A stretch of DNA of 64,000 nucleotides, from the NCBI GenBank assembly GCA_963402885.1, contig OY727096.1:6944001-7008000 (forward strand). Reading direction: 5' to 3'. Under the pieces are notes generated by a model. The model saw only the letters and a list, made by a program, of their open reading frames with translations, was not told the origin of the DNA and made no database searches. Positions within the stretch are counted from its first letter, which is position 1, and each line of letters begins with the position of its first letter. The translations under genes were made by a program, and so were the position numbers. Origin of the DNA: Antedon bifida (lineage: Eukaryota > Echinodermata > Crinoidea > Comatulida > Antedonidae). Positions 1 through 64,000 of this stretch are shown one piece after another.

Positions 1-758
1 TGCTTAGTTGAATTTGTAATACTGTACATTATCCACTTCAGGTAGAACTATTGTAAAATCACGGAAATTGTACTTAAAGTTTAGGTTTGATACTGCTGTC
101 AAGGGAGTTATGTACTTTAAATAAATCCATTTAAAATAGTGACGGACCCAAGATTTTGGTGGAGGGTATTTATATCTACAGTCTACTAATTGTCAGTGTG
201 GCACATTTAATACATTTGTTACTATGGATGTTGGAATTTTAATTACATAGTATTTATTCATAATTGTTTTAAATGTTAGAAGCATTAAAAATTATCTAAA
301 AAAGAAATTAATATCAGGTTTTAATAATATTGTTTGATTAGTTGGTATTTGATCTGCCCATCTTTATTCCACAGTGGCTAATTTTGCTGTTAAACTTACT
401 GTACTTTAGCATTGTTCTTTTGTTCATTGTCCACATCACAATGTGATCTTGACGTTTGTTTCTACATGAATTTCCCTCATCAAATGCTTTAATAAACAAT
501 AATAAAGGTTAATTCATCGCAAAGACCTTTATTACAGGTTATTGTTGTAAAAAACCTTCAGGTCATTGTTAAACACATTGTTGTTCTGTACAGCTTTATG
601 AATGTATGTTTACAATATAAAAAAAAAACCTTCGCTGAAGATAATTCAGAATTGTTATTAATTGAAAAGTTACAGTTACAGTTCTGTATCATTAATAAAA
701 CAAGTTAAAAAAAAAGTTATATTAGATAAGAGGTGAAATTGTCTTTATGAATGTAAAG

Positions 759-907
759 GCTTGTCCACAACTTAGAGATGTGATGTGCCCATATATGGAC
801 ATGATGATATCATCTGTATCACTACAGTACCATATTTGACCATATCAGTACCATATTTGGGCACATCACACTTTTTTGTCAAACTAGTTTGGTAGTGCAG
901 ACAGAGC
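759..907. mobile_element. Hairpin MITE, GTGCCCATATA family, copy 1
   Basis: A short element whose two halves are near reverse complements: GATGTGCCCATATATGG on the left and CCATATTTGGGCACATCA on the right, followed by the end motif GTTTGGTAGTGCAGACAGAGC. The same sequence recurs at 955-1100 and 12167-12320 in this window, so it is dispersed. It has no coding capacity. The left boundary is approximate. Confidence 0.6.
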
Positions 908-954
908 TTCAAACAATTAAATGTAGAAGACTACAGTACTTGTTACTGTTATTT

Positions 955-1100
955 AAACACTATCAAACTTTATGTGACAACAAAATGTCATGTGCCCATA
1001 TATGGACATGATGATGTCATATCACTACCATATTTGGGCATACCACTACCATATTTTGGCACACTTTTTTTGTAAAACTAGTTTGATAGTGTAGACAGAG
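955..1100. mobile_element. Hairpin MITE, GTGCCCATATA family, copy 2
   Basis: Second copy of the hairpin family. The left end contains ACACTATCAAAC and the right end GTTTGATAGTGTAGACAGAG, which are inverted repeats of each other, so the element is bounded by terminal inverted repeats with an inner palindrome around GTGCCCATATATGG. Separated from copy 1 by about 50 bases. Confidence 0.65.
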
Positions 1101-1805
1101 CTTAAAACAATTCAATGTAAAATACCACATTTTGTTAGTTATTTAGTCCTTTCCTGTGTTTGTTATATATGACACAATAGTTATTTTTAGCTTTTACAAA
1201 TCTTGTGGCAATGATTAATTGTATGGCCTTCCACGTCAGCCTATTGTCTTCAACCCAATGAGCACCAACAACCAATAGATGTGAATGTTATTATTTATTT
1301 ATTTATTTTATTTATTTATCTTTTTATTTCGGAATATCATGGTGACATAATATTATATCCATAGCAAAAGAGAGAAAAAAAAAAATCTTAATCTAACAAT
1401 AATTTTTAATCTAAAAATAATTACCTAATATCTTATTTATTTAGTTACTGTAAGCCTATAATACCAACAATTTAGAAAACGTTGCTCAAGACCTTTAAAA
1501 TAAAACAAATAAAAGATTATAAGTTTGTATGTGTATGATGGTGAGATTGAGATTTCATTTTCACCATGCAGTGTCTTTTTGCACAGTGATATTTCTCCAT
1601 TTTTTAAGTGCAATAAGTAATTAAAATACAATTGAAAACCAGAAGTAAATTGAATTAAGTTATTTGTGGTACTATGAAGGTTACAGAACTTTAAGTTTTA
1701 GTTAATTTTAGTACTATGAATAGTGTATTTATTAAGATAAGATATATTTTGCATTGCAGATAAATTATAAAATTAATGTAATTTATCCACCATTTTGTTT
1801 TTTAG

Positions 1806-4800
1806 GTGTTAATGAACTACCAAATTAGTTCCTGCGGATTTCCAACTATTGCAAATCAGAAAATCTGTCCGAATGTCGTTGACCTTGACCTTTCCGAAAA
1901 CTTCATTGATTCTTGGTCAGAAGTAATATGTTTATTGGATAATCTACCAAAGTTGGAATTCTTGAATATCAGCTCAAACAGACTTCGACACAACCAGGTT
2001 GGTATTGTGTCAACAGTGGCGTACAGTAGAGGCCTGAGACACTCCTTAGCCCTTTTCAACATATTTTAATGTCTTTTTTCCTCTGGGCACTGCTCAGGGG
2101 CCCCATAAGCTCCGGGGCCCCTGGGTTTAGTTTGCGCTGGAGGTCCAGTGTACACACTGGCTTGTGTGCACTTTATAGAACCCAGTACATCTTTCGGGAG
2201 AGTGGGGGGTTACCCCGGTGTACTGCTCCATTCAGCCCCTGTCGTTGGGAACAGACCAACAGGCTCCATTTAGTGGCAGAACTCGACATGAAGGGACCCT
2301 TAGGGAAGTAGAAAGTTGTGGTATGTGTCGTCCACACCTGTGTGTGCAATTCAGCCCAGTAGGCTGCAATTCGTAGGTTATTTCCCCATTTACATAATTA
2401 AAGTTAATTTTTGAAACATTTTGTTGACAGCGTTGTCTGCAGAATCTTGACCACGATCATTGTAAGCTGAACTCAATCGTTTTGAACAACACAGGAGTAC
2501 GTTGGCAAGAAGTTGTAAACCTAGCGCACCACCTACCTGCCTTACGAGATATTCATTTGTTCTATAATAGTAAGCAATTATTATTTTAGGGGCATTCCAC
2601 AGTATTTGGTCCGTGGGTTTAAAAATTTCATTTACTGATTTTGATGTAACTCTTGGCTATTTCTCAAAGTAGACATGTTGAAGTTTATTAAATAACATTT
2701 TTTTTATTTTTCTGATGTTTATTTTTTAAGTTATTGAATATTAAATATGAAAAAGTCATATTTGGCGTTACGGACGGGACATTTTTAATCCTATTTATTT
2801 CATAAACTATGCATCTTATTACTGTTTTTTCAACAGATATAGTTACTTTATGTCTCAATAATACATAATCAAGTATTTAATTAAAATTTTGTTGTTTATT
2901 AATTTCATACATCCATTTCAAATTCATAAATGTCCCGTCCGCGACGTTTTAGGCGGTTTTTTAACATTTATTTTAAAAGTAATGATGCAAAAATCTTGAT
3001 ATTTCATTTTCTCCTCCTGAGGACTATATCTCATTATATTATGAACAAATTTTTGGAAAATTTTAGATTTTGATGAAAATATCATATTTCAAAAATATAT
3101 TGTTACGGACGGGACATTTTTGTTACGGACGGGACGTATCATTTAAATCCTAATTATTTCACAAACCATGCATCTTTTGAACATTTTTTTGCCAGATATA
3201 GTTACTCTATGTCCCTATATAGAAGATAAACTTAAACTAAACAACATATCAATTGAAAATGCTCACAGAACAGGCAAAATAAGAAACGAAGGCCGTGATA
3301 CTAAACCGAGACATATCATTGTTAAGTTTATTTATAGGCCGCAGAGATCTGCTGTACTTCGTATGGCTAGAAAAAATAAGGTAGATACTTTTTACGTTAT
3401 GGAAGATCTGCCGGCAGTGGATGTTCGAAAGAAATATGAACTGAAAGACATTATGGCTAAAGCGTTCAGTGAGGGAAAACGCCCATCATTTAAAAATGGT
3501 AAACTTTTCATAAATGGGAAACCATACAAGTGATTAAACAATAACAACAAAAGAAACATTAAAAGGTGATATTGATACAATTGATGCTTATTCTTTAATT
3601 TTAAATTAATATTATTATTATTATATCACAAGAAAATTAAGAGCTAGTATTAAGAAAGATGAAAATTTGTGTTTTAAATCTACTAAGGAGCTAGGTAGAT
3701 AGAAATGTATAAGAATTATGCAAGATTATATTGTCAATTTGTTATTAAAATTATATAATGTCATTATTATAATTATTATATTTATTATTTTAATGTTAAT
3801 ATTACCTATTATTTTATCTTTCTCGACATGTCGGTTTTATAAATGCGCAACTATAAATTTATATGCACGTCATTACATTTATATTTATGATACTGTACAA
3901 TTAATATGATGTATACAACTTTTTCTCAACTTCCATTCCACGATATAGATTATTCTGATGAACTACATGCATCACATATACCTCCAGAAATAAATAATGT
4001 TGATTTTAATCCTCTGATAGATAACGACCTCAAATTCGACCAACAATCCAACATGTTAATAGATCATCTTAATTTAAGGTCATCCACGCTTGATAATTGC
4101 AAATATCATGATATTAATATATTTAATAATTTTACTGGCAAATTACCAGATAGTAATCACCTATCTCTATTACATCTTAACATCAGAAGTGTATCTAATA
4201 AATTTGATAAACTTAACGAACTCGTACATTCTATTAACTTAAAATTCAGCATAATTGGCCTTTCTGAAACCTGGTTGAATGAAAGCAAAATGCATCCATT
4301 TCTTCATAATTATACTTTTTTATCTAGTGATCGCATTGGCAATAAAACAGGAGGTGGTGTTGGCTTGTTTGTTAAAAACTGTATAAATTATAATATCAGA
4401 AATGACTTAATTTTGCCAAAAGAAATATGTGACTCACTATTTATAGAAATCATTCATAAAAATAAGAAAAATTCTATTATTGGCGTTATCTATAGACCAC
4501 CGGATTCCAATATTGATACCTTCTCTACAATAATAAATGACCTACTAACTAAAATAAATTCTGAAAATAAATATTGTAATATAATGGGAGATTTTAATAT
4601 TGACCTTATTAAATTTCATAACCATAATCATATAAATAATTATCTAAATGTTATTTTATCAAATTCTTTTTTTCCTACTATTTCGAAACCAACCAGAATT
4701 ACAACAAATAGTGCGACTCTTATTGATCATTTTTATACAAATCACATAAATCTTGAAATAACATCCGGAATAATAATATCAGATATCTCTGACCATCTAC

Positions 4801-7800
4801 CTATATTCCAAATAATTGACTATGATTTATGTTTTAAAAACACCTCAATTGATTACTCACATTATGTTGCTGACATAAATTCACTAAATTTTGATCTATC
4901 GCAGGCTGATTGGTCAAGTGTTTATAATGCTGATTATAAATCTGCTATTGATACATTTAATGATATATTTTTTAGTATTTATCAACGACACTTGGTCACT
5001 AAAGAAATTAAAATAAATAAATATAAAAAATGCAAACAGCCTTGGATGACCCCTACTCTTCTAAAAAGCAGTCAACGAAAACACTACCTTTATAAAAAAT
5101 ATATTAAATCTCAGAGCCCAAATGATAAAACAACATACACAAGTTATAATAATTTATTTATTGCTCTTTGTCGTACTGCTAAAAAACAATATTATGAAAG
5201 AAAATTCAGTCAAGTCAAAACAAATATTAAGAAAGTTTGGGGTGTGATAAATTCTGTATTAAATCCAGCTAGAAAAATTAATAAAAATCCCTCAGTCTTG
5301 AAAATTGGGGATGAATTTATTTATGATACTAACTCTATATGTGATCACTTTAATAAATATTTTTCAGAAATCGGTTTAAAAACGCTCAACTCCATTCCAG
5401 ATAATAATATTGATCCAATGTCGTATTTACCACCCCCACCCATTAATTCATTTTTTATTAACCCAGTCACTGAAAATGAAGTGTTGAACATGATCAACAA
5501 TCTAGACTCTAATAAAGGATCAGGACACGACTCCCTTACACCTTCTGTTCTTAAAAAAGTTACTCCTTTTATTTTAATTCCTCTTACTTATGTTATCAAT
5601 TTATCTTTTACTACAGGAATCGTACCTGATCATATAAAATTAGCTAAAGTGGTCCCAGTTTTTAAAAAGGGAAATGCAAATTTACTTAATAATTATAGAC
5701 CGATTTCCGTTCTCCCCATTCTCTCAAAAATAATAGAAAAATTAATGCATACTCGTCTTTATACATATTTAACTAAACATAACATCCTAAATAATCATCA
5801 ATATGGTTTTCGTAAAAAACACTCTACATGTCACGCTATGCTTGAACTTATACATTCAATTAATAATGCATTTGAAAATAAAGAATTTTTGTTATGCACT
5901 TTTCTTGATCTATCCAAAGCTTTTGATGTTGTTAATCATGATATTTTACTTTCAAAACTATTACGTTATGGCATTAGAGGTGTTTCATTAAAATGGTTTA
6001 TTAGTTATCTTAGTAATCGTAAACAATATGTACAGATTGGTAACTGTAAATCATCGGCAAAGAACGTTCCATGTGGTGTACCACAGGGGTCGGTCCTTGG
6101 ACCCTTATTATTTCTTATTTACGTAAATGACATAACCTTTGTTAGTGATACACTGAATATTGTTTCTTTTGCCGATGATACAACTTTATTTTATTCAAAC
6201 AAAAATATTGATTTATTAGTAAATACCTTTAATTTAGAATTAAATAAGATTGAAAATTGGTTCTCTTCTAATAAATTATTGATTAATACTTCAAAAACAA
6301 ATTTCATTATATTTCACTCCCATCGTAACAGGCATAAATTAAGTAACAAAAACATTCAAGTTGTTCTAAATGGTAAAAATCTGGACCGGAAAAACGAAAC
6401 TTTATTTCTTGGAATTTTAATTAATGAAAACTTAAATTGGACCGGTCATCAGAAAAATATTTCAATCAAAATGTCTAAATGCATTGGTGTTATAAACCAG
6501 ATAAAATATTTTTTTCCTCAACACATTTTACTTTCTTTGTATAATTCGCTTATATTACCACATTTACTTTATTGCAATATTATATGGGCAGCTGATTATC
6601 CTTCAAATTTACATAGAATTTTCATTTTACAAAAACGTGTTGTTCGATTATTAAACTTTGAACAATCTACATCTGCATCAGAACCTTTGTTTAAAAAACT
6701 TAAAATTTTAAAAATATATGACCTTCATAAACTTCAAGTTACTTCTTTTATGTTTGAATATGTTACTGATTTATTACCAAAGTCTGTTTCAATGTTATTT
6801 TCAAATCGTTTATTAGATCATACCTATAACATAAGAAATCCGCATAAATTGTATGTTCCATTTGTTAAACTTAGAAAAAGCCAGTTTTTTATTACTTACT
6901 TAGGACCAACGTATTGGAATAATCTAGATTCAACTGCCATAAATCATTTATATACTGTAAATTTATTTAGAAAGCATATAAAAACCCTTTATTTATCTTG
7001 TTACCAAACCTACTAAATATGTTGCGCATTGTATAATTTATTTAATTGTATGCGTTGTATTTGTATATTTATACGGTACCGTTCTTATTTTTGTTTGAAT
7101 TTTTATTATTATTTTAGGGGTCAATGTGAGACAAGTTTTACTTCTAATTTTGATCCCTGAGATGGTCTTATATTAATTGTTTATTATTGTTTATTGTAAT
7201 ATTGTTTGTTATATATTGTGACCATCTTAAATAAATGTTATTGAACTTGATTGTACATATTCAAACATTTTATAACACATATTTTGTTTATTAAATTTCA
7301 TATATACATTTTAAAATTCATAATTGTCCCATCCGCGACATTTTAATAGTAGTTTTATGGTGTTTTTTACATTTCAGTTAAAAGTATTGATACCACAATT
7401 TAATATTTTGTTTTCTCTATTTAAAACTATATGCAATACATTATAAACAAATATTTTGAAACTTTTGGTGAAAATATCATATTCAAAAATATATTGATGA
7501 CATTTTTCGTAGGCACGGGACAGACATTTTTGTTAAGGACGGGACATATCATTTAAATCCTTTTTATTTCATAATAAAACCATGCATCTTGTTAATATTT
7601 TTGCCCATAAATATACTGCAGTTACTTTTTTTTCAAAGTAAGCTCCAATTATTCATAATAAAGTATTTTATTAAAATTGTTTATTAATTTCATACTTGCA
7701 TTTCAAAATTCATAATTGTTACTTCTGAGACATTTCGATTGGGGGTTTTTCCTCACTTGTGTTTATTGAAGTAATGGCTTTAAAATTGTTATTTAATTCC

Positions 7801-10800
7801 TAATTTTAAATCTTAATTTTCAACTCCTAAGGATATTAAATTGCAATAGATTTAAACAAGTTTTTTAAAACTTGTATTTTTTTATTAAAAAAACATTACT
7901 ATCAAAATTTATTGAATGTTACGGATGGGAATTTTTTTTTATGGATGTGATGACAATATTGTAAGAATTAAAAAGTGTTTTTGTACTGTAGGCTGAGAAG
8001 TACTGTACAAAGGTGTTAACTGTTGTTTATTAATCACAAAACATTGTGGTCTGTATTTAAAATAACAATCCACACTAGATTTGAACTCGTCACTACGGAC
8101 GAGTTAGGTTATCCGCAGCGCAAACGCCACGCGCACGTCATACGTTAGAATATTGCGCACAGAAAAACGATTATGCCATTGAAAAAATGTTAGTGCGCTC
8201 TCTATTTTGTGTCACGTCTAAGTATAAACAGTTTACACTATATATTGTATACGTACTACATACAGTGAAGAATAGGTGAAAATAAGTGACCAAAGTTATT
8301 GACGCTTTTGGAAATGATGACGTCACAAAAAAATTAAAAATGGTAAATCATGCGAAAGATAATTGATTGACCTAGACAATATAAAAACATGGGGGAAAAT
8401 GAAATACGGATAAGTGGAGATGCGCTCTATTAAATGTGATGAGCTATGACGAAAGAGACAAAAATCCTCTATTTTATATTCGAGTGGCCATACGATGACG
8501 TCACAATATCCGGTTAGCCATATCGATGCATGATTCGATATCTACAACTCATCTACTTTCAGAATATGTAATAAACAATAAAATTCACCTTGTAGTTTAG
8601 AATCTATAACTGTTTAAAAAAAGGCATAATTTTGACGAATTTTTGAACTTTTTCATCAAAAACGCGCGCAAATTATCAAATTCCACGTGCTCGTATGACG
8701 TGATTTTAAGGCGAAATTGTTAAAAAATTAGTAAAATTACTAGAAAAGGCTGGAAAAACATAAATCACGCGAAAAAATTATATTTTTGCGCTACATGCGC
8801 ACGCGCGCGTAAAATAATTGCGCGTGCGCGGGAATTTTTGAAATGCTTAAAATGACATGAAACGCGTAGAAAGTTGATTAAAAGTTGATTTTTCGCATTT
8901 TGAAATTTTAAACGCGCGTGCGCGCGTAACTTTCTATGATACATGCCATTTTTAATCCATAGAAAGTTTGCACTTGATATGACTTAAATGTTCACCAAGT
9001 GTCATTACAAAATGACTTTTGGTTTTTAGTTTATGTTAAATACGCGAAATTCATAAAATCGCGCGTAGCTTACGCTGCGCGAATCTAAAGTAAAAAAACG
9101 AACTGTCCTGCACTTCTACAGATAGAGGTAAATCTTCTGACAAAGTTATACAATCATTTGTTAGCCAGAATTAGAGATATGCTTGCAACAAAATTCGGGG
9201 AAAGAAAGAAGAATAACATAGAAAAACTAGATTTGAACTCGTCACTTTGACGAGTTCGGGTTATCCGCGCAAACGCAACATGCACATACGTTTAAAATAT
9301 ATGAACGCCGAAAATGATTATGCCATCCTATGACATGAAATAAATATGTTTACAGTGCTGAATTGTACCTATTTTGTAGCATACAGCATATTACAGTATT
9401 TACAGAATACACTGTATATGTTATACAGTGTAGCATAGACGAAATTACGAGACCCATCTTTTAAATCCAATTATTAACACGATGATGTCATCAAATTGAC
9501 ATATAAACATAACTATTTTAGAAGCTGATTATCTAAATAATTACATTAATACAAATTTGAAGAATTTTGGGCACGTAAAAGTGAGATGCGCTCTTGTTTA
9601 AATGCAATGAACTTTTACGCAAGAGATGAAAATATGACTTTTTGAATTCAACTGGCCATATGATGACGTCATGACATCAGATAGACAAAATTTGTATATG
9701 AATTCATATCTACAATTCAACAACTTCTATAATAAGTTTTAATCATGCGCGTCACTTTTTATTCTGACGAGCTATAACAGATTAAAATTTACTGTAAAAA
9801 TGAAAATAAGTGACCCATGTTATTTACATGTTTAGACATGATGACGTCATAAAAATTAAAATATTTTTAACTCATGCGAAAGATAGTTGATTGACGTAGA
9901 CAATAATAAAATCTCGGGGGAAATGGAATACGTATAAGCGAGATGCGCTCTGTTGAATGTGATGAGCAATAACGAAAGAGACAAAAATCCTATATTTTAC
10001 ATGCGTGTGGCCATACGATGACGTCATAACATCCGAGAGGTGAAAATTCTGCATGAAATCATTTCTACAATTTATCTTCTTGCATAATAAGTTAAAAAAA
10101 TTGGGGGTCACCTTCGATCCTGAAGAGCTATAATAGATTCAAAATAGGCATTATTTTGACAATATTTTGTAACTTTTTAAACAAAAACGCGCGCAAATGG
10201 TCTAAATCAACATGTTCGTATGACGTCATTTTAATTTGAAATGATGTAAATCTTTTTTAAAATGACTAAGAAAGGCTGTAAAATCATAATTCAAGAAAAA
10301 AACACATGATTTTCATGCTCCGTGCGCACCTTACGCGTAAATTTTTTCGCGCGCGTGGGAATTTTTGACATGCTCAAAATGTCATGATCAGCGTAGAAAG
10401 TTGATTAGAAATTAATTTTGCGCATTTTGAAATTTTAAATGCGCGTGCGCGCGTAACTTCTTGTGAAACATGCCATTTTTAATCCATAGAAAGTTTGCCC
10501 TTGATATGACTTAAATTTTCACCAAGTGTCAATACAAAATGACTTTTGGTTTATAATCTATGATCAATCATTGAAATTCATAAAATCGCGCGTAACTTAC
10601 GCTGCGCGACTCTAACGTCATATAACGAAGTTTCTTGCACATCTACAGCTACAGGTCAATCTTTTGACAAAGTTATACAAAGTTACGTTCACAAGCAATA
10701 GAGATATGCTGGTCACAAAAATCCGGGAAAGAAAGAAGAATAACAAAGAAGATGAAAAAGATATTTACAATCACAAGGGTTATCCGCAACTTTACAAGTT

Positions 10801-13800
10801 GCGGATAACCAAAAAAAAAAAAAAAAAAAAGATCCTGACAATAACAAGGGGTTATCCGCCAAGTGCGGATAACCAAAAAGAACAATACCTAAATCCAAAA
10901 CAACATGACCAGTATGAATGGGAGTATTGGGTGCGGTCATCGCTTTGTAGATTTTATTCTTTGGTGAATTTGCAACCAAGAACCTTTTATAAATCAGATA
11001 CTAAATAATTAAGATTGAATTTTAATAGAAGTAGGCCTACAGTTATTAAATCCAAGCAAGGATAGAAGAAAATTTCAGATGCAACTTGGATCCACTAACA
11101 AATTCAGACGTCAAACGCCAACGCCAATTTTTAAAGATTTGCCTTAAATGTGTTAATATCTTGAAGTCTTGTTTAATATGCCAAGCATAACTTTTATATT
11201 AGTGTAAATAAATATTTTGATAACATTTTACAATATTGCTTCTCGTAAATAACTCTTCGAATAATTAATTTTATAAATAATATTTCATATTTATGAATTT
11301 TAATATTTTCACTTGACATAAACTTTTAAACAGTGTTTCAAAGGTTGAATTATATTTTGATTTGTAAATAAAAGATTTCATTGATGTAAAAAACTTATTT
11401 TTAAATTTTTTTAATAGCAAAATTATACAATTTTTTAGCGTGGACAAAGTTGTCCTGTCCGCGACGTTAGAAATGTCCCGTCCGTAACGACATATAAATC
11501 ATATTTATTAATAAATTTGCAGTTTAATTTTTATAATTAACATTCAGTTATCTAAAACAACTATCTGGCAACATAATAATACAAAACAAATTTTAAAATC
11601 TCTTTCAAATGAGGAGAAATATTACAATACGTAAACCTTCTCAAAAGTCATGTCCATTTGCCGTCCTGTCCGCGACGCATACAATTTTCATAATAAAATT
11701 TTTTTTGTACAGTCTTTTTTCTTTTTTTGACTTTCATAATAAACATTGGCCATATATGTATACATTTATTCTACTTTGAATCTTGTATTCTTTTTTATTT
11801 CTAAGATATGTCTAGTTATATTCTCAAAAATGTCCCGTCCGTAACAAAAAAATACTGTGGAATGCCCCTTTATACATTTTTTCTTTTTATTCCAATTTCA
11901 TTGCATTATTCATCCCTTTGAACTAATAATGCCCTAATGCTTTGATCGTCCTCAGGAGAGGACGGTCAAAGCATGTTGATCGAAATTTCTTTTTAGAACC
12001 AATATACGTGGTGTACTGCAAACTTTAAATAAATTTGATTTCGCCATACAAACCAATATAATGTACTCTTTGTAGTTTTGTGGCTAATGTGCTTGGCTAC
12101 CTCCAATTCCAGGTTCCTATCCTATCAGGTGTCTTTTCTCATGACAAAAAAACTCCCAATTACTTTGTCTACATTATCAAAGCTTATGTTACAAAAAAAT
12201 TTGATGTGCCCATATATGGACATGATGATGTCGTATCACTACCATATTTGGGCATATCACTACCATATTTGGGCCATCACATTTCTTTTTCGTCAAATTA
12301 GTTTGATAGTGTAGACAGAGCTTAAGATTTGTATGGGAGCATCTTACTGTATGTTTGTTATGTGAACAGGATGTCACTGTTATTTTTTTGTGAATATTGT
12401 TTGGTCACAACATGGATGTTGGACATGACAGGTGCCTGCATATTAAATTGGTGTTATATCATAATTATTTCTACACATTTTAAACTTCCCTGCATTTTCT
12501 TTTAATATATTATTAAACTATTATTATACAATTTAATTATTAATAATTTACATTTGTTTTGTAGATTATCACTCTATTAATATCGAACCAAATGAGCTTG
12601 CAAGTTGTTTTAAAGGACTGGAGTGTATGAGACTCAACCACAACTGTTTAAAACGGTAAATTCAATAGACTCACTATAGCATATAATACATTTAATACTA
12701 TTCATTGTAAAGTTTTACCAGATAACAAAGGTCATACATATTTAATAGGAATAATATAGCACATTTGTGCAGAGAGGTCGAGTACTACTGATAAATAATT
12801 GTTATTTTCTATATTAGTGAGGGTCAGTGTTGACAAATTATCAATCAAGCTGATCATTAGGGCCCTAGACAATACACACAGTACAGAAGTACATTTGACA
12901 AAAATACAATTATAAGAAAGTACTATAAAGATATAAAAAATTGAAATAAACTTTCAAGTTCTATAAAATTAAAAAATAACTATAAAATTATTTAATTTAT
13001 ATGAATAATAAGAAATACAAGATTTTTCGATATATACACACGGGTTCAAATGCTATGTATGTACAATTTTAAAAATAAAAAAAATATAGGTAAGTTCTTA
13101 AGTGAAAACCTGAGGCTTTATTTATCAAACCTTTTATCTTATAGCATGGACTTCATCGTCTAGGATTAAAGAAAAGAAATATGCAAAAATATTTGCTTAG
13201 CTTATTTTGAAAACTGGCTTTAAGCAAAATCATTTGCTTAAAACAAAGTTAAGAAGAATTCTTTACTAAGCTCTTTTGATGAATCAGGTCCCTCCTAAAA
13301 TAAATTGTGTAATAAAGTGTTTGTTTTATTTCAAGTAGTCTTGTTTCAGAGCTTGATTCCCACTTAGACACAATGTAACGACGCAAGTGCAACGCAAGTG
13401 AGTTGAAGAATCACAAGCTACAGTTCGGATGATCCATCATGTGATTGTTCAAACTTTTGATGCACGTCCAAAGTTGGAAACAAGCTTTACAAGAAAGATA
13501 AAAATATGATTCGTTTATATTGTAATTTTATTTGTTTTTTTAGATGGGAGGAAATTTCAAAACTGTCTGGTATTGCCTCACTACAAACTTTGATTTTGTC
13601 TGGAAATCCCGTACAAAACATTGTCTACTGCCCTGTCAAAAAAGTACAATCTCCAAGGAGGCAGACAGCTGTAGTAAAACCCAAACAGATCGAACAAAAG
13701 CAGACCAGGACTATTCCATTTGCATTAAAGGGGAAAGAAACGTTATTTAAAAATGTTTCAGACTCGGATTCATGTTACGGAAGTGCAGGGTCAGATTACG

Positions 13801-15941
13801 ATGAAAAAGATTTGGAAATTGGTCAGCTTGTAAATGACCTTATAACAAAATGTGCTGCGGATTTTCAGGATGCCCTGGCTCACCAATGGTCTAGTCCTGA
13901 GACATGGACAGGAGAGCAAACATGTCCGAACCACTCCCTTTCACCTGATAAACATGTATGCCTATGCCAGCAAACCACTGATAATTCGAGGTACCTACCA
14001 AACACGATCTTTACTGAAAGTTCTGTTGACTCTCAAGTAGACATTCAAGCATCTTCTGAAAGACCTATTCCTTTAGAGGATGACAAGGATGATGACCCAC
14101 CCCCTTTTCCAGGCCTCAAAGTTTTATGCATGAGTGAGACGAAAATAGCTAACTGGGTGGATTTGGAGGAAGCAAATAAGTTTCCAAACTTGTATTCTTT
14201 CAAGATACAGGTAAATAGGCCTACTTAACTTTGTTTTACAATTGTTCATTTTTTATCCACACTTATATGACAGAGTCATTTCGTCTTAACATTTAATTAT
14301 TAAGTTTTGTATACACTTTTCAGAATGTACCGCTGGGCAGTGAATTCACTTCCATGGAGGACAGAAGGAGAATGATTTTAGCCAGGTTTGTATCAGTTTA
14401 ACTCAAGATAATAATTCAAACCTAACTAAGTACAGTATAGTTATTTGGAATTTTACCAAACACCCTTAGTAGGCCTACTGTAATTGAGGAATTTCTGATT
14501 AGTTTTTTACCATGTGTATTGCAAAATAATGGTAGTGTAGAATAGAAAGTCACATATTATTCAAACAATGTACACAACGGAGTGTAAACTATCACAGCAT
14601 CACTTTTACTTTCTTAGTCTTCCAAAAATCAAGTTACTCAATGGTAGTGAAGTCGGTCCAGAAGAACATGAAGAATCAGAACGGTTCTATATCAGGTACT
14701 TTAACGATAAAGCTGAACCTCCAAGTCGATATTACAAGCTTATAGAAAAGTATGGTAAGGATCTATAATCTAATTAACTATTACTAATTAATTATAATCT
14801 ATTACCTCACCTTATATTCATAATGTTGAGAAACTCTTTTCCGAACTATATACATGGTGCACCGCAAACTCTATATCAACATATTGATTTTCCCATTCAA
14901 ACCTTCAATATATATTTTCAATATGTATTTATTCAGGGGTTTTGGCCACAAATATATTAGTATTAGCGGATCAAGGATTTTTCAACTGGGCCTTTTTTTT
15001 TGTCAAAAATATAAAAATCAATATCAAAAATAGATATCGAAAAGTAATTTTAGCTGTCAAAAGAGGGAGCACATGCTCCTAGATCTATCACACAGATCCA
15101 GTGCAACCCCTGTAGTAAATTTATGAAAATCATTAATTATTGTCATTGGTTACATTCAACTTTGCAAAATCTAGAACATTCTACTACTATTATTATTCAT
15201 TCTGACAGAGTTTCTCAACTATTAAGAATTCATTCTGACAGTCTTTCCAAAAGTGTACAGTATTTCTTACTTCATTGAAGTGATGAAGTTGAGTTGGCAC
15301 CTCTTTTACAAATCCTAAAACTACATTGTTGTGTATTGTTTTGCAGGTAAAGTAGTTCCAGCAAAAGACCTAGATCTCGCTAAGGGCTTCCAGTCGTCAG
15401 CCAGGCTTTCTTTAATGATGAATGATAAATGTATCAAAACTATAGAAATGCAAACGAAAGATTCGGTTGGGAAACTCAAAAAAATCTGTGCAGGTACACT
15501 ACGAATGCCACCAAAGTAAGTTTGTAGAACTTTGATCCTTTTTCTTTTCACTTGTACACTGAAGCTGAAGTTTCTGGAGGTCATTAACCCTGTATACCTT
15601 ATTTATATAAATGCTTAGTATAGGTTAAATATATGGTGATTAAAAATAATATTTATAAAAAAAAACATTATTGCACACATGGCGTGTCATACAGTACCTA
15701 TACTAAGCTTAAATCCAGTTTTACAAAAAATAGCATACCGGGTAATAGAATACTAAACAAAGAAACAATAACTGTAAATTTATTTTGTTTTAGTATGATG
15801 CGTCTCTTCCACATTTCCAAGCAGAATTCTGCAGCAATGGAAGACGATGATTATGAGGAACTGTTTTTAGAGTCTCTTCCACTGAGCAGATACAATATGG
15901 TGGATGGCGATGAGATTCATATCGACATTGAGCTCAACTAA
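1806..15941 (+). CDS. TBCEL: Tubulin-specific chaperone cofactor E-like protein, 3' eight exons
   Basis: Leucine-rich-repeat protein related to tubulin cofactor E; TBCEL in vertebrates binds tubulin and destabilises microtubules in the cytosol. Coding exons with consistent phases: 1806-1997, 2431-2569, 12565-12655, 13544-14210, 14324-14385, 14618-14754, 15347-15515 and 15794-15941 (TAA). They give 534 residues, and the 5' end is missing. Seen: LRR motifs (VVDLDLSENFIDSW, LEFLNISSNRL, LKVLCMSETKIANW), the LRR-cap motif LNGSEVGPEEHEESERFYIR typical of the family, and a C-terminal ubiquitin-like domain ending GDEIHIDIELN. No CAP-Gly domain is seen; TBCEL lacks it and TBCE has it. Oddity: exon 4 inserts roughly 140 extra residues (charged, Ser/Asp-rich, with a DDDPPPFPG end) between two LRRs where human has about 15. 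Intron 2 is nearly 10 kb because of nested transposons. The homology is certain; the function is taken from the family. Confidence 0.93.
2014..2375. repeat. Dispersed GTGGCGTA...GGGGCCCC repeat in TBCEL intron
   Basis: GC-rich island that begins GTGGCGTACAGTAGAGGCC, contains GGGGCCCCATAAGCTCCGGGGCCCC and ends with a GTGTGCAATTCAGCCCAGTAGGCTGCAATTC-like tail (split here by the intron sequence). A related element with the GGCCCCTGAG core and a GTTACGCCAC end lies at 61981-62134. The tail matches the unit of the 25-bp minisatellite at 33905-34190. The open frames in it are probably chance. Confidence 0.45.
3217..3533 (+). pseudogene. LINE ORF1 protein, C-terminal fragment
   Basis: About 105 residues open to a TGA at 3531-3533. 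The motif ENAHRTGK followed by RHIIVKFIYRPQRSAVLRMA is typical of the RNA-binding C-terminal region of ORF1 proteins in L1/CR1/L2-type LINEs. The frame extends upstream to 3168, but that portion belongs to the host transposon and is not LINE sequence, so no genuine start codon is present. Truncated by incomplete reverse transcription. Confidence 0.7.
3906..7016 (+). CDS. LINE ORF2: endonuclease-reverse transcriptase
   Basis: One open frame of 1036 residues without interruption. N-terminal APE-type endonuclease: LLHLNIRS near residue 90, GLSETWLNE near 120, GDFNIDL near 229 and SDHLPI at 295-300. Reverse transcriptase: NNYRPISVLPILSKIIEK near 596, QYGFRKKHST near 632, FLDLSKAFDVVNH near 667, GVPQGSVLGPLLF near 724 and catalytic FADD at 755-758. 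A C-terminal region of the CR1/Jockey-group kind follows (LYNSLILPHLLYCNIIW). The product nicks target DNA and copies LINE RNA by target-primed reverse transcription. The intact frame argues for fairly recent insertion or a very recent source element. Clade assignment (CR1/L2 group) rests on motif style only. Confidence 0.9.
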   Translation: MMYTTFSQLPFHDIDYSDELHASHIPPEINNVDFNPLIDNDLKFDQQSNMLIDHLNLRSSTLDNCKYHDINIFNNFTGKLPDSNHLSLLHLNIRSVSNKFDKLNELVHSINLKFSIIGLSETWLNESKMHPFLHNYTFLSSDRIGNKTGGGVGLFVKNCINYNIRNDLILPKEICDSLFIEIIHKNKKNSIIGVIYRPPDSNIDTFSTIINDLLTKINSENKYCNIMGDFNIDLIKFHNHNHINNYLNVILSNSFFPTISKPTRITTNSATLIDHFYTNHINLEITSGIIISDISDHLPIFQIIDYDLCFKNTSIDYSHYVADINSLNFDLSQADWSSVYNADYKSAIDTFNDIFFSIYQRHLVTKEIKINKYKKCKQPWMTPTLLKSSQRKHYLYKKYIKSQSPNDKTTYTSYNNLFIALCRTAKKQYYERKFSQVKTNIKKVWGVINSVLNPARKINKNPSVLKIGDEFIYDTNSICDHFNKYFSEIGLKTLNSIPDNNIDPMSYLPPPPINSFFINPVTENEVLNMINNLDSNKGSGHDSLTPSVLKKVTPFILIPLTYVINLSFTTGIVPDHIKLAKVVPVFKKGNANLLNNYRPISVLPILSKIIEKLMHTRLYTYLTKHNILNNHQYGFRKKHSTCHAMLELIHSINNAFENKEFLLCTFLDLSKAFDVVNHDILLSKLLRYGIRGVSLKWFISYLSNRKQYVQIGNCKSSAKNVPCGVPQGSVLGPLLFLIYVNDITFVSDTLNIVSFADDTTLFYSNKNIDLLVNTFNLELNKIENWFSSNKLLINTSKTNFIIFHSHRNRHKLSNKNIQVVLNGKNLDRKNETLFLGILINENLNWTGHQKNISIKMSKCIGVINQIKYFFPQHILLSLYNSLILPHLLYCNIIWAADYPSNLHRIFILQKRVVRLLNFEQSTSASEPLFKKLKILKIYDLHKLQVTSFMFEYVTDLLPKSVSMLFSNRLLDHTYNIRNPHKLYVPFVKLRKSQFFITYLGPTYWNNLDSTAINHLYTVNLFRKHIKTLYLSCYQTY
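8075..10875. mobile_element. 2.8-kb nested repeat with two long internal units and end hairpins
   Basis: Absent from the sister transposon copy, whose sequence AATCCACAAAAGAACAAT is split here. The insert starts CTAGATTTGAACTCGTCACT and the same start recurs at about 9231, so it consists of two related units of about 1.2-1.6 kb. Both contain blocks such as GAAAGAGACAAAAATCC, GCGCGTGCGCGCGTAAC and CCATACGATGACGTCA. The right end carries two hairpins, around 10777-10811 and 10853-10874, each built on GGTTATCCGC and GCGGATAACC, separated by an A-run. No protein frame is convincing. End hairpins would suit a Helitron-like or foldback element, but the terminal CTRR signature is not clear. Confidence 0.6.
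10777..10811. repeat. Perfect hairpin GGTTATCCGCAACT / AGTTGCGGATAACC
   Basis: A 14-bp stem (GGTTATCCGCAACT with AGTTGCGGATAACC) and a short loop, followed by a run of about 20 A and a second, shorter hairpin on the same GGTTATCCGC stem. It lies at the right end of the nested 2.8-kb repeat and is probably a structural end signal of that element. Confidence 0.7.
12167..12320. mobile_element. Hairpin MITE, GTGCCCATATA family, copy 3
   Basis: The ends GTCTACATTATCAAAGCTTA (left) and GTTTGATAGTGTAGACAG (right) are inverted repeats. The core GATGTGCCCATATATGG with CATATTTGGGC repeats matches the copies at 759-907 and 955-1100. It lies in TBCEL intron 2, just outside the large transposon. The sequence immediately to its left (about 12075-12130) resembles a decayed tRNA-type SINE head, but too weakly to call. 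Confidence 0.65.
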
Positions 15942-16012
15942 AGAGACGGCTGTGTGTAGGATATTATTTTAGGCAAAATGCAAAGAAGTGAAGGAAGAAG
16001 TGGTTTTTTAGG

Positions 16013-16800
16013 GGTATTGCTAAACTGCGCAAACCAAGCACAAACCTCAAAACACCCTGCGCAAACCTCCTCCAAAGCCTGTATCTGAAACAAATACGAG
16101 TTCCAAACATCAGTACATGTGTGGTCTCACATAAACTTATAAATCAGTTTGTAACTCTATTATCACTTTCACATGATTCTAGCAAAACTCTGGAGTTTAC
16201 ACACACTGAGATGTCAACACCAGTGATTTGTATGGTTGGTGTGCACCCAGTGTTTTGCTAGATTATGTGAAAGAGGTAGGCAATGTCAACACCAGTGATT
16301 TTTATGGTTGGTGTGCACCCAGTGTTTTGCTAGATTATGTGAAAGAGGTAGGTGATGTCAACACCAGTGATTTTTATGGTTGGTGTGCACCCAGTGTTTT
16401 GCTAGATTATGTGAAAGAGGTAGGCGATGTCAACACCAGTGATTTTTATGGTTGGTGTGCACCCAGTGTTTTGCTAGATTATGTGAAAGAGGTAGGCGAT
16501 GTCAACACCAGTGATTTTTATGGTTGGTGTGCACCCAGTGTTTTGCTAGATTATGTGAAAGAGGTAGGCGATGTCAACACCAGTGATTTGTATGGTTGGT
16601 GTGCACCCAGTGTTTTGCTAGATTATGTGAAAGAGGTAGGCAATGTCAACACCAGTGATTTGTATGGTTGGTGTGCACCCAGTGTTTTGCTAGATTATGT
16701 GAAAGAGGTAGGCGATGTCAACACCAGTGATTTTTATGGTTGGTGTGCACCCAGTGTTTTGCTAGATTAGGTGAAAGAGGTAGGCCTACTGTGTATGTCT
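16013..16800. mobile_element. Inverted-repeat element expanded by a minisatellite
   Basis: Near 16165-16190 the sequence TTTCACATGATTCTAGCAAAACTCTGG appears (given here as the end motif, in parts TTTCACATGATTCTAGC and AAAACTCTGG). Its near reverse complement GCTAGATTATGTGAAAGAGGTA closes each unit of the minisatellite on the right. The same end motif (CAAAACTCTGGAGACACTCC) bounds the element at 53068-53582. I infer a copy of that element whose inner part has expanded. Boundaries are approximate. Confidence 0.4.
16207..16784 (+). repeat. 72-bp minisatellite, about eight units, downstream of TBCEL
   Basis: Near-identical units of 72 bp beginning GATGTCAACACCAGTGATTT and containing TTGCTAGATTATGTGAAAGAGGTA. 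They differ only at a few sites (TTT/TTG, GGC/GGT, GAT/AAT). Because 72 is divisible by three, one frame stays open for 180 residues, but it lacks a plausible gene context and ends where the array ends. It lies about 270 bases after the TBCEL stop, so it may be in its 3' UTR. Confidence 0.85.
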
Positions 16801-18240
16801 TTATGGTTGTTGTAATCATTCATTCACTAATTTATTCATCTACTGTAGTTTTTATTCACATTGCTTTGTTCATATTGAAGCTCAAGTATACACCCACTGC
16901 CTAATTTAGTTTAAATTTGGACACAAGCCATTGTTAATGCACCGAGTGTAATCCCACCTCTTTAATTTTGCATATTTCCAGAACCCATGGAACTATACTA
17001 GGTTATAATATAGATATGCAATTTCATTAAATACAACAACTCATTTTTTTGTAAAGAATTTTTCAATAAGTATTTTTAAGCTCATTGGACTTGTAGCTAT
17101 ATATTTTATTGGCCCAACTAACATACAAATTTTCACAATATTTGCTAGTTAGGCATTAGTATGTTGTGGGTTCCCACTATCAAATAAATCAGACCCTACA
17201 GTGCAATAATCTAAACCGATTTAAAATCAAATACAAGGTAAAAACACTTTAATTTGTTCTTTCATAAGCTGATGAAAAAGCAATATGGCCCAATGTACTA
17301 TAAGACATTTGAAAAACTGTTTACCTAGAAAATAGTCTATTCCATCATTACATTTATGTTTTATAATTTGTTTGCAGGGAATCTTCAGTGGTTTTAATAC
17401 CTCTGTATTATATTCGAATACCACTTTAAAAAGGAAAATAAACTTGTTTTTAGTGGTGTATATGACCAGGATTTGGTTGAAATCAAGAAACTGACTGAAC
17501 AAGCATTAAAATATTTACTGTGCCAATATACAGTGCCATTTGGTTATAATAGGGTATAGTATAGTATATATTTAGATAATGGTATGAACATTGCTGTTTT
17601 ATATTTATATATACTTTATATTATTGTAGCATTAATTTGAAATTTACAAACATAAATTTTTGTGTGTAAAGTATTAACATAACTTGTAGAGAATTAGAAT
17701 TTATAGATATTATAAATACATTAATTTGATATCAGATATTAATGTTTAGATTAATTTATGATACTTTTAAAATTCATAATATATTTAAAATACTGCATTT
17801 AATAATTGCAATATCATGTTTTTTGTTGGAATATATTAACATTTCATATTTCTATTTAATACTGTACAATTAACATTGTATGTATAGGTCATTATTATCT
17901 GTTTAATAATAATTGTATAGTAATTACTTATTAATATTGCATTTTAATGTAAAAATGGAATTATGTAATGTAGAGGGTGCAAAATTAAGGCGCTTATTTT
18001 TAATGATCAATTTAAATATTTGTCTGTGCTAACAGTTATAACAGTATCTATTGATTATAATAATTGTACATAATAATAATAATAACAGATTATCCAGGGG
18101 CTGCACTTTTAAATTATACTGCTATGTTTCTCTTACCAATGTTTTAGATTCGTAAAGATACTGTACCTAAAATGCAGCTTTTTATCAACAAATAATGAAA
18201 ACAGTAGTTTTTTAACACTTTTTTAGAAATAAAATAAAGA
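16785..18240. other. Putative TBCEL 3' UTR / intergenic, with poly(A) signals
   Basis: AT-rich and without a supported gene. On the + strand AATAAA signals lie at about 18228-18238. On the minus strand an AATAAA lies at about 18279-18284 (TTTATT on +). They would end the convergent TBCEL and SNRNP25 transcripts about 50 bases apart. If so, the TBCEL 3' UTR is about 2.3 kb and contains the minisatellite. This rests on the hexamers only. Confidence 0.4.
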
Positions 18241-18558
18241 GGGAATGATATTGAATTTGTCACTACTGTATAATACACTTTATTTCATGGTTTACAATTT
18301 ATTTACAAAAATGTTTATCTAGTATTTTCTATATAAATATAAATAAAATGTTGTTACTAACATTGAATAACCTGTATTGAATATATTCTGCAACAAATTA
18401 TCATGTTTGGAAAACTAGTTGAATGTTATTCAGATACTGTATGTATGTACATTGAACTTATTCGGCAAACTCTGACCTTTGTCCTTTCTGTAGAAACTAC
18501 AAAAATAATGTAGCATATTAATCATGTGACCTTTAACCTCTGACACATACATTTTAGT

Positions 18559-19901
18559 TTAGTATCCTATTCCTTTGTTCTTTAACCTCTTGACAAACGT
18601 GATAGGATCTTTGTTCTTAATTCCATATCTAAAAAGAAAAAATTAGTATAATATTATTTAGAATATCAGTCAAAATTTAATGTGTAAATACAATCAATTT
18701 TACTTTGAATTTAAAACTCACTCTTTGATTAATTTATTATCCTGCGTCAAATTTTGACCGCCAAATGACAACCAGTACGTTCTCCATATGTATCGCCTGT
18801 TAAAACAAAATCATGCATTATAAAAGTGTTTATCGATTTGGATTAGATTAGATCTTAAAATCAGAATTTTCAAACATGCTAAAATTATTGATGTTAATTC
18901 TCCTTTGATTTATATACTTTTATGTATTCAGTGGATTTGTAGTCTGCTGAGAGATGTCCCTAAAATACTAAATTTCAATAATGTGATTGGTGGATACGCT
19001 CAGAGAAGGTTTATATTGAAAGACAGTAATTCATCAAACAATTTACCAACTAATAAACTTCTTAATTCCTTCTCTGTTGAATTTTAGACTGATATAACGA
19101 GCAATTGCTTTCTTCAAATCTAGAACTGTAGCTCCCTGTAAAACAACAATAGCTAAAAAAAAAATTAACACAATTTTAAATAAAATTACTTGACTGGACA
19201 GTAAAATATTTTGTTCTTTCAAAAGGGTGGTTTTTCGAAAGGGAAAAATGCAAATGATTACAAAATATTTGTTTGTTTTTATATATTTATACTAATAGGC
19301 CAATTGCCAAGGATAACCATAAAGCAAATTCATTCAAATGAATGAATAAATAAAAATTCATTCACTATCCTTCTTAAAGGTGGCAATAATCCTGTTCACA
19401 AGACAAACATATAAACAAGATACTCTACGTAAACAAAGTTTTATTACAAGTATTTGGGAGTGGAGTTATAATTCTGACAGGAGTTGAGGCTAGGACCCTT
19501 GGATTGGTAGCCATGCATCATAACCACCAAGCCACATTTCCACTCAAATTTGTCTTACGCATTACTTCTCCATCTTCTCTACACACATTTAACAGCATAG
19601 CCTGTCCGTACTCTAAGGCTACCTGGAGACTGACTTCCTCTGGTGTGACATCTATCGGCAGATCACAGAGAAGAGGATCATCTCCGATAGCTTCCTCAAT
19701 GCCTTCCTTGATCAGCCGCATAGCATCTTGATGCGATACCTCTTTTGAAAATGGATCTACTTCCTCTTCCTCTCCGTCTTCGTCTTCTAGCTTACATGTG
19801 TCATCATGGATTGTTTTCTGTGACTCCTCTTCTATAAGTCTTGTCTCATGTGTACCGACATTTGAATCTAGATTCATCTTGTTTATTAGGCCTAGATACA
19901 T
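18559..19901 (-). CDS. SNRNP25: U11/U12 small nuclear ribonucleoprotein 25 kDa protein
   Basis: Component of the U11/U12 di-snRNP that recognises U12-type (minor) introns in the nucleus; it has a ubiquitin-like fold. Four coding exons on the minus strand with matching phases: 19901-19559, 19152-19047, 18796-18722 and 18628-18559 (TAA). They give 197 residues from the first ATG, or 189 from a second ATG at 19877. Family motifs: DDPLLCDLPIDVTPEEV, ALEYGQAM, GATVLDLKKAIARY, YIWRTYWLSFGGQNLTQDNK and EYGIKNKDPITFVKRLK. Exon 2 starts after TTTTTTAG at 19153; this choice restores the expected P-I-V-V-L-Q bridge. The N-terminus has an acidic extension of about 60 residues that human lacks. It converges with TBCEL and diverges from POLR3K. 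The identification is firm; the start codon is less so. Confidence 0.93.
19495..19558. repeat. tRNA-like SINE head remnant in SNRNP25 intron 1
   Basis: On the minus strand, GGCTTGGTGGTTATGATGC followed by CCAAGGGTCCTAGCCTC resembles a degenerate A box and B box of a tRNA-derived SINE, placed directly after the exon 1 donor. The match is imperfect, so this is a tentative call. Confidence 0.3.
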
Positions 19902-20589
19902 TTTATTGAATTAAAAAAATGACATAATATTGTATAACTGCCAGTGAGTAAATGTTAAATATAATTCATAACTAATGCCTTATACTATAGGGCCTATAGT
20001 ATAATATAAAATAAGCCAATATTAATAATAGGTAGGTAGGCCTACATACTGGATTAAGTTTTCAGTTAGCCTAGGCTAGGCCCTATGTAACTTCTTAACC
20101 ACGTACTGACTGCTGCGAGGCTAGCTAAGGCCTAAATAAATAATTTGTAATCGTTAGGCGGCCCCTATCTTATTCTAGGATAGGGCCTAGCTAGATATAA
20201 GGCCTATTTTATATAATTTATAATAATAAAGTAGGCCTAGGCTAGGCTAGGCTAGGCTAGGCTGGGCTTAGCTCTATGCAACTTCTATTTAAAATACTGA
20301 CCTTTATCATTAAAATATGAAATAAAATAAACAATTTAGACTGGCTTTAGGCCTAGTAAATATTTGTTGGTTTGTTGTTGTTTGCCCAAAACAAAACCCC
20401 AAAACATGTGAATAAACAGCGCCACCAATAATGAAGGCGAATAGCATGCATGATTGCACACACGTGTAAACATACAGCTATTTGTACATACATACACGAG
20501 TTAATCCCGCGGCGGCCACCTAATCTGACAGTACCCTAGGAAAGGAGAGCTAGTTAGGGCCTAGGCTGTGTATCCAGACATACATTAAA
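19902..20589. promoter_or_regulatory. Shared bidirectional promoter region SNRNP25 / POLR3K
   Basis: The start codons of two divergent housekeeping genes are separated by 688 bases. The interval contains AGGCCTA-rich sequence and a GCTAGG pentamer-type microsatellite (20235-20267), but no TATA box at a convincing position for either gene. Part of it may be 5' UTR. The head-to-head order is the same as in human, so a shared promoter is likely, but no particular element can be pointed to. Confidence 0.6.
20235..20267. repeat. (GCTAG)n microsatellite
   Basis: About six tandem copies of the pentamer GCTAG within the SNRNP25-POLR3K promoter interval. Confidence 0.85.
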
Positions 20590-23500
20590 ATGTTTAGGTT
20601 TTGTCCTACCTGTGGCAATGTACTTGTCGTAGAAGAAGGTCCCCAATGCTTACGATTTTCATGTAACACATGTCCTTTTATACAAAATGTTACAAGAAAG
20701 GTAAGACTAAGAGAGAAAGAGGATATCTAGCTAGTCTCTAGAGGCTTACTACTCTGTAGTAGAGTAGGCTACTAGTACTAGAGACCTATTTTATTATTGT
20801 TTGTACCATAGCTAGATTTGTATATCCCGTGTCTGTGACATGTGAAAATACCTTTCGTCCTGACTTAATGCGGGTAGAGCTCATAGTAACTCAGTAGAGT
20901 CGTTTCATCCTAGCTAGGCTATTAAAGTCTATATATGCCCTTGAAAAGAAAATATTTCAAACAATCACAATAAACCATTCTACTCAGTCCAGTTTTCGTT
21001 TTTTTTCTTCAGGTTTCTTGTAAAGTTTATCCAAAATTAAAAGAACTAGATGATGTGCTTGGAGGAGCTTCAGCGTGGGAAAATGTGGACTCAACAGCAG
21101 GTATATATGGAAGCTGAATAATTTAATGCATTTAATTCTATTTTGTCTAAACATGACAGGCCCGTAGCCAAGGGGGGTTTTTATGGTTCGGGCGAACCCC
21201 CACTTTACAGCGAACCCCCCTTTAACCGACTGCGAACCCCCATCCCCGACATGCCCAATACCTCACCCTCATCTCCGAAAATCGTCCAAATACGTGCCCC
21301 ACAGTACAAAAAGTTGTTCGTAAATTGAAAAATTTGTAAACTCGTTCGGAATAACTCATACAGTACCTTCTTCCCTGTATGAGCATACTTCGAGCGATAC
21401 GTGTCTGTAAATTTCTAAGAGTTGCAAATGAATTGCCGATTTTAACCTGAAAAATAAAGTTTGGTCCCTGCATGTAACATGATATTGACGCGTCTCACAG
21501 CGAGCAACGATTCGTACAACGGACACCGCCAGACAACTGCGTACCTATAATTGTTTAGATCACTGGCAGTCAGGCAGCATGCATAAAGTATATAGCCTTC
21601 CGACATACATCAGTATTTATGTGTGGCTATGAAGTATAATGTATCATAGAGGATTATAGTGAATATTTATATTTTACACTATAATATCTATGGTATCATG
21701 TACTGTAGTTCACATTATGGCATCCGATTATTTTTTTCTATGACCACCAGCCGATATGTACTCAAATGTATCAATATCACCTACTTACATTGGCATATTT
21801 AATTTCCTCAACAAATTGCTGTAAATAAATATTATAGATAGAGCTATAATAAGAATTGCATTTGCCTTCACCCAGTGTGCTTTTTTCGGGGCTTCTCCTA
21901 GACGTACGTTCGCATTGAACTTGAACGCAAAACAAAATACCGAGTAAATGATCAAACAATCGACGGTTCCGCACAGAGCACGCGCATCTAACATACAGCA
22001 ACAAAAGTTATCGTTTAAATAGTCCACGAGTCCAAGTACGATCGTTTTGCTCATTGGTAGCATGCTGCATGAGAGTGTCTTTTCCGGCCATCTAGGGGTG
22101 TCATTTAACAAAATTCGCTTCACCTCAGGCCCCACCCCAGGGCAGATCCTGGCTACGGCCCTGCATGACTTATGCAGCAATAGAGTTATGATTATTGTTT
22201 GGGTATAAAAGGCTATAATAATACTGTAATATAATTAATGTTTGATAATTATTATTATTAATTAATGTAAAACAAATTTTGTTAATTGTTACTACAGTAT
22301 TTGGTCCGTGGGTTTAAAAATTTCATTTACTGATTTTGATGTAACTCTTGGCCATTTCTCAAAGTAGACATGTTGAAGTGTATTAAATAACATTTTTTTT
22401 ATTTTTCTGATATTGATTTTTTAAGTTATTGAATATTAAATATGAAAAAGTCATATTTGGCGTTACGGACGGGACATTTTTAATCCTATTTATTTCATAA
22501 ACTATGCATCTTATTACTGTTTTTTCAACAGATATAGTTACTTTATGTCTTAATAATATATAATCAAGTATTTAATTAAAATTTTGTTGTTTATTAATTT
22601 CATACATCCATTTCAAATTCATAAATGTCCCGTCCGCGACGTTTTAGGCGGTTTTTTTACATTTATTTTAAAAGTAATGATGCAAAAATCTTGATATTTT
22701 TTTCTCTCCTGAGGACTATATCTCATTATATTATCAACAAATTTTTTGAAAATTTTAGATTTTGATGAAAATAACATATTTAAAAAATATATTGTTATGG
22801 ACCGGACATTTTTGTTACGGATGGGACGTATCATTTAAATCCTAATTATTTCACAAACCATGCATCTTTTGAACATTTTTTTGCCAGATATAGTTACTCT
22901 ATGTCCCTATTGTACATATTCAAGCATTTTATAACACATATTTTGTTTATTAAATTTCATATATACATTTCAAAATTCATAATTGTCCCATCCGCGACAT
23001 TTTAATAGTAATTTTATGGTGTTTTTTACATTTCAGTTAAAAGTATTGATACCACAATTTAATATTTTGTTTTCTCTTTTTAAAACTATATGCAATACAT
23101 TATAAACAAATATTTTGAAACTTTTGGTGAAAATATCATATTCAAAAATATATTGATGACATTTTTCGTAGGCACGGGACATACATTTTTGTTAAGGACG
23201 GGACATATCATTTAAATCCTTTTTATTTCATAATAAAACCATGCATCTTGTTAACATTTTTGCCCATAAATATACTGCAGTTACTTTTTTTTCAAAGTAA
23301 GCTCTAATTATTCATAATGAAGTATTTTATTAAAATTGTTTATTAATTTCATACTTGCATTTCAAAATTCATAATTGTTACTTCTGAGACATTTCGATTA
23401 GGGATTTTTCCTCACTTGTGTTTATTGAAGTAATGGCTTTAAAATTGTTATTTAATTCCTAATTTTAAATCTTAATTTTCAATTCCTAAGGATATTAAAT

Positions 23501-25515
23501 TGCAATAGATTTAAACAACTTTTTTAAAACTTGTATTTTTTTAATTAAAAAACATTACTATCAAAATTTATTGAATGTACGGATGGGACAATTTTTTTAT
23601 GGATGTGATGACAATATTGTAAGAATTAAAAAGTGTTTTTGTACTGTAGGCTGAGAAGTACTGTACAAAGGTGTTAACTGTTGTTTATTAATCACAAAAC
23701 ATTGTGGTCTGTATTTAAAATAACAATCCACAAAAGAACAATACCTAAATCCAAAACAACATGACCAGTATGAATGGGAGTATTGGGTGCGGTCATCGCT
23801 TTGTAGATTTCATTCTTTGGTGAATTTGCAACCAAGAACCTTTTATAAATCGGATACTAAATAATTAAGATTGAATTTTAATAGAAGCAGGCCTACAGTT
23901 ATTAAATCCAAGCAAGAATAGAAGAAAATTTCAGATGCAACTTGGATCCACTAACAAATTCAGACGCCAACGCCAATTTTTAAAGATTCGCCTTAAATGT
24001 GTTAATATCTTGAAGTCTTGTTTAATATGCCAAGCATAACTTTTATATTAGTGTAAATAAATATTTTGATAACATTTTACAATATTGCTTCTCGTTATAA
24101 CTCTTCGAATAATTAATTTTATAAATAATATTTCATATTTATGAATTTTAATATTTTCACTTGACATAAACTTTTAAACAGTGTTCAAAGGTTGAATTAT
24201 ATTTTGATTTGTAAATAAAAGATTACATTGATGTAAAAAACTTATTTTTATATTTTTTTAATAGCAAAATTATACAATTTTTTAACGTGGACAAAGTTGT
24301 CCTGTCTGCGACGTTAGAAATGTCCCGTCCGTAACGACATATAAATCATATTTATTAATAAATTTGCAGTTCAATTTTTATAATTAACATTCAGTTATCT
24401 AAAACAACTATCTGGCAACATAATAATACAAAACAAATTTTAAAATCTCTTTTAAATGAGGAGAAATATTACAATACGTAAACCTTTTCAAAAGTCATGT
24501 CCATTTGCCGTCCCATCCGCGACGCATACAATTTTCATAATAACATTTTTTTTGTGCAGTCTTTTTTCTTTTTTTGACTTTCATAATAAACATTGGCCAT
24601 ATATGTATACATTTATTCTACTTTGAATCTTGTATTCTTTTTTATTTCTAAGATATGTCTAGTTATATTCTCAAAAAAAAGTCCGTAAAAAAAACCAAAA
24701 CTGTGGAATGCCCCTATAATAGTTTCTTGTTGTGCCATTTACTTAGCACAGTGACACTGACAAGTGAAGATATTTTGTAGCTTGCTATAAAATCAATTAT
24801 TACAGTATTAAATAACGATGAAAAATTTCTATTGCAAATAAAAATTGCAAGTTAGTAATTACGATCATTCTGCTTTGAAAGATCGCCCCTTCACATCGTT
24901 TCCCGTACTAATATAAATATAGAAGTGGTCAATTTTTGTTATGACTTACCATTAGTTAAATTATTTTCATTACATTTTTATACAAATTAAAGGAAGTACA
25001 ACTCTGTACTCTGCTTAATTCCAAACAGACCAATTTTGTTTAAGAAAATTTGATACGAAATTAAAGGAGAAAGTTTATTATAAGGTCCTACTTTTAGAAA
25101 TGGCCTTTGTAATTTTCAAAAGAGAGGAGTCGAGTCGGGGCTTCTAATGAAGGATTAAATGTTATCGTTCTTTGCGCTGATTACTAGCTGCATTATGGGA
25201 GTATGTTTCCATACGTGTTTGATCAGGAAAAAATGACTGGGGTAATAATGTTCAGCGCTTAGAGGTTTCACAACATTAGGCGCTATATAAATCCAGGATA
25301 TTATTATTATGTACAGTTAGATTTTTACTAAATTAAATTTGAGTAAATTATAACTTAATACAATTATTTTGTTATTCTTTACTGTAGAAAAATGTCCAAA
25401 ATGTGAACATCCGCGTGCCTTTTTTATGCAAATTCAGACAAGATCAGCTGATGAACCAATGACGACATTTTATAAATGTTGCAGCAATGAATGTGGACAT
25501 AGATGGAGAGATTGA
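20590..25515 (+). CDS. POLR3K: RNA polymerase III subunit RPC10/RPC11
   Basis: Small zinc-ribbon subunit of RNA polymerase III that acts in the nucleus. It supports RNA 3' cleavage, termination and reinitiation and is similar to TFIIS and RPB9. Three exons: 20590-20700, 21013-21100 and 25388-25515 (TGA). They give exactly 108 residues, the human length. N-terminal zinc ribbon: CPTCGN at 5-10 and CNTC near 25-28. C-terminal TFIIS-type ribbon: CPKCEHPRA near 69, the signature [15 protein letters not shown] containing the catalytic-type Asp-Glu pair, and CGHRWRD at the end. Intron 2 is 4.3 kb because of a 1-kb inverted-repeat element and a 2.4-kb transposon. It diverges from SNRNP25. Near-certain. 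Confidence 0.97.
21157..22163. mobile_element. 1-kb inverted-repeat DNA element in POLR3K intron 2
   Basis: The ends are inverted repeats (CAGGCCCGTAGCCAAG at left, CTGGCTACGGCCCTG at right), with CATGA directly outside both ends as a 5-bp putative target duplication. The left part has runs of GCGAACCCCC. CAGGG-type ends recall hAT-like elements, but those make 8-bp duplications, so the superfamily is left open. No transposase is seen. Confidence 0.7.
22291..24714. mobile_element. 2.4-kb DNA transposon, copy 2 (uninterrupted)
   Basis: Same element as at 2589-11868 and in the same orientation, but without the LINE and the nested repeat; it therefore serves as the empty-site reference for both. 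The right terminal repeat CTGTGGAATGCCCC is intact. At the left end the first bases are lost or changed (ACTACAGTATTTGGTCCG). Internal TTACGGACGGGAC and GTCCCGTCCG blocks repeat in both orientations. It lies in POLR3K intron 2. Confidence 0.85.
25240..25315. repeat. SINE-like 3' tail
   Basis: TTAGGCGCTATATAAATCC followed by ATTATTATTAT resembles the tail of invertebrate SINEs. Only the tail is recognisable. Confidence 0.3.
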
Positions 25516-25739
25516 AATATCGTTACAATTTTTGTGGATTTTACCATATTGTGGATATTACCAAGTTGTAGTGGTGTTACAAGTTTGTGGACCTACCATT
25601 GTGGAAGTGTTACAGTTATTGTGGAAGTTTTTCACTATGCCTGATTTGAAGAATCATGGTAAGCAATATTCTGGAATATTATACTTTTCTAATTTGTGTT
25701 TTTAAAAAACAGTGTCTTGGAAAATTGCTATTCCGACCA

Positions 25740-27530
25740 TACAGTACTACTGTACGATTGAAAATAAAATTTGTATCATACAGTGCTACACGTATTGTTG
25801 TTGGAATTTTGCATTTTGACCATTGTACGATACTGTAGTTTGAATTTGGCGTTTTGACAATGCAACGAAACGGTCATTGGTTTTTTTACCGCACTACAAG
25901 CCTGTCATTCGTTTGGGATTTTGCCCATTCTACGATACGGGCATTTCAACCATACCGCATGTCATTACTAAATTGGCTTTTCGACCAGACTAACAGTTAC
26001 TGTTGGTGGAAAACGGAATTTCAACAATTACAGTGTTGCTGGAAACCCACATTTCATACTGTACTTTTTTTTGAGATCAGCATTTTGACCAGAACTTTTC
26101 TATGGTACTGTTGGAAATTGGCATTTTAACCAGTAAGTACGGTACTATTAACTACTGGAAACCGCAATTTGAACCACAACTGGAAACCGGTATTTCAACC
26201 ATACAGCATGGTACTGGCTTTGGAAACCAGATTTTGACTACATTACCAAGGTATTAATTGTTGGGTCAGCATTTCGACCATGGATACTAAGTACTGTAAA
26301 ATAAAATCGGCATTGCAATCATTGACAACACTTCTGTACGGTACTGTTATTGGAAACTGGAATTTCAACCATACAGTACTATAGTACTGTTGTTGAAAAC
26401 CAGAATTTCAACCATACGGATACAGTACTGTTATTGGTAACTAGAATTTCAACCATACAGTACTTTGGAAATCTGAATTTTAACCACACAGTCCTTTACT
26501 ACACTGTCGGCCTGTTGTTGGAAATCAGCATTTTGTACTATTCTACGACGCTGTCATTTGGAATTCAAACTACAAAAGTGTCATTAGAAATCAGCATTTT
26601 GACCATTATTGTACTTCATCATAAATTTGGAATTAGCTGCTTTTACCATACTATGGTAAAGTGTTGTTGGAAACCAGTCCACTGTATTTTTAGTACTGTA
26701 CCCTCCTACCGGTGTGACACTGATTGAAAATGTTGATTTATGACAATTATTACAGTATTTAATTAGAACAAGGCCATATACATATTTGCAGTCGCGTGCT
26801 CAAATTTAACATAGTGAGCTGTCACGACTAAAATTGCAACTCAGTGTTATTTTCACTACTACATAACTGTTACTTTTCGATGGTACTGTCGTTGGAAATT
26901 GGTATTTTTACCATTCTACATTGTCATTGGAAATCGCCATTTATACCGTATTTCTTCACCTTTAAAATTACAGTTTACATTTTTATTCGCCTGGACGCGA
27001 CTCAATAGTTGACTATATCGGTCTGTCAGTCTGTCGGTCTGTCGGTCCGGTATCACTATGCGTTTTATCGCTTTTCTGTACTTTTTGAACTGTTTTGATG
27101 TACAGACAAGTTTTAAAGTACATTACTTTTTGAAAGTTCATTTTTTTCTGAGAGCACGCGACTTATGGCTGTTGGCCTTGTTTACTATGGTACTGTCGAT
27201 GGAAATGTCTTGTTAACCTGTGTACTAAGACTTCTTGAAAGTAAATCAGCATTTTTGTTGTTTACATTTGATATATGTATATTGACCATCTTCTACTGTA
27301 TGGTTCTGCTGTTGAAAATCAGCATTTTGACCAGGTAGTGTTTACTGCGGATGGAAATTGGTATTTTTACCATACTACGGCAGCCTAATTGTAAATCAAC
27401 ACATTGACAATAGTACTGCCATTGGAAAAAGGCATGTTGATGATACTGTACATACAATATGAATAGCACTGTCATTGTGAGTCACCATTTTGACTATACA
27501 ATAAACTTTCAGAGACCTTTAATACTTAAA
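25740..27530. repeat. Degenerate satellite-like array downstream of POLR3K
   Basis: For about 1.8 kb the sequence consists of diverged repeats of a roughly 40-60 base theme: a TACTGTTGTTGGAAA block followed by CAGCATTTTGACCATAC or CGGAATTTCAACCATAC, with many TACAGTACTG motifs. Individual units differ strongly in length and sequence, so the array looks old. A separate inverted-repeat element interrupts it at 26767-27182. Open frames in this region follow from the repeat and are not genes. Confidence 0.75.
26767..27182. mobile_element. 416-bp inverted-repeat element inside the degenerate array
   Basis: The left end AACAAGGCCATATACA...GTCGCGTGCTC is mirrored by GAGCACGCGAC...GTTGGCCTTGTT at the right end. 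Inside lies a (GTCTGTCG)n run near 27030-27050. It has no coding frame. Its insertion into the array postdates the array's expansion. Confidence 0.6.
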
Positions 27531-27989
27531 TATCTTGCTATAAAACACATTTTTGTACCTATACAATACTGATACTGTAGTTGTACTGTACTGTTTGCGT
27601 AAAGCTAGTACAGTACCCTGTAGTACTATATTTTAGAAAAGAAATGAAACCCATGATATGAGTATTAAATGAAGCTGAAGCAGTTTTACCACATACAGTA
27701 CAACATTGTTTTTCTTTGTACTGTAGTCTTGGAAGTTGTAGCATCAGTGTAATAACCACACTACTGTATACACGTATTAACTGGGACAACATAATTTCAG
27801 GAAAGATAGATTAAACTTTCTGTTCTTTGATATAAGTTTTCCTTAACAAATATTTTGTATTACATATTATTAAAGTACAGTGACGTTGAAATAAAACATC
27901 GACTTTGTTGATAGATTTAAATTACAATTTATTTACACCCTTCTGATTTTATATCATAATGAGAAAACTAATAACAATTATATTGATAT

Positions 27990-28600
27990 TATTAGTAATA
28001 AAAATAATTGTTGGAGTTATTTGTAGCCGCAGTTTTTTGTGGTGATCGACGTTGTACAAGTAGTGCCATTGTTGTGGGGTACCATTTTCGATGATCTACT
28101 ACCGTGCTCTTTTCGGCTTTGCTGTTTCTTTTCGTAAGACTCCGATTTCGATGTGGTGTTGCCGGTGTGGTTCTGTTTAATGTTGTTGATGGTGTTATGA
28201 TGATGTTGTGTGCTGCTGTTAGGGTGTTTTGGTTGTCAATGAGTTGCTGTTGTTGATGTTGCACTACAGGACTGATTGATATTGTGTTGTTATTTTTTTT
28301 ATGTTAGTGATGTGTCAGTGTTGTGCTGTTTTCGCTTGTTTTACTTCTACTGATATTGTTTGGCTTTCGTGATGTGATGATTGCAACGTTGTCTGCTTTG
28401 TATGTATATTATTATTATTATTTCGTTGTCACCGTAAAGAACAATACATATTGCCTTTAGCATTATGATGTTTTGCAGTATGTCAATAATAAGCTTACAG
28501 TATTACGTAGTATTGTATTTCCAAGAACCATTATTTTTTTTTCAATTGTCTTAAAATATGATCACGCTAGTAAATATTCTCGTACGTTGTCATCATGCCG
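27990..28600. other. Low-complexity stretch, possible 3' UTR of the orphan gene
   Basis: GTTGTTGATG-rich sequence gives a short Gln/Asn/Thr-rich open frame on the minus strand (27992-28264), typical of trinucleotide bias. I see no second exon with clear splice sites here. It may be the 3' untranslated part of the 349-residue gene. Confidence 0.35.
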
Positions 28601-28602
28601 AA

Positions 28603-29652
28603 TCATATTAAATTCGTTGTCTTATGTTCTATGTCTAAATTAGGATAATTTCCATTTGTAGTGCTGCTAGAAACCGTATTCATCTGACTAACTGCTTCAA
28701 TAAATTCATCATCTGATTGGTTATTTCTGGCAATTAAGCAGTCTTCTAACCAATCCTCTATTCGCTTTCTTTCAACAGTTGGCATTCTATAAATTATATT
28801 ATATGGCTTATAATTTCCTTTATCGTCTGAACTTTTCCTACGATTTTGTAAATGTGTAGAACAATCTAATCTTTGATTTATATCATCATTTGTATTTCTA
28901 TGCAACGTAGTTGATTTGATGTTTGTAGGGTCTGTTTGTTCGGTAAAATCGTGTTTTGGTGTTGGCTTATTAGCTGCTGTGTTGGGAGGAACAGTGTCTG
29001 GCAAGTGGTCGGCTTGTAAAGATAAATGCCATCTCCGAAATTCCTCTTTCTTATCTATTGGTCCAAGCAGTTTCTTTCCAGTTTCTTCCCGTCTTTTTGT
29101 CAGTACAATAGGACGACTTTCTAAAACATTATTACCTGATATTTTTCCGTCTGTACTATCGTTATGTAAACTACCCGAGCGTTTCCGATTTATCGGAGCT
29201 AATTTACGGTGTGTTTTTGGTATCGGAAGAGTACGCTTTGGAAATTGTGGAAGATCAAAAGTTGATGCGTGTTGATGTTGCATGTCTGATAACGTCGGTA
29301 AAGATCGACTTGATAGTTCAAGACTCGTAGCAATTTGGAGTGAATGCTGTTCATTGCTGTTCTTTTCAAGTACTTCACCAAGATAAACAGCCTCTGAGTT
29401 TACCTTACTGGAATGAATGGACGGTAATACCGTTGGTTCTGTCATGTTGCGACGAAGTTTGCGTTCTTTACGCGTTGATAATGTGATTGTCAACGCGTTG
29501 TCTGTCTTGTCAGCTTTCATTGTTCGTCGGTTCATTTGGTCGGGAATATGTCCTTTCTGTGAGGTATGGTGACAATCAATCTTGCCTATTAAAGGTCCAC
29601 CGACTTTGGCTTGTAAAGTATAGATCCATTTGTTCATTGTTTCAATACACAT
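28603..29652 (-). CDS. Hypothetical protein, 349 residues, single coding exon
   Basis: An uninterrupted frame of 349 codons, far longer than chance in this AT-rich DNA, starting MCIETMNKWIY and ending at 28603. I do not recognise the family. It is basic and Ser/Thr/Asn-rich with no signal peptide or membrane segment. The C-terminal third has the most structured look (PYNIIYRMPTVERKRIEDWL followed by ED and CLIARN, probably helical). A pyrimidine-rich acceptor (TTTTCTTTTAG) at about 29716-29726 could begin its exon, making the bases from 29715 to the ATG 5' UTR. It converges with POLR3K. It could be a lineage-specific regulatory or disordered protein; expression is unproved. Confidence 0.6.
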   Translation of the reverse strand: MCIETMNKWIYTLQAKVGGPLIGKIDCHHTSQKGHIPDQMNRRTMKADKTDNALTITLSTRKERKLRRNMTEPTVLPSIHSSKVNSEAVYLGEVLEKNSNEQHSLQIATSLELSSRSLPTLSDMQHQHASTFDLPQFPKRTLPIPKTHRKLAPINRKRSGSLHNDSTDGKISGNNVLESRPIVLTKRREETGKKLLGPIDKKEEFRRWHLSLQADHLPDTVPPNTAANKPTPKHDFTEQTDPTNIKSTTLHRNTNDDINQRLDCSTHLQNRRKSSDDKGNYKPYNIIYRMPTVERKRIEDWLEDCLIARNNQSDDEFIEAVSQMNTVSSSTTNGNYPNLDIEHKTTNLI

Positions 29653-29726
29653 TCAGTAAATAGGTCTACTGTTTTAGTATTCATCTAAAGATTGGTATTG
29701 TAGTACAGCCACTTTCTAAAAGAAAA

Positions 29727-32370
29727 CAAATGTACAGTAATAGACACACGGATAGATAGACCTATATTATTGTCATGAGCAACAGCGTTTAGTATATATT
29801 TTTTTAAACGGTAAAGTCAGAAATGTGCTACCTTTCCAGGAATTATTTGCTGTTAGATTAGTTCTCTACTGTTTTTTATTTTAAAACTGTTTTAAAGGAA
29901 GTGCTGCTGTTCCTGTAGCTTGAACAATTTCCGTGTAGTGTAGTAAGAACTACGTTATTTACTTATTACAGTAGTCAAATCTAGTGCGTAAATTACGTAC
30001 CTTGAATTCATTATTGTTATGTCCAGTTACTGTATATCCAAGTTCGTCGAATTAGTTCGAATTTAGCTGTTGCTAACCTTCTACTGTACTTCGTATAACG
30101 TCTAATACGTTATTCCATGGTTTAATACTTTAAGCTACCACACACACCAATGATATATTTCTGTTGTAAAAGAAAGAATACATAAAGAAAAAATATTAAC
30201 AGAGCGTGTCCGTTTCAACTAAACATTTATTGTTCCCGATTCGGTTGCTATGGATGAAGGTCTATGAATTGATGCAAAACGTTTGATTATAATAATTTAC
30301 TAGTTGGTTTCCTCATATGGAATATTACAATTAATGTACTACTGCATCTGTAATATGTGCTTAATCGGAAACCGATTCAGCTGCTTTCTTCACTCTGCAT
30401 GTACAATACGTCAATATCACCATCGCGATTCATGTCAATTTTACACGGGCTCTTGCGAAGATCGAACATTTTACTTAGATAAACCGAATAATCGCACTGC
30501 TATCATAACCTAAATATTCGTAATAAGGCATAATAAAATTGTAATATATTAACACAGTTGATAGCATATCAGCGTTCCATACTAGTCTTAACAAACGGTT
30601 GATCAGTTTTCATCAATCAATTACTGTAGCTGATACCAAATTTTAATAAGATATTTTTCGATTTTTTCCCCATGAATGTTTATTTACCCACATGGAATTC
30701 AACTTGTCCCAATATATTGAGAAATTTACCATTAAATAAAGCTAAATAATATGTCCTTACCTTGTTACGATCATCACAGTTTATCACGAACAAAACCATG
30801 AATTAACATATTAATTTCTAATCCTAAATTAACATGTATATTTGGTTTTCCAGCGAACTAGTCGATTTAATTGTAATGCAGTGACAGAGTTTATTCAACT
30901 AAACATGACAAGATACGCTTACGTGACAAATGACATCGTTCGTCCTACATTTTGGTACCGTATTGTTAACCATTATGCTAAATACACTTTGTTTCATGTG
31001 GTGCGTTTACAGTTTAAATACAGTTTTATGATTTGCGCACAGTTTATGGCAGCACGGTCTGTCTTTATCCGCCTCTTTAAAACCAGGGATTTTAACAAAC
31101 ATGTGAATGAGAGAAGTTGCCATAGCAACATGAGACGCTTTAGAACAATCTCATAGTCGCTTGTCGTTGTCCCTCTGGGGACCTTGAATACACATTGTAT
31201 TGTTAATAATGTTTAATCTAAGTTATATCGCCGCACATTTCAATGCAAAGAACAGTGTTATGGATTTTTGTTAAATATGACGTACAACTTTACACAACTG
31301 AATCACTGAATAGTTGCTATTCTAAAAAGTCAGACACCCGATATGAGTAACTTGAAGACTACTTCACTTTTCTAAGTGTTTTATTTTACAAGTGGTTATT
31401 GATATAGGTCTAAGTGGTGATTGTATAAAGTACTAGACTACTGGATTTCTTCAGCATTGGGCCATCGGCATAAGACGATGCACTGCTTATGAAGAAATGA
31501 TTGTATAACCATTAAATTGATTCAATTAAACATTCGTAGGTATATGTGCCGTTCCTGTTCATTTTCTATAGTTCCGTAAATATTTTTTTGGGTTTTTGTG
31601 TCATTATTTATATATACATCTCAGTGTCATAGATGGGTATGTTTCTATCTAATAAATCTTGAATTTAGAGTTAAGCTTATTAATGTGATCACCATGCTGT
31701 TGAACAGGCTTATCAATTCCCATTTCTCGTGGTCTTTTAAGCGATTTGCCCATATTCACGCGAGTGCCATATTGAACGTTCAATTTCAGAAGATAATGTT
31801 AATAATTCCAGGATGTTCCACATACTTTCTGGTGAGTATGCTAATAATTCCATGATGTTCCCACATACTTTCTGGTGAGCCAGGGAGTCTCTATGCTAAT
31901 AATGCCGGGATGTTCCACATACTTTCTGGTGAGCCAGGGAGTCTCATCATTATGTAAAAGGTTCTTTGGTACTCTGCACAGCCTTACTAAAAACTTTGTA
32001 GAGGGCGCCCACAACATAATCCTGAAAACACTATAAAACAACAGTAGACAATGTTGAACTTGCAAAAATGTATTTTATTATTATCAACCCGGGCATTAGG
32101 CTTATTAATATTAATAAGCGTACAAGTACATTTCTAAGTACAGTAGCTTAATATACATTTAATTATTTTGTATAATACGTTTACAGTATATTATTGTATA
32201 ATTTCTTATCTGATTTTTGTTTAGGTTATCGACGAAAAATAATGAATGAACATTATTTTAGTTGATTGTATCCTTCCGTTAACGTTTATGTAAATTTTAA
32301 TTGAATTTGAATTGAGGTTCAGTACAAAATGAATCATTTGTGGTGAATAGTTTTCTGTAATATTGAGAGG
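29727..32370. other. Intergenic, between orphan gene and cluster gene A
   Basis: No supported gene. Open frames at 30304-30513, 30842-31156 and 31598-31855 lack recognisable motifs and good splice or start context. A small tandem triplication lies at about 31796-31940. The start of the interval probably contains the promoter and 5' UTR of the orphan gene. Confidence 0.5.
31796..31940. repeat. Tandem triplication, about 50-bp unit
   Basis: Three near copies of a unit containing GATGTTCCACATACTTTCTGG and GAGCCAGGGAGTCTC, separated by ATGCTAATAATTCC-like spacers. Confidence 0.75.
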
Positions 32371-32378
32371 AACTTGCT

Positions 32379-35300
32379 TTAGGCCTTATGGTTGATCGAT
32401 ATGTACTTGATGCCGTCGGCTTCATTATGGCACATCAAATCATCCCCACCATCTCCATTCACATCCGAAACTAACACATCATTGCCAGATGTACACCAGT
32501 TTTGTTTACGGGTCCAGCTTTTAGATGAAAACGAACCGTTGTACAGAGAGAATGCTATCCAGTAAGGACCATTTGTGTCGCTGCACATGATGTCGTCGCG
32601 GTTATCTTTATTGAAATCTCCAATGCTGAGCTTAGAGTTCGAATGCTTGCACCAGCCCATACTTCTGCTCCATGTGGCAGAGGTGAATCCACCAGTCGCT
32701 GTGGCTACTGCTACATATATGTAGCCAGATGAGTAGTCGTGGCAGAGCATATCAACCCTTCGGTCTCCGTTGAAATCTCCAGTATACACTCTTTGATATG
32801 TACCTCTGCACCAACTCATACTTCGTGTAAAGCGATATGTTGTAGAGGTAGAAAAATAACCAGTGTATAATGCATAATATATTGCAATGTAACCCGAACT
32901 TTGTGTGTGGCAAAGAATATCATCCCGACCGTCTGCATTGAAGTCTCCAATATATACTTTATCAGTGGTGGCCTTGCACCAATTGGGACTATACGACCAC
33001 GGGTTAGCAGTGAATACACCCCCAGGTTGCGCCAACACAACCCAAATCTGACCATACTGAGGACGATGACACAGCATATCGGATCGACCATCGCCGTTGA
33101 AATCACCAATGTATAGATCATATCCACTTACGTAGCAAAAATTCATCTCTCTTCTCCACGACCTATCACCATTAAAAGAGCCGTCACAACTAAAAGTAAA
33201 AACAAACAATACTGTATAAATAAAAAATCAACAACAATAAAACATAAAATGATCGCTTCAGCAAACTGTTATTGTTATTACTGATAGTATCTATTTTATC
33301 TGTACCTAGGCCCTATATTTACATACATTATGGCTGTATATTTTAATGTACTGTACTACATTGCTAGTTTTTACATAACTGATTGTTGACTGTAGACGTT
33401 TCGTTGTTACTCTCCTGAATCTATTGTGTATTTCGTATCATACTAGAAGACCTATCCTTCGCCATCGAAGTGTACTACATTGTTGTATAACACTGATTCG
33501 ACTCTAAATGAGTGGTGCCTTATTTCTCGAGCACCACTGGGTTTAAACCCTGTGCTCATTCGACGGTACTTACCTTGCATAGTATATCTTTTTCGAGCCT
33601 GTCTTTGAATTGTGAAACAGAAGATCTTCATTACCGTCACCGTCGAAATCTCCTGTAAACGGTTTGTGTTCAGGTCCTACGCAGAATCCCATCTCCAGTG
33701 TGAAAGTTGTACCAAGGAATATATCACTGGCAGAAACTGTGAATTATACGATTACATTCAGGTACATTCATTTTGAATTATACTTTATCTTTAACTTACT
33801 TGTCCATGCTCCACTATTATTTCAGAGTCGAGTTTGAATTGTAATTTTGATTTTTTTTTAAATGAGACTGTACACTATTGTTATATTGTAATATCATGCG
33901 TTGTCCGCACCACATGTGTGCAATTCAGTTCAGTTAGGCTGTGTGCAATTCAGTTCAGTTAGGCTGTGTGCAATTCAGTCCAGTTAGGCTGTGTGCAATT
34001 CACAGTTAGGCTGTGTGCAATTCAGTTCAGTTAGGCTGTGTGCAATTCACAGTTAGGCTGTGTGCAATTCAGTTCAGTTAGGCTGTGTGCAATTCAGTTC
34101 AGTTAGGCTGTGTGTAATTCAGTTCAGTTAGGCTGTGTGCAATTCAGTTCAGTTAGGCTGTGTGCAATTCAGTTCAGTTAGGCTGCAAGCCACATGTTAG
34201 TCCCCGCATTAACATTTATTTTATAAATGTATTACTTGTTGCTCAACCATTAAATCATATTCATAATATACTGTATAATACGGACAATTTAAATTTAAAG
34301 ACCTACCTGATTTTGTAGAAATACTTGTTTCGGTTAGTTCTTCTATTTCAGTTTCTGAAATAATGAAATGTTGATATAGTAAGTTCTGATAATATATAAA
34401 TGATAAGACATTCAGGATGTAAATCCCCTATATTTGGGATTTAGAGGGCTAACCCTGGTGTACCATACAAATTGTTGTTTTTTTTTTAAATCTGTTTTTT
34501 GTTTGTTTTCTTTGTATGGTAACGAAAAAAAAATAAAATGAAAATTCCATTTTTTTTGCAAGATTTTACTATATGTTGGTTACCACTGGACGCAACACAA
34601 GACGTCGTATGTTCAGCACAAGTAACTTGACCAATCACATGACTGTAGTTTATATGATGATCTGTCGCTTGTGATTGGTCAAATATCTTGCGTTGCGTCC
34701 TACAGCAGTGGAAGCCAATCTAATCGAAAGCAAAGAGTTCACGTTTTAAGTGAGTATGTGAGTTTTTAATAAACTCGCATTACTGTGACCCCTCCCATTC
34801 TCAAACTATATTTGCATTTAATTTTGGTAGCAAACAAATTTAATTAATGAGGGAGAGGAGAGGAGTAATTTTACATTTATTGTTTACCTTCTTTGGTAGA
34901 AGTACTTTTTTTGGCCGGTTCTTCTTTTTCATTCGCTAAAAAAACATTTAAATAACAGAATATTAATTAAACAATTTTTGAACTTGCTCTTTACATACAG
35001 GTGGCAGTTGTTGATGTTTTATTGATTTCCACAAATAATACATGTGAGTTTTTAATAAACTCGCATTACTGTGACCCCCCTCCCATTCTCAAACTATAAT
35101 TATTTGCATTTAATTTTGGTAGCAAACAAACTTAATTAATGATGGGAGAGGAGAGGAGTAATTTTACATTTATTGTTTACCTTCTTTGGTAGAAGTACTT
35201 TTTTTGGCCGGTTCTTCTTTTTCATTCGCTAAAAAAAACATTTAAATAACAGAATATTAATTAAACAATCTTTGAACTTGCTCTTTACATACAGGTGGTG

Positions 35301-37640
35301 GTTGTTGATGTTTTATTGATTTCCAAAAAGAATACATAATATATTTCTTTATAAATAATTAATTAAGTCTAAATGTGGATGGTGGTAAAAAATAATAAAA
35401 ATAGACTTTATGGAGAGACCACCATTTACAAAATAGAAAAACATTAGGCCTACATTGAGGTTATAGTACAATAATTAATTGGAAAAATAAATAAAACATA
35501 TAATTTCTATTATTTACCTGCTTTTGTTGATATACTTTTTTCGGCTTTTTCTTCTGGTTGACTTTCTGAAACAATTGAAAAAATGACAAATTTATAACAA
35601 ATAAAACCAATATTTATGCCTATGACTCCAGTATTTTTTAAAAATATGATTGATATTAGGCATACAGTCTCCAAATCTTCTCTTATTTTTTTTTTATAGT
35701 GCTTGGAGATATTTTGGTAACTAATTGTTGGTAAGGAATAATGAATAGTCCTAATAATGCACAAGGCATTGTTTACAAAAAAAAAATAAAAATAAATCAT
35801 CAACTTATTATTAGTACCTGTTTTTACTGAAATGCTTTTTTCTGCTGTTTTTTCTTGATCACTTTCTGAAATAAATAAATAAGCATTATGATTGACACAT
35901 TTGTCCATATATATTTCAAATAGGACATTTAACTAAAATGATTACGGTATCGAATAAAGCTAATTGTTATTACCGTGAAAACAATGACTGTATGAACGTA
36001 GGAGGTCTACATGAATAGTATTTCCCGATTGGCATTGAACAGAACTCACTTTTGAATACTTTAAACATTGTATATCGGATTGAACTGGTTCTACTTTGGC
36101 AGAGTTTACGTGGGGATTTTTAAAATTCAAAAATTCAAAAATTCAAAAATTCAAAATTCAAAAATCTTTTATTGTCCAATTACATACAAAATACATACAT
36201 GCCATTGGACATGTGTCGTTTGATACACTACATAACAATTAAAAATGATATAGAGTTATACTGTACATCATTCACAAAACTTGTTACAACAAAATAAATA
36301 CAAATTTAAATACAAAAAAGCACACGTAACTTAAACTAAAACTTAATGCATTGTGTTGAGGAAAGACTAGGCGTTTTGCAAATTATTGAAGTAAGTATGT
36401 ACTATATTAAAATATCATAAAAAAAATACTCTATTTAAAAATGTTAAATATCGCAAAATCAGTTCACTCATAATTGTATAAGAACTTGGTGCAACATTTC
36501 CTTTATCCGGTTTTATGTACAACGTTTTCACCATAATTATATGAATAAATCTGTTTCCACTAAGCCATATTTATTGGAATCCCGATTGATAAACAAATAC
36601 TTTTAGAAAATAAGTATAGTAACAAGTGTACATTCTTAAATGTCTTATGTGTTTACCTGTTTTGGTGGCAGCACTTTTTTCGGCAGGGTGCTTTGCCACA
36701 CTCGCTGAAATAAGTAATAAAGTGTATTATTATTATTAACAAAACATAATAGAAATTGAATTTACAAAAAAGATATTAAAGATGAATTGTACCGTAAAAA
36801 CATGGAAAATGAAGATTAATAAAACATATTTTGAATATGCTATTTTGCAGTTTTAATAAAGTTAATCAGAAAGATTAAGATTTTCAATAGAAAAAAAAAT
36901 TATGAAAGCACTTGGGAAAAGATATCAGGGAAAACTATACTCGGGCTCGCTACTTGATATTTCGGTCCATGTTAAAACAGTACAGAGGGCGTGCCATTTG
37001 ATATGCTATTTTAATATCTCATATAATGGAAGATACTGTTGTAAGTCATATTTTAATATAATAAGCTTTTGTGACACGTCCAATATATCGATTTTCCTGA
37101 AAATGAATAGGCATGTTATGTAAGTATATACCAACCAACCCACACACATTCAGTACGATAAATTGAACAGCGTGAACGCCATCGTGTTAACAAACAAAGC
37201 AATTACTATTTATTATTTAGCAAAATTCAAAAAAAATAGTAATGGTTTCACTTGTAACAACACAAAATAAACGATTAAATTCAACCAAAACCTTTTGACT
37301 TCCAGTCAATTTGACTATTTTTGGCCGGCTTTAAATTACGGAATGAATAAATAACGGAAATCAATTTAGAGCAAAAAGTATCAAGACATGAAATGAGATT
37401 ATCCTGCAGATGTGTTGGCGCAGAACCAACAACTAAAACTAGAGTGGATATGTTGTAGATAATACACTGTTCAATTCTAAGCCCGTGAAGTCAAATACGC
37501 CCTTGTAATATTATATTACTAGGTATTACTATTATATTACTACTGGTATTATGGAATGCGGTTAAATTCTTACCTGCTCCAGATGTATGCAGAGTGTATA
37601 TCAGACAGAGAAGCAACACTAACTTTGTTGAGAGATTCAT
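32379..37640 (-). CDS. Cluster gene A: secreted VCBS/FG-GAP-like repeat protein
   Basis: Nine exons predict 442 residues: 37640-37574, 36704-36657, 35865-35818, 35565-35518, 35228-35181, 34935-34888, 34354-34307, 33736-33574 and 33189-32379 (TAA). All phases agree. Exon 1 is a signal peptide (MNLSTKLVLLLCLIYTLHTS). Six 48-nt phase 1-1 exons each add a 16-residue charged unit resembling ESQPEEKAEKSISTKAG. The last two exons encode six Asp-rich repeats of about 50 residues of the pattern WC...IGDFNGDGRSDMLCH, as in VCBS/FG-GAP propellers. The Asp loop suggests calcium binding and the paired Cys a disulfide per blade; the first blade has Phe for the second Cys. There is no lectin domain. Probably extracellular; partner unknown. 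The homology of the repeat class is firm, the function is not. Confidence 0.88.
33905..34190. repeat. 25-bp minisatellite in gene A intron
   Basis: About eleven units of GTGCAATTCAGTTCAGTTAG plus GCTGT, two of them shortened. A single related unit occurs at about 2340-2365 in the tail of a dispersed repeat, which suggests that the array grew from an inserted copy of that repeat. Confidence 0.9.
34576..34718. mobile_element. 143-bp foldback MITE in gene A intron
   Basis: TTGGTTACCACTGGACGCAA at the left is mirrored by TTGCGTCCTACAGCAGTGGAAGCCAA at the right (stated in parts: TTGCGTCC and CAGTGGAAGCCAA). The inner arms GACCAATCAC and GTGATTGGTC also pair. Almost the whole element folds on itself. 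It is non-coding. Confidence 0.7.
34755..35341. repeat. Tandem duplication of about 290 bp containing a mini-exon
   Basis: Two consecutive near-identical blocks (about 34755-35041 and 35042-35341) share the flanking text TGTGAGTTTTTAATAAACTC, CTCCCATTCTCAAACTATA and GGAGAGGAGTAATTTTAC. Each contains one 48-nt exon of gene A (34935-34888 and 35228-35181), and the two exons are identical in sequence. The few differences in intron sequence show that the event is recent. Confidence 0.9.
36113..36350 (-). mobile_element. LINE 3' tail with (ATTCAAAA)n
   Basis: On the minus strand the sequence runs ATTGGACAATAAAAGATTTTTG into repeated TTGAATTTT units, the style of CR1/L2-type 3' ends. No coding part is recognised. 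It lies in a gene A intron. Confidence 0.45.
36776..37330. mobile_element. Decayed member of the TTAA/AGATGTATTGTCCC family, interrupted
   Basis: The left end ATTAAAGATGAATTGTACCG with AACATGGAAAATGAAGATTA matches the family seen intact at 41105-41445. The right part (TAGTAATGGTTTCACTTGTAAC and TTGACTTCCAGTCAATTTGAC, each as a separate block) also matches. Between about 36905 and 37200 lies foreign sequence containing GATATTTCGGTCCATGTTAA. A reverse-oriented relative of that foreign sequence is at 50040-50180. Confidence 0.45.
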
Positions 37641-37705
37641 CTTGTAGAGCAATGTTACAGCTTCTGAACCAGATCCAGAAATGACATTGTATCGTTTTGG
37701 AACCG

Positions 37706-37715
37706 TTTATATATG
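37706..37715 (-). promoter_or_regulatory. TATA box of gene A
   Basis: CATATATAAA on the minus strand, about 65 bases before the ATG. It is aligned in sequence and distance with the boxes of genes B, C and D. Confidence 0.7.
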
Positions 37716-40700
37716 TTACTCACGGATTCTGTTGAATTGATTAAGAAGATGTTAACGTTGATAACACGTCATTTATGATCACACATCCGGAGTTCTTCAT
37801 TCAATTTATACAGATAAATAATGATAAAAGACAAACACTCATAAAGAAGGGGAAAACCAAATACCATAGGCCTAACAACATACCCTTTAATATATGGGAG
37901 AGATAACGACAAAAATTATATTACTAATAATATGCTTATATAGTGTAGGCCTATTATAAAGTAAATAAATAATGAAATTGTTCTAGGTGAATAGTTGTGC
38001 ACATAGGCCGAAAGTACCAATAACCAATGAAATTACCCAGCAGCAACACTGCAGTGGGCGACTTCGGTTATCTTCTGTCTGCGTAGACATTTTCTAAACA
38101 ATGATTTGAATAATGATAATGGATCAAATATTAAAGGTCTAATTGACGGATATTACCTAATGCAACGAAAAAGGGGTTTTACCCATGATAGGAACAGATA
38201 ATGTTAACAGATAATAGATAGACAAATTATCTCCAAATTGAAATCGTACACAAGTGGAGTTCGTTGATGAAACGAAATCCGAAATATTGGTTCTTCAAAA
38301 TTGCTCCATCATAGTTTTCAAAACACTCTTAAAAATCCATCTTTTTTCTATGTTATTTCTGTCTTTTCTCTCAGCGCTTTGGGACAATCTTTTAATTGTA
38401 TAAGCGCTTTATAAATCAAACAACATTATATTGCACGATTGCCAACGGATGACCCGCCGAAAAAAATAGATAAATAAGATGACAACATCTTCAAAGGTAA
38501 ATTGTTTGTAGTAAAAAATTAATATACTAAATAAATTAAATAGATAAGTAACAATGTTCTTGGCACGCCAGAGTAGGGGAAACAACTTACCGATTACCGG
38601 TAAATTAATTAAGTATTTACATTTATGCTGTTCCTTGGGCTTGAATTTAACACGATTGTCATCAACGCAAGGTCTGTGTAGTGCGGCAAACACCTGTCAA
38701 ATAAATGAAATATATGTCTCTGTAGCAATATAATTATTATATAGTGTTTACACAAATCGTCTTGGCGTAATAAACGGGACAAATGTATAACACTTGCGGT
38801 TGAATGGCCTTACAATCAGAACAATTCTAGAAAATATGTTATGTGTTTCTGCTGTTATATTTTCTGCTTATATTTAATTTTTTAAAAACGAAAGAACACA
38901 TTTTTAAATGTTAACTTCTCATATAACCGATACACCAGATCATGTCATATATACTTTTATACAAATTCCAGAACAATAGGATTCCGTTATCTTCAAAAGA
39001 CCTTTAAAGGATGTTCTGATAACTTTTAAGATTATAGAACTGGTCGATGAAAAAACAACATATTAATGTTGTTTTTCATCCACGTCATTATAATATAATC
39101 ATATATTATTTATACAGATAAAGAATGTAGCGCGAGTTTCTGTTGCTACCTAGTGTTTACACATGTCAATGACCTTATACCTTTATGATTTAATTTACAC
39201 ACCGCTTGTTATCAGTCTAGGTAGGGTAAAATCACTGATAATTAGTCTGGCTTTTATTTCTATACTCCTAGAACCCAAAGACATGTATGTGTTATGGAAT
39301 TAGACTTTGAATCACAACATATTTACCTTCGTCGACATTTTCGTCAGTTTTTTTTATAGTATTATCACCAAAACAGATGTAATTTCATTCTAATACCTTT
39401 TAGTTCTTATTGGACGAACAACCTTTCTTAATAGTACTGACGCAAGTCGACTAACTTTGTCTTTAGAAAATGCTAATAAAGTTATGAAAACCTTTCAATC
39501 TCAAAAACATTAAAAAATGATGATGTATTATTTCCTTCTAGAACGTTGTCTTTATATGATAATGGCTGTTTGAATTTAATGGTTCTGATTCTTCCTCAAA
39601 ATGCACCTAATTTAGGTTCTTTTAACTCTCTCAATTATAATAAATAATATATTTATACAGGATAAAACAATCAGATAACAGTGTATCTGTTTTACATTGT
39701 GGTCCTGTCTCAATCAAAATATACAAAAGAGAAACTTAATTAAATATAATACAGTGTTTATGAAAAGAAATGAGATTTGTAATTATCTCATCATCTCTAA
39801 AAAACACTCCCAGTTTGAATTCTTTGATATGCTAACTATGCAGTTGTTGTTTATGCATCTCCCATTGTCTGAATTTCATCTCACCTTAAAAATTTTTACT
39901 TAGTTTAAGTTCTTTTGCAGTATTTTGATAATTTCCACTTATAACATTGCTTCATTTTTGTATACTATATACGATATTGAATAAATAGTATATTTTACAT
40001 AATTATATAGGTATTTTTCCAGTTAAAGACTACTTTTGGATGAGTATTGCTTAAAGATATTGTTGAACAATATTTGTTTCCCATTTATGCCATTTTAATG
40101 TCACATAATAGTTATTCACTTTGACAAAAATTAGATGTAATTTAAAAGCAAAAAAAAAAATCAAAAATGAAAATGGCTGCAAGCCAATGGTTTTTTGTTG
40201 TTGAATTTAACCGTTTTTTTCGTCAGTGAAACCATTAACAATTTTTGTTTCAGTTTTTTTTTCTATGGAAGTGATTAACTCGGTAAAAACAACAAAATGG
40301 CTTTTCTCAAAGTCTGATTTTTCAGACTTTATAATTCTGTCAACTAACCAGGTTATAACTGAGGTAGGTATTTTGAGATAGAAATTTTCATAACGGTTTT
40401 TCTAGACCAGTTTTTGACGAAGAATCAGTATGTTAGGTAAATGGGCCGTAACATGGAAACTTTCGCGTGAGGGCGCTTTTTTAAATGGCTGCCAAAATCC
40501 AATATCATGCATAGACATAGGTACAATTAGCACTTTAGAGGTATGTTTGAAGAGCGACCGCTATACTTCAATCTCAACCTCAACATGAGGATGTGCGAAA
40601 AAAATCAATATCAACAATAAATTCAACATTCAATATTTAATACCACTAAGGCCACTGATTAAAATAACATTTTCTTGTAGATTATTAATATAATATTCAG

Positions 40701-41100
40701 TATTGTTTTGTTTCTGAAATATCTTCTTGAGTATTAATTACACTATATAGGCCTATATAATTATTAAGACAAAATTTATAAACCTATATTTTCAATTTAA
40801 ATTTAAGGTTGTGCTATCAAAAATAATGATGTAACGTGCCCTTTTCGCTAGGTTTAAGAATTAACCGTTATTTTAAATTTAAGGTCTATTATTGAATATT
40901 TAATGAATTATTGAACATAATTTAGTTAAGTAAAATGCAAAATATTAAGCTGGTGATGTACTGCAAGTTGGAGTTTAGGTTCCACACATTTCTTAATGAT
41001 AGGCGATCTCCTTTGTACTACTTGCAACTCTGCAATTCCATGTTAGTTACGTTACGTCATTAGTGGTTCGCTGGAAGAAATATAATACAAAACACCCCAT
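37716..41100. other. Intergenic spacer between genes A and B
   Basis: AT-rich with no supported gene. ACACGTCATTTATGATCACAC near 37768 recurs upstream of gene D near 63812 and may be a distal promoter element or repeat. Near 38360-38410 GCGCTTT repeats look like a SINE tail. Between about 40140 and 40330 a rearranged piece of the TTAA element family is visible (GGCTGCAAGCCAATGG, TCTATGGAAGTGATTAAC). Confidence 0.5.
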
Positions 41101-41104
41101 TTAA

Positions 41105-41445
41105 AGATGTATTGTCCCCCAAAAACATGAAAAATGAAGATTAACTTTGACTTTGAATAGGTTATTTTGTAGTTTTAATAAAGTGAATCACTTCCATAGA
41201 AAAAAAAATGGAATAAATAATGTTTTCACTTATAAAATAACACGATAAATGGTTAAATTCAACCAAAAATCCATTGGCTGGCAGCCAATTTGACATTTTT
41301 TTGCTTTAAATTCCATTTTTTCAGGTAAATAAATTGTTTTTCGATCCAATTTTTAGTCGAAGTCAATAACTATTATGTGACATTAAAATGGCATATTCAA
41401 CAAAAAAAATAAAAAAAAAATATTTTTCAGGGGGACAATACATCT
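41105..41445. mobile_element. TTAA-flanked MITE, AGATGTATTGTCCC family, 341 bp
   Basis: The ends AGATGTATTGTCCCCC and GGGGGACAATACATCT are inverted repeats, with TTAA directly outside both (41101-41104 and 41446-41449). TTAA duplications and short ends suit piggyBac- or Kolobok-type transposases; none is encoded here. Confidence 0.85.
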
Positions 41446-42568
41446 TTAATTATTTATTTAACTTTGTTTTACGAAGGTAGCTCTAACAGCTGTACTAAAG
41501 CAGTACAGCTGTCTTGAGTATAATCACATACTTTTAAGCCTGTTTTCATAAAAAATGTTTGCCAAAATTCTGTTTAGTATTCTTTTGAAGACGGCGTCGT
41601 TAGTTAAATAGAAATTATTATCAGATAGTTAAACGGCGTCGTCTTCCATTCCGTTCAGCGGAACAAGTGTGAATGTAGCTTAAATCTGACCCTAACCATC
41701 TTTCATTAGTTTAAACATTATAATTATTACTAATCAGTGCTGTCATAGGAACTGCTGTACTTACGTTTTTCACACACGTAACCCATCCTTGAAGTACAGT
41801 CATCATCATTCCATTCGCCTTTTTTATACATGTGGACACACTCTTCCCTATCTTTCCAATCGTTTGGCTCACCCTTTGCATAGTCTGAAAAATGAGAACG
41901 CAATAGTTTGTTTCAGAAAAAATAAGAATGCTTATATTGTTGTAAATCCTCTATGCCATTTAATGTAAATCCTAATCTGATTCCATATTCATTCCGGCTA
42001 CATAACTACATGCTTGTCGTGGTCTTCTGGGAACATCTAGTCAAATTATTATAATTTTCATACACATTAATGAATTGTCCATGCTGATGCACTGTATGTA
42101 ATTTATTGTTTATAATTATTTTCAATATAATGATTAATATATTAATAACTAAAATCAAGTATTGTACTCATGTAAAGTTAACTTAGCTGATGGGATCAAC
42201 TAGAAATAAATAGTATGTTTTACTTACTTGAATAATATGAGTCTTCCGATCTCACCCAGGCTAGTCTATGACTACTGCCCCTTCTTAAACCAATCCACAC
42301 GTATTTGTTAGACAGTTTTTCGACAAAATTATTTTCATTCGAACTCCTTATCACAACAAGATCAGCGCCATAACCTTTACACTCTAGCCGATTCCCAATC
42401 CATTTTTGTCTAAAAGTATTTGTAACAGCTTGTATCATGTGTTAACCAGTTACTTGGACAACCTTTACAATTAATTAAAATATCGTATTTTGTTACTTTT
42501 TATTCCACATTTTTCGCCCGAACGCGACATTTATTTCTGGGCCGATCATAAACAGTTCATTATATTAA

Positions 42569-42874
42569 AGATATATTGTCCCCCTGTTGTTGAATATGCC
42601 ATTTTAATGTCGCATAATATTTATTCACTTTGACCAAAAAATTGGTTTGAAAAACACATATATTTACCAGAAAAAACAAATTTAACGCAAAAAATTATCA
42701 AATTGACTAGTCGCGAATGGGTTTTTGGTAATTACATTTAACTGTTTTTTTGTATTTTTATAAGTGAAATCATTATGTTTTTCTATGGAAGTAAATAACT
42801 TAATTAAACTGCAAAAGGGCTATTAAGAGTCTATTTATAAATCTTAATTTTTCATGATGGCGGACAATACATCT
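42569..42874. mobile_element. TTAA-flanked MITE, AGATGTATTGTCCC family, 306 bp
   Basis: AGATATATTGTCCCCC at left and GGCGGACAATACATCT at right, with TTAA outside both ends (42565-42568 and 42875-42878). Internal blocks such as TTCTATGGAAGT match the 41105-41445 copy. It is inserted in a gene B intron just upstream (gene sense) of the lectin exons. Confidence 0.8.
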
Positions 42875-43391
42875 TTAATTATGATATACATTAGAAAAGT
42901 ATAGGGGGCGCCATATAAGCATGGACAAAGATCTATATAAAATATATATTTTAGATCTATAGTACTTTCCACAGTAGGAACAATGTTAATTAGCAAAATA
43001 AAATAATTGACAAAATATTCCACAAACGTAATTTTAAAAAGTCAGACTCGTTTTTCTGATTTATAATACATGCACTGTGTTTTGCCTCCAGTTTACTTTC
43101 TGAAACAAAAAATATTAATAATCGAAATTTAATTATCCTGCAATGAATACGAACATTAAAATACCACAACATGTGTGAGTTTAAACATTACACAGAAGGA
43201 GACGAGAATAAAAATTGGTTTTAGCACACCCAAAGAAAGCAACCCTTAGTTGAGGGAAAATCAGAACAACTGACAACAAATTAAAATGAAGTAATTTCTT
43301 GCAGCCTTGTGTCTTATTTGTGATAAAGAGGACCAATGACTTAATTTCGTGCAACTTATGCAGCCTCCCTACCCGTTCTTTGGTCATTAGT

Positions 43392-43831
43392 CTAGCACCA
43401 AAGAACTTATAACACAAGAATCTCCTGTTCGTCCGAAGCGCGTAACAATTTCGAAAGGCATGGTGGGATAGAATAGAGCTATGGGTGGCGCCATTGTGAG
43501 CCAAGGAGTAGGGCGCCCGCATCAAATTAGAAAGTCAAAATCATAGAGGGGTTCTGCTAATACTCTAGGGGGGGGGGGGTTGGGGTGGCTGGGTAGAGTA
43601 ATTGACTGAGGAGTAGGGCGCCCGCATCAAATTAGAAAGTCAAAATCATAGAGGGGATCTGCTAATACTCTAGGGGGGTCGAGTAATTGACTTCCTAGTT
43701 TGGAGGGGGCGCTGCTCCATGCTGTGAAATGGCGTCGCCCAGTTTGACCTTTTAACCCTGTACTTCCGATACTGTGTTTTGAATGCAAATTGAAGAACAG
43801 GAGATTCTTGTGTTATAAGTTCTTTGCTAGC
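43392..43831. mobile_element. 440-bp element with about 37-bp terminal inverted repeats
   Basis: AAAGAACTTATAACACAAGA plus ATCTCCTGTTC at the left is the reverse complement of GAACAGGAGATTCTTGTGTT plus ATAAGTTCTTT at the right. Inside, the block GGAGTAGGGCGCCCGCATCA occurs twice (43503 and 43612), each followed by a G-run, so the element holds an internal tandem duplication. It lies in a gene B intron. Confidence 0.75.
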
Positions 43832-44308
43832 ACCCATGAGAGTTGTTTAGTGTATGAATTATTTTATACCTGGTTGTTTTGCATTAATTTTTTTGTTCAG
43901 TGTCTGTAGCAAATGTTCTGAAATCAATAATAAATATTCATAATCAATCAAACGGCCAATAGTTTACAAGGATATTGAATTATACATTTTTATTTTTTCT
44001 TGAAAATGTCAGAGATTCAAAATATTGTTACATTAGGAAAAAAAAGTGGTTTTATTAGCCTTTTTGTAGAGGGTATTTTCTCTATACATAAAAACAGCTC
44101 GTAAAGTATGTCAATATAAATAAAGAGGTATTACCCTTACAGATTTTTTTTTGCTGACTGTTTTATCACACTTGCTGCAATTAATAACATAATATTATTA
44201 TTCTAGTAAAATATATACAATGATATTAACACTGTTTAGACCTAAAACGCATTGCTAGTTCACCTACCAACTTCTTCAGCGCCAGAGAAGTTTTGCTATT
44301 TGTGAAAG

Positions 44309-45440
44309 GTTCCCACTAAACGCAAAGTGTCATAAGAAAAAACTCATGGATCATGTTTAAAAATATACTTACACAAGAGAATTCCATGAATGTATTTTAT
44401 TATTTTTTTTTATTTTGAAGGTTACTGTAAATAAAGTAATTTGTAAAAAAATGTAAATAGTGCAAAGTGGCTATTCGACTCTTAAATTCTTGAACCTTGA
44501 CTCTTTTTTTTTTGTACTGTGTATTGTAATATTTTGTATATTTTGTAAGATCATTTTAATCCAGACCTTTTTATTTGAATTGCCCCGTGTGGGATGATTA
44601 AAGAATTTTGAATTGAATTGAATAAAACAGAAAAGAGAGAGAAAAAAAGGAAAACCACTAAAAAGGAGAGTAAACAAAAAGCACGGAAAATGCTATACTA
44701 TACAAGAAACTTGTTATTATTGAGTTGCTGTTGATTCTTTATATTTATTGATAATGTTTATATGTAATGTAAATGAATGATCTCCTGCAGAGCTTTTTTT
44801 TAAGGAGAAACTTAATGTTTATAATGAAAATATTTATATATTTAAAAAGATAATACACAAAAATTGTTTATTTATCAAAATGATTATATTTTGAAATGAA
44901 ATAAAGGTGAGTGAACCTCACAAAAGAGAAAAAAAAAGTGTCATAAGAACATAACCCGGCGTAAAGTAGGAACCAACGTCGTATGCACAGTACCATAATG
45001 CGTATATATACCTTTCTGCATTACCGTACGTAGTCGCAACGGTGATACCGTATTTACGGGGGAGTTTATTGATCAGGAGGGTTTTTAGAAGGGTTTTATT
45101 CGAGGGAGGCCTTTATTCGGGGGTGTAATTATAGTAACATGTATAATCTGATCAAATACATACCCTGTGGATATGAAAATATACAGCACAAGTAATATCA
45201 AGCAGTGCTTGATAAATTGTAGATTATGTCAGTCAATGAATTCTACTACAAATAGAAATGTGTATAAATATTGTGTATAATGCATGTGGCGGGTCGTTTA
45301 TTCGAGAAAATAGATATACGCCCTCTGGGGCGTTTATTCGAAAAAATACGATAGTTCAAATCGAAATTGATTTAGAAGAGAGTATTTTAAAACGTTACGT
45401 CGTTACATAGCGTTGCTACATGATTTTATGTAGTGGGAAC
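44309..45440. mobile_element. Inverted-repeat element GTTCCCACTA, interrupted by a nested insertion
   Basis: GTTCCCACTAAACGCAA near 44309 is mirrored by TAGTGGGAAC ending at 45440. The inner sequence includes GTACCATAATGCG and a TTTATTCGAGGGAGG-type repeat block (45046-45352). A 596-bp insertion at 44339-44934 splits it. It lies within gene B intron 1. Confidence 0.5.
44339..44934 (+). mobile_element. LINE-type 3' fragment with 15-bp target duplication
   Basis: AAAGTGTCATAAGAA stands at both sides (44324-44338 and 44935-44949), a clear 15-bp target duplication. The insert contains GAATTGCCCCGTGTGGGATG and TTGAATTGAATTGAAT, as in 3' ends of CR1/L2-like elements, and further AT-rich sequence. 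No reverse-transcriptase frame is present. Confidence 0.65.
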
Positions 45441-45544
45441 TAAATGAACTTAAAGGAGTTCGTCTATAGTTACATTGAACATGTTGCAATACCAGTATAA
45501 CATTAGTATTTGTAGAACATATCCTTAACCCTCCATCCCTCTAC

Positions 45545-45790
45545 TTTTGGACCTGAGTGTATGTTAGGTAAAAAAGCAAGTAGAGTAACATGGTAACAAC
45601 TTGCCAGAGATATGCAGAGTTTAAAGACAGAGAGAAGCATAGTAGTATCAAATTAACAAATTACCAGAGGTACTGTATGCAGAGCTATATTATATGTAAA
45701 ATGTTAAAGCCGATAAGCAAATAGAAGAGAGATACCCGATATGCAGAGTGAATTTTAGTCAAATAAGAAAGTAACATTGTAACAACTCAC
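45545..45790 (-). repeat. Degenerate tandem copies of the signal-exon end, gene B
   Basis: Directly downstream (gene sense) of gene B exon 1, three or four diverged copies of a unit with AGTAACATGGTAACAACTTGCC, ATATGCAGAG and GAGAGAAGCA appear. They are the counterpart of the long array in gene C intron 1. Confidence 0.55.
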
Positions 45791-45919
45791 CAGAAGTATG
45801 CAGAGTGTATGCTAAGCAGAGAAGAACCACTATCTTCATTGAGAGAGTCATCTTGCAGAACTATGTTGTAGAAGTTGCTGACCCCAAAGAAGAACTGCTA
45901 TTGATACCTTTCTGCATCC

Positions 45920-45929
45920 CTTATATATG
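45920..45929 (-). promoter_or_regulatory. TATA box of gene B
   Basis: CATATATAAG, about 69 bases before the ATG. The surrounding sequence (GGATGCAGAAAGG, TTGTAGAAGTTGC) resembles the gene C promoter. Confidence 0.65.
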
Positions 45930-48900
45930 ATTGCGTGAGCACTAGGTTGAATATAATCATAATCATTTCAGATGGTACAATGATACGGGTGTTTATTTAA
46001 CTTTTACGCAAGATTTACTGAAATTTGCCGTTATGTAAATACGAAGATTTCCGAATATGTATTTGTTTAAAATGTTGTTTCATTAATCTATATTTAAAAA
46101 AAAAATCTGTTTATTTACCTTTACCACGTATCAGCTAAAAACAAATTACATGCACTTAGACGACTATAATCAGTTTAAAAAACATTTAAAAGCACTATAT
46201 TTCAAACAATGTTACGATACTAATTGATTTGAAGCGCCGCTGATTATAATTAAATGTTGTATAAATGTGCGCTATACAAGTAATAATAATAATAATAATA
46301 ATAATGTTACAAAATATTTACTTAGATTTATATAAATATAAAGATTGCCGAATATAGTAGACATGTTATTGTTATTTTGTTTTTCAGCTGTAATTATTTT
46401 GCTATACCTGCATGGCATTGATGACTATAGGAAATTGTAAATATAAGCAGGAGAATTGGGGATTGATGTGCATTTAAGTCTCCGTTACGTGGTATACTAA
46501 GACACCTCATATGTGGTAACAACACTTTAGTGAGTGGCAGTTTAGTCACCCAAGTATTTTGTTTATTTACTGTTTTGTTCTTTCTAGAAACAGTAGATTT
46601 TGAATAGATACAGGAAATGTTTTTTTGGCAGTTACAGGTGATAACCCACCCTCTGGGTTAAAACAACATTTTAGACTCAAGATAAAGTGAGATAGTCGCC
46701 CACGCATTAACAAATATCGGCTAGTGTTTTTTTCTTTCTTAATATTGTGTTTATTTATGAACACATTCTGTAAGTGATATAGAAATCCCATTCCATAAAA
46801 AGAAAACCATCCACGGTGATAACACCAGTAGTTTAACTAATTATGTTAGATTTAGAGAAATATATTGTTTGTTCCTTCTTGGTCAGATGATTCCTTCATA
46901 CTCTGACGAAATGTGTACTTTATACTAAACATTGGGAATACTTGCGAAAATTAATTCAAATAATTCTCGGATGGGACTCGAACCCATGACATCCAGATCA
47001 CTAGCCTGTCGTTAATACCTCTAGACCACCGAGCTTGCGCTGATGGCTATGAGTTAGGTTAGAGCCCAAGTAAGCAGCGGGTACTGCAGCAACCGGATTG
47101 TATTTGTCTATGACTACTGTGGAGTAGCTTTGCGTCAGGTTGTTCCTTCTTGTTGTAGTAAGATGTTGGAATTATGTTCATTTTTGCAATGTCTATAGAA
47201 GACAGTATAGTAAAATTGTTTTCCAAATCCATTAAAATGTAGAAATTGAAAATAGATGGAGAAGATACAACAAAAAATGCTTGAGGAGTGTTGTCCCGCA
47301 TCTAAAAAAGGTGATTCTATTGTCCTATTCGTACTAAAATAATAAAAGTATTTTAAAATGTCCGTACCAAAATGTATTGGCCTATAAGTCTGCTGCCTGT
47401 TTGAATAATTTTAATTCAGATATCCAGCTTTTACTGGACTGACAGGAGTGTAGTTTGGACTGTGTTGTTATGATGGCAAGATTGTAAATGACAGAGCTTC
47501 TGATATGGATGGATGGTGGTGGCTTCTGTACAGATTTTTAATTTGAAACCAATCAAGATTGGTAGAAAGTGGGATGCAGGAATCAGCATTATATAAACGG
47601 GTGGTGGTTGCTTCTTTAAGATTTTCAAAATGGATTTGAAACATCAAGATTGGTAGAAAGGGGATTTTTTAGCAGGACGCATGAATCCTTAGACATATAC
47701 AATGATGATGGCTACAAGATTCTAAAGGACGGAGGTATACCATCAGCAAAAACAAACGGAAACAATAGATAAACAAAGGAAGTTGTGACATGGTATTAAT
47801 TATTAAAATGTAATTGTCTATTACAGTCTGATATTATTGTTTCTTTTATTTGATTATTGGTACGTGATTGACATGCCATTTTCATAGCTTTTTTTCTGAA
47901 GTCGTATTTACTTATACCTATAGATAATAAGCAACAGTACCTTTTTTTTAAATCAATAGCATTCAGTATACTATTACTAGCTAATACGTATGGTATACAA
48001 TTCCACTGCCTATAGGAATGGCAATACGTTTGGTATTCTGTCCATCATAGGAGCTTTATTTGTCCATTATATTGGGGTTTTCTCTCAACCTTAGTGTAGA
48101 GGGATCTTGTTCACCATGAGTGTACTACTGTACTAGTAATTGTAATTTCAATCTTCCCTGGTTATAGTATACGTTTATTTCGCGAGTTGTAATACATTGA
48201 ATTAAGGTTTCTAACAAATAGCAAATTTAAAAAAGAAATGAAAACATACTATTTCTTTGTTTAGGATATTTATTTATTTCATAAGAGAATTATACTGTAC
48301 ATTTGAGAAAAAACGTTTTATGTATATTAATTTTTTAGACAGGTAGCCCTAATTTATTTATATCACTATTTATATTTCAATGTTTAGGGGCTGAACTTGA
48401 TTAGTTTTAACTATTTTTTAGCCCTTCCCTTGATATAATAATTATTATTTGTATGTTATAATGTTTATAATTTATATTCATGGGTAAAACATAAATTAAA
48501 TGAAAATGAAATGAAATGAAAATTGGCTTTCTCTTCAAGACTAGACCAAAATTTCGCTGTCTGGTAATTTGTCAAATTTTATGGGTATTATCTTAGAAAT
48601 ACAAAGACGTTTCTTTATCTGCACGTGCACACATTTTATGCATTGCATATACTACTGTATTATGTTTTTCCACCTTTATAGACAAATTGTTTTATTTTCT
48701 GCTCGTTGTTGTAGTACATTTCCTGTGTACTTATTCTTAAAAACTGCCCGCGCGTGCTGATGTTAGAGGTATTGTACATTTGGTGTTAGATTGATTCAAA
48801 TTCTTCTCTCTCCCATTCTCCCATTTCCTTATAAGTTGAAATAGCACCTAGCCAAGATTTCATAATTCCAAAAGCAAAATAAAGAATTGTTGATAGTTCC

Positions 48901-49340
48901 ACGTTGATGAGTTTTCCTATTGGCCTTTGCAATTTACCAAACATCTAACTTCTAAAAGTCCAATTGTTCGTTCGCACAATTTTGAACGAGGAAATAACAT
49001 TTATATATATATTTATAATGCAATTTCAATTTTAGGATAGCACATATTTTTTATTCATGTTTAAAAAAAATGATCTTCAAAATATGTTAGTGGAAGCTAA
49101 ACTTATTCAGCACGAACAAAGAAAATACAATGGAAAACAAAAATTCAATGCAACGTGTTTAATAAAGGAACATGATTTTATAGTTTTTTAATTAACATCC
49201 TTTCATTATTTGAGAAATACGAATTTTCCATTAATTAATTATTAAGAACAAAGGCTATTGTATGAAGATGGCTACTGAATATCTACCAAAGAATGAGAGC
49301 GGATTGAATTAATTAAGTTAAAGGTATTGTTAAATATATG
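45930..49340. other. Spacer upstream of gene B
   Basis: No supported gene apart from the tRNA-like sequence at 46964-47036. Blocks CATATGTGGTAACAACACTTT (46508) and TTTGATTATTGGTACGTGA (47848) have close relatives upstream of gene C (CTATATGTGGTATCGACACTG near 57030, TTTGATTATTGGTAGGTGA near 58061) at similar distances. The spacers were therefore duplicated together with genes B and C. Confidence 0.5.
46964..47036 (-). ncRNA. tRNA-like sequence, probably a SINE head
   Basis: On the minus strand a 73-base sequence has an A-box-like TGGTCTAGAGGT, a perfect B box GGTTCGAGTCC and a 5-bp T stem (ATGGG/CCCAT). If folded, the anticodon would read AGT (Thr). The acceptor stem pairs over only five bases and the anticodon stem is imperfect, so a tRNA-derived SINE or tRNA pseudogene is more likely than a working tRNA gene. 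Confidence 0.45.
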
Positions 49341-49344
49341 TTTC

Positions 49345-49742
49345 TTCTATCATGTTTAGATATATGGACTTTAGTCCATAGGATGGATTATGAACCAGGA
49401 AGTCAGGCCCACCATCTCCATCCACATCAGCAATTATAGCAATTGGTCACCGGAGCTAAAGGCGGAAGTCAACCCTCGAAGAAAAAGAACCATTGTATGA
49501 GGAAATGGCTATCCATTTCGGACCCATGTTGTCACTGCACAGCATATCTGCATCGTTGTCTTTATTGAAAACGGCAATAGTAAGCTTATAATTTGAAGTG
49601 TTACACCAGCTATGGATTTTGCTCCATGACTCCGAAGAGAATGTTCCACTGCTCGAGCGAATGCCATCCAGTCGTTACCAGAATTTAAGTTATGACAGAG
49701 CATATCAGCCCTTCGGTATCAGTTGAAATCTCCAGTGAAAAG
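49345..49742 (-). pseudogene. Truncated copy of the gene C VCBS exon
   Basis: The sequence follows the 3' end of gene C (50738-51140) closely, including the stretches for SYGLKS, GDGGPDFL and DNMGPKWIA, but has internal losses (the segment between SSGDQ and the next blade is shortened), frame breaks, and stops where the MITE fragment 49743-50012 begins. It is a partial tandem duplicate of gene C lying just downstream of it. Confidence 0.85.
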
Positions 49743-50012
49743 TGTATTTTTGCTGAAAAGTTTCGATTCTTCCAGTTATTTTGGCCTTCACAATCGATTG
49801 AAAGTAGGTGAATCACAGAATAAAAACTAAAATATCATGTTGGGATTTATAGCGGGCCGCTAAAATTATTAGAATCGACTTATTTTTCACATTTTTAACC
49901 GTTCAAAGACGAAAACAGTTATTTCAATAGGACCATATAGTATTTATTTTTACAATAAATGTAGTTTGTGACCTTAAATTAGATCTAAAAAATGTAGGGA
50001 ATTGGACTTTAA
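49743..50012. mobile_element. Truncated MITE, inverted relative of the 53796-54423 element
   Basis: Read in reverse, it matches the first 250 or so bases of the element in gene C (TAGATCTAATTTAAG, AACGGTTAAAAATGTGAAAA, GGCCCGCTATAAA). Its outer end GTAGGGAATTGGACT is followed by TTAA. The other end is cut where the VCBS pseudogene fragment begins. Confidence 0.7.
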
Positions 50013-50737
50013 AATCTTACCTACCTACTTACCTTCCATATGAAATGACATATTAAATAGCACGCCCTCTGTATTTGGTTAAAATGGACCGAAATATCAA
50101 GTAGTGAGCCCTCTCTCTCCAAATATAATTTTCACTATTTTGCCAATATACTTCACTCAGTTTCTGAGTGCTTTTGTTTTGCTGTTACTTACATTGCATT
50201 GTTTGTTCCCGAACTCATAACAAACAAATCGCCCTTGATGTTTATGCGTTTTAGTTTTAAATTAATTCGTAAAAATGCCATCAGACCTTGTATGTGTGCA
50301 TGGGGGCGAGGCTCCATATTTAAAACATAAACGTACAATTTTCGATAGAAATTTGAACAATTGTTTAAACGAACATTGACAAAACTAAATTAATACTAAA
50401 AAAGTGAGGGGACAAAATTTGATTTTGAATGATTAACAAACAAACTAAAATGAAGGAGGGGACAACATAATCCAATGAAAAACTTATTTAATATCAAAGA
50501 AACATGACTGCAAAGATTAATTAATAGTCTTAAAGAAAAAAATAACTTTATAATGTAAACTAATAATGAGAAGAAATACAAATTTCCTTATTAAAGATTA
50601 TGTAAAATGTATGACATTAAATGTCCTCTTATAATGTGTTTTATACTAAATCATTATTATCATTAAGAATAATATACTGTATGTATCAGCATGGATGCGT
50701 ATGGATTAAACGTATTTAAATGTCTGTTTAAATATGT

Positions 50738-53700
50738 TTATTCTATTCTGTTCAGAAATACGGACTTAAGACCATAAGATGGATTATGTACCAGAAAGTC
50801 AGGCCCACCATCTCCATTCACATCAGCAATTAACAATTGGTCACCGGAGCTAAAGGCGGGTGTTGCCTGTGGAAAGTCAACCTTCGATGAAAAAGCACCA
50901 TTGTATGAGGATAACGCTATCCATTTCGGACCCATGTTGTCACTGCACAACATATCTGCATCGTTGTCTTTATTGAAATCTGCGATAGTAAGCTTAGAAT
51001 TTGGAGTATTACACCAGCTATGGCCATTGCTCCATGACTGCGAAGAGAATGTTCCACTGCTCGAAGCGAATGCCATCCAGTCGTTACCAGAACTGAAGTC
51101 ATGACAGAGCATATCAGCCCTTCGGTCTCCGTTGAAATCTCCAGTGATAATTTTATCATGCGAATGCTTGCACCAGTTCATATTTCGTTCCCAACTAGTT
51201 GAAGGAAAGCTACCGTCTTTGTTGGCATATGATATCCATTTGCTACCAGAATTAGTGTAATGGCACAACATATCATCTCGGCCGTCCGCGTTGAAGTCAT
51301 TAACAAAAAGGTGGGCGTCGGAACCAGTGCAATAATTCCTACTAGAGGAAGAAAAAGTTGTTCCATAGAACTTTCCTCCAGGTTGAGCAATTGAAACCCA
51401 CTTTCCACCAGACTGAGTGTCATGACACAGCATATCTGACCTGCCATCTCCGTTGAAATCACCAATTAAAAGTTGATCCTGTGAGTGCTTACACCAATAT
51501 TGGTTAAATTGCCATGAATTATCTGAACTAAAATAGGCACTATGACTGAAAAAGACAAACAAACAAATTATTATAAAACTCAACCAAAATATAATTATAT
51601 CATGAGAAATAAAACTGTTGTCAAACGATGTATACGTGCATTATACTCCTTAAATATGTCACGTCCAAACACAGCATCAATCGTGGTGTTTTTTTTAAAT
51701 ACTGTTTTGTGTTAGTGTCACAAATAATTATGGATTTGTTTGTAAAACTACTATTGGACCAATCATATATTTTCTATGTTATCGGCCAAAATTACCTTCC
51801 ATAATATATTGTTTTCCCGCCATTGCGAATATTATGACAGAGTAGATCTTCTTTGTTATCACCATTAAAATCTCCGATATACGGCGTATTGTCTCCTGTG
51901 CAAAAGCCCCTCTGTTGTTGATGAACTGGACTAACAATAATAGAGATATCACGTGATTCTATAACAAAAATAACGGATATAATTTATTCATATCGCCTTA
52001 TTTTATACATTACAGTATAAAAATCTTTAGCGTTTATTTTTACAATATGGTTTTAGAAAATGTTATTCCACAGATTTTGCTTTAATTGGTATTTATGACA
52101 ACTTTTATAAAACCATTACCCAAAATTGTTTAAAAGTAGGTATTTTTCTTAATTTAAGCAAGGCATTTGACACCGTCAACCATACCATTCATATAAACTT
52201 GAACGATATGGTGTTAGAGGCCTTGCTCTTCCAGGGTATTGTTATAGCGACTTTTTAACACTCTCGGCGTGGTACGGCGGAGCAGCTGCACTAGTCCCTT
52301 GATTTTACGCACGCGCACTAGAGATCAAACTGATACGCCCTCATCTTTATCACGAAGCGGGATCTCCGAAGAGATACTTTTTTTTTTTAATGGTGGCCTC
52401 TGCTTAAAGATGTATTGTCCCTTTGACTAATTCCAAAAAAATAAAAAATAACAGATTTCGAAAAAAGGTGGGTCATTTTGAAGTATCTTAATAGTTATTA
52501 ACTATCACCAAAAATTTGTCGAAAAAAAAATCATTTAACTGAAATACAGACGTTTTTTTCTTAAAAAAATAACTTTGACTTCCAGTCGATCAAAACATAT
52601 CCTATAATGAAACGCGCTTGTTTGGCTACTCTGTATGCATAATCATAAAACTTCCTCACGATATGTGTGAAAATACCTTCTCAACCGTGACAAGTTGTAA
52701 ACAATCCTAATTAGCATATGCATAATGCGTACTCGTGGTTTGAAATCTTTGTTTACTTTCGCTCGCGACGATTTTCTAGACGAAATGTAATCAAACTAAT
52801 TTACCTGTTAATTACGTAAACGAATTTTCGACTTAAAGTGAATAACTTTAATATTACTTTGATATGGCTAATTTAAATTTAGAATATTTTGATCTTCATT
52901 TTTTGTGTTTCAAGGGACAATACATCTTTAAAGTCTATTTCTAGACTTATTGTGACTACCATCTACATTCATAAATATTTACAGATTTATTACGAAAATA
53001 TATGGCACAATGTGCACGGGAATTGAAAGTCCCATTACTTGTGGAGGTATACATGTTTTACCAGTTATACCTCTTTTACACCAAGAGCAAAACTCTGGAG
53101 ACACTCCGCAGTAGTTGACGCCACAGTGGTTTGGTGTGAAAAGTAAAATTAAACAACTCCGGAGTTCAAAACAGCGGGGTTAAACAGCAGCTGAACGTTC
53201 TCCGAAAGACGAACTGCGGGGACACACCGGTGTTTTGATGTGAAAGGTACAAACATCAAACTTTTTAGGTCAAAAGGTCATCCTCAAACGATCACTCATT
53301 GCTCTATTTTTATTTAAAATACTTTAAATATTTGTGCAAAATATATAGCGGGTCTAAAAAGTAATAAGTAGTATCAATAAAACATTATACGACTTTGAGA
53401 CTTTCGAAAATAGTTATTAAATTAAAAATATTATCAATTACAATGTTTCTAATGTAAACAAACAAAATAGAGGGCGACATTTACAATTTTATTTTATAAA
53501 CCCCGGTGTGAAAGGGGTTTCTTGACGTTTTGAATGGTCATAAACCCCGGGGTGTCTCCGGAGTTTTGGTGTGAAAGGGGTACTAGTGTACATTACCTGT
53601 GTTGGTCAGTCGTTGTTTCTCATCGATCAATGTTCGTTCGTCATTATTTTCTGAAATCATAACACGTTATGTTTTTATTAATAATGAAAAAAAATATATA

Positions 53701-56095
53701 ATTATATATAAGAAACATTTTGGTGCCAAGTATCTTAGACCAAGGATCACTGTGATACAATGATATATGCCTTTAAGGTCAAAGTTCAATTTTAAAGCCC
53801 CCTTCCCTACGTTTTTTAGATCTAATTTAAGATCACAAACTATATTTAATGTAAAAATAATACTATATGGTCCTATTGCAATAACTTTTTTCGTCTTCAA
53901 ACGGTTAAAAATGTGAAAAATAAGTCGATTCTAATAATTATAGCGGCCCGCTATAAATCTCAAAATGCATTGCGCGCGGATTGATATTTTTGTTTTTCAC
54001 CTGTAATTCGCCCACTTTTCGATCGATCGTGAGGCCAAAACAAATGGAAGACTCCTAACTTTTCAGCGAAAATACCGGGTTTTCCCCAATTTGTATCAAC
54101 GGAGTCTGGCAAAAATAGAAAGACAATTAATGCAGCAACTATACAACGTCAGGCTAGGTATATAGCTAGCGTACGATGTTCGTACGTTACCGATGTTTAC
54201 CAGCTAGGCCTACAAAACTAAGCCTAGCTAGGCTCTAGGCCTAAGACCGTCCACGAGAGGTCGCTCGCCGCGAGCTACTTAGGTAGTGCATTGTTTCTCA
54301 CTTTTTATCATAATTTACCATAAAACGTACATTTAAGATAAGGAATGACATGGTTTAATGTTTTTAAAGTGATATATATGTATTATTTTCCAAAAAACGT
54401 CCAAAATTGCAGGGAAGGGGTCTTTAACCACTTTCCCCATACCGGTATATAAACAAGCAATGTGTTAATAATTTTGTCACAAATGACCGACAGTAGTAAA
54501 ATATCTAATACTTTGAGAATCATCAAAAAGTTGAACACATTTCGTTACAACTTTAACTCTAACAACACAGAGATTTGGCCTATATCTTATTACCTGGTTG
54601 TCGAGCATTACTTTTTTTGGTCAGTGTATGTAGCAAACTTTCTGAAATCAATAATAAATATATTCATAAATAGTCAAACGTCCAATAGCTTGAATATTGA
54701 ATTTTATTTCTTTTAAAATGATGTCATGATTCTAAAAATTTTTCGAATGGACTGAAAATTTAATTGAATGTTTTGTTATTTCATGTGGCAAAGCAATCTT
54801 AATACACCACTTCGCAAATCCATAAACGTAGTTAAATAAAATAAATAATAACGATAAATAATTCAGAGAAAATGTAATATTGGGTACAATTTATCCTGCG
54901 TTTGGCGTTTCTGTACATTATAACAGCTTGTAAATAATAATAATAGTAATGTTTACCTTTTTTTGACAGATTTTTTTTAGCTTGCTGTTTTATCACATTT
55001 GCTGAAATAAAAAAAAAATATTCTAATGAAATATCTAGAATTATGAAATTAAATAAAGATTGTTGATGAACTTCAGGCGAGTCGGACGAGTTGACCTATG
55101 AACACCTTCCAGTAAGAGTTGTGGTATCCGTTAATAGGGCTAAATGCAATACTCTACAAAAAGCAAAGCAAGACAATCTAACAGGACACTGAGCTTACCT
55201 AGATGAAAAGTTTCCTCTGTGGTTGCAATACGATCAGTCCCCATCCCCTAAAGGCTTGGCTGATATTTGGTTGTTCAACATTTGCTTCCTCGAGTATTTA
55301 GTTAGCAGAGACTGGAGAATATTTACATTTTGATACTACTATTTTACCTCAAAATTAATTAAATAAAGTGAATATGTTTTGGTATAGTACCAGAAGTTTG
55401 CAGAGTGTATGTTAACACAGAGAAGCAAGTATAGTAACCCAGCAACAACAAATCACATGAGGTACCAGAGTGTATGTTAGCAGAGATGTGAGTATAGTAA
55501 CCCAGCAACAACTCACCTGAGGTACCAGAGTGTATGTTAACAGAGAAGTGAGTATAGTAACCCAGCAACAACTCACCTGAGGTACCAGAGTGTATGTTAG
55601 CAGAGAAGTGAGTAGAGTAACCCAGCAACAACTCACCTGAAGTACCAGTGTGTATGTTAGCAGAGAGTGAGTAGAGTAAAATAGTAACAACTTACCAGAA
55701 GTATGCAGAGTGTATGTTAGCAGAGAAGTGAGTATAGTAACCCAGCAACAACTCACCTGAGGTACCAGTGTGTATGTTAGCAGAGAAGTGAGTAGAGTAA
55801 CATAGTAACAACTTACCATGCAGAGTGTATGTTAGCAGAGAAGTGAGTATAGTAACTCACCTAAGGTACCAGTGTGTATGTTAGCAGAGAAGTTAGTAGA
55901 GTAACATATTAACAACTTACCAGAAGTATGCAGAGTTTATGTTAGCAGAGAAGTGAGTATAGTAACCCAGCAACAACTCACCTGAGGTACCAGTGTGTAT
56001 GTTAGCAGAGTAGAGTGACATATTAACAACTTACCAGAAGTATGCAAAGTGTATGTTAGACAGAGAAGCATCACTATCTTTATTGAGAGAGTCAT
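50738..56095 (-). CDS. Cluster gene C: secreted VCBS/FG-GAP-like repeat protein
   Basis: Six exons predict 392 residues: 56095-56035 (signal peptide, MTLSIKIVMLLCLTYTLHTS), 55001-54957 (45 nt), 54641-54594 (48 nt), 53650-53597 (54 nt), 51958-51796 (163 nt) and 51545-50738. Phases agree throughout; the three mini-exons are phase 1-1. Their products differ from those of gene A (ESLLHTLTKKSNARQPG; ANVIKQQAKKNLSKKG) but match the relics in gene B, so B and C are the closest pair. There are six Asp-rich blades (IGDFNGDGRSDMLCH and relatives). The last blade has lost both Cys (AFSSGDQL, DFLVHN), which fits a within-blade disulfide lost as a pair. There is no lectin domain. Intron 1 contains an array derived from exon 1, and other introns hold four small elements. 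Confidence 0.87.
52040..52225 (+). pseudogene. LINE reverse-transcriptase fragment in gene C intron
   Basis: QYGFRKCYSTDFALI followed by NLSKAFDTVNHTI are RT motifs of the same class as in the LINE at 3906-7016, but diverged. Only about 60 residues survive, in the opposite sense to gene C. Confidence 0.75.
52408..52927. mobile_element. TTAA-flanked MITE, AGATGTATTGTCCC family, 520 bp
   Basis: AGATGTATTGTCCC at left and GGGACAATACATCT at right, TTAA outside both (52404-52407 and 52928-52931). It is the longest family member in the window and lies in a gene C intron. Confidence 0.85.
53068..53582. mobile_element. 515-bp element with GTGTCTCCGGAG-type inverted ends
   Basis: TACCTCTTTTACACCAAGAG plus CAAAACTCTGGAGACACTCCG (left, in parts) is mirrored by CGGGGTGTCTCCGGAG plus TTTTGGTGTGAAAGGGGTA (right). 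Inner copies of CCGGTGTGAAAGG occur too. No clear target duplication. The end motif reappears in the minisatellite downstream of TBCEL. It lies in a gene C intron. Confidence 0.75.
53796..54423. mobile_element. 628-bp TTAA-flanked element AGCCCCCTTCCCT
   Basis: The ends AGCCCCCTTCCCTACGTTTT and GCAGGGAAGGGGTCT are inverted repeats, with TTAA outside both (53792-53795 and 54424-54427). The inner sequence has GC-rich AGGCCTA-type stretches and no coding frame. A second, truncated and inverted copy is at 49743-50012. TTAA targets again suit piggyBac/Kolobok-type mobilisation. Confidence 0.85.
55388..56032 (-). repeat. Eleven-unit 60-bp array derived from the signal-peptide exon and its splice donor
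   Basis: Each unit, read on the gene strand, has CTCTGCTAACATACAC followed by a divergent stretch and a donor-like CAGGTGAGTTGTTGCTGGGT or CTGGTAAGTTGTTAC. The true exon 1 immediately beyond the array (56095-56035) has CTCTGTCTAACATACAC and ends CTTCTGGTAAGTTG. The array therefore arose by repeated duplication of the 3' end of exon 1 with its splice site. No unit keeps the ATG. Units alternate between two sequence types. Confidence 0.85.
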
Positions 56096-56162
56096 CTTGC
56101 AGAACAATGTTGTAGTTGCAGAATCCAAGAGAACTGATTAATAATATTACCTTTTTACATCA

Positions 56163-56172
56163 CTTATATATG
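56163..56172 (-). promoter_or_regulatory. TATA box of gene C
   Basis: CATATATAAG, about 68 bases before the ATG; same motif and spacing as in genes A, B and D. Confidence 0.7.
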
Positions 56173-59100
56173 GTATGGGCACTGGATCTTGAATATAATC
56201 AATTATATAATGTAACCATGATAAGAAAGTTAGTTTATTTTATGTGCGATTTTTCAACGTCATATCATCTAAAAGGGTTCAAATAAATATGTAGTATCAA
56301 TAAATACATAAACTGGGTACCATACTAACAAGATAAAATAATATATAGGTGAATGTAAAGTGTATTGAACGTTAAAAGATAAAGAGGCAGCAGATCTTCA
56401 CCACATAGATCGAGGTTAATGATCTTTAATTTAACACATTACCTTTTCGAGTGGTTCAGTACAGTCAAGTCTACCGGTCAAGTCTAGAGGGCGCTATGCG
56501 GTGATTTCTATCAGAGCACTAATGCTCTGACTTCTATCCAGTGACCGACGCTCGCATTAAGAAGTTACCTGATCTTGAGGATTTTATCCATAGCAAAACT
56601 TGCTTTAACCAATGTTCCAAGACAATTAATACATTAGAAAATCCATAAGTGATTTCTAAATTATACAATAGGCGTACTAGTGAAGCGGCCATTCTATAAT
56701 ATAAAATCAGTACCGAAAGTATGCGCAAACTTTTATACCATTAAATAATTATTCGCGATTTTACCGTAATGTGCCCTTACGTAATTGTATGTGTATATAT
56801 TGATACCTACATAACATTAATTACTTAGATCAACTATTTTAACAGCACTGTGTAGTGAATGACCCCAGTCCATGAGCGGTTAATTAGGGTCTTAGACCTA
56901 TTGTAATAGCACTGCAGTGAATGACCCCAGTTCAAGTTATCAGCCACGTTTATATAGGCTTATTATTTCTTTTGGTATTTGTTCAGTTTGTGTAGGAGTG
57001 TTTATGGGCAATTCAGGTTATAAACCACCCTATATGTGGTATCGACACTGGAGTGATCCACCCTTGTTAAGTTAAGTTACCTACCGTATTTTGTTTATTA
57101 TTTCCCAAGTATAAGCGATGGCAGTTTTGTTTGGCCATTTGCAGGCAAACAGCCACCCCGTAATAGAAAGTATCGTTACAATGACTGTATGCCTTTACAA
57201 GCTGATTCCTAAAATTGGATTCCGACGTTCAGGCTTAGTTAAATAACCCACTAAAATTAGCGATAACAATGCCACCCTACCCGGTTAGCATTATTTTTTT
57301 TCCTATGAGGTTAAGGCAGAAATCATGAATAATTCATTAGAATAATTATGACATAATATGGTACATTATAGAGGGCGCTCTATAAGCATGGAGAGAGATT
57401 AAATAATTTGTGTAAACAGCGTTTTTTTTAAATAGTTGAGAGAGATTATTTAAAGAGTTAGGTTTAGTATATTTAGGAAGTAGATCAACTATCTTGCAAT
57501 TCTTTATAATAGAAAATAATAAAGGTAATGCATTATTCATAAAAAAAATTCCACTACAATTAGCGAAAACATTGCACTTGGAACCACCTTACCCGGTTAT
57601 AACTTCAGCTAAACGTGTAATTGTGTAACGAACGTCAAATCCACTATAGAAACCGTGTAATTAATAATAAAGATGCCCGTCTTTAGTTGGAGGGATTATA
57701 ATCAGAGACCAAAACTACTAAAAACCAATAAAATCTGAGCTCCAAAAGTTTTCTTTTAATTCGAGGGACACATGTGTAGTACCAAGGAAATATGATAACA
57801 GGACACGTTTCGCCAAGATAGGAACAGTTGATTTGGTCTGGTTGCGACAAATACTGTCCAGCATTACTGTACCATGTACATATTCTTCGCGTCGCGCGAT
57901 TAAGGGGTGTGGAACTGTCGTGTCGTAGCCACAGACAAACCCTTTGATCTTAGGAGCTCAGAATCCTGCTTTAAAATTGCCCTGGTAGTACTACAGTAAA
58001 AATAAACCGTCCCTGAATGAACTCACGTTGAACTTTTATTATCGTCATTCAAATAATTGTATTTGATTATTGGTAGGTGAACGACATACAAGTTATATTA
58101 TGTTGATGGAATCGTGCCTACTTAATGTAGATAACAAATATAATATAAAGTCAACAACATGTTAGTGTAAAGTCAATTAGCACGTGATATAGGTGAACGG
58201 TTCTCTAAAAACATAATTACGCTGTATTGGATTATGCTGATAATCACGAAACGCACAGAACTTTTATTCGAATTATTACTCTATTACTGGCTAGGCTTGT
58301 TATTTTTATGGAAGAAAATAATTTAAATAAAGTTTTGGGAGGGGAAACTACTTTAATATAATTGTTTTGAAATAATTTTTAAAGGATCGGACTGTTTTAA
58401 CGTTAACAAATATTAGGAATTTCCCTTTTTCTTTTTGAAATTTTATTGATGAGAAATTTTTATATTTTGAGAACCAGTGACTGAAAGTTTACGTTCAATT
58501 TTTTGGAAACACCTATACATACACTGTACCTATAGGTTGTAGAAACAAATGTTTGGTTTGGAAAAGTGGTTCCAGATTTTGTTGGTATACATGTTAGCAA
58601 GGATCACTACCATTATGCTATTTTTTGCACCATTTAGCCTAAATCGAATTGTTGTGTTGTTACAGTAAATCAACTGTGTCGGACCAAAAGAGACCAGCAT
58701 ATTCCTTGGGTAGGACGAATGTAATCTTTTGACGTTAAATCTAAAACAATAGAGATATGTATACTAATGTTTGAAAAACAATTAGATTTTCTCGTTTGGA
58801 AGTTAGCAACTCAGCCAATCAAATATCAGTTTGATGTCACGTGACCCTTAAAAATGGCAGCTTCCAATAACAAGAACAATAGGATCAGATAGTTTCATAT
58901 TGTAGATACGAACTACACAAAGGTCGATCGTCATTTCGACATTTTGTTAATAATTTTCAATTATACTACTGGTGGCTAATTATGTAGGAGTAGGCCTAAT
59001 GAAATTGTAGGCAGAAATTGCATTTGTCCGCCTATCCCAGAATAAAGTATACATTTTGACTGTAGATACAACACAACAAACAGAATTTGAACATGAATTT

Positions 59101-59440
59101 TGTTGCTGAATGCTAATTTTAATGAAACTGGTTAAGCATGGAATTAATATATAAATTATACTTAAGCAACATTAGTATTTTATAATTATATTCAGTAATT
59201 GTGTTCTGGAATCGTAAATTTGTATATAGAAATTACACATTCCTTTAATATAATGATTAAGTAAGATTCATAAAATTTAAATTTGAAATTACACCCAAAA
59301 TGAATATTACGTTAAACTATTGAAATACTTATAATGTGTTAACTTGTTATGCTTTAGTATACTTTGATTGCTTGTAAGCTTACTGTGTAGTAGCATGAAT
59401 TGTATTTAGGTAGGTCCTAATCAAGTACATCATAATATGA
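56173..59440. other. Spacer between genes C and D
   Basis: No supported gene. A short repeat (GTGAATGACCCCAGT) occurs twice near 56856 and 56917. A block at 57366-57400 (TAGAGGGCGCTCTATAAGCA) resembles 42900-42925 in gene B. Several blocks are homologous to the spacer upstream of gene B. TATAATG-rich AT sequence precedes the gene D stop. Confidence 0.5.
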
Positions 59441-59445
59441 AATGA

Positions 59446-62400
59446 TTATAACCTTTTGTTCAAAGATATGTATCTAACGCCATAGGATGAACTTTCACAC
59501 AGCAAATCGTCGCCACCATCTCCATTCACATCGGCAATTAACAGCTTGTTACTGCTGGACGTACACCAGGACGTCTTACGCCGCCACCCTATAGTTGTAA
59601 ATAACCCGTTGGGTTCAGAAAAGGCAATCCACAACGGACCAGACGTATCGCTGCACATCAGATCGGCTCGTCTATCATTATTGAAGTACCCGATGCTAAG
59701 CTTATTATTGGTTGATTTGCACCACGAATCAGTATGCACATGCTTTTTTGCTGACGTAGTAAACTTGCCGGTCGCCGATGCTAATATGACCTCAAGGTGC
59801 CCATTTGCCAAGTGACAGAGTAAATCAGCCTTCCTATCTCCGTTGAAATCGCCTGTAAACAGTTTGTCAGAACCTGTGCACCAATTCATTTTGAGTTGCC
59901 AACCTACGTTAGAACTGGTGCCGCCATATATAATCTGCGTGTATTTATTGGTGCTACTACTGTGACATAACAAGTCATCTCGGCCGTCTCCGTTGAAGTC
60001 AGCGACAAATATTTGATCATATTTACACCAATAATAGTTATAATGCGCGGTAGTACCGGTGAATACACCTAGACGTTGGGCATAACTAATCCGTCTGTAA
60101 CCAGTTTTCCTATCTTGGCACATCATATCTGATCGACCATCACGATTGAAATCGCCTATAAAAAGTTGTTCTCCGCTGTGATGACACCAATCCATTCCAC
60201 TTGTCCACGACTGCTGGCTATTGAAAGTACCTTTGCAACTGAATTAAAAAAAGAAACAAAAAAACACACATAAATGAAACTCAAATCTTTCGTCTTTCAA
60301 AAACTACCTGCATCATTCATTTTCATTATTGTGCTTATAAGCGACCATCTCCCGAAAGCACATTTTTCCCGATAACGAGAGGTTAAAGTTTAAACTGCAT
60401 ATAAGCGCATCGCTTTCTTCAAATGTATTGGTCAGAGGTTGTTAGTTACCTTGCATAATATATTTGCTTTGAGCCCGTGACCGTATTGTGACACATCACA
60501 TCTCCGTTACCGTCACCGTTGAAATCGCCAGTGTATGCCTTCTGAGAAGATGATGAACACAGAGCTGACATGCTGGTTGTTGTACCCACGAATACATCAA
60601 CAGTGTGTTCTGCTGTATAAAACATGACATTGAACGTTAGATATGTATTATGTGTATTGGCATTTGACTCCTTTAGAATGCTTTGTAATTATTCCTCTTT
60701 GTATCAATAGGTACCACGCATCAAGATACACTATACATTAAACTTTTTATTTTACCTAAAATTATTTATGTATGCCAACTTACATAAATCGGAATCGATG
60801 TTTAGTTAAATTTTTTAGAATGTTTAAAAGGTTTACAAAAATCTGAACGTTCAATAGTACCGTTTATTATCACCATGAAATATCACTTTCCTGTTCAATA
60901 GAACTATATAATACTGAACGAAATAAGTAAAAATCAAACGGCCCACTCAGGTGCGTTATAAAACATGACATTTAGAAAAAAAATCGAACGACTGTACTTA
61001 CATAATTCACACACGTAGTGCAGGTTAGCACTACAGCTTAAGTCATTCCATGTGTACTGATAGCCTTTGTAAAGTTCAACACAGCCATTCCCTGCATTAC
61101 TTGGTTCACCTGCTCTGAACTCTGTAAAATATAATAAGAAAGGAAATAGTAATATGTTTTATTATATCTTGCCATTAGTATCTATTGGTACACTGTCATA
61201 TATATTTGTCTTTCGTTGGGACTACTTTTATTGTAATTCTTAATATTTTTTTATAAATAAATTATTATTTTATTATTAGTATACTTTAGTACATGATCAT
61301 TTTTCTTTTTCCAACTCTCGCTCTTTGTTAACAAACTTTACAATATACATAATGTTTATATAGGATTTAAACAAAATTAAGATTCCCTCAATTTAGAATT
61401 TTAAAGATAACGTAACAGATGTGAGTGATTTAAATTGTATACCGTAACAGTATATTTTTAAAACTGTCTTTCAAAAATGATTTTATACCGTAATTATATA
61501 TATTCGTTCTTACTTTTATAAGTTGAACTTTCGCCAGTTTCTACCCAAGAAAAGGATCCTTTCGATACTTCCTTCAAACCAATCCATGAGCTTTGTACAA
61601 TAAGGCTACCGATGAAGTTATTTTCATAGATATCCTTGATGACAGTAAGATCAGCTCCGTAACTCTTGCATCGAGATCTAGCTGTTTGCCAATTTGTCGG
61701 GCTATTAAAGTATCTGTAACAGCTTCCCTTATATGATGTCCAGTAACTTGGGCAGCCTTTAAAATGCAATACAAAGTAAGACACATATTTGACACAGTAG
61801 ATGTACTATTTAAACATGTTTTTGCCAAACAAAAATTATTGTATTGTGTCTTTTTATATGAAAATAAAAAGAAGTTGACAGGATAAGGTAAATTGTTTCT
61901 CATACAAAGAAAAACAGTGTAGCAACATTCGGTCGAAGATCAATCTTGACAAAAACGTTGCTCGGCAGTGTTCCTACATCGGTGTCGTAACGGATATAAG
62001 CGCTCACTGGCTATACTCAGGGGCTCCGGAGCTTATGGAGGCCCCTGAGCTAAAAAAGCTAAAAACACCCAGCTTCCAGAATTGGAGGGCCATTTAGGAT
62101 TCCTAAACCAGGGGCCTCGGGCGTTACGCCACTGCCTAAATAAAAATACATTTTTATTATTAGTTAAAACTTTTGCAGTAAACAGTAATTCAACATGGCT
62201 AGTTGCTATCTGTTTCTTTAAAACTGTAGTATATAAAATACATTACCTTTAGTTACGCTCTTTTGTACTAGTTGACTTTCCAAAGCTTCTGAAATGAATA
62301 AATATATTTTTTTCAGAATTTTGCTCTAAATTTTACGTGTTTTCCATAATTTCAAAACTGTAGTTCATGATATTTATCAATGATGGTATCAAATCTTTTA

Positions 62401-63584
62401 GCAAATCTTTGATCGTTTTCAGTTTTAGGTAAAAAGCATGACAAATGTGTCGGGAAGCATTGTCAGAGTAACTTTTGCACTAAGGTTAAATTTTTATTTT
62501 GTTTACCTGCTTTTTCTGCTAAACTGTCTTCGGTCTCTATTTCTTTAGTTCATGATATTTTTACTTTTCATGTTTAATAATTTGTGTTGTCCCCCCTCCC
62601 AAAAAAAACATAAAAAATAAAGATTAATAAAAAAAAGTTAGATAGGACATTTCGCAGTTTTAATAAAGTTAATCACTTCTGTACAAAAAAAAACAATAAA
62701 GTAATAATGTTTTTACGGTTACATTTAACCAAAACCCTTTAACTTCTAGTCACTTTGACTATTTTTGCTATTACAGTTTTTTAGGTAAATACTTTTTTTA
62801 TCCAATTTTTGATGAGTAACTATTAAAACTATTTTTTTTTTTCAGGGGCACAATATATCTTTAACAATAGGAAAAATTTAATTGAGACAAAAATATTGTC
62901 AAATTAAAATTACTATTAAATTCCCAAAAAATATAAATCAAATAAATAAAAAAATAAATTACGGACTTTACAGCAATTAGTATGAATTTGTCGTAGCCAA
63001 TCCAAGATGCAGAGTGAATTGAGTTCAAACCTGACCTCCGAAAAAATGCAATGACCGTATCAAATCGTTTAGCGCTAAGGTTAAATTCTTATTTTGTTTA
63101 CCTGCTTTTTCTGCTAAACTGTCTTCGGCCTCTATTTCTTTTACATCGTCCGAGTCTTCAGCATTTTCATCGACTGTTCGGATTTCATTATTTGTTTCTG
63201 CAACACCATTTTCGGTTAGAACGTCACTTGCTTCTTCGTCAACCTTTTCGATCGTTTGTTTTTTATCATGTGCTTTTTTAATACTTGCTGGAGGAATTTT
63301 ATATATTAAAGTCGTATTATGAAACAAACATACAATGTTATATGGTTTTATAATACAATGCTATAATAAGTAAGAAAATGCAATAACATAATGAGTCTCT
63401 TTTGCTAGAATTCCTAATGGAATGTTCAAGACTATACCCATCTAGTGTCAAGGCCTATAAAAGGAGACGTACCAAGCAAGTTCCAAGCAGGCCTAAAAGT
63501 AGACTATAAGCTAAAACACTTACCAGCTCTAGAGCCATGTAGAGTAAAGCAGAGAAGCAACACTAACACAGTTAAGCGATTCAT
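59446..63584 (-). CDS. Cluster gene D: secreted C-type lectin plus VCBS repeat protein (complete architecture)
   Basis: Exons: 63584-63524 (signal peptide, MNRLTVLVLLLCFTLHGSRA), 63287-63102 (186 nt, acidic linker), optionally 62542-62507, 62288-62247 (42 nt), 61756-61514 (243 nt) and 61121-61002 (120 nt) for the lectin domain, then 60612-60450 (163 nt) and 60238-59446 for the VCBS part. Phases agree; 535 residues without the optional 36-nt exon. The lectin has all six Cys of a long-form domain (GCPSYW, SCYRYF, RCK, GCVELY, SCSANL, YVCEL) plus WIGL and WND. EPS stands in place of EPN, so sugar choice is uncertain. Six Cys-paired Asp-rich blades follow (GDFNRDGRSDMMCQ and relatives). Probably a secreted calcium-dependent sugar-binding protein; an immune role is only inferred. 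Confidence 0.88.
61981..62134. repeat. Short GGCCCCTGAG repeat with GTAAC/GTTAC ends
   Basis: GGTGTCGTAAC at left and GTTACGCCACTG at right frame a GC-rich core (GAGGCCCCTGAGC, AGGGGCCTCGGGCG). It is related to the island at 2014-2375. It lies in a gene D intron between the lectin exon and the 42-nt exon. Confidence 0.5.
62465..62550 (-). repeat. Duplicate of the 3' end of gene D exon 2
   Basis: TAAGGTTAAATTTTTATTTTG and CTGCTTTTTCTGCTAAACTG (separate blocks, + strand) repeat the sequence at 63077-63140. The copy includes the donor and the codons for EIETEDSLAEKAG, preceded by a weak acceptor (AACTAAAG). It may be a used 36-nt exon (62542-62507) or a by-product of local duplication. Confidence 0.65.
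62578..62860. mobile_element. Decayed TTAA-flanked MITE, AGATGTATTGTCCC family
   Basis: The left end is degenerate (TTTGTGTTGTCCCCCC), the right end GGGGCACAATATATCT followed by TTAA. Inner blocks (AAAAATAAAGATTAATAAA, TAACTTCTAGTCACTTTGAC) match the other members. It lies in gene D intron 2. Confidence 0.6.
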
Positions 63585-63644
63585 TTTTTTGGAATAACGC
63601 AATGCTTCTTGAATCACAAGTAATGTTCCACTGGTTTAACATCA

Positions 63645-63654
63645 TTTATATATG
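63645..63654 (-). promoter_or_regulatory. TATA box of gene D
   Basis: CATATATAAA, about 61 bases before the ATG, aligned with the boxes of the other cluster genes. Confidence 0.7.
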
Positions 63655-63656
63655 CT

Positions 63657-63990
63657 CGCGAAAGAAAGGCTTGGCCCAAATATATTATTTAGGACAGAGA
63701 GGTGACAGACATTTCGGTTATCTTAATTTTCAATCTGTTTAAATTAGACTTAATAAACACATTGTAAAGAAAATAAATAAACATGAACGTGAATCCGTAT
63801 CCGTATTAATCATCCGTCATTTATGATCGCAACAGAAAGGCTTGACCCAAATATATTAATCAGAACAGAAAGAAAAAAAGGAAGAGAAATGGTAGACATT
63901 TCTGTTATCTGAATAATATAATCCGGTTAAAATTGGGCCTTATAAACACATTTAAACAAATAAACATGTATTCATATGTAATCAAAGAAT
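63657..63990. repeat. Tandem duplication upstream of gene D
   Basis: GAAAGGCTTGGCCCAAATAT at 63663 recurs as GAAAGGCTTGACCCAAATAT at 63836. Both are followed by an ACAGA-rich run, a GACATTTCGGTTATCT or GACATTTCTGTTATCT block and AAACACATT. The unit is about 175 bp. The second unit is preceded by CGTCATTTATGATCGCAAC, shared with the region upstream of gene A. Confidence 0.7.
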
Positions 63991-64000
63991 GCGAGATGGT

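What the first reader, a model, noticed from the sequence alone, without database searches (positions are those of the whole stretch)
32379..63584. Tandem cluster of four secreted genes joining C-type lectin and Cys-paired VCBS repeats through arrays of tiny exons
Four same-strand paralogues share promoter, signal exon, phase 1-1 mini-exons and a fixed 163-nt plus roughly 800-nt VCBS exon pair, yet differ in lectin content and linker. I know of no described family with the order signal peptide, repeated charged mini-exons, C-type lectin, six disulfide-paired VCBS blades. The layout resembles diversified invertebrate recognition clusters; the immune role is inference.
Basis: partly seen in the sequence, partly recalled or inferred. 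Interest (0 to 1): 0.88.

Follow-up and report, generated by a model that had tools for sequence, protein, structure and literature searches.

The report
Secreted animal double-lectin gene cluster
An animal-like genome carries neighbouring copies of a gene for a probably secreted protein that joins a flexible charged stalk, in one intact copy a C-type lectin, and a six-repeat propeller-like head related to known sugar-binding propellers, so it is probably a sugar-recognising protein.

Summary
The anatomy is real, with one correction. Minus strand, 32379-63584: three intact genes (A, C, D) splice to stop-free ORFs with GT-AG sites and consistent phases: signal exon, phase 1-1 charged exons, [C-type lectin pair in D], 163-nt exon, 793-811-nt exon. 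So three, not four, share the VCBS pair, and one of them has a lectin domain.

The VCBS part is six FG-GAP repeats per gene; 16 of 18 have the canonical Cys pair. AlphaFold of gene A's last exon (five repeats) is confident (pLDDT 83.3, pTM 0.83). Its best solved matches are sugar-binding propellers: UmbA4 with teichuronic acid, then fungal PVL-type lectins. A profile of the three window genes alone agrees (UmbA4 5.5e-20), though single-sequence searches with A and C name CRTAC1 first.

Best reading: secreted one- or two-headed lectins on a flexible stalk, with exchangeable phase 1-1 modules. Glycan binding is inferred; immune use is open and gut use a real rival. The searches found no paper describing the fusion.

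The parts
63524..63584 (-). gene D signal-peptide exon (ends phase 1); TATATAA at 63646-63652
63102..63287 (-). gene D charged stalk exon, 186 nt, phase 1-1
62247..62288 (-). gene D stalk mini-exon, 42 nt, phase 1-1
61514..61756 (-). gene D C-type lectin exon 1, 243 nt, phase 1-1
61002..61121 (-). gene D C-type lectin exon 2, 120 nt, phase 1-1 (EPS, WND)
60450..60612 (-). gene D 163-nt exon, VCBS/FG-GAP repeat 1 (phase 1 to 2)
59446..60238 (-). gene D last exon, 793 nt, repeats 2-6 and stop
56035..56095 (-). gene C signal-peptide exon; TATATAA at 56164-56170
54957..55001 (-). gene C mini-exon, 45 nt, phase 1-1
54594..54641 (-). gene C mini-exon, 48 nt, phase 1-1
53597..53650 (-). gene C mini-exon, 54 nt, phase 1-1
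51796..51958 (-). gene C 163-nt exon, repeat 1
50738..51545 (-). gene C last exon, 808 nt, repeats 2-6 and stop (repeat 6 lacks both Cys)
49345..49754 (-). broken VCBS fragment (pseudogene), 86% identical to gene C last exon, with stops and a frame change
45791..45851 (-). pseudogene B signal exon, open; TATATAA at 45921-45927
44135..44174 (-). pseudogene B mini-exon with in-frame stop
43870..43917 (-). pseudogene B mini-exon, 48 nt, open
42228..42462 (-). pseudogene B C-type lectin exon 1, broken (235 nt, frame change and stop)
41765..41884 (-). pseudogene B C-type lectin exon 2, open (EPN, WND)
37574..37640 (-). gene A signal-peptide exon; TATATAA at 37707-37713
36657..36704 (-). gene A mini-exon 1, 48 nt, phase 1-1
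35818..35865 (-). gene A mini-exon 2, 48 nt
35518..35565 (-). gene A mini-exon 3, 48 nt
35181..35228 (-). gene A mini-exon 4, 48 nt (in 294-bp tandem duplication)
34888..34935 (-). gene A mini-exon 5, 48 nt (same peptide; second copy of the duplication)
34307..34354 (-). gene A mini-exon 6, 48 nt
33574..33736 (-). gene A 163-nt exon, repeat 1
32379..33189 (-). gene A last exon, 811 nt, repeats 2-6 and stop; structure predicted

Best explanation
A small tandem family of secreted lectins. A signal peptide sends the protein out of the cell (inferred from sequence and hydropathy). A charged, Cys-free, probably disordered stalk of 50-96 residues follows; its length is set by how many phase 1-1 exons a copy carries (shown in the DNA; transcripts not seen). 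The stalk leads to a head of six FG-GAP/VCBS repeats, predicted to be a beta-propeller with Ca2+-type loops and, in most blades, a disulfide staple (five repeats modelled; six-blade closure, Ca2+ and disulfides inferred). In gene D a C-type lectin domain, a two-exon phase 1-1 cassette, sits between stalk and propeller and makes the protein two-headed. The propeller probably binds glycans in clefts at its blades, as UmbA4 and PVL do, and the C-type lectin adds a second sugar site. The most likely use is binding foreign or microbial surface sugars in gut lumen or body fluid. Because every stalk and lectin boundary is phase 1, exons can be gained, lost or skipped without changing frame.
For: Stop-free splicing of A, C and D with consistent phases. 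Pfam FG-GAP_3 and Lectin_C. The N-terminal hydrophobic stretch is the strongest of each protein; stalks are 36-42% K/E/D/R with no Cys. Two loop Asp columns are invariant in 18 of 18 repeats; 16 of 18 have the canonical Cys pair, and C repeat 6 lacks both. AlphaFold of A's last exon: pLDDT 83.3, pTM 0.83. Foldseek ranks 1-8 of 484 are lectin entries: UmbA4 with teichuronic acid, PVL, Psathyrella asperospora lectin, Agrocybe lectin. A profile of the three window genes alone finds UmbA4 (9oee) at 5.5e-20, another 'Secreted esterase' (8w20) at 4.2e-11 and PVL at 2.8e-6, against CRTAC1 0.0024 and integrins from 0.019; with six bacterial relatives added, 8.8e-22, 2.9e-11 and 1e-8. Gene D's last exon alone finds 8w20 at 4.6e-8. 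UmbA4 has a six-bladed propeller that binds teichuronic acid at canonical blade sites, and mutations there reduce activity (passages of PMC13274773). The D lectin domain matches mannose-receptor-family and DC-SIGN CTLDs. The CTLD is in B and D but not found in A and C, while promoter/signal identity is highest for B-C (76%), so the cassette probably changed at least twice.
Against: No transcript, binding or expression data. Single-sequence PDB searches do not favour lectins for two of three genes: gene A's six repeats give CRTAC1 (2.4e-4), then integrin alpha-5 (0.075), and no lectin at E<=1; gene C's last exon gives only CRTAC1 (0.11). FG-GAP propellers are not always lectins: integrin alpha, CRTAC1, KICSTOR and Tc-toxin propellers also match by fold, and gene D passes Pfam's cut-off for TcdB_toxin_midN (26.0 against 24.8 bits). 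The column that I map to UmbA4 Trp668 (mapping from an hmmsearch alignment and a guessed numbering offset) is not a conserved aromatic here. Gene D has EPS where the canonical mannose-type motif is EPN (motif meaning recalled), and an odd Cys number. Only three intact copies. The complete spliced propeller was not modelled, and the AlphaFold alignment held only nine sequences, six of them bacterial.
Confidence: 0.6

Rival explanations
1. A gut-lumen digestive or barrier protein family: secreted by intestinal epithelium to bind food or commensal glycans rather than acting as an immune receptor.
For: In Apostichopus japonicus an 'FG-GAP repeat family protein' is in three of the paper's top-ten lists of lowered transcripts (log2 -19.7, -19.7 and -6.1), beside amylase and lipase (passages of PMC3735544). 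Of six bacterial Cys-paired relatives scanned, four carry peptidase domains (astacin twice, M19, trypsin).
Against: It is not known whether that sea cucumber protein has Cys-paired repeats, a stalk or a lectin, or that the window species is an echinoderm. No peptidase domain is found in A, C or D at E<=0.01. A lectin role in the gut is compatible with immunity too.
Confidence: 0.3
2. Extracellular-matrix or cell-cell adhesion proteins: the propeller binds host proteins or glycans, as the integrin alpha and CRTAC1 propellers do, and the C-type lectin binds matrix glycans.
For: CRTAC1 is the best single-sequence PDB match of gene A (2.4e-4) and the only one of gene C (0.11); CRTAC1 and integrin alpha are among fold matches. 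C-type lectins also occur in matrix proteoglycans such as aggrecan (a match).
Against: Profiles score lectin propellers far better than CRTAC1 or integrins, also with the window genes alone (9oee 5.5e-20, PVL 2.8e-6, CRTAC1 0.0024). No RGD motif in A, C or D. Copy turnover with pseudogenes and stalk changes is unusual for matrix scaffolds (general knowledge).
Confidence: 0.2
3. A diversified immune receptor cluster of the FREP or Sp185/333 kind (recalled), in which copies and mini-exon splicing create a large repertoire.
For: Tandem copies, pseudogenes, gain or loss of the lectin cassette, a 294-bp tandem duplication carrying a mini-exon, and phase 1-1 exons that permit frame-safe skipping.
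Against: Three intact copies in 64 kb; no allelic, expression or splicing data; VCBS dN/dS is below 0.4 with saturated dS, which shows constraint and not diversification.
Confidence: 0.25

Closest known systems
Streptomyces UmbA4 lectin subunit (umbrella toxin particle; PDB 9oee)
   Same: Closest solved match by profile (5.5e-20 with window genes alone; 8.8e-22) and first in Foldseek; a six-bladed propeller that binds a surface polysaccharide, in a protein with a second lectin domain (passages).
   Different: [quoted passage not shown] the window genes have a signal exon, a charged stalk and an optional C-type lectin. The Cys pairs are absent from the UmbA4 stretches aligned.
Psathyrella velutina lectin (PVL) and Agrocybe aegerita lectin 2
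   Same: FG-GAP-like propeller lectins, among Foldseek ranks 2-8 for gene A; PVL profile E 2.8e-6 to 1e-8.
   Different: Fungal; seven blades (recalled); no charged stalk or C-type lectin (recalled); 16-19% identity.
Bacterial Cys-paired FG-GAP modules (loci L001-L006, L089)
   Same: Same WC...DFNGDGxxDLLCH repeat; 26-40% identity to gene A's last exon for L001-L006; L002 has six repeats, as the window genes do.
   Different: Pfam names astacin/matrixin, M19 or trypsin domains in 4 of 6 scanned and no C-type lectin in any; seem rare (2 of 282 sampled genomes of the Nannocystis phylum at E<=1e-50, seed included, mostly 9 candidates scored per genome).
C-type lectin domains of the mannose receptor family, DC-SIGN and CEL-I
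   Same: Gene D's domain aligns over residues 2-120 of 121 and has six Cys.
   Different: These have no FG-GAP propeller (recalled); EPS in place of EPN or QPD (motif meaning recalled).
CRTAC1 and integrin alpha propellers
   Same: FG-GAP propellers of animals; CRTAC1 is the best single-sequence match of gene A.
   Different: Much weaker than lectin propellers in profile searches; no RGD, no EGF or integrin legs here.
Invertebrate diversified recognition families (FREPs, Sp185/333; recalled)
   Same: Tandem secreted paralogues with variable module content.
   Different: Different domains (recalled); no repertoire, somatic or splicing diversity shown here.

Membership tests
FG-GAP/VCBS repeat beta-propeller | repeats with DxNxDGxxD loops scoring above Pfam cut-offs | tested here: met
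   FG-GAP_3 E 1.3e-31, 1.5e-29 and 2.4e-25 for A, C and D, above cut-off; six repeats in each of three genes
FG-GAP/VCBS repeat beta-propeller | closed propeller fold | tested here: inconclusive
   Confident model of five of six repeats (pLDDT 83.3, pTM 0.83) matching propellers; the spliced six-repeat protein was not modelled, but a six-repeat bacterial relative was (pLDDT 80.2, pTM 0.81)
Propeller lectin (UmbA4/PVL kind) | closest relatives by sequence profile and fold are lectins | tested here: met
   Profiles and Foldseek. Against: single-sequence searches with A and C put CRTAC1 first; D puts 8w20 first
Propeller lectin (UmbA4/PVL kind) | conserved sugar-contact residues | tested here: inconclusive
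   The column mapped to UmbA4 Trp668 is Asp in 20 of 24 bacterial repeats and variable in the 18 window repeats; the mapping is inferred, and pocket positions also diverge between UmbA4 blades
Propeller lectin (UmbA4/PVL kind) | demonstrated glycan binding | not testable with these tools
   needs binding assays
C-type lectin domain | Lectin_C profile, disulfide cysteines, WND | tested here: met
   gene D: E 3e-17 over profile 2-106 of 107, six Cys, WND present
C-type lectin domain | canonical EPN or QPD sugar motif (recalled; many C-type lectin domains lack it) | tested here: not met
   gene D has EPS; pseudogene B's open second exon has EPN
CRTAC1/integrin alpha adhesion propeller | best match in profile searches | tested here: not met
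   CRTAC1 0.0024 and integrins from 0.019 against 5.5e-20 for UmbA4 with the window-only profile; yet CRTAC1 leads single-sequence searches of A and C
Diversified immune recognition cluster (FREP or Sp185/333 kind) | large, polymorphic or splice-diversified repertoire induced by challenge | not testable with these tools
   no whole genome held, no transcripts; three intact copies in the window
Secreted protein | signal peptide, no further membrane anchor | tested here: inconclusive
   hydropathy of 15-residue stretches only: N-terminal maximum 1.95-2.05, from residue 31 on at most 1.51 (A), 0.66 (C), 1.33 (D); no dedicated predictor available

The most novel reading that the evidence does not exclude
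An animal lineage has a tandem family of two-headed recognition proteins in which a disulfide-stapled, six-bladed propeller lectin, of a type otherwise seen here only in a few bacteria (several with peptidase domains) and kin to umbrella-toxin and fungal lectins, was coupled to C-type lectin and stalk cassettes through uniformly phase 1-1 exons, so that head content and reach can be reshuffled by exon gain, loss or skipping to recognise microbes.
Probability: 0.3. Interest if true: 0.75.

Novelty: new variant of a known kind. Interest (0 to 1): 0.55.

Why it matters
It would add an animal member with paired cysteines to the propeller lectins that bacteria and fungi use to read surface sugars, and a fusion with a C-type lectin that the searches did not show in print. 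The uniform phase 1-1 stalk and lectin exons make a clear test case for how recognition proteins change reach and head content by exon gain and loss. The model gives direct tests: glycan arrays on each head, and isoform sequencing.

Tried and rejected
Rejected: four VCBS genes (B has none). Considered and left open: B's promoter and signal exon serving as an alternative start for gene A, about 9 kb from A's first mini-exon; phases allow it, but there are no data. Considered: an extra 30-nt exon at 62507-62536 in D, within a 95% copy of the preceding exon's end; not used because its acceptor is purine-rich. Integrin/CRTAC1-like adhesion ranked lower because lectin propellers score better in profile and fold searches, although CRTAC1 leads single-sequence searches of A and C. 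To see whether the bacterial rows drove the profile result I repeated it with the three window genes alone; the order held. Positive selection cannot be judged: dS is saturated, and the YN00 method failed with an error for 3 of 3 gene pairs.

Led nowhere: own-genome search (none held); phage collection, no match at E<=1e-4; plasmids gave 45 bacterial records, all under 60% identity; viral contigs gave 7 weak relatives; ARAGORN found no tRNA, Rfam one weak tRNA-like match. Species identification is weak: TAGGCCTA is counted 30 times over both strands (15 palindromic sites) against 0.9 expected on the same count, which I recall as an echinoderm habit; no call confirms it. VIA-align was not available. 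Origin or transfer of the Cys-paired module could not be tested without other animal sequences.
Full report
Observation. The window looks eukaryotic (26-35% GC per 4 kb, split genes; no whole genome held). On the minus strand three genes can be spliced completely. Gene A (37640 to 32379): signal exon, six 48-nt exons, 163-nt exon, 811-nt exon; 442 aa. Gene C (56095 to 50738): signal exon, exons of 45, 48 and 54 nt, 163 nt, 808 nt; 392 aa. Gene D (63584 to 59446): signal exon, exons of 186 and 42 nt, C-type lectin exons of 243 and 120 nt, 163 nt, 793 nt; 535 aa. Every intron is GT-AG, every boundary up to the 163-nt exon is phase 1, and each ORF has only its terminal stop. All four signal exons, pseudogene B's included, have TATATAA 68-76 bases before the ATG. 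No transcript was available; the exons are predictions.

Correction. Gene B (45851 to 41765) keeps a promoter and an open signal exon but has a stop in its first mini-exon, a lectin exon of 235 nt with a frame change and in-frame stop, and no VCBS match before gene A's promoter. A VCBS fragment at 49345-49754, 86% identical to gene C's last exon, is interrupted.

More than chance. A filter for charged phase 1-1 exons, set after I had seen the exons, gave 22 candidates on minus 32001-64000, against 1, 2 and 3 on the other three half-strands. It recovers 9 of 11 modelled stalk exons; other candidates are alternative ends or lie outside the models. FG-GAP_3 E-values are 2.4e-25 or better in A, C and D; Lectin_C in D is 3e-17. 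VCBS dN/dS (NG86) is 0.35 (A-C), 0.27 (A-D) and 0.23 (C-D) with saturated dS, which fits constrained coding.

The propeller. Each gene has six repeats of about 50 residues. In the alignment of 42 repeats (18 window, 24 bacterial) two loop Asp columns are invariant in the window repeats; 17 of 18 have the first Cys, 16 of 18 the second, 16 of 18 both. Gene C repeat 6 lacks both. Gene A repeat 1 lacks the second but has an extra Cys174, which gives 12 after the signal peptide. Gene D has 13 in its propeller, an odd number. Joint loss in C supports pairing; no disulfide has been shown, and the odd Cys of D is unexplained. AlphaFold of A's last exon, with nine aligned sequences of which six are bacterial, gave pLDDT 83.3 and pTM 0.83; the six-repeat bacterial L002 gave 80.2 and 0.81. 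Foldseek against PDB puts UmbA4 with teichuronic acid first and fungal GlcNAc lectins at ranks 2-8 for both models; TcB toxin, KICSTOR, CRTAC1 and integrin propellers follow.

Sequence searches of solved structures do not all agree. A profile of the three window genes gives 9oee (UmbA4) 5.5e-20, 8w20 ('Secreted esterase', which I recall as another UmbA) 4.2e-11, PVL 2.8e-6, CRTAC1 0.0024, integrins from 0.019. With six bacterial relatives added: 8.8e-22, 2.9e-11, 1e-8, CRTAC1 3.9e-7. L002 alone finds 9oee only (9.1e-10). Gene D's last exon alone finds 8w20 at 4.6e-8. But gene A's six repeats alone find CRTAC1 (2.4e-4), integrins and no lectin at E<=1, and gene C's last exon alone only CRTAC1 (0.11). 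Gene D also passes Pfam's cut-off for TcdB_toxin_midN, an FG-GAP-type region (26.0 against 24.8 bits). I weigh profile and fold above single sequences. Passages of PMC13274773 state that UmbA4 has a six-bladed propeller, that teichuronic acid sits at two canonical propeller sites, that mutations of contact residues impair activity, and that pocket positions diverge between blades.

Relatives. The scan of prokaryote genomes used two peptide patterns, one of which includes a Cys; of 333 pattern matches 181 were relatives and the best 80 were kept. Of the 87 loci then in hand (80 plus 7 viral), six have three or more Cys-paired repeats by regular expression and two more have one. Of six relatives scanned (L001-L004, L006, L089), Pfam names peptidase domains in four: astacin in L001 and astacin/matrixin in L002, M19 in L003, trypsin in L004; none in L006 or L089, although the first half of L089 reads trypsin-like to me (recall). 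In the phylum of the Nannocystis genome 2 of 282 sampled genomes match at E<=1e-50, the seed included, mostly with 9 candidates scored per genome. So the module looks patchy in bacteria; the direction of any transfer is unknown.

Lectin cassette and stalk. Gene D's lectin matches CTLDs over residues 2-120 of 121, with six Cys and WND, and EPS where EPN is canonical (recalled). B has the same two-exon cassette, broken (71% nucleotide identity over 154 columns). tblastn at E<=1 finds no lectin in A or C. Promoter plus signal exon identity is 76% for B-C, 65% for A with B or C, and 56-57% for D with the others, so the lectin's presence in B and D does not follow that kinship: probably two or more gains or losses. 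No tree was built. Mini-exons also multiply: in A a 294-bp tandem duplication carries two exons with the same peptide. Stalks are 36-42% charged with no Cys.

Mechanism. Shown: gene anatomy, repeat pattern, model and matches. Inferred: secretion, disulfides, Ca2+, six-blade closure, glycan binding, two-headed binding in D, and immune or gut use. I put the reading as a whole at 0.6; the window-only profile and the single-sequence results pull in opposite directions and leave it there. Gut use is supported by passages of PMC3735544, where an FG-GAP repeat family protein is in three top-ten lists of lowered transcripts with amylase and lipase; identity with this family was not tested.

Literature. 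Searches for C-type lectin with FG-GAP (6 papers) and with VCBS (4 papers), gave no listing that describes this fusion; one search held 385 papers, of which I saw 20 listings, none with FG-GAP. I read passages of PMC3735544, PMC8151451, PMC11788884, PMC13274773, PMC7390872 and PMC10387209: the last two use the terms for integrins, for a TIP protein and for C-type lectins separately. The rest I saw only as listings. Subscription papers and preprints were not covered.

Verdict. A real gene family with a corrected count; a new combination of known modules; probable secreted lectins; immune role open.

Noticed in passing
55401-56068 (gene C intron 1); weaker at 45551-45824 (pseudogene B): Minisatellite of about 60 bp that resembles the 3' half of the signal exon plus its donor site: ten GTAAGT/GTGAGT donors including the real one, six of them written as YAG|GTGAGT, as in recursive splice sites.
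   Followed up: partly
34756-35337: Two 294-bp tandem copies, 95% alike, each with a 48-nt mini-exon encoding the same peptide: a fresh mini-exon duplication.
   Followed up: partly
33915-34185: A 25-bp minisatellite in gene A's intron between the last mini-exon and the 163-nt exon, the place where gene D has its lectin exons.
   Followed up: no
62473-62546 and 63068-63141: 95% copy of the end of gene D's 186-nt stalk exon with its donor but no good acceptor.
   Followed up: partly
63636-63777 and 63806-63964: Gene D's promoter region is imperfectly duplicated just upstream (70%), possibly a remnant of a further copy.
   Followed up: no
gene D, residue 273 (junction of 60450-60612 and 59446-60238): An extra Cys makes the propeller's Cys number odd (13) in D; A has one at the same junction, C does not. 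A free Cys could link two molecules.
   Followed up: no
3147-7016 (+): Non-LTR retrotransposon: L1-RBD-like ORF (below Pfam cut-off) and an open 1041-aa endonuclease/reverse transcriptase ORF.
   Followed up: partly
16210-16785: Eight 72-bp tandem copies, 98% alike, nearly all in one open plus-strand frame.
   Followed up: no
13461-14228 (+): Exon-like ORF with a weak LRR match below cut-off, reminiscent of TBCEL (recall).
   Followed up: no
whole window: TAGGCCTA is counted 30 times over both strands (15 palindromic sites) against 0.9 expected on the same count; I recall this as typical of echinoderms.
   Followed up: partly
L001-L006, L089: Bacterial Cys-paired FG-GAP modules, several on astacin-, M19- or trypsin-domain proteins, some in Nannocystis or Myxococcales: possibly an uncharacterised accessory domain.
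   Followed up: partly
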